In this document: one piece after another, positions 1 to 64,000 of the stretch
Numbering within the stretch: the first letter of the stretch is position 1
How the letters are laid out: every line of letters begins with the position of its first letter
Source: Straminergon stramineum
Taxonomy: Eukaryota; Streptophyta; Bryopsida; Hypnales; Calliergonaceae
Direction of reading: 5' to 3'
Assembly: GCA_963920665.1 (NCBI GenBank)
Contig: OY987265.1
Location: 563,001-627,000, forward strand
Length of the DNA: 64,000 nt
The notes under the pieces: generated by a model
Seen by the model: only the letters and a program-made list of their open reading frames with translations
Databases searched by the model: none
What the model was told of the DNA's origin: nothing
Program-made: the position numbers and the translations under genes

Positions 1-3000
1 ACCGAAAGGACTTGTTGACAAAGGTGAACTTTGGGCCCATGTTATTGCCTAATGAGCATAAACAGTGCAAAGATTTGGTGTTAAGCTTTCTAGCTCATTT
101 GTTACCCATGACTCAAACTTGCCTCGGATAACCACAAAAAAATACTATATCAATTTGGTGAATAGTGCAAAGTTAGTTAGAGCATAGCAACAATGGATGG
201 CTCCAAAGAAGATGAGTATTTTGAAAGATATTCCATACCAAGAGATTCTCATGGACATGGATTGGATCATACAATCAATCTGACAAGACTAGAAATATTG
301 TAATTACATTACATTTAAATGAAAAGGATACAAGCACAACAAAAAGAGGAAGTAACTAGTCACTACATCATCTTTGCTTGTACTTATTCTGGAATCAACT
401 CTTATATTCAACTAAATTAGCTTGTAGCCTAAGATAATTTGGATTTTTTCCCGCTCCTTTTAGTTTGATCTCTTCCTCGTTCTCTTCCTAATTTGCCCCT
501 AGTTTTATTGTGGTCTAGTCTTTATTATTCGAGTGTTGGAATTTCATCATTGTCATCATCTAGTTGCTATTCCAAGCTCATTTGATTCGCCTATTCACTA
601 GAGATCTAAGGTTTTATTCAATGTTGTATTCATGTTGCATGGATCCTTTAGGTAGATTGCTCCTCCAATAGTCTTGATCTTGTTGTGTAGTTCATCTCAA
701 ATTCTAGCATCTTAGAAAAATCCCCTCCAATTGCTCCTAGCGTTGTTGCCTTTCAACCCTATTTCATGACCTTCTGTTTATTTTTCATTCTATCGTGCTA
801 GTTCTCCTTAACTATTTGTATTCATTCACTTGCTCTATTTGAGGTGTCCAAGGTTGTCTTTGCAAACTTGACAACAATATGACAAATACAACATCCAAGA
901 TGTGTAATAAACCTTTTGTTTGTCTAATAAAGTCAACTTTATCATTGATTTTCAAAAAATTAGCCCCCATTTATCTAAGCTCACTCAAAGGCTATGTAGC
1001 ATCCACATGACACATTAAAGGGCATATGTAGGTCCAACATGGATGGGCTAACTGCAAGTGTAAGGTGATTGTGTGTATAGGATGACGACTGATAGAGGCA
1101 AGTGCGTGTAAACCATGGGTGACTTTGCTTGGCAAGGGGTGACTAATGGTCTCTAGAAAGTAAACTTAGGTATTAGGGCAATCGTAGGAGGTCTCCAAAA
1201 GGCAATCATAGGTTTTCAAAGGGTGACAACTAATATCAAGAGTTACTCAATAAGATCTATTTCTTGTTCTAACATTGTGGAGATCGAGGAATCTCAACTA
1301 TCCTAAGGCTTTCTTCTTTCATTCTCTAAGTCCTTTGAATCAATAATTCATAGAGATGCCAATTGTTAAGAACTATATAAAGACCAATGACAAGATTTAC
1401 ATGAAATCATTAATGAATGATTTGAACTTTTCAATGGAGCACTTCAAATCGTGATGAAACGGGAGCCTTTCCATTTGAGTTCCAACTTTCCAACTTATTG
1501 GTCTTTAGAACCAAGGTACCATTTGTATAGGCGATGTGATGCAAATCACATGTGAGTTTTCCAAACAAAGCCTTATGTGATAATGAAATGGTTTTTGAGA
1601 GAGACAAGTCTCCAAAGGGTAATAGCACATATCAAGGGTGACTACACATGTCCAAGAAGAAACTAAGCTAGCCAAGTGGCTAAAGGGTGATTGCAAGTTG
1701 GCCAAAGGTGATTGTAGGCGAGTGCAAATTAGGGAAAGGGAAATTGCTAGTGGGCAAAAGGCAACTATGGATGGACAAAAGGGTATTTGTGGTTAAAACA
1801 CATGCTTCTAGGATGTATACAAAGGGGCAACCGCGGTAAGAAGAAAGCCCAATACCCTTCAAATTTTCAAAAAGAACAAGACATGTGGGCCCTAAAGAGT
1901 CACCTACAAAATCATCTACTAGAGAAAATTGGATCTATTATATAGATTATTATTTTTAATTAATAGTCTTTACAAAATAACTATATAGGGTCAATAATGT
2001 AGACTACCTTTAGACTATTCGTAATGAATGCTTAATGTCTAAATCTTATTGGGTGAGATGGAATCTATGCAATGTCTTCTTGTAGGTAGCTCAAGGTTGA
2101 AGTATTGGTCAAAGTTAATGTAGGTTTAGTTGTAGAATCCTACATTTTTTGAATTAAAATTTGTGCATGTTTGAAGGATAGATCATTCCTATCATCATTG
2201 TGTAACTTGAACATTTCATAAAATTGTATGCAAGAAAATATTAGAGTTTTAAAGGGAGTTAAGATAATTGAGCCTATTATAGTCACAACTCTAGACATGC
2301 CTATTGTAGTCCCAAAAATTATTGTGGTGTACATATGTCTTGTAAAATGTATGAGACAAGAAGAAGTGGGACTTCATTAGGTTTGTCTTGACCATTAGAC
2401 GTGTGGGCCCTAAAGAATCTCCTTCAAAAACAGTATTATATGTCTACATCAAAGAACTTGTTCTCGCAACATGTAGATGTTATTCTTAGGAAGTGAATAA
2501 TATTGTTTGTAAAGCCTGAGGGGCGCACTAATATATGCCAATTGTAACCACAGGTTTTAAGAAGGTATTTATATGGTGGCTATAATATACTAGGAATACT
2601 TGAGGCATATTCTAAAATAGTTGAGACATATTCTAGACATAATCTAATTAGATTTTCAAATTATTTCTTTTTTGAGTATAAAGCACCTTACATTACATGA
2701 TATTTTTTTAAATGTGATAGTAATGTTATCTCTCATTAATAAAAATGACAATATGTTTTAACTCACATAGTTTTCTAACTCAAAAGTCAATAATGAAGGA
2801 GAAAATGTATAAAATTGAAGATGTTCATCTTAGAGAAGGGATATATGTAGAAGCTATCACAATTGGTATGTTGGAATCGAGCTTGCAAGTGAAATTGAAG
2901 AAGAGGACAACAAAGTTTAACTACACATAAAGAATAAATAGAATATAAAGATGACCATATCCAGAGATATATAGAATATAGATGTGTTAAATGAAAAATT

Positions 3001-3108
3001 AATATGGTATGACATATAGACATATGTATATAATATGAATGTTGGATATAGTTGTAAGTCCCATATTGATTGTTAGCTAGCATGATTAGAAAAAAAAATA
3101 GATATAGG
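1..3108. other. AT-rich intergenic DNA, no gene recognised
   Basis: The open frames here are short (the longest 114 codons), lie on AT-rich low-complexity sequence and show no motif I recognise. No repeat ends or target duplications were found. It is probably old, decayed repeat DNA. Confidence 0.6.
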
Positions 3109-5319
3109 GGTGTGAGCGCCAAATTACCCACCGTTGGTAATTCGCAAACACAACTAGGCTTTGGATTTTGTCTAAGTGACTCCTACCTTCAAGTGTCTAA
3201 GCGTGATCCATTGTGACTTCCAAGCAATGGATCTTTTTACTAAGTGCCTGAGTGACCCCAAATTGTAAGATTCGCGTAAACTACTTCCAATGTTTTGGTT
3301 GACCGATTGGATGGCCTGCTATAGGATTTGGATGGAATCTATGCCAAGGAAGAAATAACCTAAGAAACCTCTAGTTCATCTTTTTCCATTTCTAAAAACA
3401 TAAAACTCGACCCTATTCGACCTTCCAAGCCAAAGTTATAGGTGGATGAAGTTTGATTGCTACTATGTTCCCCAAACTTCATCCATGGATTATATCTAGT
3501 TCTCCAATTCAGAAAGATCTGAAATTTTTAGAGATGGTTCAGAAGAATTGCTCCTGCCTAGATTTGGAGTTGGGCCTTGATTAGGGATTTCTACGAAATT
3601 TTCATCCACGACTCACCTAAACTTCATCTGCTAATTTCTCCTATCCTATAATTTGGAATTAACTTATCTTTCCAGCCCTGGACCCTAATTAGTATTCTCC
3701 TTCTACTCTATTTAATTCCATATCAAATCCGGGGTTTAACTATTCTCCATCCAATTTGGCCCTAATCTTCATTTGGCGATAACTTTCTCAATTTTGGCTT
3801 GATTTGGGCGTGCCTTAGGGTTTTGGATAGCTACGGCTCTCCTCTTTAAGTTTATGTCCTATGAAATGACCTGATCTATAGTTCTAAGGGTCTGACCTAG
3901 GGGTGGGCCTTGGCCCAAGCTGCTAATCACTAATTAGGGGCCTAGGAAAGAGTTGGAAAGGTTTAACTCATACCTCAGAACTGGATTCGTTGATCACACC
4001 CACCGGAAGCTTTCCCTCCTCCGCTATGAATTCCTAAGCTGTGAGACAACGAACCATCATTCTAATCATAAAATAAATTGGTACAAGGGTTTTTTTGAGG
4101 GCCTTATTCTATTTCTTTCCTTCGTTCTTCTTTTACTTCCCCAAGATCTTCCCTACATACTGTGGTGGCCCAACTAACCTTCGCTTCTACCAACTAAGCT
4201 AATCTTAAGGACATGTCATACCATCCTCTAAGGTTGAGCTACTTCTTACATCCTATATCTTATGTCCTATACTAATGTTTCACACTTAATCTTGTGGTGA
4301 TTACCTAATTCTAATCTAAGGGCTTAAGTAAGCCTCGAGGATTTTCCCTCCTATCTTATCTACTTCCACTCCTAACCTTCAAATTGTCCTCCCTCTTGTT
4401 ACAATCTCATTCTTTTGTCTATTGCTTGTTACTTTCGTGATGGTTTACGGAAGACGGGGAGTTGGATTCCCCGCCCTGACAGTTTGTTTAGTGCAGTTGG
4501 ATGTGTTGTGTTGGCCTCTTCTCCCCTTCCTACCTTAATTGACGGACCACCCTTCCCTTTCCTTCAATGTTGGAGTGGCTAAACAACCTTTTTCCCTCGC
4601 AGCCCTAGACAACCCCTTCTTTCCCCACTCTCAATCTTGGATAGCCCCTTTTTTCAAACTCCAGAGATCGAACCCCCAGCTTGTAATCCCAAAGCCCAAA
4701 TCCCCCCTCCAACACCTCCGTATCGAATCCTAGTAACCTAGTATCAATTCCCAGTAACCCTAGCTGAATCCCTGAAACCCCAACCTACCCCCCCCCCATG
4801 ATCTCAGTATTGAACCCAATAACCCGAATAACAAACAAATTCAATAACCCCAATATTGAATCTAGTAACCCAATATCGATCCTTAGTAACCTCGATCTAT
4901 AACCCTGGCCCCGCTTGACTTCCTACCGGTAGCTACTAGCACCACCGGTACTTGGCCCAACCTCGCCCAAAGCCTGGCCTTGGCCTCCTAGGTTCCAGGA
5001 TTCTGGTAGGTTGGGAGATTGGGAGATTGGATGCTAGGCTAGTTTAGGCTGGTTGTTGGATTGGCTCCTATGTTACTGATTTTTTTCTAATTCTAGGGGG
5101 TTTGGGGGTATGCCATGCCTATGATTTGGGGGTGTAAGCTATATTCGTGGGACGGCCACCTCACTTGATTTCTTCCTAATTGTTCTTCACCCTCAACTTT
5201 GACCTCTACTCCTACTTTTGGAGGGCCTAAACCTTGGTTTGTTTCCAACACGTTTTGGGAACTAAATCTTGTAGGGAAAGGGATCACGTGGTCTTATGGT
5301 TCTCTTGTGAGGTGGTTTT

Positions 5320-5490
5320 AACACACTGCTAAGACTTTTCACCTCAAGGGGGTTCAAAGCTTTGCGTCATTTCTTCTCTTAACACATCACTAAGACTTTT
5401 CACCCCACGGGGGTTCAAAGCTTCGTTGTCGTTCCCTCTTTTAATACACCGCTAAGACTTTTTTACCACAGGGAGGTTCATAGCTTCGCC
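5320..5490. repeat. Tandem repeat, about 62-bp unit, 2.8 copies
   Basis: Three diverged units start near 5320, 5381 and 5443. Each carries the core CTAAGACTTTT, then a purine-rich stretch ending GGTTCA(A/T)AGCTT. Spacing is 61 and 62 bp. No open frame follows the unit length. Confidence 0.85.
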
Positions 5491-8400
5491 ATATGGGCGG
5501 GACCCACTACCCTCACACCCTCGTATCTCTAACCAAGGGATACCACATCAATGTTAGGAATAAGGACAAAAGAAGAGGAAATGACCTTTAACACTCAAAG
5601 GACTAGCGACATGGGTTAGTAACATAAATGACTTGAACTAAAGGCCCCTCAAAGTGGCATCGCCAGTTATATTGGGGGTTGCTCTAGGATTAGTACACGA
5701 CAAAGAAAGGAGAATGATCAAAAGGGTCTCTCAAGGATAAGCACACTCAACTTCAAGTAACACAGTAAGTTAGTAAAGCTTCCAAGCTCAAGCTTGGAAG
5801 AATTAGTACCACATTCAATCAAAAGGCAAGGGACCTACAAAGACCTCGCAAGCTCAAACAACAACGGCCAAAACTGCTCGAAAAACACCGTTGCAAGGTT
5901 TGTGGCTAAAATGCCACAATTTCCAACATAAATTGGACCCAACGGACCCAATTATACAAAAAAGGGGGTAGTGAGAGAAGAGAAGAGGTGCCTGTTTATA
6001 CTCTTTCCCAAACATCTACCTCTCCTCATTCATCTAAGTTAACCTTATCTTCTTGGATTTTCATCCAAAACTCAAGGTTTCATTCTATGCTAGCCCACTA
6101 AACAAACTTTTGGAGATTAATTCCAAATTGCAAACGGATTGTGCCATTGGCTTCAGAAGGCCATTTTTAGTCTAACGAAATCCCAGGCTCCCTATTCTAT
6201 CTTCAAAATCACAATAAAACTTAACACCAACTTAACACCAAAAAATGGGGAAAATCCCAACTTTTGGAGGTTGACTTTCCTAGCAAAAGTAACTAGCTGA
6301 GGCTCCCAAGTAGATACAAGGGAGTGAGAAAATACCTATCTTGCGCCCCATTCCGCTTTCGTATGCTCCCGCTCTGCCGGTCAAACCCACCGTGGACTTT
6401 AAATTTCATTAATTATCAGGGAATGCTGTAGGTTCGGGTACTTCTGACTATTGGAATGTTGTGAAACTTGTCAGGGCAGATTATTAACATAAAAGAAGCT
6501 ACAATAATTTTTAGTAGGAATTTGCCGCCACCTGGGAATATTCTAGGAATTTCTAGGAATTTCCCATCGTAGGTTTTGGACAGTTGACCGTCTGGAAAGG
6601 CATCTTCTGACTATCAGAAAATTCCGAAACTTTTCGTAGAACCTCCCATGAGATCTCACAACACATGCACAAGCTCATATTTTTACTCTATACATTGGCC
6701 TAGGGGGGACAAAATCCACCCTCTCGTTTAATGCCAAGGAATCTTCCACACTAGGGGGAATCTTGGCAAATCGACTTCGCCATTGGTCCCCGGGCAAGGT
6801 TTAACTCCAGGTCACCCTCCTTGGACTTGAGATTCCTCCATGGTCCCGCTTTGGTATTTTCAACATTTATAAGCCAACCTTGGGGTTCCACTATTTCGTC
6901 GATGAAATGGGGATATTAGAACCTATCTCTAGGAACTAATTCCTATGCCTTACCAAGGTTCTCTAAACCAATTCCAACCTAGAGATATCCTCTCTATGTG
7001 GGGTTTTGAGAGGGATATGCCCATTACTTGCAATTGATCAATTTGCCACGATTAGTTGGGTTCTAATCTATTTACAACTCGTGGTTAGGCCATTCTAGCT
7101 ATAATATTCTAAAATTAGACCAAATACTATATTGGTATGTGACACACCTATTTCGGTTCTACACTCTTTTGGGGGCTTTTTGTATATAAAATTGCATTTA
7201 AAACAACAAAATATGAAAAGAAAAGAAAAGAATGAGCCCTTTGTGACAAATAAGGGGCTCACAAGGGGGCAATGAATATACAAATATGGAAGGTAATGAA
7301 AATACAAATGGGAGGTGGTATCAATTCACCCACTTGTAAAATCAGTAGATGACATTTCCTTACTATCTTCTTAGAAGAAACTAAATGAGCTCTACAATAG
7401 CTTTGGACTATAATCCTATTAATTAAAATAAAAAACCAACTATTTATATAAGAATTATGTTGTTAAAATATATAAAAAATCTAAAGTAAATATAATTATG
7501 TCATTTCATTTTTCATTTTATAAAGGTTATATAGTTAAATTAATTTTTTTAGAAAGAATGATATCAAAGTAATATGTGCATTCCAAAACTAAATGTATTC
7601 TAGTCAAATTTGATTGTAATTTTAATAATATTCATTTTTTTAGTATTTGTTTTAATCCCTAAAGTTCCTTCTTATTTAGATGCCTAAAATTACTTGAAAA
7701 TATTAGTCTCCAAAGCAAGGCCAAAATCTTCATCCATATTTATTTTTTAGCAAATTCAAGCATAGGATCCTTTAGTTAGCTTGTTAGAGCACACCCTCCT
7801 AAAATGTTCAAGCATTGCATGCTTCCATTGTTGGAATAGGAGGAGTAAGAGAAGGAGGCAAGAATGTTGGGAATTTTTTATAATTCATCCTCTCTCAAAT
7901 TTGTAATTATTAGAGAAAGAAGATGAGTCTCCACCATTGGTAGCACAACGACGCTAGCATGTGAGCTTGGAGCCGTGAGCCTGTGAGCTATGAGCGTGGA
8001 GTATGTGAGCCTAGAGCCCCTAAAACTTTTTTGGAGCAATTTTTTGCCCCCAAATTTTTTTTGGTCATTTTTTCTCCCAAAATAGACAAAAATTTCTTAT
8101 TTTTAGTGAATATTGTGACCTACGACCATGTCCCCTAAGACCGTGGACTCTGAAATGAGTTATTTTTTATTCTTCTAAAATTGCTTATTACTGTGGGAAA
8201 AGATTGTCAAATTTTATTGGAAAGTTGGAACACTTAGTTCAATGACTACAATGGGAAATATGCTAGATGGTTTCAGTATTATAGATAGATGCTATTTGGA
8301 CACAACTTAGTTGTGTTGTTTTCACTACCTAATTTGAATACATAGGATTTGGTGTCTGAATATCCTAGAACAATTGGAATTTTTCATGTGAGTTTGTATA

Positions 8401-8624
8401 AGTGCATATGTGTAGGGTGAGTAGAGAACCTCAAGGTTTGGGTGAAATGATGAATAGAAGCCATGGTGGATTTAGGATTGGCATTTGACTCGAATCTTAA
8501 GTTTTAGTGGCTTACATAATTTACAATTATAAAATTTCATTTCTCTTTATAATTGTAAGAACTACCAAAATGTTGACATCCTCCCCCAAATTGTAGGGAA
8601 TGGAGAAGATAAACAAAATGTGAA

Positions 8625-8643
8625 CCCCCCCCCCCCCCGGGGA
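8625..8643. repeat. Homopolymer tract C14 followed by G5
   Basis: Fourteen consecutive C are followed directly by five G. The short ORF reading across it on the minus strand (a glycine run) is an artefact of the homopolymer. Exact length may be unreliable in sequencing. Confidence 0.8.
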
Positions 8644-8938
8644 ATCCAAAGAATGAGGAAAGGGAAAAAAAACCCTGGGGATAGAAATTTAAAAAATGGG
8701 AAAATGAATGGGAACACATTAGAAGTAAAAAGACTATGAAGATGTTCTGAAACTAGGAAAAATACTTGGAAATATAGTCATTTCCATGAATTGGCAATGA
8801 AGCACTTCACTTATGAAACATGCTTCTATATTTCATGAATGCATTAACATTTTTCCTCTATACACTGCAAATCATTTCAATTGCAATATATGTGAATGAA
8901 TACTATGTAATTGAAGTACACAAATAAATGTAGGGTTG

Positions 8939-8943
8939 CCTAT
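8939..8943. repeat. Target-site duplication CCTAT, left of F1
   Basis: CCTAT at 8939-8943 is repeated exactly at 10937-10941, directly outside the two ends of F1. Confidence 0.9.
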
Positions 8944-10936
8944 TGTGAACCACCATATTTGTTCACTATTTAAAAATCCAAAAATATAAACATTAGGCAT
9001 GAATATACAAATCCGGAAGTGTTAGTACTCCAGATTAAGCCATAACCATCAATTAAGGAGTTTTCCGCTAAATAGCAATGGAAACTTCATGAGGTTAGGG
9101 CAAGATGCTAGAAAATGCAATTAGGAGGAAATTAGGGGAAATTCTAGGGAAAAAATGGGAAGTTAAAACTAAAAAGAGGTTAAGCAAGATTTGGTAGAGT
9201 AACCAAATTAGGCTAACGGTGAAATGATGAGAAAATGAAAACAAAAAATGAAAACTGAAAATGAAAACAAAAGACTAGAAGTAGGAAATGAAACTAAAAG
9301 TAAATTAAAAACCACAAAAATAATAAAGAAGAAAAAACACAAAAGAGGTTAGTTAAACTAAAACTATGACGAAAACACTAGTGTAGTGGGTAAAACACTA
9401 AAATAGGGCTAGAAACACTAAAATAGGATTTTACAGTAAGTTAGAGGGTTTTACAGTAATTTAGGGTGTGGAACACTAAAATAGAGCAATTTACACTAAA
9501 TTAGCGGATTTACAGTAACCTAGTGCAATTTGCACTAATTTGGCGCATTTTGCACCAAATTAGTGAATTGACAGTGAATTAGTGTAGGATGAAAGTAGTT
9601 TAGAAAATTAATCCGTTAGAAAGTTGAATATAGGCAAAATTAGGGTTTGGAGCCCTCTCTCTCTCAACTCTCTCTCAATTTTCCCCAATTTTGTGTGCAT
9701 GTGTATTGGAGAGCATTCTTGGTGATGAGGGGCGTTTTGAAAGCATGAGAAGCTAGAGATTAGGATGAGGGAACCAAAGTAGGACAATTTGTTGAGTAGG
9801 TCACCATTTTTTGAGAAAAAAATGGTGAAGGATTGATGGGAGTGAGGTCAGATGGGAATTGAAGTGGAGAGAATTAGGTTTTTTGTTGAATTGGGAGGGG
9901 ACTGCCAACTTTGGTGACTGATTGCGGAAGATTGGAAGAGCGTAATGGGCTGAATTTTTGGGAGGATGGAGAGGAAAAAGTCAGCTTTCCAACACGACCA
10001 GTCTTGACCAATTCCAAGCAAGGACGAGGACGGAGCAGCCGATTTAGTGCGAAGAGGTCAAGCCGCCCCCGCCACGGAAGACCGACGACTTTGGCGAGCG
10101 ATTATGGGAGTTCGGCAAAGCAGATCAACGTGAATTTTGAGGAGGAGAAAGATGGGGAAGTCAGCTTTCCAACAAAACAAGTCTCGCCTAATTTGGATTA
10201 AGGACAAAGCCAGGGCAATCATTTTAGTGGGACAAGGTCTGCTGCCTATCTAGCTGCAGTTGATTCTAGGTATTTCATCTTTTTTTTCCTTGTGATTCAG
10301 CTAAATCCAAATGTAATGTTAATTACAATACAATCTCTTCTTATCAATCTTGAAGCAATAGTTCAATGACTTGCATGCAATGTTCTTGTGGGGTGTGAGG
10401 GTGTAGAGGGTAGATATGAATTTTTAGGGTTTTAGGGCAAGTGCAGAAGCGCTACCCAAATTGGGGGTAAAATTAGGGTTAGGATATGGATTAGGAAATT
10501 GAAGGAAAAAAATAATTGGCCTAAAAGGAATGTGTGAATATGTTAGGGATGGGATTTATGAAATTAGGGAAGTATTTGGCATCAATTTAGGAAGTTAGTT
10601 AGGGATTGGGGTGGTTGTGGTGTGCTGGAATTTAATTTCAGGACACCAATTTGACCCAATTGGGGCCCCAAGGGCTAAGTTTAGGCAAAATTAGGCCTAG
10701 TAGGTTGCCCTAACCTTTCAAAGTAGGTACTAGGGTCATTGGAGGATTTTAGGGTGCATATTAGGATGGTGTAAGGGTGCTGCCCTCATTTCACTTAGAG
10801 TAGTTTAATGTTAAAAATTGATGAAAAAGGTATTTAGGAGTCCATTGCTTGGAAGGCAATCTAGGTAGGTGTCCCATACACTCCCCGCCGGCCAACTCTA
10901 GGGGATTTCTTCACCTTGCGGTGGAAAAGCCTCATA
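8944..10936 (+). mobile_element. F1, solo-LTR-like element, 1,993 bp
   Basis: F1 matches F2 (42203-44213) nearly end to end. Comparing the two copies fixes the ends as TGTGAACCA at the left and GCCTCATA at the right. Both copies are flanked by perfect 5-bp duplications (CCTAT here), which is typical of LTR retrotransposon integration, and there is no internal domain, so a solo LTR is the best reading. The right end is TA rather than the usual CA; TGTGA and TCATA form a short imperfect inverted end. Inside lies a periodic array (about 9370-9600) and a CT-rich tract near 9655-9680. A 96-codon frame at 9911-10201 is partly kept in F2 but has no recognisable domain. The orientation given is arbitrary. 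Insertion is just past the stop codon of the transposase pseudogene on its right. Confidence 0.85.
9370..9600. repeat. Periodic array of short CACTAAAATAG-like units inside F1
   Basis: About ten units of roughly 20-23 bp are variants of AACACTAAAATAGG, TTTACAGTAATTTAGG and GCACTAATTTGGCG. The same array is present in F2 at about 42640-42870 with one extra unit, so it belongs to the element and changes in copy number. Confidence 0.7.
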
Positions 10937-12343
10937 CCTATTCTGGAACTGTAATGATTCCTACTCGAACTAGAAGTACCTTCAATTCATTGAAGCTATA
11001 ACTAGGTGCATGAATGAATTTGTCTTCATGGATGTCCATCTTGCAAAAGTACCTATACAAGTAGTATAGGTGTTTCCAATTCATATATTGTTGTTGACCT
11101 CCAATAACTGAAACAACCATATTCACGAAGTCTGGGCATGTGCACGTGGGGAACATACCCACTGTAATTCGATAGATGTTTTTGTTAGTGTTTGTCCCTC
11201 TCTCAAGCGCCATTATTGCACGAAGGCCTGGAAAGGGGAGCAAAGTGATTCCGACTATTTGTCCTCTAACATTTCCTGCACTTTCCCACTTGTTTCGTAG
11301 TTGGTGCATTGGCTATCCTCCGAATGGTTCGGTTGTTCCTAACCGTTTGATATGCATCCGGGTTCTTGGATGTTGGTTGGTTATACAAGACAGTCTGGAA
11401 AACCTTCGACATGGTGAAGAGTCTCCATGGGGACAATGTCGGCCTTTCTTGAAGGTGGAAGCTTGCATGTTGTAGCATTAGAGTCTCCTCCCTATTGAGG
11501 TTGGTCCCATTGAGAACGGGCCACACCTCTGGTACCTTAGGCGAATCAATGACCCACTTCCTTTTCGTACCTTTCATACATTGTTCAATGTCATCCCAAC
11601 AGAACCAGAAGTCGACCACCACCTCCCGCTTGCTCCCGTAATCTTCTTTTCTGCCCCGATAGATTGGAGCTAGTATTCCCTTCCTTCCCCTTGCGATTTT
11701 GGAGGCGCACCTGATGTTGGTGGTCCGTTCTTGAGCGTCGCATTTTGCATTGGACTTGTGGCTGATCCTAGCAATGTGCCACTTGAAGGTGTCACAGTCA
11801 CTTTCAAATGCCGTTGTGACATATTTAGGGTTCTGGGTTAGAGGTTGTTCACTTGGACCCTCCAGAGATTGAAGAGAAGCCGTTGTGGACCTAGTTCTTA
11901 CACATGGCTAAGAGAAGTTCACTTTGTTCAGTTTATGTGAATCTCCAGCATCACCGATGGGTATGTCCAACATCCTCTTTGTGCTCCCAAAGATTTCCTC
12001 TCCTTCCAAGTGTGGTATTCTTGTTCCCACCCCCTCTGCTCCAAGCAACGTATTCAACGCTTTTGTGATTTTCTTGGAACATCCACTTCGTCTCGCAGCT
12101 CTGAGTTTGAGCTCCCCCTTGGACGGCCCTGATCCAGATGCATGTCCTCTGAGGTATGCCCGATAGTTGGTCATTTGCATCCATGCATGAATGCTGTCAT
12201 CACAAGTTGCGTCAAAGAGGTTGTTTCCTCGCTTTCCTGACATTTGAAGCCATTTGTTGTGAACTGTTTCAGACAAATTGTAGAAAGGTAGGTCAGTCAT
12301 CTCTTCCAAACTCAATTTCTACAAATCCATCCATCCATAACAC

Positions 12344-12800
12344 ATGAGTGAGGACATCCAATTTCATATTCGAGGGTTAATAGCCCATGTGATCATCCCG
12401 AACTCATTGCAAATGTATGAACCTCATTTGCTTACACAGCAAGACGTTTGTAAATGTAAAAATACAAAAGAGATTCTTTTCTCTATGAATGAGCACTACA
12501 CGAGATGTCTACTTTGGAGGAAAAAGACTGACATGAGATTCTCAGGAGGGGGTCCAAGAGCTCCTTCTTGAGTGGGAGTCTTTAAAAAAAGAGTAACATT
12601 TTTGAGCCTAGAACCTTCAGTCAGATCCAACTGAGGTCTAGGTGCCCTATCCTTGAACCCCTCATTTGGGTCCCTCCTCACATGCTCATCAATAAATTCA
12701 TAAAAGGTAAAAGTAATTCGTATTGGAATATTCTCAATCAAAGTCTCCACGTACATGCCTCTAAGTTTGGAGGGTACACCTCTATTTTTCAACAACCGCT
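12344..12800. other. Probable intron of the transposase pseudogene
   Basis: This stretch lies between two transposase coding blocks that are on the same strand and in the expected order. A 99-codon minus-strand frame (12496-12795) is open, but nothing in it resembles the transposase. I see no other gene. Confidence 0.4.
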
Positions 12801-13915
12801 TTAGATAGAGGAGAACGGATACTTCAAAATCAACTTACGAAGTCACTTACCATAGTCATGAAGCCTCCCCATTTTAGGTATCAAAAATGCCAGAAGGCTA
12901 GCCAGTGGTCCAAGTGATGAAGATCTTCTTCACTTGCAGCACCGGACAACAACCACCAAGATCGAATTGCGAGGTACCGCGTCTTTGCTTCTTCAATAGT
13001 CTTGGATTCTTTGTATTGTTTGCAGAGGGTAATGTGTTGTTGTTGAAATGCTTCCTTGATGTGCTTCTGGATATGCTTGTGGAGCGAACTACTCCAATGC
13101 AGCAAACACTTTATCTCACGATTCTCCATTTTCTCATCGGGCGACCCACTTTCGTAGACAATCCGTGCCGCATTCCAATTGGCCATCACGCTATCTACCA
13201 TGAATCCTTTGAAGTTGGTGTGTTCCACTCCATGTCTTGCCATGACCGTGTTTAGAGATCTCCAGAATTAGACTTGGATCTCCGTGTTCTCCGATTGCGT
13301 ATCGCAAGTGGCCACAGTCACGACTTTTTTGTACTCCGCATCATATACGTGGCATGCCATGGTGCTCCACTCGTTGATGCGTTTGACGTGGTCAAACATT
13401 ATCCATGTGTTTTGTAAATCCCCTCCTAGTTGCATTCGTTTGATGAGGTCCACTCCACTTCCGAGTCCTTCTGTGAGCATTTTGAAGAGGTAGACTTTCT
13501 CCCTTCCCTGTCCTGGGAAGACACTGTCATGTATGAACTCGAACTTTGACTCTTTTTTCATTGTCATGATGTTGTTAATGACCCCTCCTTTGTTGTTGGA
13601 GTGAAACGATGATATGACATTCCTAATGTTCGGACTGCTAAGATATTGGAATCAATCCATGACCTCCTCTAGTTCCTCTCCCTTCAACATCCCTTTCTCC
13701 CCCTCTCCATTGTGAAACAAATAGTTCGTGAGGAACTCTTTGTTGGCGGAGAGTGCAATTGCAAAGTTGGTGGCTATGGGCGTTTTGGCCACTTGCTGTG
13801 CAATGAGTCCCGAGATTTTCTCCGCGGAGTCTTTGTATACGCCCTTTGCTATAGGGTGCGTATGATCTCCAAAGTGTATAGCAGCCCTAGTCATTTTTTC
13901 ATTATCGCAATATAC

Positions 13916-13920
13916 GTAGT
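13916..13920. repeat. Target-site half GTAGT, left of element A
   Basis: GTAGT directly precedes TGTC of element A. The 5 bp after A (17305-17309, CCCTC) do not match. The reverse complement, ACTAC, directly precedes element C at 56402-56406, which is in opposite orientation. So the matching half of this duplication lies beside C, not A. Confidence 0.85.
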
Positions 13921-15097
13921 TGTCGCAGCACAGGATAAGTAAATTCCCTATTATGCTCACAAAAATCACTCTAGAACATAACAAAGTGACTCTAAAGATC
14001 GAACCCACGAGATTCTGTGAAGTATTTACTTGATTTGGGCGAGTAAGCTCTCTCACCCTCTAAAACTTCCTTTCCGGTCCTAGATCTAAAACCGGAAACA
14101 AACAACCACCAAGAGGATCAGGACCGGATTACTTCCCATCCGATTCATAAATCCCCCAGTAAACCCAATTCTCCCAATCTCCAGGACCTCAACAATTCCG
14201 GTCCTGGTACTACTCTGAACCAATCCGCTCTGACTGGTTCCCGTATCTTCCCAACACTCTTCCGGTTTAGTTTTGCCTCTGTTGGACCATCAAAGGGTTC
14301 GCCGCTTAGGTTTCTGAGTGGTAGGCCCACCACTCCTTTTGCGGATTATAGTGGTTGAAGACCCACTGTTTTCTCCCTTCCTCTCCTAACTAACTCGAAT
14401 CCGGTTTGATCCCTCACAGCAATCCAGACTACAAACCGGAATGCAGGTCACACAGAGATCCCCCGTACGATCCGTTCTTACTACAACGACCTCAATGCCA
14501 GCTCCTACCCGTGCGAAGCTAGGTGGTTACAAGTGTACTCATCCGTTCCAACAGTAACTAAGATCATTCCGTTTACCAACTACAGTGATGAGACCTCTCA
14601 GAAGGTTGGACACTCAACTGGACTACCCGTCCAGGAGTTCTAGCGCCACTAAGAATACCCTCCCTTTCTGCCTAGCCTAACAGCAGCTATCTCACCCGGA
14701 ACTTCAAAACCCTAGATCTTGCTGAGGCACTAAAATACACTCCCAACACTTACACAACCTGCGTACACACTAAGGATCGGAAACTATCGCACTAAGGGGA
14801 GAAATCTAACCACAACTCTGCCTTACACCTTCCTAACTCCACATCATGCAAACCTGCCAAGCTTGGGAGACACACACAACAAGCGAGCGCATACAAAGGT
14901 ACAACAAGAATTGCAAAAAGAAGACTCCCAGCGTCCCTCGCGGGCGCTGACTATATACATTTCAAAAAGTTACAAATGGGCAGGAAAACTCGCGAAAGTT
15001 CCGCCGCCATCTCGATCAGACTTTCCGGTCCTACCTACTCCCCACTTGGACCGGAACAGTTTCCGTATCCGTTCCTACTCTACCTACCCTGTACATC

Positions 15098-16860
15098 CTA
15101 AGTCCCTATTCGCGATCCGATGGTCGCGCTGTCCGCTCCCGGGTCCATCTGCTCAAAAACCTCGTTTAGGTTCCGACTCCTCTTGATCTCCTGAGGTCGA
15201 GGAACCAGATAGCCTTCTGTGGACGTGGGCGGTGAGTCCAAGTCGATGGCGGTTCCAAGCGTGCCGGCTTGGGTCGATCTCTTGGACTTCGGGGTCGTAT
15301 CCTTCCCCTTGCCTACTGTCACCTCCGGGAACGAATCCGGGAGGGAGATATTCGAGAGTCGGATACTGCGAGAGTAGGTTGCTCCCGACAGTATCCGGGT
15401 ACTCTCCTCTATCCGGTCCGTTGCCTTTCGTGCCTCCTTCATTGCCGCTTCAACCTGCTCGGCAAAGTCGTTGAGGATCCACACCATCCGGGAACCGGAT
15501 AGCTTCTTCTCCTCGTGCACCCGCTCGTCAAACAACTTGGCTTTGGTGAGGGCCGTTCCGGTCTCCCCGAACGTGGCCTTCACTTGCTCCATCATCTGCC
15601 GAGCATCCTCTGCAATAGACTTGGTGGTTGCGAAGTTCTCTTGGTGCACCAGGATCTCCATCTTCATCCGATCCACCTCCTCTTGTAACCGGCGGATCTC
15701 TGCTTCTTGCTTTCGAGACTCGATCGGATCAGAAATACAGGCCGCCACCTTTTCCGGTAGCTCCCGGTTGGGTGCTGCTCCCACCATCCTCCCGATTGCT
15801 ATCAACATCTTCCTTTTCATCTCCCAATCTGCTTGTATGTCGCATAAGGTTTTTACGAGTGATCTGAACAGATCTTCGGGATCAAATTCTTTTGACATCG
15901 TCTTCTCGACCTCCGGCTTCTCCTCTAGGGCCGGGGTGTCGCGAGCGGGCAGCGTCCCCCGCTTGTTGGGAGAGGTCATCTTTTGCCGTTTGATGAGCGG
16001 CAAAGGCGCCTCCTCTTCCTTTGACTCACTGTTCTCCTTGGGATCGGAACCGGATTCCATCTCCTCATCCATTCCCGATTCTCCATATTTCAGGAGAGTT
16101 TCCTGAGCCTTCCACCTCTTCTCCTCTGGTGCGCTCAAGAGCTAGTGCGAATGATAGAGGTGCATGAGATAGGGGCACACCGGAGTGGCCCTACTCTTCC
16201 CCACTCTTCCTACGAGTTGGGTGACCAGCTCGGAAATGATCCGAGCCCAGTCAACTTTCCGGTCTCTTCTCAGAGAGCCAAAAATTGTGTTGGCGAGGGA
16301 GATAGTCACCCTCGTCGGTTTTTCCGGATGAAGGACCGGAACTAAAAATTTCAGCAGCTGGCGCTGTTGCTCATCGATGTAGTCGTCCACCGCGTATCTG
16401 TCTTTCGAGTTGACCGCCCCCTCGAACTTTCTGCGGCAGAACTCATCCTTCTAGCTTGCCATTCCTAGCCCTCCTGCCTGGAAACTATAGACTGCTCTCC
16501 ACACATTTTCCGTCCACAGATGTGGAACAACTCTCAGAGTGTTGTCAAACTCATTGGACAGCTTGCCCAAGAGTTCTTTGACTATGGGTTCTTCTTTGAA
16601 GCCCTAGGATTTATCTACAAACCCTAGGCAACCCATGGAGTTCAAGTCTTCCATAAGTTGGGACTTAGCTGGTTCGGTGGAGGGAACAACCGGAACTACC
16701 TTCTGGAGCTTTACCTCTACTGGGGGTACACTGGAACTGGCCTGTCCACCTCTAGTCCTCCTAAGTTGCGGCATGGACATGGATTGGTGCACTGGGGACC
16801 CTTTCCGATACTCCCTCGCTATCTCTCCTAGCCGCACGCCTCGTTCTTGCTTTCGCTCTC
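15098..16860 (-). pseudogene. TGTC element protein (copy A), coiled-coil protein, broken
   Basis: One frame runs through most of the element. Read in order it has a basic N-terminus (MPQLRRTRGG), a conserved DLNSMGCLGF motif, a globular part with DNTLRVVPHLW, VTISLANTIFGSL and a KVDWARI motif, then GRVGKSRATPVCPYLMHLYH. An acidic linker (DEEMESGSDP) follows, then a long coiled coil with EIRRLQEEVDRMKMEILVHQ, and a Ser/Thr-rich tail ending ATIGSRIGT at the stop at 15098. In copy A the frame is cut by three TAG codons: after CLGFVDKS, in AS-stop-KDEF (Trp in B) and in HSH-stop-LLS (Gln in B). The globular part loosely resembles the putative plant transposon protein domain (Transposase_32), which is an inference. 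No clear start: the frame opens after a TAA upstream, and the first ATG is at MSMPQL. Confidence 0.7.
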
Positions 16861-17029
16861 CGATCTCAACCGGTAATTAAAGCTCGAACGCTCAAGGACC
16901 ACAAGTCTTGCAACGGACACTAGCACAAAAGACTGTCACGGGAAACTAATCGACAGGCACAAAGGCAAACATAGAGCACAAATAGCGCTGGGCAAATGAG
17001 AATGAGAAAGAGTTTGATCTAGGTAGCTC

Positions 17030-17045
17030 CAGTTCTTTTATAGCC
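17030..17045 (-). promoter_or_regulatory. TATA box of element A
   Basis: On the minus strand the sequence is CTATAAAAGAACTGG, about 180 bp upstream of the start of the coding frame. It is conserved in B and in C (56669-56676). In D1 the same site reads TATATAAGG. This is the only good core promoter in the element, and transcription would run inward from this end. Confidence 0.7.
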
Positions 17046-17725
17046 GTTGGACTCCCTGCCACCTCATCCTGACTCATTCCGGATCTGGTTCGTCTAAGGT
17101 ATCCGGTCCATCCCTATCCGGTCAGACATCCGCTCCTATCCGTTCACTCCTTGGAACCTAGATTGAGTAGATCTTTCCACTATCTCATTTTCCGCTTCTT
17201 ATTCAGATCTAGATGGTTCCGTAGCTAATTCCGGATACCTATATGTATTTTCCGGTTAGCTTGACTTGGTAAACCAAAAAAATCTAAAATTGCATGCTAT
17301 GACACCCTCCGTCATTGCAAACTACTCTGAAATTTGCACACGTAGTAATTCCTCACACAATCACTAACTTACCACTCTTTCATTCAACTACACGCACACA
17401 AAACAGTTGTGGAAGAAAGAGGAAGAACAAATGAGAGTGGCGGGGTTAAGTACCCGTCAACTTTCCGACCGTTTCTAAAGCGGACCATTTACCCGTAACG
17501 GGTCCCTATTTTTCTAGGCCGAAAGTCTAGTTTGTAGTCTGTCGCTATCTGGGTTTCTGGATCCGTCTTGGATCCTGTTACAGATTACCTGGAGTATCCT
17601 CTTAGTCTTAATGAGTTGTTTAGGCTAAGAAGGTTCTAATCCTTTTGGCCTATTAGAAATTTGGAAAAAATTCTATATAATTATACACTCTTAAATACTA
17701 ACATGGTGACTTCTAAGATTACGGC

Positions 17726-18118
17726 TCACGACACACTAGATGTTTTTGTAGTTTGGTTTACTTTGGATCCTACACCAACAAATTCTTCCGGTGCTGCGCA
17801 TGAGTCCTCTTGAGTAGAACATGCCATATCCCTCTCATTTGAAAAATTGCTCCTGACCATACGCATGCTACCAACATCTACATTGTCAATGATTGGTCTT
17901 CGCGGGAATGCCCCATTCGATCGAATAAATAGGACTCGAACATCCAACGTCAATTGCGAATAAAGACTCATTCCTATATCATGAACACTTGATGGGCCTT
18001 CATATCCTAAATGGCTCAACATACGGCTAATCTTCTTGCCAAACACTGAATTGCAAGCCTTGCACTTCACCATACGGGTTGATGGGATACCATACCAACC
18101 AGACCAATCCTTGCTCAT
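17726..18118 (-). pseudogene. BED-type zinc-finger fragment, hAT-transposase-like N-terminus
   Basis: The protein opens MSKDWSGWYGIP, then VKCKACNSVFGKKISRMLSH, a CxxC...SRxxxH pattern typical of BED fingers at the N-terminus of hAT-like transposases and related plant genes. The rest (about 80 residues) is Ser-rich with no domain I know. No catalytic or dimerisation region is found in the following sequence, which ends at element A. The rest of the gene may have been lost or moved by the inversion. Confidence 0.5.
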
Positions 18119-18439
18119 AGTGACAAGTCATAAATTTTAATTCCATATATTGGAATCAAATTCAAAATGTGAAGACTTGATGAACAATGTCCAAAATAAT
18201 ATAATAAAAAATGAGTGCACAAAGCCTTGAAAATCAAGGCCCTCTCGTCCACTGAACAATACATTACCAAGCAAGGGACATAAAAATTGCAGCTCCTAGC
18301 CCTTGGAAATCTTAGCGTTCAGTTTTTCAAGAGTGCTCTCAAATGACTTCTTTCCTATAGTTATAGTCTCTGAAATTGGCCCTAACTGTTGGAAACCATT
18401 TTTGAATCCACAGAATACGCAATCCGACGTCAGCTAATT

Positions 18440-18690
18440 CCATGGCGGACGACGCGCTCACTTTGAACGGCCGGTCGGGCACACGGGGGGTTGAACACAC
18501 GGGGGTCAGGCAAACGGACAATGCGGACACGCGGATGGAGTGACGTGGGGACAGGCGGATGGGAAATGTGGATGGATGGACAGGAGGGAGGTCGGATGGG
18601 TAGTTGGTCGGTCAAGTGGACGAGCAGATAGGCGATTTAGGCGGACGCGCCAACTAGTCAAGTGGACGGGTGAACGGGCGGGGTAAATTG
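18440..18690. repeat. GC-rich minisatellite-like patch
   Basis: Short irregular units with GGACA, GGCGGATGG and GGGGTCAGG stand out from the AT-rich surroundings. Similar patches occur at 37810-38110, 39890-40800, 45480-45880 and 52195-52535. The ORFs across it on the minus strand are compositional artefacts. Confidence 0.6.
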
Positions 18691-18891
18691 CATTCAATGC
18701 TTCAAGTGAGGTGGGAAAAAATATAGATTTATGGATGGAATTAGGAGATTTCAGAAAATTATGGTTTCATCAAAGGGTCTTATAATTTTAAATTTCTAGA
18801 TGAGCATAAAAAAAACATACTTCACAAAAAGGTGTCCTTCATAAATCATAATAGCATGAATTTAAAAGAAAACAAAACAAATGATTAATTC

Positions 18892-18894
<3 letters not shown>

Positions 18895-18934
<40 letters not shown>
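18895..18934. repeat. (GATA)10 microsatellite
   Basis: Ten perfect GATA units followed by a TATA-rich tail. Confidence 0.97.
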
Positions 18935-19100
18935 TGTATATATATTGATATTTGGATATATTGAGAACTTCAAAACAAATCAAAATTCATTATGAGTACA
19001 ATGAATTACTAGTAGTACTCAACCCTTATAACATTCAAGCCACACTCGGTATACTTCTATACTATTAAACATAATAGAATAAGGAAAGCCTCTCTTACAT

Positions 19101-19913
19101 TTAAGAACCACTACTCTCTCTTAAATCATGAGATGGCCCCTCTTTAGCCAAAAGTCTTGCACTCATTCGTCGAGTATTTGGCCTAGCACTGTAGACAACA
19201 CCTCTTTTGGATCTAACCTCCATGTCAACCGTTGAAAACTGTTGTTTGGTTTCTGGAGAGTAGTCATCGTCATCCTCTCTCTTCCGTTTTGAGGTTTGTT
19301 TTGGAGATAAATCTACTTCTTCAACCTTCAAGGCCCTCAACGTAGCATCCACTCGATCTATGAACACATTGACCTATTCGTCATCAGCTTTGATGGGTAA
19401 CCCTATTGGTCGAAAATCGGCCAATAAAAAACCCCTCCATTGAGTTATGATGTCACCTATCCTCTTATCAAATGCTTTAGCTACCTCCACAAATGAATGC
19501 CCTGTAGTTGTTTCCCCATCTATTTCAACAAGAGCATGAGCTTTGGCAGCTTCTTCCAACTTTGACAAGAAAAGGGCCCTACCAATCAAAGTGTGATTAT
19601 AAGCCCTGTATTGCTCATTGAACTCTTAAGCATGCTCCACCTCTATCCAAGTGTTGTTTGGCCCTTTTTGCACTTCTTTGTCAGGAAACCGAAAAACTTC
19701 TTATGTTGCACACTCCAATGGCCCCCCATGTTGCGACAAAACAATTCACGAGCCTCGCTATCTTCAATACCCCGGGCCTGCAACTCCACCTCTCTATTGA
19801 GAGTCATCCACATGAAAGGATCCATTGGCTCTCCAGACTCCTCATACAATCCATGTCAATATTCAATTGAATCCCATATGAGAGGTCGCCTCCAATGCAA
19901 GAAATTTTGGAAC
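19101..19913 (-). pseudogene. RING-finger host gene, 3' part, downstream of the CACTA insertion
   Basis: Minus-strand blocks follow one another in order. First is REVELQARGIEDSEARELF with WSVQHKKFFGFL (19849-19643). Then, after a one-base shift, comes FNEQYRAYNHTLIGRALF (from about 19620), running on through FVEVAKAFDKRIGDIITQW. An in-frame TAG (about 19374) leads into a basic, acidic and Ser-rich tail with KRKREDDDDYSPE, ending at 19101. The upstream part of the same gene is at 35006-37496; the 15-kb CACTA element separates them. I infer that the two parts belong together from strand, order and the AAG duplication; I do not recognise the function of this part. Confidence 0.6.
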
Positions 19914-19916
19914 AAG
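19914..19916. repeat. CACTA target-site duplication AAG, left
   Basis: AAG at 19914-19916 is matched by AAG at 35003-35005, directly outside both CACTA ends. A 3-bp duplication is the hallmark of the superfamily. Confidence 0.93.
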
Positions 19917-19937
19917 CACTACAAGAGAAAGGGGTGT
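19917..19937 (+). repeat. CACTA left terminal inverted repeat
   Basis: CACTACAAGAGAAAGGGGT. It pairs with 34982-35002; one mismatch over the first 19 bp (A for G at position 12). Confidence 0.95.
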
Positions 19938-22900
19938 TTTTAGATGACATTCTAGTATAGAAGTACTAGAATTCCTTACACATTGCTGGAAGATCACGTT
20001 CCATATGGTAAATTAGTAAACTGAAGCCACCAAAGGCTTATTGGTCGTGGTTGGTATAGAAAGGACATTCTCAACGATCACAGTTTCTGGCTTCTTCCTT
20101 CCACTGTAGCTTATTTACTTATTTCCAAGTGTTTTCAGTGTGCAACGAAGTTCAAGAAGTTTTTTTTAATGGAAAATCACTATACGTGGGCAGGTGGCAA
20201 TGTGAGTCCACTGTTATTGGCAGATGCGGGAACTTTATAACATTCGTTACCTCGTCTTCACACTGCAAAATAGCTCTTTTAAAGTGCATCACACTTTAAA
20301 AAATTACTTGACGTTATTTTCATCGTCCAGCTGTACTTCTGTAGCAGTGGTGGATTGGCTGCCTGAAAACAACATAAATCAAAGGGCCAATGAAGACTCT
20401 AAAAGAAATTATATATTATTTTACGATTCACCATCTTCATTCAAGTTCAGTTCAGTTCAAGGGAAAGCAGTTATGGTCACTTTCTTTTTTTCTTTTCTCT
20501 ATGAGTTCGGGAAATTGCATTCGCATATGACAGTCACTTAAAATGTCATTCGATTTCTTCCATGGCACTTCTTCATTCCTGTCAGTTTATTAAGTTCATA
20601 GAATGACTTGCATGATAGGATCTCAGTAGTTCGCACTTCACAGATAATATTGTTAACATTGAATTATAATCTACTATTTCCTGCAAGATGATAAAACTTA
20701 ATTGGTAATCTTATTGTACATGAAGAATACTGAAGTGCCCTGTACGCTAAAAAAAATTCACTTCTTAGGACTCATGTTCGTAAACATTTCAACAGGAATC
20801 GAAGCTCTTGCCTATGCTACCACCTGCCATTACTCGAACTTCTGTCTTTCCTTCCTCCACGAATCACAGAGGCAATGCTGATCAATCAATGGCCAGCAGA
20901 CATTCCTGAATATAGTGGTTGTTCACATGGCAATGACAAGTACTACGACAAGATCATTCTGAAAACTTTCTTTCGATTACTACTGTGATCCTATTGTTGC
21001 TTTAATCCACTCATTCATTTTCCTTGTCTACTAAATTGTTCATGCTTTTTGTCATAAAATGATCATATGTCCACTTCAAGTCATCCATTTCCCTCGAAAT
21101 TGTCGACTCCGCACTGACGCTTTCTTCAATTGCTTTGCACCTTCTATTCAAGCACCGTGGATTCCATACCTGCTACGACATGCAAACACTTTACGTATGT
21201 CACACCTTCACTTCCCAGTGACAGGATTTCGTGCTGTACATAGACATTGGCTGCAAAAACTATAGAGAACTTCCATACCTCTTGGTCCTACCATTACACT
21301 TGCTTCAAGGAAATTGACGGTTACTAGGATACATGTTTTAATTTTGATTACCTGTTACTCTGGGGAATTCCTGCATGGTTTGTTCGCACTTAGTCCAACC
21401 AACTCCAATGAACAGTGGGCGTTGACAACGGTTGCAGTGCAATTTTCTTCACGGCGATTGTTACTGTCACCTTCACTAACGACCAGCTCCATGTGGCTTT
21501 CGGAAGTGGATGGAAGATTTTTGCCCAGTACCACCATCTCCGCAAGGGGTGATGACTGAAATTCACATCGAGGTCACACTTCATTCTGGTGCATATGGCC
21601 TCAACCGACACTTGCACATTTGCTTCGGAGGGGGACAATGTCGGCATCAGTCACTGTTGACTATCCTCGGAATCTTGCACTTCACAGAAGCTACTGTATT
21701 TCTGTTCGTTCCCTTCATAGAGTATGTCACTACAATGACGACACTGCTAAACACCTTGTGGAAACATCAGGAACACTTATCATAATGGATTACATGGTAC
21801 CTGAAAAACAAACTGTAACATCCTCTGGTAGAAGCCAAGAAAAGGTTAATTCACATGTCGTCTATGTAATCACAAACGCTTCTTTCATTTACCACATTGT
21901 CCTAAAACATTTTTCGACATAGTTTCATTCCTTCGATCACGTTCCACTACGTCACTGAATTTGCCATTGAATTTTCTATTCACTACAGAAGACAATATGA
22001 TAGGGACTGAGTGCATACCCCCCCGCATTTGCGATGTTCCACTTTTCGTAGATTGTTTCTACATTCATAATGAGTACTACCGTAGTACTCTTTGCACTTG
22101 TCGTGCGTTTCACTCATACAAAATTATAACATGTTTGCATTCATGTGCAATTTCTTTTGAGCATCTCATTTTCAGTGATGTACCTAGAATTCCAGTGAAT
22201 GAACTGGGAAAACTGTGACGAACCTCTTTAAGCCATACCTGGACAAAGTAGGAGCCAAATTCGTACTTGCAGAAGGAGATCAATGAGCAGCTTGCGCAGA
22301 CCCCCATTACTAGTCCTCATGTAGTGTAAATTGTAATGGCCAGCCACCTGCAATCCTCTCTAACACATAGATATTCCGCGAACAGTTATTACAGGTATGA
22401 CATTAGAAAATGCACAGGTACATGTCAGTCCTAACTGCATGCCCCAGTTTCATTGTTCATTATCTGATCAGCTTCGTCCACTACAAGTGTTGCTAGAATG
22501 GCAATGCTCTTTTTCTGCACTCTCCTTCCTGGGATGCATAATCCCAAGACGAGCATTCCTTTAATTTATGAAAACTGCATTCCCCCACATGCATGTAAAT
22601 TGGTTTCCTTCTGTAGACTGTACTTAGGATTTGAACTTTCTGAAGTCATGTAATTCAAATGACTTGAAGAGCTTGCTACGTAGGACTCGTTTTTCCTTTA
22701 CATTACTACTGCAAGTATCATCAGAAGTACTGAACTTAAGACTTTGACAAGTACTATAACAAACTCCACATCAATAGTGATGTTCCCTACTTTTGCAGAG
22801 AATGCCCTCGACTATACGACAATTTTGTTACATGCACAACCGTAAACTTTCCCACGGACCAGAAAGTCTGAGCACCAGAACCTACCTAGCATAACAACAA

Positions 22901-24210
22901 CATAAACTCCAGCGACAATGACTTTTTAAAAATTTTCAGAATTTGCACAACTTCATCTTCTCAGAGCAACGTAACGAATACCATGAGAGAAGGGCACTTC
23001 CACATGAAAGTAATTTGTAAAATAGTTCGACCATGTGTTCAGCACTTCGTAATAAAATTAAGGAGCTGTAGCATTATAGAAATTACCTTGAGGTATGACA
23101 TGTCCCGTACTTCCCCTCAACTTCCGGCTGTTGATCGAATTTGGCAGGACAACACAACAGTGGTGACATTTCTGTTGATTTCTTGTACCACTATACTTTC
23201 CACCATCACGCCATAGAATTATCGCATCTTCATTGATTACCAATATTTGCATGTAGAACTACCCTTCCCCGCCCCTGACTATAGTCTTGCATGCCACCTT
23301 CTGTTTGCTTATTCTGCAAGTATGTTGCGGCCTTCTTCAATTGTCGTCCTCCTATACACACTATAATGTATGAGAGCATACACACTCGCTCTACGCGCGG
23401 CCACTCAGTACAATCAATTACAGTGTAGGTATAATGCGCAACGCAAATATTAAGAAGCGGTCTTCCTTGTTCCTATAATTCACTTAGTCCAACAAAACTA
23501 CTTCTCACGCTAAAACTCCGATAGGTTTATCACGTCAAAAATTTTAATCACCACTGTATTATGAAAAGGGTTCAGACCTTGGACACCTCAAGTGAAGTTC
23601 TGAGAAACTACCTTCAATTCACTTCAGTCACAATCTTCACACTGAATTCCACTACGACCTTCTATCGTCGTAGCCATTTACTATACAAATATAGTATTTT
23701 AGTAAGGTACCTTCACTCATTGCCAATCATAATTTCCCACAACTGCACTTACTAGAAACGAAGAGTAAGAGAAAACAGGTGCATTTATTCATTCTATCCC
23801 ATCAAATCGACATCAAAGAGAGGAAAGTACTTTGGCTTCATTACCTTCCCATGTGATGTTTCATTATAACGGTGATAATGTTTCGCATTCCTGGCATCCT
23901 CAGCTCCTCTGGCGAGACCTTCCGTCACTAATTTAATTTCTCCATAGAAGTTGAAACTACCCAAATCTAAACCTTCCCAAAATGACTGTCTTAGTAAGCC
24001 TCAATGGCACAAGCCGCATGACATGTTCCTTTTTGTCGTTCATGATAACCTGGAAGACAGTGGCTGATAGGTAGCAACACTGAGAAACTTCCTTCATTAT
24101 TCCACAACTGAATATCACTTGCAATTGTAAGTAGTGCTACAATCATCCAACTTTTGTGACTGCAAAGACGAACAATATTTGACCCGTCTTCCACATTGCC
24201 ACAGCAATGG
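19938..24210. other. CACTA left subterminal and 3' flanking region, no gene
   Basis: More than 4 kb without a long open frame. The plus strand often shows CACTTC or TACTTC (for example near 21068, 21211, 21576, 22994 and 23041), whereas the other half of the element shows GAAGTG or GAAGTA. Such inverted short motifs are what TnpA binds in En/Spm; here this is only suggestive, not counted. Confidence 0.5.
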
Positions 24211-27200
24211 TCAGTTGTCCTCCAGTTCGTCTACGTCTACTAAAAATTGAAGTACACTGTCATCCTCCGATCCATCTTCTTCGACATGGCGTGATGCAAA
24301 CTGTATAGCAACATCTGCTGCCAATAAATCTTCCTCTGTTATATTCTCAGCAGACGTCTCAGCACCCTCAGTGTAGAACTCCGCAACCAAATCTTCTGCT
24401 TCGTTCATATCCTCTGTCGTCATAGTCCCCTCCAAGTCCAATAGGGAAGGACTATTTCCTTCATGACTGTCCTCCGAAACGCGAGTCACTTGAGTTTCGG
24501 CATGCAGAACAGTAGACCACTCTGGTTCCTCTGCGACTGTGGCAAAAAAAATTTTGGATGCTTGCAGTGGGAATACGAAAGAATTTGCAAACTTCTGCAT
24601 TAATCTCCTCATTTTTAGGGAAATCAAGCCGTACTTGTCTACCTTCAAACATGCTGTTGGACCTCTCCAAATGGGCTCCACCCAATCACAGAAGAGCAAT
24701 ACTGGCTTCAAGCGACCATAGTCTAACTCCAAAATCTCTACTATCCTTCCAAAGTACGTGACAGACCCGGAAATGAAATTCCTGTCGGAGGGTCCACTTC
24801 GTTGCATGGTCTCACATGTAACACTGACTCCCGAGTCCGTAGTAACCAAATTCTGCTCTGCACTAGACACCCTGAAATGCTTACTATATGCCTTCATGGA
24901 CTTGAAGGACCTCGCCTTCAAACTTGGTGGTGTCGAAAGATCTAGAACATCATCTTCGAATGTTCCGTGTCTTGCTTCCACTTCCCTTTGTAGCCACTCT
25001 GAAAATTCTGGAATTACATTCAAATGTGGTGGATACTCCATCCGCCTCCTTTGCCGTGGATGCACTCCACGTCGGAATGCTGCTCTCTGAAGTTCAACCT
25101 CAGAATTCAAACGCTGGTGCCTCCTGTTACATGGTAGTCATAGGTTAGCCAATATCAAGTGAATTCCGCAGTGCTACATCTTTTCAACTTGTACATGAAA
25201 AACAAATCCTAACCTCCTACAATGAGTGCAATCTAATATGTACAAAAGACATTCCAACAAAAAATTATTTTTCCGAATCTAAAGAAACTGCAAAATAATA
25301 GAGAAAAGGAAGTGACTATAGTACTCACAGTCGCATTCTTTCTAGGCAAGTTGAATTACTTAATATACACAAATGCGCCCAATGCTGCTCTTCAGTGGAC
25401 AAATTACGAAGGTGGTAAGCTGTACAGGTGACCTCGCCACTATCTCCAAGTTCCTCATCAGCATCCCAAACGCGTTGTCCACTGGATTCACACTCAAGAA
25501 TGTATTCTGTTGATAGACCTAGACCCGTTTCCATGGCTATTCCAGTTGCCATACACCCTTCTGGTCGAGCCTTATTCCGCACATATGACTTCATGTACTT
25601 CATGTACCTCTCCAGAGGGTACATCCATCGGTTATGTACTGGTCCACAAAGCTGCAACTCCTCCACTAAGTGCACTAGCAAGTGCACCATAGAGTCAAAA
25701 AATGAGGGCGGGAATTCATGTTCTAGTAGACAGAGTGCAATTGCTACTTCTTCATTCATGGAATGCATCATAGCTGGGTCTTGCACCTTCAAACAAATTT
25801 TTCTAAAAATTAAGCAGAGATGCATGACAGCTTTCTCTACTCGGTTAGGTAGCAATCCACGGATACACACAAGAAGAAGTTGCTGGAGAAGTACATGATA
25901 ATCATGACTCTTCAAGCTAGAGAATGTGCCATCGGGAGATATTTTCGGCTTCAAATTGGACATGAAACTTGTCGGTGTTTTCAAACTAGTCAACCTATCA
26001 ATGAGCTTTCTCTTATTCTCTTTGGACAGTATATATGGAGCACTGGGAATTTGGAATCCATTCGATGGCGGTTTAGCTCTATGAATATGCAAACCTTTTT
26101 TACAACCAACTTCCTTCATGTCATTTCGAACCGCTGGGCCATCCTTCATTCCCATCAAAGTACTCAAAAGGTTTTCAGCAATGTTCTTCTCACAATGCAT
26201 GACGTCCAGAATGTGCCTCACAAGAAGTTTCTATAATTGGAAAAAAAAAAAATTAGCATAATGAAGACGACCACAACACACTCTACAGTTGCCCTACATA
26301 CTATTCCTCAAAATTATATGTCACTGAATAGTCACATATTCATAATGGCAACAAAAACTTCCTAGAAAGTAAAGAAAGAAATGACTTACATCCCAATACA
26401 GTAGTTTAAAAAGAACGGAGTTCCTTTTCACTCCGTGTTGTCGTACTGGGTCGTTTTCACTCCCAGGAACCCCTCCTGCGGCTAACCACCTTTCCCTCGC
26501 CTCACCCCTTCTTCAGTGCTCGGTACCTGATATTCGATGGGGCCTTCCACGGTGCTCTTCTTTGTCGTTGAAGGATTCTGTCATGAATCTGAAAGGGTGG
26601 TCTTCTGGCAAGTATCGGCGGTGACCTTGGAAAATATTTTTCCTCAAGCTTTTCGAAAATCTGGAATCCACATTGGGACCACATACAGGACAACCTTGAT
26701 AGCCCTTCGTAGCACAACCAGATATGAGTCCATATCCAGGATAGTCATGAATGGTCCAAAGGAGCATACCTCGAAGTGTGAATCTACTTGCATGGGGGCT
26801 TTCCAACATGTCAATAGCTGGGACACCATCCCACAAAAGCATCAAGTCATCTAGAAGAGGTTCTAGATAAACGTCTATATTTGTTGATTTCACTGACTGC
26901 TTTCCTGGAATCACCAAAGAAAGCATAACGAAGAAACGCTTTGTCACCATCCAACCAGGCAAATTGTAATTCAACAGAAATACAGGCCATGTTGAATGCT
27001 TGGTGGATTGGTCCGCGAAAGGGTTCATCCCATCTAGGGCTAATCCCAGCTTCACATTCCTACCACTATTGAAGAATGAAGCGTCAATGTTCTCAACGTG
27101 CTTCCACGCTGGACTGTCAAGCACAGAGCGGACTTTGCCATCGGTGGATGCATTTTTTTCATGCCATCGCATGAGGGATGCGATGTCCCTACAACGATAC

Positions 27201-28615
27201 ATTCTCAATAGTCTAGGAATCAATGGAAAATGCCTAAGAACTTTCACCGGGATTGAATTGCTTCTTGTCACATATCTCGACGAATTACAGTTTGGGCACT
27301 TAGAAAGGTGTCCTCGGTCTTTCCAGAAAAGCACGCATCCATTCCGGCAAGCATGAATGGTATTGAATGATAGACCTAGACGATCAATGAAACAACGGGC
27401 TTCATATCGAGTCCATGGTAAACCGTTTACTGGCGGTAGAATATCCACTTGTAGAAACGAAAGCAATTCGTCCATGAAGGAGTTGCTCACATTGTGTAGA
27501 TGTGCTAGATTCATCAAGACAAGAACACAAGCAAGAGTGGAGAGTTTGGACCCACGGTACAGTGGTACTTGGCTTTCGTGTAACCACTCCTCCATGTCCG
27601 GGTCTGCTGAATATGCTTGCTCTTGTCTTCCATTGTTGTCCCCATCTTCGTAGTCGTCTGCTTCCACTTCCATGCTCTCTCTTCTCTCATCCACTCCCTG
27701 AAACCATTTTGAGGTCAGTCTGTGGAAGTCGAAACCATCGTCGAAGTTATTGTCAGGCGGAAGAACACTCTCGTCATGGACATGACACGACAGCCCTTGC
27801 ACAGGTGGGAATCTAAAGTCTTCCGTGTCCGAATCCTCAGGCTGTGGACAACCAGTGTTTTCAATTTCAATGTGGCATTAGTTCGTACTACACCAAATTG
27901 ATAGAGAGGAGCATGACATAACATATTCAGAAACAAAGCCTTTGAGGAAGAGAAACTACAAATGGCATGTGCAAGTCCTAACTGTGGTCCACTTCATTGT
28001 ATGATGTGAAGGTCCTGCACGATTAATAAAATGCGTACTATGTATTAAATTGCCGTCACTGCAGGCAATGAACTTCTGAGTGCGTAGTGAATGTGCTGTA
28101 CTCATGAGAAGAGAAGCTTTCATTTTTTGGCATATGTAACTTTATAACAACCGCCACAAAGGTCATGAAAAAAGCAATGTCAAGCAAGGACGTGGATAAT
28201 TAGAATGGAATGTCTATAGGCTGCTACAAGATTAGTCGTTGTGTACAAGCTTTGTAGGCAGAGGAAACAATGCGCTTGCTGAAGTGTTGCGCACAACTAC
28301 TGTAGGGAAACCCTAAACTAAGTTCTTAGTTCCCTACATGAAAGTAAGGAACGCTTCGTGGTAAGCGGCCAAGCAGAGGAGAAGGCAAGAACTACTCACC
28401 AGCATTGGATGCATCAGACTAGAATCCCTACCATGCTGCCTCAAATGTGTCTCAATCGTCAATCGTTGGATTGGTCGCCCACCGCCTTTGCACAAACTAC
28501 AAGGGCATTTGTAACTCTGTATTGTTTTCTCGTTCGCCCGTGAACGCTCGAGGGCATTAAGGGCTAGTGCCAATGGAGAGAATCTGGAGTCACTACAATG
28601 AGATGTTTCTTCCAT
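24211..28615 (-). pseudogene. CACTA transposase (TnpD/Tnp2 type), 4 exons, one in-frame stop
   Basis: Cuts and joins the element at its CACTA ends. I can place four exons with in-phase GT-AG introns: 28615-28400, 27841-26390, 26230-25329 and 25123-24211, giving 1,160 residues. Exon 1 starts at a true ATG and carries the transposase-associated zinc motif (CPCSLCKGG...HLRQHG). Exon 2 holds the Transposase_21 domain: LALDGMNPF, STWPVFLLNYNLPGWM, IDVYLEPLLDDL, MLLWTIHDYPGYG and CPVC. Exon 3 is the DUF4218-like part: LDVMHCEKN, LKSHDYHVLLQQLL, FPPSFFDSMVHLLVHL, WMYPLERYMK. Exon 4 is DUF4216-like: VTYFGRIVEILELDYGR and CDWVEP, with an acidic tail. A TGA at 26513-26515 (about residue 515, after GTEH) interrupts the frame, which continues unbroken on both sides; it could derive from CGA. 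Without readthrough the protein is truncated. Confidence 0.93.
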
Positions 28616-29995
28616 GTCGACAGCGCATCAAATTTCCCTATCGACAAAAACAAGGTGAGAATTAAATAAAGGTTGATGCTGAAAGTCTCCTTAGAGTTGA
28701 AGTGAAGAGTTGACAACCAACATATTTGTGATGTTTTACAGGTATACTCCGAATTCTATTGTATGTAGCAGAGGTCGACCATGTGCGTTACAAGAAGTTC
28801 TGTTTCCGCTGTTCGTAATTGAAGGAGGGAGTCATGATTGATTTGGGTGTTCACTTGTGCAGAAGTTCACCCCATACGCCATTTGCCGCGTGTGCAGCCT
28901 ACGATAGAGGAAGTGGGACCCACTTCAGACATTCCTCATAGGAAGATGGTTATCACTTGACTTCTTCGAATGTTCGAGATCTTATCTTCCTCTGAAAATG
29001 TAAGTAGGCAATATTATCTTCTGAAAAAGAAGCTAGTGTTCCCATCGGAGTACTCAGTCATTCCACTAAAACATTTTCTTCCTTCAGTGCATGCAGACTG
29101 AATTAGCTCAGGACAAGTCCTGCAAGTACGTGTAAGCTGCTAAATCTGTTGCACGAACAGGTAAGTTGAGCATTCACTATGTCAATTGAAGGTGTTGACA
29201 CTTCATATGAGGATTTGCGTAGGAGAAACATCGAACGCAACGACAACATGATGTGCAGTCTAGGTTTACATGTTTCAAGGTGAACTTCCATCTTATTTGC
29301 TGTAGACAGTAAAATAATAAGAATGTCGAGAATTAGTTTAATATTCCTCTGTATTTTAGAATTGATTCAGCATTAGAAGTTGTTTTGATCATAGTAATGC
29401 GTTGGTTGATTGAAGACTTTTGAGTTGTTGTTGAACTCAACTTAGTGTAGTCTTGAAATTGTTTTCAATGTCCAACGCAATTGGTGAGTTTTGTTTAATC
29501 CCAAGGAGATGTGACCATGGTTTCTCTGAATTCATGAACCTCTGCAAGTGGAGAAGGTCAGGGACTTTCCTATGACACTTTGAAGGCACGCAATTGCCCT
29601 GGAAGTCCTACTTCTAAAAAAAGATGTCCACCTGTTTCGAACTAGATGGTGGAAGGTCAATGATATTTCTAAAATAGTAGATGTGCAGCCGCCAACAGCA
29701 GTCTTCTTCCATGTGAGCTTTAAATGCATTGGAATGAAAATAGTAAACACAGGTGATGGCAACAAATTCTTCATGCACATTGTAGGTACTTTAGTACTTG
29801 GTAGGGATAGGGCAAAGTCATGAGGAAGATGGTGGGCCTACCTGAGATGAAGACGGACGAGATCTCTTGTAAAGTGAGTACGAATGTATGGAGTGCTGAT
29901 GAAAAGGTGCTCCAGAATGCAGAAGATCACTTTTTCCATAAGACATTGAGTATTGCTGTACTCATGAATCATGCACCGTTTGCAAATTGATGCAG
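28616..29995. promoter_or_regulatory. Shared upstream region between the two divergent CACTA genes
   Basis: About 1.4 kb separates the ATG of the transposase gene from the first placed exon of the plus-strand gene. It contains no long frame, and I could not assign a TATA box with confidence. A short ATG frame ending at a GTGAGT donor (about 29819-29872) could be the first exon of the plus-strand gene. The head-to-head arrangement makes a bidirectional promoter likely (inference). Confidence 0.45.
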
Positions 29996-32900
29996 CGTCT
30001 ACTTTGAAAGCAAGTCTTCCCGAAAACATCGAGTGTGCAAAGACGTCATCCAAAAAGGAATTCAGCTTAGGCGAAGTGCAAGGATAGCTAGCAAGTTCGA
30101 GCCTATATTGATGCCACAGGAGTTATCGATCACTGAAACAACTCCGCTATCAAGGGCTGTCTGTTACACTGAAGGCGTTGGAAGGAAGTTACACACAGAC
30201 GAGAATACACGCGAGAAGTGCGCAGAGAATACACAATCCCCGAGCAAGGAGGTCAGTTTTCATGTATGCTTGCATGTTGTCAAATTCTAACTTTTTGAGG
30301 TGTTGCATTTTTAAATCAAAAGGCAACAATTGTTGCATGTCCACATCAGTACATAGTGCCTAATAATTTTTGTGCTGAATTTTTAAGGTCCTAGTGTCAA
30401 CGATGGAGAAGGATGTTGGTAATATGGACAACGTTTTCTATTCTAGTGATTCATCTGAAAGTGAGTACCAAGTCGAATTCAATATATATGGTGACGACGG
30501 TGACCTTTTCCCCAAAACTGGAGAAGGGTCAACATCCGCAGTTGAAGCTAGTGAAGTGACAACCACTACTGTATGCCTTGATTCTCTGAAAACAATGACA
30601 CCCGCAGCTTTCGGCATACAATTTGAGGATGTTGTAATTCGTGCCTTGATGCAAGCCACTGGCTCTTTAATTGAACCGTCTCGGAGTTCACAGATTCCGG
30701 GAGATTTCGCGCCGCAAAGTGTAGTAGTTAGCAAAGGAGACCGCACTCCTACCAGCACCTGGAGTGAAGCTACATTCAACATGGCTACAGTAAAACGGAA
30801 GAGGATGCCGCCGATGACCAGGACTTCCGCAAGAGAGGACTCTGATTCGCAGGAGGAATTTCCTATCCTAGAAAATGAAAGCCCTCAGCAGAGGACACTA
30901 CGGACCCGAAGATTGAATAGGTGTCGAGATAAAAAGGCAAAGGACTTGACGAGCAATCGAAAGGCCATGAAAAAAGTGCCTTACGTGATTCACATCGATG
31001 GTATTGGAAGAGCAAAAGGTATTCACAAGCACTTCTGGCGTGCAGCAGTGCGGGGGCAATGTGGGCGCTTAGACCCAAGCATGGATAACTTGAACCATCA
31101 CCCGAAACATGTTGTTGACAGTATTTGGCATGCTCTGGAGAAAGAGTGGGAGTTCGAGGGATTTGCTCACAGGGCATGTGAAATGTTTGAGAGGTCAGCT
31201 ACAAAGTTCATGAGGAATCGAAAAATGCAACTGAAGAACAAATGTAAGAAAAATATGCATGGGCCGAAACCCAACGATGTCAACGACATTCACTGGGCGA
31301 AGATTGTTGATATGACGAAGGAGTCATTGAAGCAAGCGCAGTCGAGGGTCTTCACACAGAGTTCACTGATTGGGTCACAGACAGTGCTGCAAGCTAGGGA
31401 AAAAACAAATGAGTTAGCGCTACAGGTGCCAGTATGTGCACTAAACTCTGAGAATGACGCATGTGGACAAAGCGACGGAATTCCGTTTTGTTACATGTTC
31501 AATGCTTGCTCTGGAATTGAACTAATTTGGTAGTCTGCAGTTTGAATTGAATGTGCAATGTCTAAAGCATCCGGTAATAACATATGCTGGACGCCGTAGT
31601 GGAATACCGATTTCATCTAAGTGTCACTATCCTTTGTGTTTGTGGAGCCCGTTACATGTGACTTCGCTTTTGGCATTTTCTTATGTACTTGCTGAGAGCA
31701 TCGCATGTCCCCAAGTTACTTTCTATGTAACAGAGCTTATGCTGTTGTAGTAGTGGATGTATTGATTCAGAGTTGTTGACATCCATACTCATCCATTTAT
31801 ATTCTGTTCGTTTGCTAGGACACCGAAAAAGAGAACGAAGAGAGGATGAAGAGTAGCAGCTACCTGACGCCAAATGACTCAAATTCTTCTGACAAAGACA
31901 AAGTTGATGCCAGAATTGCAAGTCTGAGGGAAGAGTTACTTCGATTGGAAAATTGTACAAAGGTATTTCCTTATTCAATTCAAAGGCAATGTTTTCGTAT
32001 GAGGGAACAGGAAAATATTCGATCTGTGAATGTGAAAGTATCGAGCATATGGATCATGTAATGGTGGATTAATTGCATTCAGGAGTTGTAAGAAGACTAG
32101 TCATTTTGAATTGAGAGACAGAAGTTCTACAGTTCTAGGAAGATCTCTTGCATTGGAACTGTGAAGGTTGTGGACCAGTACATAACTATCTCCTGGTTGC
32201 GCAGGTAAGAGTTTAATTGCTATATTTTGAGCTGATCGAAGTTGTCGTAATTTTGCAGTTCCCAATTCCGTGTGTTCAGCAGCATGACCGAAACAGACTT
32301 ATTTGTGACGGAAGAATAGGTTCCGTCAGTGTCGTGGATGAAGGTTTGTTTCACTGCACTATTTGTTTCAAATGACATGTTGTACATATATTTTGAGGAA
32401 AAGCGCTTCAGTAAAGATGCGGCAGTTTTTAATGTTCATGTCAAACAAGGAATGGCTTGGGCACGTCATCTGTAAATGGCATTCTATTGTTGTCAAGAAA
32501 AGGTGGTTTGGAATTTTAAAAAATGGTTTTCCATGACATGAAGGTGGTCGTTCCCGTCCGTTTGCCTTCTTTTTGGTCCGAATTGGGTCCATGGCAATTT
32601 CTGATGAAATGAACAGAGGAGCATTCGAAATAAGCAATTCGAAGCTAACATTGTACTGTTTGGACGGTAAACTGTCCTAGTGGCATGTCTTACTAATTGC
32701 ACTGACGAGAGAGGTCGTTACGAATGTGAAAAACTCGTACGGCCTCAAGCATTCAAGACACCGGAGATGATGATGGTCATGAACATTCTCATTTTCCGAT
32801 GCCACTTCTGAGTGAATTCAACTTATGTGCTTGTCAAAGGACTTAGGAAAATAGGTTGTAAAATAAGAAGCCATTTCTTTATTTGCCTTCATTGTACATA

Positions 32901-34171
32901 GTTTTGCAGCATGTTCATGGAGAACTGAGTCATAGTAGCTTTCAGTCTGGGGACTGCAGCATCAGTTCATGATTGTCTGCAACATCGTCAAGCGCTTCCA
33001 TGTTGTAGGCAATTACAAGGGTAGTAGTGTAGTACTGTTCCAAGGAAGTGGTTTACAATTAGTAGCTTGTGCACTTCAAGTCACGGTATCCTAAAGGCCC
33101 GTGAAGAGAAACAGTAGGTGGAGAAGTTCACGCAACATGTGGCAGAGAGAATAAACGTTCTCAAATCATGCATGTAGTTATTGGAAATTTTGACATGTTT
33201 TCTCTTGACAACTTCAACAGATTTAAATGGCATGAAAGAAAACATGAAGCCGCCTGTAGGGAATGGACAAGCGTCGTCACAAGTGTCTTCAGGAACTACT
33301 CCAAGAAAAAAAGAGAAAGAGGTGCTATGGAATGCATCATATGCAAAAGGGAGTTCTACGTCCACTGTTGGAGTGCAAGGAGGGGGGACTACAGAATCGC
33401 TTGGACTCAGGAATTTCACCAACACAGAGGTCAGAAATTTCTGAAGTTTAAAGAAATATCTATTTTTTTTTTCAGAATTGTGGCTTCTACTTCTGCAAGA
33501 TTTGATTTAATCGCACTTCGAAGCCGTCCTCTTGAGCGAAAAAGGAAATTGATTTTGCAGATTAGTGACGATTGTTCTAGCTCTTCTCAGTTCTACGTAG
33601 ACGCTGAATGAGTGACGATGTTGTGAAAGTAGTTCCTTTCTTAGTCAACATTCTTGAAGAAGATTGAAGAACGCAGTAATGAAGAGGCCGCATGTAGAGG
33701 AACTTCCCGAATTCATGAGCAGAGATAGTGAAAGTGCAAACAGTCTGTCATTAGGAAAGAAAAGTGCATGCAGAAAAGAACGTTCTACAGAGAAATTGCG
33801 TTTTCATAATTAATAAGTGCAATGTACGTGTAAGTGACGACTAGCACTTGTGATGTTCTGAAGGACGGAGAATGGAATTTTTTTCACAGATGCAGATGGA
33901 GTGCGGGGATCTTGTATCACTCCTTGCCTTCAATGGAGGGATGCGAGAAGAAATTGGGAAGGGCATTCTCATGGGCTTGGCAGGTTCGAAGTACTGTAGG
34001 AAGGTAATTCCGAAGGGTTGGCATCTTGTCAAAGTATACACGTACACTGCCACAGGAGCCTTGCAAGTGTGTCCCACCCCAACAGGATGGGCGGAGCAAG
34101 TGAAGCACAAGACAATCAAAGATGCAGAGGGGCGGAATATTCTATGGCCGCATGATTTACTACGCATGTAA
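29996..34171 (+). CDS. CACTA TnpA-type accessory protein, about 6 exons, apparently open
   Basis: Probable DNA-binding partner of the transposase, which in En/Spm binds the subterminal repeats. Exons placed with in-phase GT-AG introns are: about 29996-30251, 30388-31425, 31819-31962, 32259-32343, 33221-33429 and 33890-34171; from 30033 this gives about 658 residues without a stop. Features in order: a basic RRSARIASKFEP patch, an acidic Ser-rich region, a Lys/Arg-rich stretch, a conserved core with RNRKMQLKNKCKKNMHGP (Transposase_24-like), a short coiled coil (RIASLREELLRLE), a Lys/Ser/Gly-rich linker and a final GWHLVKVYTYT...NILWPHDLLRM. The one-base carry between exons 4 and 5 works exactly, which supports the model. 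The true start is uncertain; an upstream exon near 29820 is possible. Confidence 0.75.
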
Positions 34172-34981
34172 TGGAGAAAGTGCATTCCACTTTATAGCAA
34201 CTTACGGTGTTCCAATTTCTGGTTGTAGAAATCAGTACTCTGGGATGTTAACTACACATGAAAGGGCTGATTACTACAGGAACCAATGTTGTAAATAGGT
34301 AGTTGAAGAAGACGTTGTCATGGAAGAGTCTCCGATCCTTATGTATACATGGACAAAGCATCTTGAAAGGGAAAGGTCAGGAAGGTGAACATAAGGTGAA
34401 TAGAATTCGCCTTAGATATGAACTGTGCTTGGAAGAGAATTTATAAATGAAATAAGCATATTTAAAAGTTCATGCAATACGAAACGTCTCTGGAATTGAT
34501 CTTTTCATCAGACGAAGTGTTGTTTTGAAGTAGCAGTATTTTTTGGAATTTTAAGATTCCGACTTCTGACCTGAAGCAATTCAATGCAGACATGACACGA
34601 GAACATGAGAACAGGATTCCAAAATTGGCCGAATTTCAGAAACACATGCAATCGTAAGAAGCCAACTATCAGTAGCAGAGTCATTCGTAATCACGAAAGT
34701 GCAATCAACGTATGGTGCTAGCATTTGCCAGATGTCTATACCTATAGAAAAGTCAGAATTACATTCCATGCACGGAGTAAAACTTAAAAGCTTCGAGTTA
34801 ACGGATATTCCAATTCGCAAATTCAGGATTCACAGCACTTGTGACTTTGTACTGAACAGACATGCAATTGTTTTTCAATAAGGTATATTAATGTATGTCC
34901 TAGAGACAACATTTTCAGCAATTCATATTGAAAACACATGGCCTTCCAGTATGCATATTTTGACTTAAAAACACACTTAAT
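34172..34981. other. CACTA right subterminal region, no gene
   Basis: About 0.8 kb between the stop codon of the plus-strand gene and the right terminal repeat. Short frames on both strands show no domain. It is much shorter than the left non-coding end. Confidence 0.6.
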
Positions 34982-35002
34982 ATACCCCTTCCTCTTGTAG
35001 TG
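34982..35002 (-). repeat. CACTA right terminal inverted repeat
   Basis: On the minus strand CACTACAAGAGGAAGGGGT, the partner of 19917-19937. AAG (35003-35005) follows as the target duplication. Confidence 0.95.
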
Positions 35003-35005
35003 AAG

Positions 35006-37496
35006 TATGGCCCTTGATCAAGAGGAAGGGTCCATCAGTTGTATTTGTGACCGAGGGGGCATATCTTCCAAGATTCCAAGCATTTCGTAGAACCGAGGGC
35101 TCAGAGGAGAATGACACTCAACACGAACCGAACAAATGAGTGATGCTTTCACGATGCATGTCACATGAAAAGTGTGGCGACATTGGCCCATGGTCAGGGC
35201 TCCTTTAAGGCCAAAAGACCTTGGCAAAGGCTACAATGACTGGTCAGGATTCTTGGGGCTAGATCACAAGCATGCACTATTGTCTTCTCTTTCTCCTTGA
35301 CGTGCACTAAAAGCATGTTGTAAGGGACCCACCCTTCCTCTACTTCCAAGGCCCAATCGATGTGTGGAACACCGTCCTTCTTTGCGTGATTCAACTACTC
35401 AAACATGTCATCCATGTCCTCCCCAACATGTAATTTTGGTGGAACTCCTTAGATGTTCATAATACACTTTCTTGAACCGAACCAAAGAGGTCTCCACGGC
35501 ATTGCATTCTTCATCCGACTTCATTGCCAATTTCATAAGCCCTTTAATTGCTCGAGATACTACAGAGGGTTTGTCTTGGAGTTTCTGTACCCATGCCAAC
35601 CATCGAGACTCTAATCCGCTCTTCGGCATGCATTCCTCTATGCCCATGATTTTTTTAAATCGGTCCAACTCCAACTCAACAAGGATTTTCTCTAGAATTG
35701 CTTCATCTAATTTCAACTGTAGCTCTTCTACCTCACCGCCTTTTGTTTGCAGCGAAGCATCCCGCAATGTACGGGAAACATTAGGAATGATGGTCTGTAC
35801 TGCCTCTTCACATTTCTTGTTATTCCCAACCTCATCCACATTCAAGATGATGGACGTGTCCACTACTCTTGCCTTCTCAAAAGGAAGAAAGAGTTGATCG
35901 CTCATTCGCTCTCTTGACTTTCTTGCACAAATGGAATGTTCATGGAGCCTGTGGTAGGCCTACCCCTCTTCAACTCTTGTACTTTGAGCTCCAATTCTTT
36001 GATGCGCTTTCTTTGAATGACCTTGTTACAATGTTCATGCTGCATGTTTTTTTGCGAAAGCTACAACTTGATTTCCAAGTCCTCACACTTCATCTTCAGC
36101 TGATGAATGTCTTCCTCTAAGTCCATCAAAATTTTTAAGTTCATCACGCCACCTTCAAGAATTGGTGCAACTTTCTCGGTGAAATTACAAAAAGCTAAGG
36201 CACCAGTCAACAATTCAGGTGCCATTCTGGAAAATTCCTCTACCATGTCCCTAACCTAAGGAGTAATTTCAACTACTATTTGAGTTGAAGATCTCAATCT
36301 GTATGCGGTTTGCGAAATAGTACCCCAGCCACCTTTTCCTATGGGCTGACTAGAGCTGCCTGCCTCATTTTTGGGATTAGAATCAAGATGTTGTTTTGCT
36401 AGTACTCGCCAATGACTACAACATTCTAACAACTTTTCCAATTGATTGGCGGTGGGTATGGATCAAAGAATCTCTAATTGTGCCGAGCTTAAAGTTGCCA
36501 AATGTGGATGCCCTCCAATTCTTGCGCTTAATATTTGTCTTGGGCTCAACCTTTGACTCGGGCTTACTTTTTGACGCGGACTCAACATTCGAATTAGGCT
36601 CAATGTTTGGCTTCGCCTTGGCATCGTTGGTAGTTGAGAAATTGGAGTTGCATATTCCGTCAAGCTCTCTAGAACTTTACTGTCTATATAACCCTGAATT
36701 CTAGCATTGATCCTTGCAAGTTGTTCCTCATTGACCTCTCCATATGGCGAAAAAGGTGACCCATGTTTTTCCACCAGTGTTTCCTTGTTTGCAACCATGT
36801 CTAGACTGCCCAAGGTTGTTTCATTCGTTGTAGTTTCCTTGCTTGGAGCCATGCTTTGTTCACCCAATATTATCACATTCGATGTGGATGTGAAGCACGT
36901 TGGAGGGGTTACAAAAACCTCTCTGTCCACACCTCCCCAAGAGACATTGCTCACTTCCATGCGAGGTTGTGCAGACCTTAATTGTACTGCATCACCTAAA
37001 ACCTCAGAGACCTTTGTTGTATGCGTTGTAGTATTTTTTAATACTTTTGGGATCTTCGTTGGTTCACTTGGTTCGGCCTGAGGATCATACATATCAAGAA
37101 TGTTTTTTTGATTGCAATGTAGTAAAAGAGGAGAATCCACCTTGGATGGATAAGTGCTCCAATCTACCTTGCGGTTTAAAATGAGTTCTGCATACACCAT
37201 GGACGCCACACTGTAATTTATGCATCCCTTACTCCTTGGCTTGTCTCCAAAGAGCGCTTGCCACACCTCCTCTGATCGATGCACAAAATGCTTATTGTTG
37301 CAATTACGTGGCTTACAACAAAAACCGTGTGTATGCACCACGTGGAAATCCCGAGGCCACAACTTGTCAATGTGGTACATTTTAACATACTTCTTGCATG
37401 TTTTGAAGGTCTAATATTCCACTTCCTCCTCCTCCCAACCGCTCTCCACTTTGATGTTCGGGTCATCTAAAATCTCATAGTGAAGCCTATGAGGGC
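35006..37496 (-). pseudogene. RING-finger host gene, 5' part, upstream of the CACTA insertion
   Basis: Read from about 37480 downward, a nearly continuous frame gives LHYEILDDPNIKVESGWEEE, then a TAG, then CKKYVKMYHIDKLWPRD, NYSVASMVYAELILNRKVDW, a Ser/Thr/Pro-rich region and coiled-coil stretches (EEDIHQLKMKCEDLEIKL; RIKELELKVQELKRG). After a frame change near 35905 come more coiled coil and then a RING-like finger: CSLCQ...GQCRHTFHVTC...CSVRVEC, ending with RFYEMLGI. At least four in-frame stops (near 37410, 36463, 36256 and 36061) show it is dead. RING proteins are usually ubiquitin ligases. The N-terminal KLW/VDW module is shared with the gene at 41337 (17-residue block with about 12 identities). 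Exact gene limits are uncertain. Confidence 0.65.
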
Positions 37497-37809
37497 CCCC
37501 TTTGCTTTAGTCCCTTTCTTTTTTTCACCTCTTGAAGTCCTCCCGTAGTTGGTAAGACACCTTAATCAGTCATGATGGATGATTTGAATTTTTGAGGCCT
37601 TCGAAAAGTAGTACCACAACACGTGAGTACCGTGAGGTATGTGTAAATAAGTGACTGTGTAAATCAGCAATAGTAACAAAAGCTCAAGGACCCCACTTTC
37701 CACCCTGTAGGAGCAACTGACGCTTAGAGCAGCAGTAGCACATCCAACTTGGCATCGAAGGAGAGTAAAAGTGAGAGCTAATGAGAAGCCTATCTGCCAC
37801 CACACCTAA

Positions 37810-38110
37810 AAAATGTCCGCCTCGAAGCGGCCCCGGACCTATGGTCTGCTGCCGCAGACGCCGGCCTACCACTTCGGTGGCAGACGGGTAGTTGTTCGTC
37901 CGTTCCGGACTGCGACTGGACCTCTTGTCCACCAATTCCGACCGTGGGCCGCTCGTGGACCATCCCGTCCGCTCAGGCCATCCGCTGTCACTGATTGCAT
38001 AAGTGGTAGACTTGGCCGTCCGCCATCACCAACCAACTCCACACCTAGCCGTCCGCTCAGGTCGTCCGCCGTCGCTGACCAACGAGACACAACACTATTC
38101 ACCTCGTAGG
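37810..38110. repeat. GC-rich patch with GTCCGC repeats
   Basis: Irregular repeats of CCGTCCGCC and GTCCGCTCAGG; the block GTCCGCTCAGG followed by a CATCCGCTGTC-like string occurs twice. Both-strand open frames here are due to composition. Confidence 0.6.
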
Positions 38111-38275
38111 CGGCCCCACTTGACTTGAGTTCGCTGAAAGTCTTAGAGTATTGAATTCTTAAAAGGATAGATTTATGTACAAAAAAAACCTCTTGAATGC
38201 TAGAAGTATCCAATGTAGTATTAATGTAAGTAAAGGTAATTCCAGATATTCCTTCCCACATTTAAACATGCTCTC

Positions 38276-38312
38276 CAAACCCTATACCCTAAACCCTAAA
38301 CCCTAAATCCTA
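38276..38312. repeat. Interstitial telomere-like repeat
   Basis: About three CCCTAAA units in a row (around 38288-38311), with degenerate units at both sides. CCCTAAA is the plant telomere repeat. A shorter CCTAAACCCTAAACC is at about 51913. No chromosome end is implied. Confidence 0.8.
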
Positions 38313-39889
38313 ACTCTACAAAAAAAAACTGAATTGTACAACCCTCAATTGTACATACTGAATTTATTACATTGTATGAACTTTCAAAATTATTGATGCG
38401 ATGTGTGGAATATGTTTTACCTATGATTCCTTTGGAGTTTGGAATGTAATCATGACAATATAATGTAGATATAGACCTTACTTACTTTGTCATATACTCA
38501 TGTTACTCATGTAGGTTTCAATTTTTCTTAAGATTTAGCACCTCAATTATCACTTTATTATGAGCCATTAAATAAATGTGGAACATTCAATTATAACTTG
38601 GAGTGTGTCTTCAATTTTTGTTGTTGAATGACGAATGTATTCATAGTTGAAAACACCAATATGAATTATGAATATACTAAAAGAAATTATATTATCTCAT
38701 TATTCTATTACAACATTTATCAAATGTATAGGATGGTGCTAAAAATGATTCAAGCATTTTAATGTAATGTGAAATGTTGTGGACAAGATTAAAGTAAACA
38801 TTTATACAACAAAATGAAATGAAAATTCATATCATACACATTTTGACACTTATACTTATGTATACTTGTGTGCATCCTAAATTGTAAACCGATCATAAAT
38901 TGATCACAACCCCAAAATATTAGAGCTTAGGTAATGTACAATGTGATTGACCTTCAAATATGATGAATCTTCAATTACAAGAAATTAGAAATGGTCATAC
39001 TTCAATGATTACAAGTGTGTTTCATCTCAAAACTTTTTTGCAAATGATTATATAGAAAGGTTCATAATATCATATCTTTTAAATTATAAATTTACAATAT
39101 TGATTGAATTGCTTATGTAGTTATGTAGGCCTAGGATTTTGTAAAATCTTGAACCCCTAAAGCCTTCATGCTTTTTTTTCCATCAAATATCACTCAAAAC
39201 TGCCATTTCGAATGCAAAGACACAAAAATCTTAAAAATTGATTTTTGGGCATATTTAACCATAGGAATTTATACTAGACTAGTATAAAAATGTGTGTGAG
39301 TAATCTTGTCATCTTGAAAACTTTGAGTACATACATTGCATGGTATTTGCATTTAAAGTAAGCCCAAAAAATCTTTTCTTCCATCTTGCTATACTAGATT
39401 GTTGGGCTTCTCATTTTCTTCACTTTAGATTTTTGGCACTAATGAATTTCATTTTAGAATATCTTGTGTTGAAAAATTTAACTCTTAAGTGAAGAATCTT
39501 GAACCAAAAATTTAGAAATAAATCATTTAATTGAGATCACATATCATAAGAGTCTTGTATAAGAGTGTAGGGCCTTTGGGACTTTAGGGATTAATTATTT
39601 TCCTTGAACGGCATGAAAAACAATAATAAATTAAACCCTGAAGGCTTTTGTTACAATCTTAACATCGAATTTTTTTTGCTATTAGTCAAAAAGTATTGTT
39701 GACATCACAAACTTGTACAAAACCACCAATGTAAAACAAAATTTCTTTATACACTAATTTGAATTCTTTATTTACAAATCAAATGATTTTCCAAACAAGA
39801 GACTTTGGGATGTCACTTTTGATAGTTGTATCAATTTAAGACCTCATGACATAACATATTAAAAATAATTTCTATACTTTTCTTAATTC
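38313..39889. other. AT-rich DNA, no gene recognised
   Basis: Strongly AT-rich with no long open frame and no recognisable repeat ends. Confidence 0.65.
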
Positions 39890-39977
39890 ACCATGTAATG
39901 CAAGCTCTACTTGTTGCCTTGTCCATCCACCCATCTCCACAAAGTTCAAAACACCTCTCCTGCCCGCTCGGCCAACA

Positions 39978-40660
39978 CCCAATTCAAAAATTGAAAAACA
40001 CCTCCCTCTCGTAGTCCTGCCCACCTCTCCCCTCCCACGCTCCTCTCCATCCACGCATCCGCCCGTCCGCCGTAAACCAAACACTAACTCCCAAACTGAA
40101 AAATGCCTCCCTCCCTCCCGTCTGCCTGCCCACGCTCCTCTCTCCGTCCCCTCGTCCGCCCGCCCGCTCGACTACATGTCCGCTTGTCCGCCTAACTAGA
40201 AATTCAGAAATTGAAAAACACCTCCCTCCCGTTGTCCCACCCACCTCTCCTCTCCCACGCTCTTCTCTGTCTGCTCGTCCGCTGTAAACCAAACACCAAC
40301 TCCCAAACTAAAAAACGCCTCCCTCCCTCTCTCGGGCCCTCCCCCCCTCCCTCCCTCCCTCTGTTGAGCCCACCTCTCCCTCCTACGCTCCTCCCTGTCC
40401 GCCCATCCGCCATGGAACAACGCCAATTCAAAAACTAAAAAACACCTCCCTCCCGTTGTCCCACCCACCTCTCCTCTCCCACGCTCTTCTCTGTCTACTC
40501 GTCCGCTGTAAACCAAACACCAACTCCCAAACTAAAAAACGCCTCCCTCCCTCTCTCGGGCCCTCCCCCCCTCCCTCCCTCCCTCTGTTGAGCCCACCTC
40601 TCCCTCCTACGCTCCTCCCCGTCCGCCCATCCGCCATGGAACAACGCCAATTCAAAAACT
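39978..40660. repeat. Tandem repeat, about 224-bp unit, three copies
   Basis: Copies start near 39978, 40201 and 40425. The last two are nearly identical over 224 bp and give identical 60-75-codon frames on both strands, clearly a product of duplication. The first copy (220 bp spacing) is more diverged. Units are rich in CCTCCCTCCC and GTCCGCCGT. GC-rich remnants continue to about 40800. Confidence 0.9.
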
Positions 40661-40802
40661 AAAAAACACCATCCCTCCCACGCTCCTCTCCATCCGCCCG
40701 TCTATAGTCGCCGTCCGCATTGTCTGTCCGCCAGTCCGGAATCCGTTCGTAGTCGCCGTCTACTAGTCCAGAATTCGTCCGCATTTTCCGTCTGCGTCCG
40801 CA

Positions 40803-41336
40803 TTGCTCTGTTTGTTGCTTGTCGGTGACTGTGTGATCCATTGGACGGTGATTTCAAATCGCCCAATCTGCCTGTCCGCCTTCGTGCCGTCCGATGCGGA
40901 TGGTGCCAACTGCATAAATGGCGGCACGGATCGCTCATTTCTTTACAATCGTTTCCCTTCTAGAGTGGGTGATCGAGTGCCTTCGAGAATCTGCGTGCCC
41001 CTTTCGACTTGGTGCATGAACAATTGTGTTCATATGAATTCTTTTTAATCACATTAGTTTAAGTGATTAGGGGGCTGCCCCAACTTATAAGTCTTTAATT
41101 TTATGGACTTCATTTGAGTGTTCTTAATTATTTGAACCGTGTTCGAGTTCATTAGGTTGTCAAAAACTCAAGGTGTTCAATTTTACAATTTATTTGGTTG
41201 TCAGTAATAGTAGGTGCAATTTGTTTTAATCCAAATTCTTTTTTTTTATATGGTACATTTAGCCAAAGCAGGCGGAAATTGCATTTAAACTTTGTAATCC
41301 CTTCTGTTCATTATTAATTGAGGTTGGGAGGTTATT
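40803..41336. other. Spacer before the Gly-rich pseudogene
   Basis: An 81-codon plus-strand frame (40803-41048) overlaps the end of the GC-rich repeats and shows no domain; the rest is AT-rich. It may contain the promoter of the following gene, but no element is clear. Confidence 0.4.
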
Positions 41337-42202
41337 ATGTCACGTGGAAGTGGTAGAGGAAGTAAGAAGGGGAAATCACAAGAGATGAATTGGAAAGATT
41401 GGGCAGACGTAACCTGTGTTGTAGAGCCTAAATGGGAAGAGGAGCCCAAGAAAATATGGGACCGTACAACATGCAAGAAGTACATCAAAATGATGCACCT
41501 CTCCAAACTCTGGTCACGTGATCGCGCAGAGGTGCAAGTTCGTCGTTGGAAAGAACAAATGTCCACATGTAAGAGTGAACACTTTGTTCCCCGATACAAG
41601 GAGATAACATCTGCATCAAGTTTACCAAGCTCCAAACCAAACGTCATGAACTATTCGAACATGGCTATGATTTGGGCAAATATAGTACTCCATAAAGAAG
41701 TAGATTGGTGCATGGTTGTAGGGTGCAATGTCAAGAATTTAACTCGTGAGGAAGCCATAATTCCTACTAACTAGATTGGACCAAGCGATTGCATGCCGGA
41801 GTAGTCTAATCAAGGCTATGGAGGACTTCCTTCGGTTGTCTTGAAAGATGCTGAAGATGATTGGTCAGATGAAGATGATGTTGATGATGATTCAGCACCC
41901 ATGACATTTGGTGAGAGATACAAATGTTGAGAAGATCGGGAAGACATTGAGTACCAACAACAAATGCAGGAGGCCATGTGCCGAAGCATAGAAGACTGGG
42001 GTTGGCAACATGATGGGTCCTACTACAGTGACTATAATGCACGTGGATCACGAGATGGGACAGGTGGTTCAGATCATGGTAACACCCCCTGAGTTAGCTC
42101 TCAAAGTATAAGAGGAAGTCATGGAACGACGCACTATGGTGGTTCTAGCCAAGGAGGCTCTCAATACTACTCTGGATCGACTACACATGGTTCATATGGG
42201 CA
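41337..42202 (+). pseudogene. KLW/VDW-module, Gly/Ser/Tyr-rich gene, 5' part, interrupted by F2
   Basis: Starts MSRGSGRGSKKG at an ATG, then DVTCVVEPKWEEEPKKIW, CKKYIKMMHLSKLWSRD and NYSNMAMIWANIVLHKEVDW. This module is also at the N-terminus of the RING-finger pseudogene (35006-37496). The frame stops at 41772, but the same frame continues through several further stops: an acidic stretch (DDWSDEDDVDDDSAP), a Gln-rich part, and a low-complexity tail of Gly, Ser, Tyr and His up to SGSTTHGSYGH, where F2 is inserted. Removing F2 and one GGGCA restores the frame into GGPYYGGSS on the far side. Function unknown; the tail resembles RNA-binding low-complexity proteins in composition only. Confidence 0.65.
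42198..42202. repeat. Target-site duplication GGGCA, left of F2
   Basis: GGGCA at 42198-42202 and again at 44214-44218, directly outside F2. Confidence 0.92.
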
Positions 42203-44213
42203 TGTGAACCATTATATTGGTTCACTATTTAGAAATCCAAAAATATAAACATTAGGCATGAATATACAAATCCGGAAGTGTTAGTACTCCGGATTAAGCC
42301 ATAACCATCAATTATGGAGTTTTCTGCTAGATAGCAATGGAAACTTCAAGAGGTTAGGGCGAGATGCTAGAAAATGCAATTAGAAGGAAATTAGGGGAAA
42401 TTCTAGGGAAAAAATGGGGAGTTAAAACTAAAAAGAGGTTAAGCAAGATTTGGTAGAGTAACCAAATTAGGCTAATGGTAAAATGATGAGAAAATGAAAA
42501 TGAAAAATGAAAAATGAAAATGAAAACAAAAGACTAGAAGTAGGAAATGAAACTAAAAGTAAATTAAAAACCACAAAAATAATAAAGAAGAAAAAACACA
42601 AAAGAAGCTAGTTAAACTAAAACTATGACTAAAACACTAGTGTAGTGGATAAAACACTAAAATAGCATTAGAAACACTAAAATAGGATTAGAAACACTAA
42701 AATAGGATTTTACAGTAAGTTAGAGGGTTTTACAGTAATTTAGGGTGTGGAACACTAAAATAGAGCAATTTACACTAAATTAGCGTATTTACAGTAACCT
42801 AGTGCAATTTGCACTAATTTGGCGCATTTTGCACCAAATTAGTGGATTAACAGTGAATTAGTGTAGGATGAAAGTAGTTTAGAAAATTAATCCGTTAGAA
42901 AGTTAGATGTAGGCAAAATTAGGGTTTGGAGCTCTCTCTCTCACAACTCTCTCTCAATTTCCCCAACATGGTGTGCATGTGTGTTGGAGAGCATTCTTGG
43001 TGATGAAAGGCGTTTTGAAAGCATGAGAAGCTAGAGATTAAGATGAGGGAACCAAAGTAGGACAATTTGTCGAGTAGGTCACCATTTTCTGAGAAAAAAT
43101 GGTGAAGGAATGATGGGAGTGAGGTCAGATGGGAACTGGAGTGGAGAGAATTAGGTTTTCGTGGAATTGGGAGGGGACTGCCAACTTTGGTTATTGATTG
43201 CGGGAGATTTGAAGAGCGGAATGGGCTGAATTGCTGGGAGGATGGAGAGGAAAAAGTCAGCTTTCTAACAAGACCAGTCTCGACCAATTCCGAGCAAGGA
43301 CGAGGATGGAGTGACCGATTTAGTGCGAAGAGGTCAAGCCGCTACCGCCACGGAAGATTGACGACTTTGGCGAGCGACTGTGGGAGTTCGGCAAAGCGGA
43401 TCAACGTGAATTTTTGAGAGGATGGAGAGGGGAAAGTCAGCTTTCCAACAAAACCAGTCTCGACCAATTCCGAGCAAGGACGAAGCTGGGGCGAGCATTT
43501 TAGTGGGACAAGGTCTGCTGCCCATCTAGCGGCAGTTGATTTTGGGTATTTCATCTTTTTTTCCTTGTGATTCAGCTGAATCCAAATGTAATGTTAATTA
43601 CAATATGATATTCTCTTATCCATCTTGAAGCAATAGTTCAATGACTTGCATGCAATGTTCTTGTGGGGTGTGAATGTGTAGAGGGTCTATGAGGATTTTT
43701 TAGGGTTTTAGGGCAAGCGCAGAAGCGTTGCCCAAATTGGGGGTAAAATTAGGGTTAGGGTATGGATTAGGAAATTGAAGGAAGAAACTAATTGGCCTAA
43801 AAAGAATGGGTGAATATGTTAGGGAAGGGATCTATGGAGTTAGGGAAGTCTTGGGCATCAATTGAGGAGGTTAGTTAGGAATTGGGGTGGTTGTGGTGTG
43901 CTGGAATTTAATTTCAGGACACTAAATTGACCCATTTGGTGCCCGAAGGGCTAATTTTAGGCAAAATTAGGCCTAGTAGGATGCCCTAACCTCCCAAAGT
44001 AGGTACTAGGGTCATTGGAGGATTTTAGGGTGCATATTAGGATGGTGTAAGGGTGCTGCCCTCATTCCACTTAGAGTAATTTAATGTTAAAAAATTGATA
44101 AAAAAAGCATTTAGGAGTCCATTACTTAGAAGGCAATCTAGGTAGGTGTCCCATACACTCCCCGCCGGCCAACTCTAGGGGGTTTCTTCACCTTGTGGTG
44201 GAAAAGCCTCATA
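42203..44213 (+). mobile_element. F2, solo-LTR-like element, 2,011 bp
   Basis: Second copy of F1 (8944-10936), nearly identical over its length, with the same ends TGTGAACCA and CCTCATA and its own 5-bp duplication GGGCA. Two copies with different perfect duplications show that each was inserted separately and recently enough to keep them. It has one more unit in the internal periodic array than F1. The frame at 43187-43417 matches the one in F1 but ends earlier after a small indel, which argues against coding. It interrupts the Gly-rich pseudogene. Confidence 0.88.
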
Positions 44214-44500
44214 GGGCATCAGGGAGGCCCTTATTATGGCGGATCAAGTGAAAGAGGGTCCTAGGAGAGTACTCCAATTCCTCCTCCAACCTTTGGAGGT
44301 CGTCCTTTTGGAAATGAATATGGACAAGGAGGTGCATCAAGTGGATATGGTTACAACTAGGGGGGTGGACCATATATTGGGGTACGTCCTTCAGGCCCAA
44401 ATGACAACAAGGATACCAATTTGGATTCAGATTCAAAGTAAAGTAGAGTATGGTATTCTAGTCATCTTATGTTTGTTTTACTGTATGGTTCACTCATTGT
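44214..44500 (+). pseudogene. Gly-rich gene, 3' part, after F2
   Basis: In the frame that continues from 42202 the sequence gives HQGGPYYGGSSERGS, a stop, then PPPTFGGRPFGNEYGQGG, another stop and GGGPYIGVRPSGPNDNKD, ending near 44500. Composition and frame match the part before F2. The 88-codon frame starting at 44236 in another phase is a shadow of this. Confidence 0.65.
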
Positions 44501-45479
44501 AATGTACATAGACGGTAGAGTGCCGCAAATATAGCACAATGCTCTCGATGAGTTGTAATCACCTTTTTTGTGATTTTGATAGAAGTACATTGTATTTTTA
44601 TATTTTAATAAAGCGATATTTATGTCACATAATTTGTAGGATTTAATACCATTGATGCATGACTATGGGTTAATGGGTATTTGTGAAAATGGAAAATGTA
44701 TTGGACCACTTTCTACAATATTTTCATTCCAATCATTCAATGTGAATAGGTGAATTGCAAATGCAAAGGATGTCCTAAATATACAATAGAGGTTTGCAGA
44801 ATAGCGAGAACCACCATTTTAGTTCCATTTGCTATCAGAAATTGAATTATAAACCCTAGAAGTCCGAAGGCTTTTTTCCATCAAAGACCATTTAGTGATT
44901 TAGAATTGCCATTTCCATTACAAAGAACTAGAAAATATAGGAACAATATTTTTGGCATGTCAGATTGTACGATTTTGTACTACAATACTTTATGAATGTG
45001 TAGAAGCAATTTCATAAACTTAGCCCACACAGATTGTAAGATATTTGCATTCAAGGTGATTGAAACAAATTATTTACGATTTGCTTAACTAGATTTTTGG
45101 CTTCTAATTATTGAAACAATAAATATTTCCACTTGTGAGTACGATTTTATAATTTTGTATGTTGAAGAATTTAGATGAGAGCATAAGAATGTAGAAAGAA
45201 AAATTCAACCAAAAGATGTTTAGTTTTTATTCATAAGAGAATTGATAAGTTGAGTATATTCAAGATAGAAACTAGAACATTAATAATTTTAAGATTAAAT
45301 TATGTAAACAAGAGAATCTCAACGGTGAGAGTATTTCAACAAGCAAACCTAATTGGCTATCCCTCTATAATTTTTTTTCATTTCCATGATAGTTGGTTTA
45401 CTTGATTCTTACTTTTATTTGAAACTGAAATGTTGAATATGATACCTATGTTTGGCTTAGAGATGTTCAAGAGAAATTA
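44501..45479. other. AT-rich DNA, no gene recognised
   Basis: No open frame above 60 codons and no recognisable repeat ends. AATAAA-like strings near 44610 could serve the preceding gene. Confidence 0.6.
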
Positions 45480-45880
45480 AAATCTCCAATCGTGTGGATG
45501 GTCTTCCATTTGTCTCATTCCGTCTGTTTGTCATCGCCAGACGGGCTACTGTATCCGCGCCATCCACACCATCCAATCTTGCGGACACTTTGCCGTCCGT
45601 CTGATCGGATGAGCTGGCGGCATCCGCGCGAACCAGTCGTCAAATCTGGCGGACGCCGATCGTGGTCATGATCGGACGGCCACGACGAGGCGGATGGAAG
45701 ATTGTTCCCACAATTGGACGCCCAAGACAAGGCAGACGGCCACCTAGAGGCGGTCGGAATGCGCCCGAACGATCGGACGATGGTGACGAGGCGGATAGAC
45801 TGCCGTCTACATGATCGGACGGCTGCGACGAGGCGAACGGAGTGAAGTCCAAACGATCGAACGGCCACGAGGAGGTGGAT
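45480..45880. repeat. GC-rich CGGACGGC repeat patch
   Basis: Irregular units of about 30-40 bp with GATCGGACGG and ACGAGGCGGA; similar in kind to the patches near 18.5, 38.0, 40.4 and 52.3 kb. Minus-strand frames of 94-117 codons are compositional. Confidence 0.65.
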
Positions 45881-46073
45881 GGCTTGTCCGCAATCACTTT
45901 TGCCTTGCCTCTTGTGTTTTGCAAGTGTGGAGTGGAGAGCTTGGTGGTTTATCCTCCATTGGCTCCTCTCCTCAAGAAGGTGGAAGTCTTATTTGGGGGC
46001 CCCATTATTGCTATTTTTTGTAGCGAATTTCTAAGTTTTAATTACAAATTTTTGGTATTAAAAATTTATCACG

Positions 46074-47134
46074 ATGCCAAGATCGAAGAAGGCGGCAAAG
46101 GAAAAACAAGTGGTACAAGAAAAGGTGGTAGGTAAGGAAATTCCATCCGATGCATGCAAAGCAATCCTGATCGAATGCATTGCAAATTTCTATGAATCGG
46201 AAACCACTGTGTTTCTTGACACAAAAAATGTAAGATACGGAGACATGTGTCCACAAAAATTCAAGGTAGACATGACACAGAGAATGTTGAATGCCTTATA
46301 CGTTCTGCAATGGCAACATGAGACGGAGAGGAGGGGGTTCAACAAATGTTTGGAGAACAAGGTGCATGATGTATTGTGGAACGTTGATGTGGTTCTCGGA
46401 AAATACGGGGAACAACACCATGCAAATGATGAAGCCTTTGTACAAGACATTCTCAAAGCTCAATTGTTTATTGGGCGTTGCGCCCCATATGCGAAGAGGT
46501 GTAATAGACGAAGGTCATTCGGTTGGTGGACTAGCAATGAGGGTCTTGCTGAATTGGATATGGGTAGACGTCATCTTATAGCGCTTCCGAACACCGCATG
46601 GGTGATTCTCCAAGATGGCTTAATCATGAGGGGAGGATATGCAACGATTCGGAGGGTGAGAATTGAAAGATGTCAAGGGATAGCTCCATCTTGGGAGTTC
46701 GCAGCAAAGATATCCAACCACCACGCTACGCAGCCTTAGCTTGCAAAGTTGGAACATCAAAATGAATCAATGGCAATGAAGATTCCACATTCAAGAGTCA
46801 TACGGTTTGTTGCAGTTCATGCAAGAACAAATGAAGGATACTCGTATTGGTGGAATGGCGAAACACTTCGGCAAATGTTGAACCTGGATAAAGATTATCC
46901 AAACAACATATATGTTCGGTTACAATATTCGAATCCAACAGAGTCAAATGTGACTAAAGCTTTTCATCTCACTCGGTTTTGGAAGAAGCACACTGAGCTT
47001 GCTTGGGCATTGGTGCATATCATGAATGCAGTACATGTTGTTGGACATCTACACAATGATATTTCTCCAAACAAAATCCTGTTTCATTTTCCTGATGATG
47101 AATCACATGCCTACATTGGAATTTGCAATTGGAA
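46074..47134 (+). pseudogene. Protein-kinase-like gene, 5' part, interrupted by TGTC element B
   Basis: Opens with a basic MPRSKKAAKEKQ, a long region without known domain, then a stretch resembling a kinase N-lobe with GGYATIRRVRI and WEFAAKI (glycine-rich loop and lysine strand). An in-frame TAG at 46737-46739 separates this from SMAMKIPHSRVIRF, in the same frame. The catalytic-loop-like sequence HNDISPNKILFH is clear, with Asp and Asn in place. IGICNW follows, where the DFG-type motif would be, and element B begins. The stop and the insertion make it a pseudogene. Similarity to divergent plant kinases is from motifs only. Confidence 0.72.
47130..47134. repeat. Diverged target-site duplication TGGAA, left of B
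   Basis: TGGAA (47130-47134) against CGGGA (50515-50519). The two differences are both transitions. A 5-bp duplication is also what is needed to bring the kinase frame back into phase. Confidence 0.55.
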
Positions 47135-50100
47135 TGTCGCAGCACAGGATAAGTAAATTCCCTATTATGCTCACAAAAATCACTCTAAAGCATAACGAAG
47201 TGACTCTAAAGATCGAATCCATGAGATTCTATGAAGTATTTACTTGATTTGGGCGAGTAAGCTCTCTCTCATCCTCTAAAACTTCCTTTCCGGTCCTAGA
47301 TCTAAAACCAGAAACAACCAACCACCAAGAAGATCAAGACCGGATTACTTCCTATCCGATTCTTTAATCCTCCGGTTAATCCAATTCTCTTAATCTCCAA
47401 GACCTAAACAATTCCGGTCCTAGTACTACTCTGAACCAATCCGCTCCGACTGGTTCTCGTATCTACTCAACACTCTTCCGGTTTAATTTTGCCTCTGTTG
47501 GACCATCAGAGGGTTCGCCGCTTAGGTTTTTGAGTGGTAGGCCCACCACTCCTTCTGCAGATTATAGTGGTTGAAGACCCATTATTCTCTCCCTTCCTCT
47601 CCTAACTAACTTGAATCTGGTTTGATCCCTCACAACACTCCCGACATCAATCCGGAATGCAGGTCACACAAAAATCCCCCGTACGATCCGCTCTTACTAC
47701 AACGACCTCAATGCCAACTCCTACTCGTGCGAAGCTAGGTGGTTACAAGTGTACTCATCCGTTCAAACAGTAACTAGGATCATTCTTTTTATCAACTAAG
47801 GTGGTAAGACCTCTTCAGAAGATCGGACACTCAATCGGACTCCCCATCCAGGAGTTCTAGTGCGTCTAAAGATACCCTCCCTATCCGCCTAGCCTAACAG
47901 CGGCTATCTCACCCGGAACTTCAAAACCCTAGATCTTGCTGAGGCACTGAAATATACTCCCAACACTTACACAACCTGCACATACACTAAGGATCGAAAA
48001 CTATTGCACTAAGGGGAGAAATCTAATCACAACTTTGCCTTACGCCTTCCTAACTCTTCATCATGCAAACCTGCCAAGCTTGGGAGACACACACAACAAC
48101 AAAGCGCATACAAAGGTACAGCAGAAATTGCAAAAAGAAGACTCTCAACGTCCCTTGCGGGCGCTAACTATATACATTTCAAAAAGTTACAAATGGGCGG
48201 GAAAACCCGCGAAAGTTCCACCGCCATCTCGGTCGGATTTTCCGGTCCTACCTACTCCCAACTGGATTGGAACAGGTTCCGTATCCGTTCCTACTCTACC
48301 TACCCTGTACATCCTAAGCCTCTATTCACGATCCGATGGTCGCGCTGTCCGCTCCCGAGTCCATCTGCTCGAAAACATCGTTTAGATTCTGACTCCTCTC
48401 TACTTCCTGAGGTCGAGGAACCGGATTGCCTTCTGTGGACGCGGGCGGTGAGTCCAAGTCAATGGCGGTTCCAAGCGTGCCGGCCTGGGTCGTTCTTTTG
48501 GACTTGGGGGTTGTATCCTTCCCCTCTCCTTCTGTCACCTCCGAGAACAAATCCAGGAGAGAGATATCCGAGAGTCAAATACAGCGAGAGCAGGTTGCTC
48601 CCGACAATATCCGGGTACTCTCCTCCATCCGGTCCGTTGCCTTCCATGCCTCCTTCATTGCCGCTTCTACCTACTCGACAAAGTCGTTGAGAATCCTCAC
48701 CATCCGGGACCCGGATAGCTTCTTCTCCTCGTACACCCGCTTATGAAACAACTTTGCTTTGGTGAGGGCCGTTCCGGTCTCCCCAAACGTGGCCTTCACT
48801 TGCTCCATCATCTGCCAAGCATCCTCTGCAATAGACTTGGTGGCTGCGAAGTTCTCCTTGTGCACCAAGATCTCCGTCTTCATCCGATCCACCTCCTCTT
48901 GTAACCGACGGATCTCTGCTTCCTGCTTCTGAGCCTCGACTGGATCAGAGATACAACCCGCCACCTTTTTCGGTAGCTCTTTGTCGGGTGCTGCTCCCAC
49001 CATCCTCCCGATTGCTACCAAGATCTTCCTCTTCAACTCCCAATCCGTTCGTATGTCGCATAAGGTTTTTACAAGTGCTTTGAACGGATCCTCGGGATCC
49101 AATTCTTCTGACTTTGTCTTCTCGACCTCCGGCTTCTCCTCTGGGGCCGGGGTGTTGCGAGCGGGCGGCGTCCCCTGCTTGTTGGGAGAGGTCGTCTTCT
49201 GCCGTTTGATGACCGGCAGTGGCGCCTCCTCTTCCTTTGACTCACTGTTCTCCTCGGGATCGGAACCGGATTCCATCTCCTCATCCGTTTCCGATTCTCC
49301 ATATCTTAGGAGAGTTTCCTGAGCCTTCCACCTCTTCTCCTCTGATGCGCTTAGGAGCTGGTGAGAATGATAGAGGTGCATGAGATAGGGACACACCAGA
49401 GTGGCCCTACTCTTCCCCACTCTTCCTACGAGTTGGGTGACCAGCTCGGAAATGATCCGAGCCCAGTCAACTTTCTGGTCTCCTCTCAGAGCGCCGAAAA
49501 TTGTGTTGGCGAGGGAAATAGTCACCCTCGTCGGTTTTTCCAGATAAAGGACCAGAACTAAGAACTTCAGCAGTCGGTGCTGCCGCTCATCGATGCAGTC
49601 ATCCACCATGTATCTGTCTTTCGGGTTGACCGCCCCCTCGAACTTTCTGCGGCAGAACTCATCCTTCCAGCTTGCCATTCCTAGCCCTCCTGCCCGGAAA
49701 CTATAGACTGCTCTCCACACATTTTCCATCCACAGATGTGGAATAGCTCTCAGAGTGTTGTCAAAGTCATTGGACAGCTTGTCCAAGAGTTCTTTGACTA
49801 TGGACTCTTCTTTGAAGCCCTAGGGTTTCTCCACAAACCCTAGGCAACCCATGGAGTTTAAATCTTCCATGAGTTGGGATTTGGCTGGTTCAGTGGAGGG
49901 AACAACCGGAACTACCTTTCGGAGCTTCACCTCCGCTGGTGGTATATTGGCCTGTCCGCCTCTACTCCTCCTAAGTTGCGGTATGGACACGGGTGAGTGT
50001 GCTCGGGACCCTTTCCGATACTCCTTCACTATCTCTCCTAGCCACACGTCTCGTTCTCGCTTTCGCTCCCCGATCTCAACCGGTAATTAAAGCTCGAACG

Positions 50101-50514
50101 CTCAAGGACCACAAGTCTCGCAACGGACACTGGCACAAAAGACTGTCACAGGAAACTAAACGACAGGCGCAGATGCAAACATAGAACACAAATAGCGCTG
50201 GGCAAACGAAAATGAGAAAGAGTCTGATCTAGGTAGCTCTAGCTCTTTTATAGCCGTTGGACTCCCTGCCACCTCATCTTGACTCGTTCCTGATCCGGTT
50301 CGTCTAAGTTATCCGGTCCATCCCTGTTCGGTCAGACATTCGCTCCTATCCGTTCACTCCCTGGAAACTGGATTGAGTAGATCTCTCCACCATCTCATTT
50401 TCCGCTTCATATTCAGATCTAAAAGGTTCCTTAGCTAATTTTGGATACATATCTTTATTTTCCGGTTAGCTTCACTAGGTAAACCAAAAAAATCGAAAAT
50501 TGCACATTGTGACA
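47135..50514 (+). mobile_element. TGTC element B, 3,380 bp
   Basis: Full length, same ends as A (TGTCGCAGCACAGG and ...TGACA), same orientation. It splits the kinase-like pseudogene. Its right end (CATTGTGACA) has drifted from the inverted repeat. The TATA box (minus strand, near 50245) is conserved. Coding frame is described separately. Confidence 0.9.
48326..50050 (-). pseudogene. TGTC element protein (copy B), nearly continuous
   Basis: Best-preserved copy: 371 codons run without a stop from 49786 to 48671. In order: MPQL-type basic start region, DLNSMGCLGF, TAG after FVEKP, then DNTLRAIPHLWMENVWRAVY, VTISLANTIFGALRGDQKVDW, GRVGKSRATLVCPYLMHLYH, an acidic linker (DEEMESGSDPEENSES), IRRLQEEVDRMKTEILVHKE coiled coil and a TAG in VE-stop-VEAAM. 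The tail has two TGA codons replacing CGA of the other copies. Similarity to copies A, C and D is spread over the whole frame and includes many conservative changes, as expected of a sequence once selected as protein. Confidence 0.75.
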
Positions 50515-50943
50515 CGGGACATGACTACTGTAGCTACCGAACCAATGAAATCCTTGTATACGTTCACATCTACAAGTGACATGAACGATGCTTTAACAAG
50601 GAGGTGGTGGGTGGATCCAAGCATTGCATATTTGCATAGAAGAGATGCAAATGTGGAAATCATTCCACATTTATCACATGCATCAGAGGAATATGCAATT
50701 GGTAAAATAGCTCAAAAGATCAATAAACAATGCATGTCAGAGAACTACAATAGATTGCAACGGGAAATAAATGCAATGGCCATGTTTAGCCACCACCAAT
50801 TGGGAATTGTGTTTCACCAATACTTGGACTGGCTTTGTCAAAGAGGTGATGGTTATCGGGGTGGTTTGGCCCACATCATCAATCAGTTCATTGGCCAATT
50901 CAATTGGCCTATGCTGGATGAACACTTCCGACATTCATATTAG
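50515..50943 (+). pseudogene. Protein-kinase-like gene, 3' part, after element B
   Basis: Continues the kinase C-lobe: RDMTTVATEPMKSLYTF, RRWWVDPSIAYLH (activation-segment and APE-like region; WVDP where many of these kinases have WVAP), then HASEEYAIGKIAQKI and a C-terminal helix-rich part ending HFRHSY. If B and one 5-bp duplication are taken out, CNW joins to MTTVATEPMKSLY in frame, with the spacing expected after the metal-binding motif. The 147-codon frame is open, but as a separate gene it would lack the catalytic loop. Confidence 0.7.
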
Positions 50944-52194
50944 TAATATAGTGCAAGAGTGCACTATATAGAGTTTTATAAATATTTGATAAATGTAGAA
51001 CTTTGGATTTATGCATGTAGATTGCTTAGTATATATGCACCCCTAGAGTATGTCAATTTATGGGAAATTAGACATACATTTTGAATTTTTCAATGTATTT
51101 GAATTGTTTTTGAATGAATATCAATTTTTGACAAATCAAAAATATCTCTTGTTTGAGTGCAAAGTGCAATATTTCTTCTTGAATGTAGATGGCTATTTAG
51201 TTGACAAGCTTGTATGACAAATTGCATGATGTATGATGTGTGTGTGCAAAGTTTCTGAGCCCGTTCAATTTAATTTGGAATAAGTCTTGGAAGAAGACCA
51301 TTTCATTTATGATATGGAATTACTTGGACCTTCTTAGAAGTTGTGTTCCAACGATTTCATTCATATTTGAATTATCATGATGACTCGTTAAAGAAATTGT
51401 GGTTTTATTGTTTTAGTGTGTATACTTATAATGTATGAACTATGAAGAGACATAATTAGTAAATTCATTACAAATTTACAATGAAGGATTTTAAAGTAAT
51501 TTACTGAAATGATTTGTTTGAAAAAGGAAGTTGTATCTTATTCACCTGAAATCTTTGGAAGCAAACATGAAGCATGTGACCGTATTTTTGTTGGCATGTA
51601 ATTTTGAGATTAAATTGTCATATGTTTTTTTTTTTAAAAGAACTTTCCAGTAGTAAATGATTTTATCAATTCAAACAAAATTCTAACATGATTCATGAAG
51701 TGAAATCGAAAAACAAAGAGAGTGATTCAATTTTAGTGTTTTTTCAAAAAGGTTTAGGACTTTACGGCACTTGGATTTTTAGAAGCCTTTGGGTTCCCAA
51801 TTTAGACCTTCAATTTTTTTTCATTGCATTGTTTTCATAAAATGAACAAAGGAAAATAGGAAATTAAGCTCTAAATGCATGGTTCACAAAATGTATGTGT
51901 GTCCAATATTTTCCTAAACCCTAAACCGTAATAAATTTGTTATTTTGGGTACCGGTTCTTTGTATATTTATTCGAAAAATCCTTTGAAATTCTATTGTAG
52001 CACTTGAAAATGAATTACGAAAATAATTGGAAATGACTTTTCTCTTTATAAATTTGTACAATGCAATTTTCCTTTTTCTTCATTGCTAAGGACTCTTAGA
52101 AATGAGCATGAAATGTACCAAATTTCAAAAACAAAATCACATGAGAAGTTCTTTTAGAATAAAAAATTAAAGATAGAGACTAAATTCGGGGAGG
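50944..52194. other. AT-rich DNA, no gene recognised
   Basis: No frame above 60 codons. A degenerate telomere-like CCTAAACCCTAAACC occurs at about 51913. Confidence 0.65.
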
Positions 52195-52535
52195 CTTAAG
52201 CGAATGGGCGGACGGGATGGCGGATGGGCTCTAAAGACCATGGATGGCGGCGCGAACGGGGTCGGGGACAAGCGGATGAGATGGCGGATGGGCTTCAGAG
52301 ACCGCAGATGGGTTGGCGGACGGGATGGCAGATGGGCTCTAAAGACCACGGACGGTGGCGCGAATGGGGTCGGGGACAAGCGGACGAGATGGCGGACGGG
52401 CTTCAGAGACCGCACACGGGTTGGCGGATGGGATGGCAGATGGACTCCAGAGACCGCAGACGAGTTGGCAGACGAGCTCCAGAAATCGCAGACGGCGGTG
52501 CGAATGGAGTCCCGGATGGGCGGATGGGGTAAAAG
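52195..52535. repeat. Tandem repeat, 108-bp unit, about three copies
   Basis: The string GGGCTCTAAAGACC (or its variants) recurs at 52226, 52334 and 52442, a period of exactly 108 bp. Each unit has a related sub-block 64 bp in (GGGCTTCAGAGACC), so it grew from a shorter repeat. Units are rich in GATGGCGGA. All three plus-strand frames and one minus-strand frame stay open because 108 is divisible by three. Confidence 0.9.
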
Positions 52536-52650
52536 AATTTAGCCCAGGGTAAAAAATGGATTTTGAGAATGTCATAGGACGTCTAAGGGGGTCGAGTTCG
52601 TGGATGTCCGAAGTTCGGACGCTGGCAGCTACGTCAAGACGACGTGTCAA

Positions 52651-53236
52651 CCCTGGGGGAAACAAATCAAAATTCTACAACAAGGGATATCACTCGCGTG
52701 GCCAAGGAGGGCAAAGCTCATCCAACAGCTAGAGGAGACTCACATTGATTCAAACATTGTGGACACATAGAGACTGATGCAGCAGAGTAACCGCGAGGCA
52801 GTCATCTCCATCGCGGCCCTTGCCCCCTTGCCCCATGAGCCCACAACACCTTCGAGGGATTCTAAATTCAACAGGGTCCCATTTTTGGGGAGGTCAAGCT
52901 GGCACTCCCTAGAGTCAAGTCGGATCCAACTGAACCTTTGGGTGTGCCTGCTCCACCCCCTCAAAGTGGGACCCCGAACATATTTTGACGCATTTTACAC
53001 CAACTGGGGAAACAAATCAAATCAAAATTTTACAACAAGGGAAATCGCTCGCACGGCCAAAGAGGACAAAGCTCGTCTAGCAGTCGGAGGAGACCCACAT
53101 TGATTCAAACATCGTGGACATATAGAGACAAGTGTAGCGGGGTGACCACGAGGTAGTCACCTTGATCGCAGCCTCTACCTCTGTGACCCATGAGCAACAG
53201 CACCTTCGAGGGATTCCGAATTCAATAGGGTTTGGA
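52651..53236. repeat. Direct duplication, about 350-bp spacing
   Basis: The block beginning GGGGAAACAAATCAAA at about 52656 recurs at about 53006, followed in both by ACAACAAGGGA, GACAAAGCTC or GGCAAAGCTC, ATTGATTCAAACAT and CACCTTCGAGGGATTC. The second copy ends near 53233. The copies are about 80-85% alike by eye. Not recognised as coding. Confidence 0.75.
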
Positions 53237-55311
53237 GAAATTTTTGAATTCTAGAACCAAGGCATTAGTGTCAATTTCTTGCTGAGGGAATTGGCATGAA
53301 TTTGAACCTTCTGGTGTCCGCCGAGCTTTTGTGGCCGCAACGTTGGTGTCCCTTCCACCTCCTTCACGACATCTTTTGTGTGGCCTCGTGTTGTTCGCTT
53401 CCCAAGCGCACTCTCCTCCCTCTACTCTCATGTCATGGTGGATGCCACATGAGAATTTGGCAACAATGCACACACTCTTTCATATTTGAGATTCGGAATT
53501 TCAAAGGGGGAAGAGGTCAGCCGTGCCCATGAACTGGTGCTCGGCGATGTGGAGGAGGATGGAGAGGCTCGATCCGGGGGGAGGATGAGGTGGCAGGGAC
53601 CCTCAAATTAGAAGGAGGAGGTATGGGCGGGCGGCCCATGCCATGGCCGACTTCGGCACACTTGAGCCAGGTAGGGGAGGAACTGGAGCTGGCGGGGAGG
53701 GTCGTACAATCCGCTCCCCTCTTTGGAGGTTCCCTTCTCTCCAGCACCACCCTCACTTGATTCACCAAGTGTAGGCACTTTTTGGAATCTCGACCTCTCC
53801 GAGAATGTGATTGAGGAAATGCGGCCATGAAAAACTGTTGCCATGCACGCGGTGGTCGTGACTACGTAGAGACCCACAGGGCTTTACCTAGGCTTCGCTG
53901 TGCTTAGACTAGAAAATGGACGACATTTTTAATTTGCGTATCTCATGCATGTTGAAGGTCTATTATGTTTCTATCTTCATAAATTATACAAAGTAATGCT
54001 AACTGTTGATTTTAAGTCGTTAATTCCATAGCCCTTGTACCTTAATTTTCTATATGCTGAATTTCACAAACGAAGAGCATGATTCGTAACCGTAAAAATG
54101 GCTCGCTACTTCTCTACAGTTAGAGCCTTTGTTTCTTCCCAAAAGACTTCCTCTCGTGACGGAGAGTAATCACTTGTTTCTCTTAGGAGATCCATGGTTC
54201 GCCCCAAATTGTGTTTTAAGGGTAATTTAGTACCCCTATGGGATCTCATGTTTTCCTATTTGTTATATTTCACAAACACATTGGACACATTGATTTTTGG
54301 AATCATATACTTGAATTGGACAAGAAAAGGACGAAGAATGTCACTTGGAACTGGAATAATGAAATAGCAAAAATGGAATTAATACTCACAATGGCGCCGG
54401 AATTGTCTTTTTCTTGCTTTTGGTTGAAACTTGACTCCTCTAGCATGGGCTAACTTCCACCAACATTTTTTGGTGCGGGGCCATCCTCTCCACTACTTCC
54501 TCCACCAGCAAAGCGAAGGGACTTCTTTAGCTCTCCAGGTGTAGACTGAGAAGTCCTAGACACTACCTTCTTCTTGTTCATCCTGGACTTCTTTAGAGCC
54601 TTGGAGGAGGAGAAAAAAAAATTACAACACCTCTTTCTGCTCCTCATGTCAATGGGCACAAGATCAGCATTTGGGGATTCTCCAAGCATAAGGTGAAAGA
54701 ACTCTACATGAAACCTCCCTCTCCTCTCCACAACCTATGTAATGGCCACCAATTAAAATGGACATGGCGAAGTTGAGACACAAAACATATGCACTTATTT
54801 AAGCACTTCAGCCTAGGCGTACTACATGGATTCGATAAATTCCTTCGTGCTCGTCAGGCAGCCAAGCATATTAACTCCCCTTCATGGCAGAACTTTCAAT
54901 GTGCCGCTTAGAGGCAATTAAATAGGTCGAGGATTTCTAGATCAGCTAACACAATTATTTTTGCTCTTCTTCCAATGCATGGGTGACGAATCTAGTGCCT
55001 CTACTTAATGAATGGCAATAATTAAATGATGAGGCCGTTTTAGTTTTCTTGAGGTCACGGACATGCAATAAAGGACTACTTGGACGATGGTGTATAATGG
55101 GCAGCTACAGAGCTACCTCTAGCGGTGGATTTTATCACTCAAATCCGATGATTAATTATCATACCTACCCTAAGTAACGTTTTGCTCACCCAATTTGAAA
55201 TTCTAAAATGAAAGGGTACTACATAAGGCCATTTGAATTTGGATGCCTTCACTGATTCCAAAGATCCATTGCCTCTCAATGTCCCTCAGCTCCTAGCTGT
55301 GTTCCACGAGG
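53237..55311. other. No gene recognised
   Basis: A minus-strand frame of 93 codons at 54450-54731 (MERRGRFHVEFFHLML..., Lys- and Ser-rich) is the best candidate, but it has no recognisable domain. Overlapping frames on both strands at 53222-53877 are in GC-rich sequence and look accidental. The upstream end of the transposase gene at 55312 probably lies in this stretch. Confidence 0.45.
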
Positions 55312-56406
55312 ATGGCTTGTATTAGAGTGAATGGTCAAGATGCTCTGCTTGTATTTCCCGTAGACGATGGACAATTAGCCAAGGTCATGAGTCACCTCCT
55401 ATATGTACACTTCAAATTTGTAGAGTCCTCCATCTACATTGAAGAGGAAAAGTTGTCCCAGTTAGGTGAATTAGTGCAATCCATTTCGGTTGTCAAGAGT
55501 CTAGATGGAGATGGCCATTGTTGGTACCTAGCCCCAGGGAACTACAGGGCTTATGGACTTCCACTTTCCATGCTAGGGGTTTCAAGAGAAATTTGGAGTT
55601 GACAATCGGAGAACTCCACAATCGACATGCCATACATTGCACGCACGATGTCACCTAGTCCGCCTTGTGAGGGCTTCCTGCTGCTCCGTGAAAGTACAAT
55701 TCTACGGTCAGTGAAGGTAGAGAAACTAGAATCCATTATAGATTTGTCGAGTGAATCGGAAGATGAATCACCTAACATGATGCTTGAAAAGCAACAATGT
55801 CCAATCCCTTTGGAGACGAGTGAAAAGACCTACATCCACTCAGAACAGATCACCCCCTCCAATAGTCCAGCCCCATCTCTATTGTCACGTCTTCCACTGC
55901 ACCCATCATCTACTCAACAAGTCAACATAATGGAATGCTTGAAGAGATTGGCGACTGTGCGGCGTTCTCAGAATGAACTATCCAATATGGATGTCAATGC
56001 CGTGAAGCACCACCATGTGCAGTACTTGCCAACTCATTTCAACGGGGATGTCATCTTCGAATTGCCCTTGTGTCGATCTACATCCTCCTCCTTGGCGGCC
56101 AAGAACCTTGAGGGAATGGATAGGCGATACGACGGACACCTGTGGTGTAAGCTCATGACCACGAACATTTACAACTCCGACAACCTCAAGTTCCGTGAGT
56201 CATACTGCGCCAGACACCTTGCTTGTCAAAATCTTGATTGTGATTATGTAAAAAAGGCTTCCAAAATGAATGAAACAGAGTGGACCGGTTACATGATCTG
56301 TCCTTTTGCTAAAGGGGGGACTCCTCCCAAAGATTGTACTCTAGTATGCAAAGTTTGCAAGAGCCCCCCTGTGTGCTTGAATGCATGTGATGTTAGAATA
56401 TACTAC
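55312..56406 (+). pseudogene. Mutator-like transposase, N-terminal part (split gene, part 1)
   Basis: One frame from 55312 with a single TGA at 55600-55602, then open to the element. The first 96 codons have no known domain. A Ser-rich acidic region follows (DLSSESEDESPN), and then a cysteine-rich block: RYDGHLWCKL, CARHLACQNLDCDYVKKA, NETEWTGYMICPF, LVCKVCKSPPVCLNACDVRIYY. This order (CxNxxC, NETEW, CKVCKxPP, C...RIYY) precedes the MTRA...H..H motif in the same transposase type; those next residues are found at 13920 on the minus strand. Reading stops at the insertion of element C, after which only eight element-derived residues are added. Confidence 0.82.
56402..56406. repeat. Target-site half ACTAC, left of element C
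   Basis: ACTAC directly before element C; its partner (GTAGT, the reverse complement) is beside element A at 13916-13920. The 5 bp after C (59790-59794, GACAC) do not match. Confidence 0.85.
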
Positions 56407-56665
56407 TGTCACAGCGTGCAATTTTAGATTTTTTTGGTTTACCAAGTCAAGCTAACCGGAAAATACATATAGGTATCCGGAATTAGCTACGGAACCATCT
56501 AGATCTGAATAAGAAGCGGAAAATGAGATAGTGGAAAGATCTACTCAATCCAGGTTCCAAGGAGTGAACGGATAGGAGCGGATGTTTGACTGGATAGGGA
56601 TGGACCGGATACCTTAGACGAACCGGATCCGGAATGAGTCAGGATGAGGTGGCAGGGAGTCCAAC

Positions 56666-56680
56666 GGCTATAAAAGAACT
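56666..56680 (+). promoter_or_regulatory. TATA box of element C
   Basis: GGCTATAAAAGAACTGG, 262 bp inside the element end, reading toward the coding frame. Same place in A and B. In an LTR reading, this would make the first about 290 bp U3 and everything after it R-U5. Confidence 0.7.
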
Positions 56681-56939
56681 GGAGCTACCTAGATCAAACT
56701 CTTTCTCATTCTCATTTGCCCCGCGCTGTTTGTGCTCTATGTTTGCCTTTGTGCCTGTCGATTAGTTTCCCGTGATAGACTTTTGTGCTAGTGTCCGTTG
56801 CGAGACTTGTGGTCCTTGAGCGTTCAAGCTTTAATTACCGGTTGAGATCGAAGAGCGAAAGCGAGAACGAGGCGTGCGGCTAGGAGAGATAGCGAGGGAG
56901 TATCGGAAAGGGTCCCTAGCGCACCAATCCGTGTCCATG

Positions 56940-58613
56940 CCGCAGCTTAGGAGGACTAGAGGCGAATAGGCCAGTTCCAGTGTACCCCTAGTAGAGGTAA
57001 AGCTCCAGAAGGTAGTTCCGGTTGTTCCCTCCACCGAACCAGCTAAGTCCCAACTCATGGAAGACTTGAACTCCATGGGTTGCCTAGGGTTTGTAGATAA
57101 ACCCTAGGGCTTCAAAGAACAGTCCATAGTCAAAGAACTCTTGGGCAAGCTGTCCAATGAGTTTGACAACACTCCGCGAGCCATTCCACATCTGTGGATG
57201 GAAGACATGTGGAGAACCGCCTATAGTTTCCGCGTAGGAGGGCTAGGAATGGCAAGCCGGAAGGATGAGTTCTGCCATAGGAAGTTCGGGGGAGCGGTCA
57301 ACCCGAAAGACGGATACGCGGTGGACGACTGCATCGATGAGCGGCAACGCCAGCTGCTGAAATTTTTAGTTCCGGTCCTTCATCCGGAAAAACCAACGAG
57401 GGTGACTATCTCCCTCGCCAACACAATTTTTGGCTCTCTGAGAAGAGATCGGAAAGTTGACTAGGCTCGGATCATTTCCGAGCTGGTCACCCAACTCGTA
57501 GGAAGAGTGGGGAAGAGTAGGGCCACTCCGGTGTGCCCCTATCTCATGCACCTCTATCATTCACACTAGCTTCTGAGCGCACCAGAGGAGAAGAGGTGGA
57601 AGGCTCAAGAAACTCTCCTGAAATACGGAGAATCGGAAACGGATGAGGAGATGGAATCCGGTTCCGATCCCGAGGAGAACAATGAGTCAGAGGAAGAGGA
57701 GACGCCAATGCCGGTCATCAAACGGTAGAAGATGACCTCTCCCAACAAGCGGGGGAAGCCGCCCGCTCGCGACACCCCGGCCCCAAAGGAGAAGCCGGAG
57801 GTCGAGAAGACGGTGTCAGAAGAATTTGATCCCGAAGATCCATTCAGATCACTCATAAAAACCTTATGCGACATACGAGCGGATTGGGAGATGAAAAGGA
57901 AGATGCTGATAGCAATCAAGAGGATGGTGGGAGTAGCACCCGACCAGGAGCTACCGGAAAAGGTGGCGGCCTATATCTCTGATCCGGTCGAGGCTCGGAA
58001 GCAGGAAGCAGAGATCCGCCGGTTACAAGAGGAGGTGGATCGGATGAAGACGGAGATCCTGGTGCACCAAGAGAACTTCGCAGCCACCAAATCGATTGTA
58101 GAGGATGCTCAGCAGATGATGGAGTAAGTGAAGGCCACGTTCGGGGAGACCGAAACGGCCCTCACCAAAGCCAAGTTGATTGATGAGTGGGTGCACGAGG
58201 AGAAGGAGCTATCCGGTTCCCGGATGGTGCGGATCCTCAACGACTTTGCCGAGCAGGTTGAAGCGGCAATGAAGGAGGCACGAAAGGCAGCGGACCGGAT
58301 GGAGGAGAGTACCCGGATACTGCCGGAAGCAACCTACTCTCGCAGTATCCGACTCTCGAATATCTCCCTCCCGGATTCGTTCCCGGAGGTGACAGCAGGC
58401 GAGGGGAAGGATACGACCCCCAAGTCCAAGAGAACGACCCAAGCCGGCACGCTTGGAATCGCCATCGACTTGGACTCACCGTCCACGTCCACAGAAGGCT
58501 ATCTGGTTCCTCGACCTCAGGAGATCAAGAGGAGTCGGAACCTAAACGAGGTTTTTGAGCAGATGGACCCGGGAGCGGACAGCACGACCATCGGATCGCG
58601 AATAGGGACTTAG
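56940..58613 (+). pseudogene. TGTC element protein (copy C), broken
   Basis: Same order of motifs as in A and B: MPQLRRTRG, DLNSMGCLGF, DNTPRAIPHLWMEDMWRTAY, ISLANTIFGSLRRDRKVD, MHLYHSH, acidic linker, EIRRLQEEVDRMKTEILVHQ, and a tail ending ATIGSRIGT-like at 58613. Stops: TAG in the RGE-stop-ASS region, TAG after FVDKP, TAG in VD-stop-ARI (Trp in A), TAG in HSH-stop-LLS, TAG in KR-stop-KMTS and TAA in MME-stop-VKATF. Every one can be derived from Trp or Gln codons by a single C-to-T or G-to-A change, except the first, which I did not trace. Confidence 0.72.
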
Positions 58614-59789
58614 GATGTACAGGGTAGGTAGAGTAGGAACGGATACGGAAACTGTTCCGGTCCAGTGGGGAGTAGGTAGGACCGGAAAGTCTAACCGAGA
58701 TGGCGGCGGAACTTTCGCGAGTTTTCCTACCCATTTGTAACTTTTTGAAATATATATAGTTAGCGCCCGCGAGGGACGTTGGGAGTCTTCTTTTTGCAAT
58801 TCTTGTTGTACCTTTGTATGCGCTCTCTTGTTGTGTGTGTCTCCCAAGCTTGGCAGGTTTGCATGATGTGGAATTAGGAAGGTGTAAGGCAGAGTTGTGG
58901 TTAGATTTCTCCCCTTAGTGCGATAGTTTCCGATCCTTAGTGTGTGCGCAGGTTGTGTAAGTGTTGGGAGTGTATTTTAGTGCCTCAGCAAGATCTAGGG
59001 TTTTGAAGTTCCGAGTGAGATAGCCGCTGTTAGGCTAGGCGGAAAGGGAGGGTATCCTTAGTCGCGCTAGAACTCCTGGACGGGTAGTCTGGTTGAGTGT
59101 CCAACCTTCTGAGAGGTCTCATCACCGTAGTTGGTAAACGGAATGATCTTAGTTACTGTTGGAAGGGACGAGTACACTTGTAACCACCTAGCTTCGCACG
59201 GATAGGAGCTGGCATTGAGGTCGTTGTAGTAAGAACGGATCGTACGGGGGATCTCTGTGTGACCTGCATTCCGGATTGTAGTCCGGATTGCTGTGAGGGA
59301 TCAAACTGGATTCGAGTTAGTTAGGAGAGGAAGGGAGAAAACAATGGGTCTTCAACCACTATAATCCGCAAAAGGAGTGGTGGGCCTACCACTTAGAAAC
59401 CTAAGCGGCGAACCCTCTGATGGTTCAACAGAGGCAAAACTAAACCGGAAGAGTGTTGGGAAGATACGAGAACCAGTCGGAGCGGATTGGTTCAGAGTAG
59501 TACCAGGACCGGAATTGTTGAGGTCCTGGAGATTGGGAGAATTGGGTTTACTGGGGGATTTATGAATCGGATGGGAAGTAATCCGGTCCTGATCCTCTTG
59601 GTGGTTGTTTGTTTCCGGTTTTAGATCTAGGACCGAAAAGGAAGTTTTAGAGGGTGAGAGCACTTACTCGCCCAAATCAAGTAAATACTTCACAGAATCT
59701 CGTGGGTTCGATCTTTAGAGTCACTTTGTTATGCTCTAGAGTGATTTTTGTGAGCATAATAGGGAATTTACTTATCCTGTGCTGTGACA

Positions 59790-60308
59790 GACACGAATGA
59801 GCGCTTGGAACCCTTTTCGATTCTACCTCACTCTCTCCTAACCGCACGTCTTGTTCCTTACTTTCTCTCTCCGATCTCAACTGGAAATCCAAACTATAAC
59901 ACTTAAACACCACAACCCTCGCAGAAGACACTAATACAAGACTAACACGGAATGCGAACTAACAGGCACAAATAACAAGTTTAGAGCAAGGAGAACATTG
60001 AGAACGAAAAATGCAAAAGAGGTTCAACTGAGCAACCTAGCCCTTATATAGTTGTTGGCCCTCCTGCCACCTCATCATGGCCTATTCCGAATCCAATTTC
60101 TATATGATATCCGGTCCATCCCATATCCAGTCAGACATCTGCTCCTATCCATTCACTCCCTAGGACCGGATTGAGCAAATCCCTTGACTATCTCATTTTC
60201 CTTCCTTATTTATGCTCTCAATGGTTCCTTAGCTAAATCCGGATATCTATCTCTAGTTTCCGGTTAGTTTTACTAGGTAAACCAAAAAAATGACAGTTTT
60301 ATGTCGCC
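59790..60308 (+). mobile_element. Element D1, inverted end fragment of a TGTC element
   Basis: About 520 bp in A orientation: from inside the coding start region (corresponding to ...AATCCGTGTC in C, read in reverse) to the element end near 60308 (ends ATGTCGCCACA). TATA-like TATATAAGG lies on the minus strand near 60040. It directly abuts element C at one side and D2 in opposite orientation at the other. About 50 bp of the element at the D1/D2 join is missing. Confidence 0.75.
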
Positions 60309-61960
60309 ACAGTCCTCAGTGGAGGTGAAGCTCCAAAAAGTGATTCTGGTCATTTCCTCTACCAAACCAACAAAGTCCCAACTCATGGAAGATTTGACTT
60401 CCATGGGTTGTCTAGGGTTTGCAAAGAAACCCTGGGGCTTCAGGGAAGAGGTTATGGTAAGGGAACTTTTAGGTAAGTTATCCAATGAGTTCGATAACAC
60501 CATGAGAGCAGTTTTGCATCTCTAGATGGAGGAGGTCTGGAGAGCGGTGTATAATTTCCAGGTAGGCAAATTGGGAATGGCGAACCGAAAGGACGAGTTC
60601 GTCTAGGGCAAGTTCTAGGGTGTTGTCAACCCAAAGGACAACTACGTTGTAGAGGACTACGTAGACAAGCGCCACTGCCGGCTTCTACAGTTCCTCATTC
60701 CGATCCTACATCTGGAAAAGCCTACGAGGGTGATAATGTCCCTCACAAATACAATTTTCGGCGCCTTGAGGGGAGACCAAAGAGTCGACTAGGCCCAGAT
60801 CATTTTCAATCTGGTCACCTAGCTCATAGGAAGAGTTGGAAAAAGTAGGGCCACTCCCGTGTGTCCCTATCTCATCCATCTCTACCATTCCCATCAGCTC
60901 CTAAGCGTTGGAGAGGAGAAGGTGTGGAGGGCTTAAGAAGTCCTCCTGAAGTATGGAGAATCGGAAACGGATGACGAAGTTGAATCCGGTTCCGATCCAA
61001 GGGATGAGAGCAAGTCAGAGGATGAGGAGCCGACGATGCCGCTAATCAAGCAACAAAAGACGACCTCACCTCACAAGTGAGGAACGCTACCCGGTCGTGA
61101 TACCTCGGCCCCGAAAGAGAGACCAGAGGTTAAAAAGACCATATCAGAGGAATCAGATCCCAATGATTCGTTCAATCCTCTCGTCAAAATCCTCTGCGAC
61201 GTGAGAGCCGATTGGGAACTAAAGAGAAGGATGCTGCAAGCGATCGGAAAGTTGGTGGGAGCACCGCTCGACAGAGAGCTACCAGAGAAGGTGGCAAGTT
61301 GCATCTCTAATCGAGTCAAAACCTGAAAACAAGGGACAGAGATCCGTCGGTTACAGGAGGAGGTGGATCAAGTGAAGGCAGAACTCCTTGTACTCAAGGA
61401 GAACTTTGCAGCCGCTCAGTTGATGGCGGGGAAGGCTCCGAAAATGGTTGAGCAAGTGAAGGCCACATTCAGGGAAACCGGAATGGCCGCTGCCAAGGCT
61501 AAGCTATTTGATAAGAAGGTGCACGACAAGAAGCAGCCATCCGGGTCCCGGATGGTCCAGATTCTCACAGACTTTGTCGAGCAAGTTGAAGCAACAATGA
61601 AGGAGGCACAGAAGGCAGCGAACCGGATGGAGGAGAGTACCCGGATATTGTTAGAAGCCACCTACTCTCGAGGGATTCGACTCTCAAACATATCTCTTCC
61701 GAATTAATTCCTAGATGCAGCAGTAGGGGAGGGGAAAGATGCCACTCCCAAGTCCAAGAGAGCGGAGGCTAAGGCAAATTTGGCCGGTACGCCTGGGACA
61801 GCCATTGACTTAGATTCGACCCCTGGATCCATAAAAGGTGACCTGATTCCTAACCCTAAGGAGGGGGAACAGAATCGGAACTTGAACAAGATTTTCGAGC
61901 AAAGGAGCTGGGAGCGGATAGTGCCACCATTGGATCTCGGGTGGGTACTTAAGTGTGTAA
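60300..61960 (+). pseudogene. TGTC element protein (copy D), heavily broken
   Basis: Same frame order as copy C. Stops include TAG in the LHL-stop-MEEV region (Trp in C), two TAG near 60604 and 60616, TAG in VD-stop-AQI, a stop in the WRA-EVLL region, TGA in SHK-stop-GTLP and TGA in VKT-stop-KQG (from CGA). The coiled-coil part (61363-61707) is open for 114 codons: VKATFRETGMAAAKAKLFDK and GSRMVQILTDFVEQVEATMK. Confidence 0.65.
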
Positions 61961-62115
61961 ATATTAGGAAGAGTAGGAACAGATCCGGATCTTGTTCTAA
62001 TACGGTTAGTAGTAGGTAGGATCAAAAAGTCCGGCCCGAGCTGCGGCAAAACTTTTGAAGGCTTTTAGGCTTGTTTGTACTTTTAGGTTGTATTTAAGTC
62101 AGCTCTTGCGGAGGG
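60309..62115 (-). mobile_element. Element D2, truncated TGTC element, subfamily II
   Basis: Continues in C orientation from the point where D1 leaves off, through the whole coding region, and stops at GCGGAGGG, where E is inserted. Coding remnants keep VEVKLQKVILVISSTKP, the GCLGF motif with Trp (KKPWGF) where A, B and C have TAG, an IRRLQEEVDQVKAELLVLKE coiled coil, and a tail with AEAKANLAGTPGT, which is longer than in A-C. Many stops and several changes place it as an older or separate subfamily. Confidence 0.8.
62111..62115. repeat. Probable target-site half GAGGG, left of element E
   Basis: GAGGG belongs to element D itself: the corresponding place in C reads GCGAGGGACG. So E was inserted into D; the second copy of GAGGG should lie beyond the end of this window. 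Confidence 0.6.
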
Positions 62116-64000
62116 TGTCACAGCACAGAGCAAGTAAATTCCTTGTTATACTCACAAAAATCACTCGAGAGCATAACTAAGTGACTCTAAAGATCGAACC
62201 CACGAGATTCTGTGAAGTATTTACTTTAATTAAGCAAGTAAGCCTTATTAACCTCTAAACCTTTCTTTTTGGTCTTAGATCTAAAACCGGAAATAACCAA
62301 CCACTAGATAGTCTTGGATCGAATTACTTCCGTATTGATTCCCTAAATCTCTGATTGGTCCAATTCAACCCAATCCTAGGACCGCACTACTTCCAATCCT
62401 CTCTTTCTCTCTGGGCCAATCCATTCGGGATTGTCCATATGTCTCCTTACTCCTATTCCAATTTAATTTTGCCTCTGTTGGACCATTAGAGGGGTCGCCA
62501 CTTGATTTTGTGAGTGGTAGGCCCACCACTCCTTCTGTAGATTATAGTGGCCGAAGGCCCACTATCCTATCTCCTCTTCTCCTAACTAATTCGGATCCAG
62601 TTTGATTCCTCACAACAACCCGAACAGTAATCCGATTGGCAGGTCACACAAAAATCCCCCGTATGATCCATTCTTACTACAACGACCTTGATATCAATTC
62701 CTTCCCGTGCGAAGCCAAGTGGTCACAAGTATACTTGTCCATTCCAGCGATTACTAGAGCTATTCCGCTTACCAACTAAGGTGGTGAGACCTCTCAGAAG
62801 ACCGAACACTCAACTGGGTTTCCTACCCAGGAATTCTAGCGCAACTAAGGATACCCTCCCTATCCGCCTAGCCTAACAATGACTATCTCACCCAGAACTC
62901 AAACTCTAGATCTGTCGAGGCACTGAAGTCCACTCCCAACACTTCCACAACCTGCTCACGTATACTAAGGATCGAAAACTTGTACACCAAGGAGAGAAAT
63001 CAAGTCACAAATCGGTCCTACACCTTCCTAACTCCACATCATGCAAAACCTGCCAAGCTTGGGAGATACACACACAACATTAGAGCGCTTATGAAGGTAC
63101 AAGAATTTGCAAAAACAAAACACTCCTAATACCCTTCGTAGGGACTAATTTAAATACAATCAAAAAGTACAAGAGGGCGAAAATGCCTGCAAAAGTTCCA
63201 TTGCGACTTGGGCCGGACTTTTTGGTCCTACCTACTCCTAACCGGATCGGAACAGGATCCGAATCCATTCCTAACATTCCTACTATTTACACACTAAGCA
63301 CCCACCTAAGATCCGATGGTGGCACTATCCGCTCCCGACTCCATCTGTTCGAAGATCTCGTTCAAGTTCCGATTCCACTCCCCCTCCTGAGGATTTGGAA
63401 CATGGTCGCCTTCTGTGGATCCAGGGGTTGAGTCCAATTTAATGGCAGTTCCAAGCATACCAGCCTGATTCCCCCTAGCCTCCGATCTCTTAGACATAGG
63501 GGTGGCATCTTTTCCCTCCCCTACCATAACATCCGAGAACGAATCCGGAAGAGATATATCCGAGAGTCGAATCCCGCGAGAGCAAGTTGCTCCCGACAAT
63601 ATCTGGGTGCTCTCCTCCATCCGGTCCACTGCCTTCTACACCTCCTTCATTGCCGCTTCAACCTGCTCGGCAAAATCTGTGAGAATCCTAACCATCCGAG
63701 AACCGGATGGCTTCTTCTCTTCATGCATCTTCTCATCGAATAGCTTAGCCTTGGCGGCGGCCATTCTGGTCTCCCCGAATGTGGCCTTCACCCGCTCCAC
63801 CATCTTTTGAGCTTCATCCGCCATTGATTGAGTCGCTACAAAGTTCTCCTTGAGCACAAGGAGTTCCGTCTTCACTCGATCCACCTCCTCCTGCAGTCTC
63901 CAGATCTCTATCTCCTGTTTCTGGGACTCAACCGGATTGGAAATGCAGTTGGCTACCTTCTTTGGTAGCTCTCTATCTGGTGGCGCTCCCACCAACTTCC
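62116..64000 (+). mobile_element. TGTC element E, cut by the window end, nested in D
   Basis: Starts TGTCACAGCACAGAG in A orientation. It shares with D the longer SEARGNQAGMLGT tail segment, so both belong to subfamily II. The window ends inside the coiled-coil region, about 1.5 kb short of the expected right end. Confidence 0.85.
63306..64000 (-). pseudogene. TGTC element protein (copy E), C-terminal part, cut by the window end
   Basis: Two blocks in one frame: 63995-63636 with EIWRLQEEVDRVKTELLVLK, VKATFGETRMAAAKAKLFDE and GSRMVRILTDFAEQVEAAMK, then a TAG and 63629-63306 with DRMEESTQILSGATCSRGI to ATIGS near the stop. Better preserved than D: only one stop in the visible part. Confidence 0.7.

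Follow-up and report, generated by a model that had tools for sequence, protein, structure and literature searches.

The window, by which we mean the whole 64,000-nt stretch of DNA analysed, contains two oppositely oriented copies of an LTR-like element with TGTC ends (A and C), each adjoining one half of a single transposase gene (T). This arrangement is probably the result of a true inversion by ectopic recombination between two opposite parent copies, P1 and X, a likelihood that we give as a judgement and not as a computed figure. The original prediction was that an inversion between opposite elements had moved apart the two sides of one insertion, and both the split target duplication and the homologues of the split gene support it strongly. 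The features concerned are the following.

13921-17304, minus strand: element A, 3384 nt, LTR-like, with TGTC...GACA ends
56407-59789, plus strand: element C, a 3383-nt copy with TGTC...GACA ends, opposite to A
55312-56406, plus strand: T-left, the N-terminal part of a MULE-like transposase gene (pseudogene), ending ...CDVRIYY
10953-13915, minus strand: T-right, the rest of T, starting VYCDNEK..., with the DDE-like region and the C-terminal part
13916-13920, unstranded: GTAGT, left of A, one copy of the 5-bp target duplication of P1
56402-56406, unstranded: ACTAC, left of C, the other copy of the target duplication of P1
17305-17309, unstranded: CCCTC, the right flank of A (it reads GAGGG in the orientation of the element), the unmatched 5' flank of X
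59790-59794, unstranded: GACAC, right of C, the 3' flank of X, inside a D-type element
17305-56406, unstranded: minimum extent of the inferred inverted segment, 39,102 nt

Two homologous copies in opposite orientation, A and C, are thus found at both breakpoints. In a self-comparison of the window they aligned, inverted, with 95.39% identity over 3384 columns with 1 gap. The aligned positions that differ number 156, one being the gap and 135 being transitions, and they are spread over the whole length at a mean spacing of 22 bases. The 3.4-kb A-type unit carries a gene for a protein of ~560 residues. The motif TGTCRCAGC was present five times in the window vs 0.66 expected, four times at a 3' end (A, C and two further elements, B and D2) and once at a 5' end, that of C.

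Examination of the flanks confirmed that neither A nor C has a 5-bp duplication of its own, as A lies between GTAGT on the left and CCCTC on the right and C between ACTAC and GACAC. As had been pointed out, the left flanks of the two elements, GTAGT for A and ACTAC for C, are reverse complements of each other. An inversion predicts two pairs of exchanged target duplications; the ACTAC/GTAGT pair matches, whereas the second pair (17305-17309 vs 59790-59794) reads GAGGG vs GACAC and is mismatched, also as originally described. The chance level of one given 5-mer is ~1 per 1,024 positions, and the combined count of ACTAC and GTAGT over the 64,000 bases is 137. Perfect duplications of their own are present around two unrelated elements.

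8944-10936, strand not given: E1, flanked by CCTAT/CCTAT
42203-44213, strand not given: E2, flanked by GGGCA/GGGCA, inside the inverted segment

The frame evidence for T is independent of the 5-mer match. Homologues were gathered with a joined query composed of 161 residues before C and 344 minus-strand residues from 13915, which, out of 3556 candidates, identified 215 proteins at E <= 0.001. To guard against a bias of this query toward joined matches, the two halves were then aligned separately to the best 120 of these proteins. Among the best 120 of 215, the left half was matched in 117, the right half in 120 and both in 117, with the three others matching the right half only, at E 1e-3. The frame ending CDVRIYY at 56406 (plus) had been proposed to continue in phase as VYCDNEKMTRAAIHFGDH... 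from 13915 (minus), and the two are indeed contiguous and in phase in 117 of the 120 listed homologues. The number of residues between the projected halves was 0 in 54, -1 in 62 and +1 in 1 of these 117, and it was 0 in all of the 14 top-scoring homologues of the best 120 of 215. In the -1 cases (62/117), the absent residue falls within the first ten after the joint. An alignment of 23 relatives places the joint inside the conserved C-x-A-R-I-Y-Y-V...T-R-A-C-I-H-L-G-x-H-x-H-P and has the same one-residue length variation right after it; we read the shortfall as a probable natural length difference in a loop. Cases of RIYY without VYCDNEK-like residues next were looked for in the best 120 of 215 homologues, and none was found that speaks against the joint. 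In the 117 homologues with both halves, the halves meet at the joint, and 56406 (plus) and 13915 (minus) therefore most likely lay side by side in a single MULE-like transposase gene, T, before one insertion cut it. This split frame is the strongest evidence obtained here.

The protein P0001 was the closest relative of both halves among the best 120 of 215 (66% identity for the left and 77% for the right), and the identities of the two halves covary over 63 homologues (Spearman 0.57). In tblastn, residues 1-368 of P0001 matched 55312-56415 and residues 365-723 matched 13918-12842. The proteins P0001, P0002 and P0003 and translations of the contig L001 together placed T at 55312-56406 (plus) and 13915-10953 (minus), with matches extending a few residues into the elements and, for L001, as far as 14104. 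The continuity across the joint therefore stands, but its earlier description as a run of motifs was too narrow, with T nearly complete over the two halves. L001, which is filed in a cyanobacterial bin, was the only one of 23 pattern matches upheld in the genome contig search for T. In viral contigs, none was upheld among 230 and 37 pattern matches for relatives of T and of the element protein, and neither the viral nor the genome contig searches yielded a copy of this locus. T has the DDE transposase fold of the Mutator/IS256 kind. Unlike MULE (Mutator-like) transposases, however, it showed no Pfam family above the cut-off in its window halves or in five relatives, the sole signal being PF00872 in L001 (E 0.037, below the cut-off). 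Terminal inverted repeats with a 9-11-bp duplication were sought by comparing 50515-55320 with 1-10960, which gave 47 loose candidates with no null model behind them and none convincing, the best matching at 14/20 bases.

A third copy of the element, B, provides a control for this analysis.

47135-50514, minus strand: element B, flanked by TGGAA/CGGGA and plainly inserted in a kinase-like gene
46062-47134, plus strand: part of the kinase-like gene before B, by homologue match
50521-50943, plus strand: part of the kinase-like gene after B, by homologue match

B is 90.4% identical to A in the self-comparison. Its flanks TGGAA/CGGGA agree at 3/5 bases and are read as a decayed duplication. The kinase-like gene has 28 homologues, with the left flank matched in 27, the right in 25 and both in 25, and in 25/25 two-flank homologues the flanks of B rejoin exactly, spaced by the one codon that B splits. 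B is, judging from these alignments, a simple insertion with no inversion. Because its flanks rejoin in line, the method separates a plain insertion from a split one.

On the basis of these features, the sequence of events can be reconstructed as follows. A TGTC element, P1, would have inserted into the MULE-type transposase gene T and duplicated ACTAC, as the flanks and the frame show, and a second copy, X, would have lain ~40 kb from P1 in opposite orientation. Ectopic homologous recombination between P1 and X would then have turned over the intervening segment, leaving A and C with exchanged outer halves and T split between 56.4 kb (plus) and 13.9 kb (minus). A would thus be composed of the 3' part of P1 and the 5' part of X, and C of the 5' part of P1 and the 3' part of X. 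If the crossover lay k nt inside the element (k 0-3383), 39,102 + 2k nt were turned over; by this arithmetic, the original estimate of 39-42 kb is corrected to 39.1-45.9 kb. Points on the other side are the GAGGG/GACAC mismatch, the lack of convincing T termini and the use of a joined query to gather the homologues, although the halves were measured apart afterwards. A test for mosaicism, in which B and the D pieces were the only outgroups and the private changes of A and C were followed from one end of the element to the other, showed no change point (site classes of 150, 88 and 33 informative sites; permutation p 0.65, 0.84 and 0.78); with so few copies the test is underpowered, and its result does not count against the inversion. 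P1 and X may simply have been of equal age.

The inverted segment includes the frames of a CACTA-type element (24214-27877), E2, B and the interrupted kinase-like gene. The CACTA-type element matched Transposase_21 at 26516-27877 with E 3.8e-66, with DUF4218 and DUF4216 below it. An AAACCCT repeat is located at 38277-38313 and, like the types of transposon present, points to a plant. The spacing of A and B (33,214) is close to that of E1 and E2 (about 33,260-33,280). A segmental duplication behind these equal spacings was rejected because the intervening stretches show no match in the self-comparison and the target duplications of E1 and E2 are both perfect and different from each other.

The second breakpoint lies in a region of diverged D-type pieces (59801-64000), which are 73-76% identical to A in the self-comparison.

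59790-60295, minus strand: D1b, the ~0.5-kb 5' region of a diverged D-type element, flipped vs D1a
60301-62115, plus strand: D1a, D-type coding region and beyond, taken as the rest of the element of D1b
62116-64000, minus strand: D2, a further D-type element whose 3' end abuts D1a and which runs out of the window

A rearrangement in the D region at the second flank pair had been suspected, and the 5' piece of D1 does lie flipped beside C, with the break at the right end of C. The inner end of D1b is exactly the right insertion point of C, its outer end is uncertain by 15-20 nt, and D1a starts at, or <= ~50 nt past, the start codon. D1b and D1a would belong to one D element in which the 0.5 kb at the 5' end has been flipped, the break being the insertion point of X. 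Compared with C in 50-nt blocks, D1b ranges from 67 to 90% identity. As none of these blocks comes close to the 95% of A-type copies, there is no visible sign that its outer part was exchanged with such a copy. Candidates for a decayed partner of GACAC (GTGTC) near D1a are GTTTT (60296-60300, 3/5) and ATGTC (60301-60305, 4/5), neither of which is decisive. GAGGG also stands at the left of D2 (62111-62115, where the match with the 5' flank of A can be lengthened to CGGAGGG), but these two were rejected as partner duplications because their element-orientation readings are GAGGG and CCCTC. In the simplest account, the 5' region of D1 would have received X in the orientation opposite to its own, and the block formed by this region and X would then have inverted, before the large inversion. 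Such a further local rearrangement, whose mechanism we infer, would explain the mismatch of the second duplication, and if the local flip is right, GAGGG would be the target duplication of D1 itself. A broader reading, which we consider improbable, is that two inversions, the ~40-kb one and another of a few kb with breakpoints at element ends, both involved the same element, that its ends are rearrangement-active beyond homology and that its units are mobile with their own conserved protein gene, unlike ordinary solo LTRs.

A segment between inverted repeats can be assembled either way when no read spans a whole repeat, and, as originally cautioned, a true inversion and a misoriented segment yield identical assembled sequence. 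The real order may therefore be T-left, P1, T-right, with the ~39-kb segment between the inverted 3.4-kb repeats misoriented. The longest exact tracts common to A and C, of 156, 134 and 101 nt, are compatible with such an error, but the 156 differences along the whole length and the absence of any N base in the window argue against it. Because A and C differ at so many positions, accurate reads of more than a few hundred bases would resolve them, and one difference per ~22 bases favors correct assembly, given accurate long reads. An assembly error is in our judgement unlikely, with an appreciable chance left to it.

Two further explanations were considered. The halves of T could derive from two different copies of the gene that separate insertions interrupted at one and the same position, without any inversion, and the large size of the T family (215 matches) would allow this; however, it needs insertions at the same base of two copies together with opposite complementary losses, and both halves share the same closest relative, P0001 (best 120 of 215), which makes a two-copy origin extremely improbable. 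An inversion by break-and-join or aberrant transposition via the element ends, with no homologous recombination inside the elements, would fit the mismatched second flank pair and the flipped D1 piece, which spans from the very end of C to about the end of the D element. It is very improbable in our view, as the P1 duplication was perfectly kept across the event and homologous exchange would leave two full-length, near-identical copies such as A and C. Ectopic recombination between P1 and X is the reading that we prefer.

If real, the rearrangement adds one more transposon-bounded inversion, which is an already known kind with an established mechanism; if not, the split marks a specific assembly error. 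The ancestral gene order can be read from one sequence here, as the split duplication and the split gene give the prior orientation. A locus in the uninverted order would have a single element between T-left and T-right, with both halves pointing the same way, or would lack the element and read AATATACTACGTATATTG.

Solo LTRs of plant LTR retrotransposons have TG...CA ends with short inverted terminal bases, a 5-bp duplication and full-length single copies. The TGTC elements resemble them in their TGTC...GACA ends, their 5-bp duplication (ACTAC, from the split insertion P1) and their single full-length copies, but differ in that the 3.4-kb unit carries the gene for the ~560-residue protein. A literature search on reading frames within plant LTRs gave no paper with every term sought. 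The self-comparison revealed no copy of the family in the window with two LTRs, an internal region, a primer-binding site and a polypurine tract, D2 being the one that leaves the window. Although A and B point the same way, B is a plain insertion. The idea that A is the 3' LTR of a complete retrotransposon whose polypurine tract would be GACGGAGGG was rejected because the self-comparison shows only B as a second copy in the segment and B is a simple insertion; remnants of a retroelement may nevertheless exist at 17305-22250.

The closest known parallel to the preferred inversion is 2z3 of Drosophila buzzatii, made by the transposon Galileo. There, opposite copies lie at both breakpoints and the target duplications are split between the breakpoints as reverse complements; the signs given for an inversion by ectopic recombination are copies in opposite orientation, an exchange of target duplications and chimerism of the copies (PMC2775673). 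In Galileo 2z3 both duplications are exchanged and both copies are reported to be chimeric, whereas for A and C one pair matches and no change point is seen with the few copies at hand. The uninverted arrangement of 2z3 was also sequenced, whereas the A/C locus is known from its present order alone, and A and C are LTR-like with a 5-bp duplication compared to the 7-bp duplication of Galileo (PMC2775673). Nevertheless, like the Galileo copies described there, A and C stand opposite to each other at the breakpoints, with a target duplication split between them as reverse complements (PMC2775673).

Two further LTR-like elements, unrelated to the TGTC elements A, B and C, were identified in the window, each with TG...TA ends and a perfect 5-bp duplication:
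8944-10936, E1
42203-44213, E2
E1 and E2 are 92% identical, and E1 sits immediately beyond the end of T-right, the right-hand part of the split MULE-like transposase gene. The spacing of E1 and E2 (starts at 8944 and 42203; 33.26-33.28 kb) is close to that of A and B (starts at 13921 and 47135; 33.21 kb), differing by about 70 bp at most. All four elements appear to be independent insertions, and the near-equal spacings are taken as coincidence. The left flank of D2, a diverged relative of the TGTC elements, carries GAGGG at 62111-62115, the same 5-mer as the 5′ flank of A in element orientation, and the match extends to CGGAGGG in both. As a partner of the A flank, however, this site was ruled out by its wrong orientation.

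Other features of the window comprise:
36463-37410, minus strand, open frame
41322-41774, plus strand, open frame
40201-40679, tandem repeat (224-nt unit, about 2 copies, 97% matches)
46062-47134 and 50521-50943, the two parts of a kinase-like gene split by B
The two frames look related by eye (T-C-K-K-Y-x-K-M ... V-D-W), and neither matched a Pfam family above cut-off. Two relatives of the kinase-like gene matched Pkinase with E-values of 1.7e-5 and 4.6e-6, both below the family cut-off. P0211, a relative of this gene, is labelled as coming from a Bacilli bacterium, and a eukaryote-like transposon contig holding a relative of the transposase gene (L001:1-4101, CADCWO010000080.1) is assigned to Synechococcales isolate AVDCRST_MAG81; both names probably reflect contamination.

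A gene broken by stops and encoding a protein roughly 560 residues long was found whole or in part in all five TGTC/D elements of the window:
15107-16774, minus strand, in A
48329-49984, minus strand, in B
56937-58604, plus strand, in C
60304-61902, plus strand, in D1a
63309-63998, minus strand, in D2
The gene copy in C has its start codon at 56937, and a TATA-like CTATAAAAG occurs at 56668. The protein has 88 homologues (E ≤ 0.001) and matched no Pfam family above cut-off. An LTR-like unit enclosing a whole gene seems unusual.
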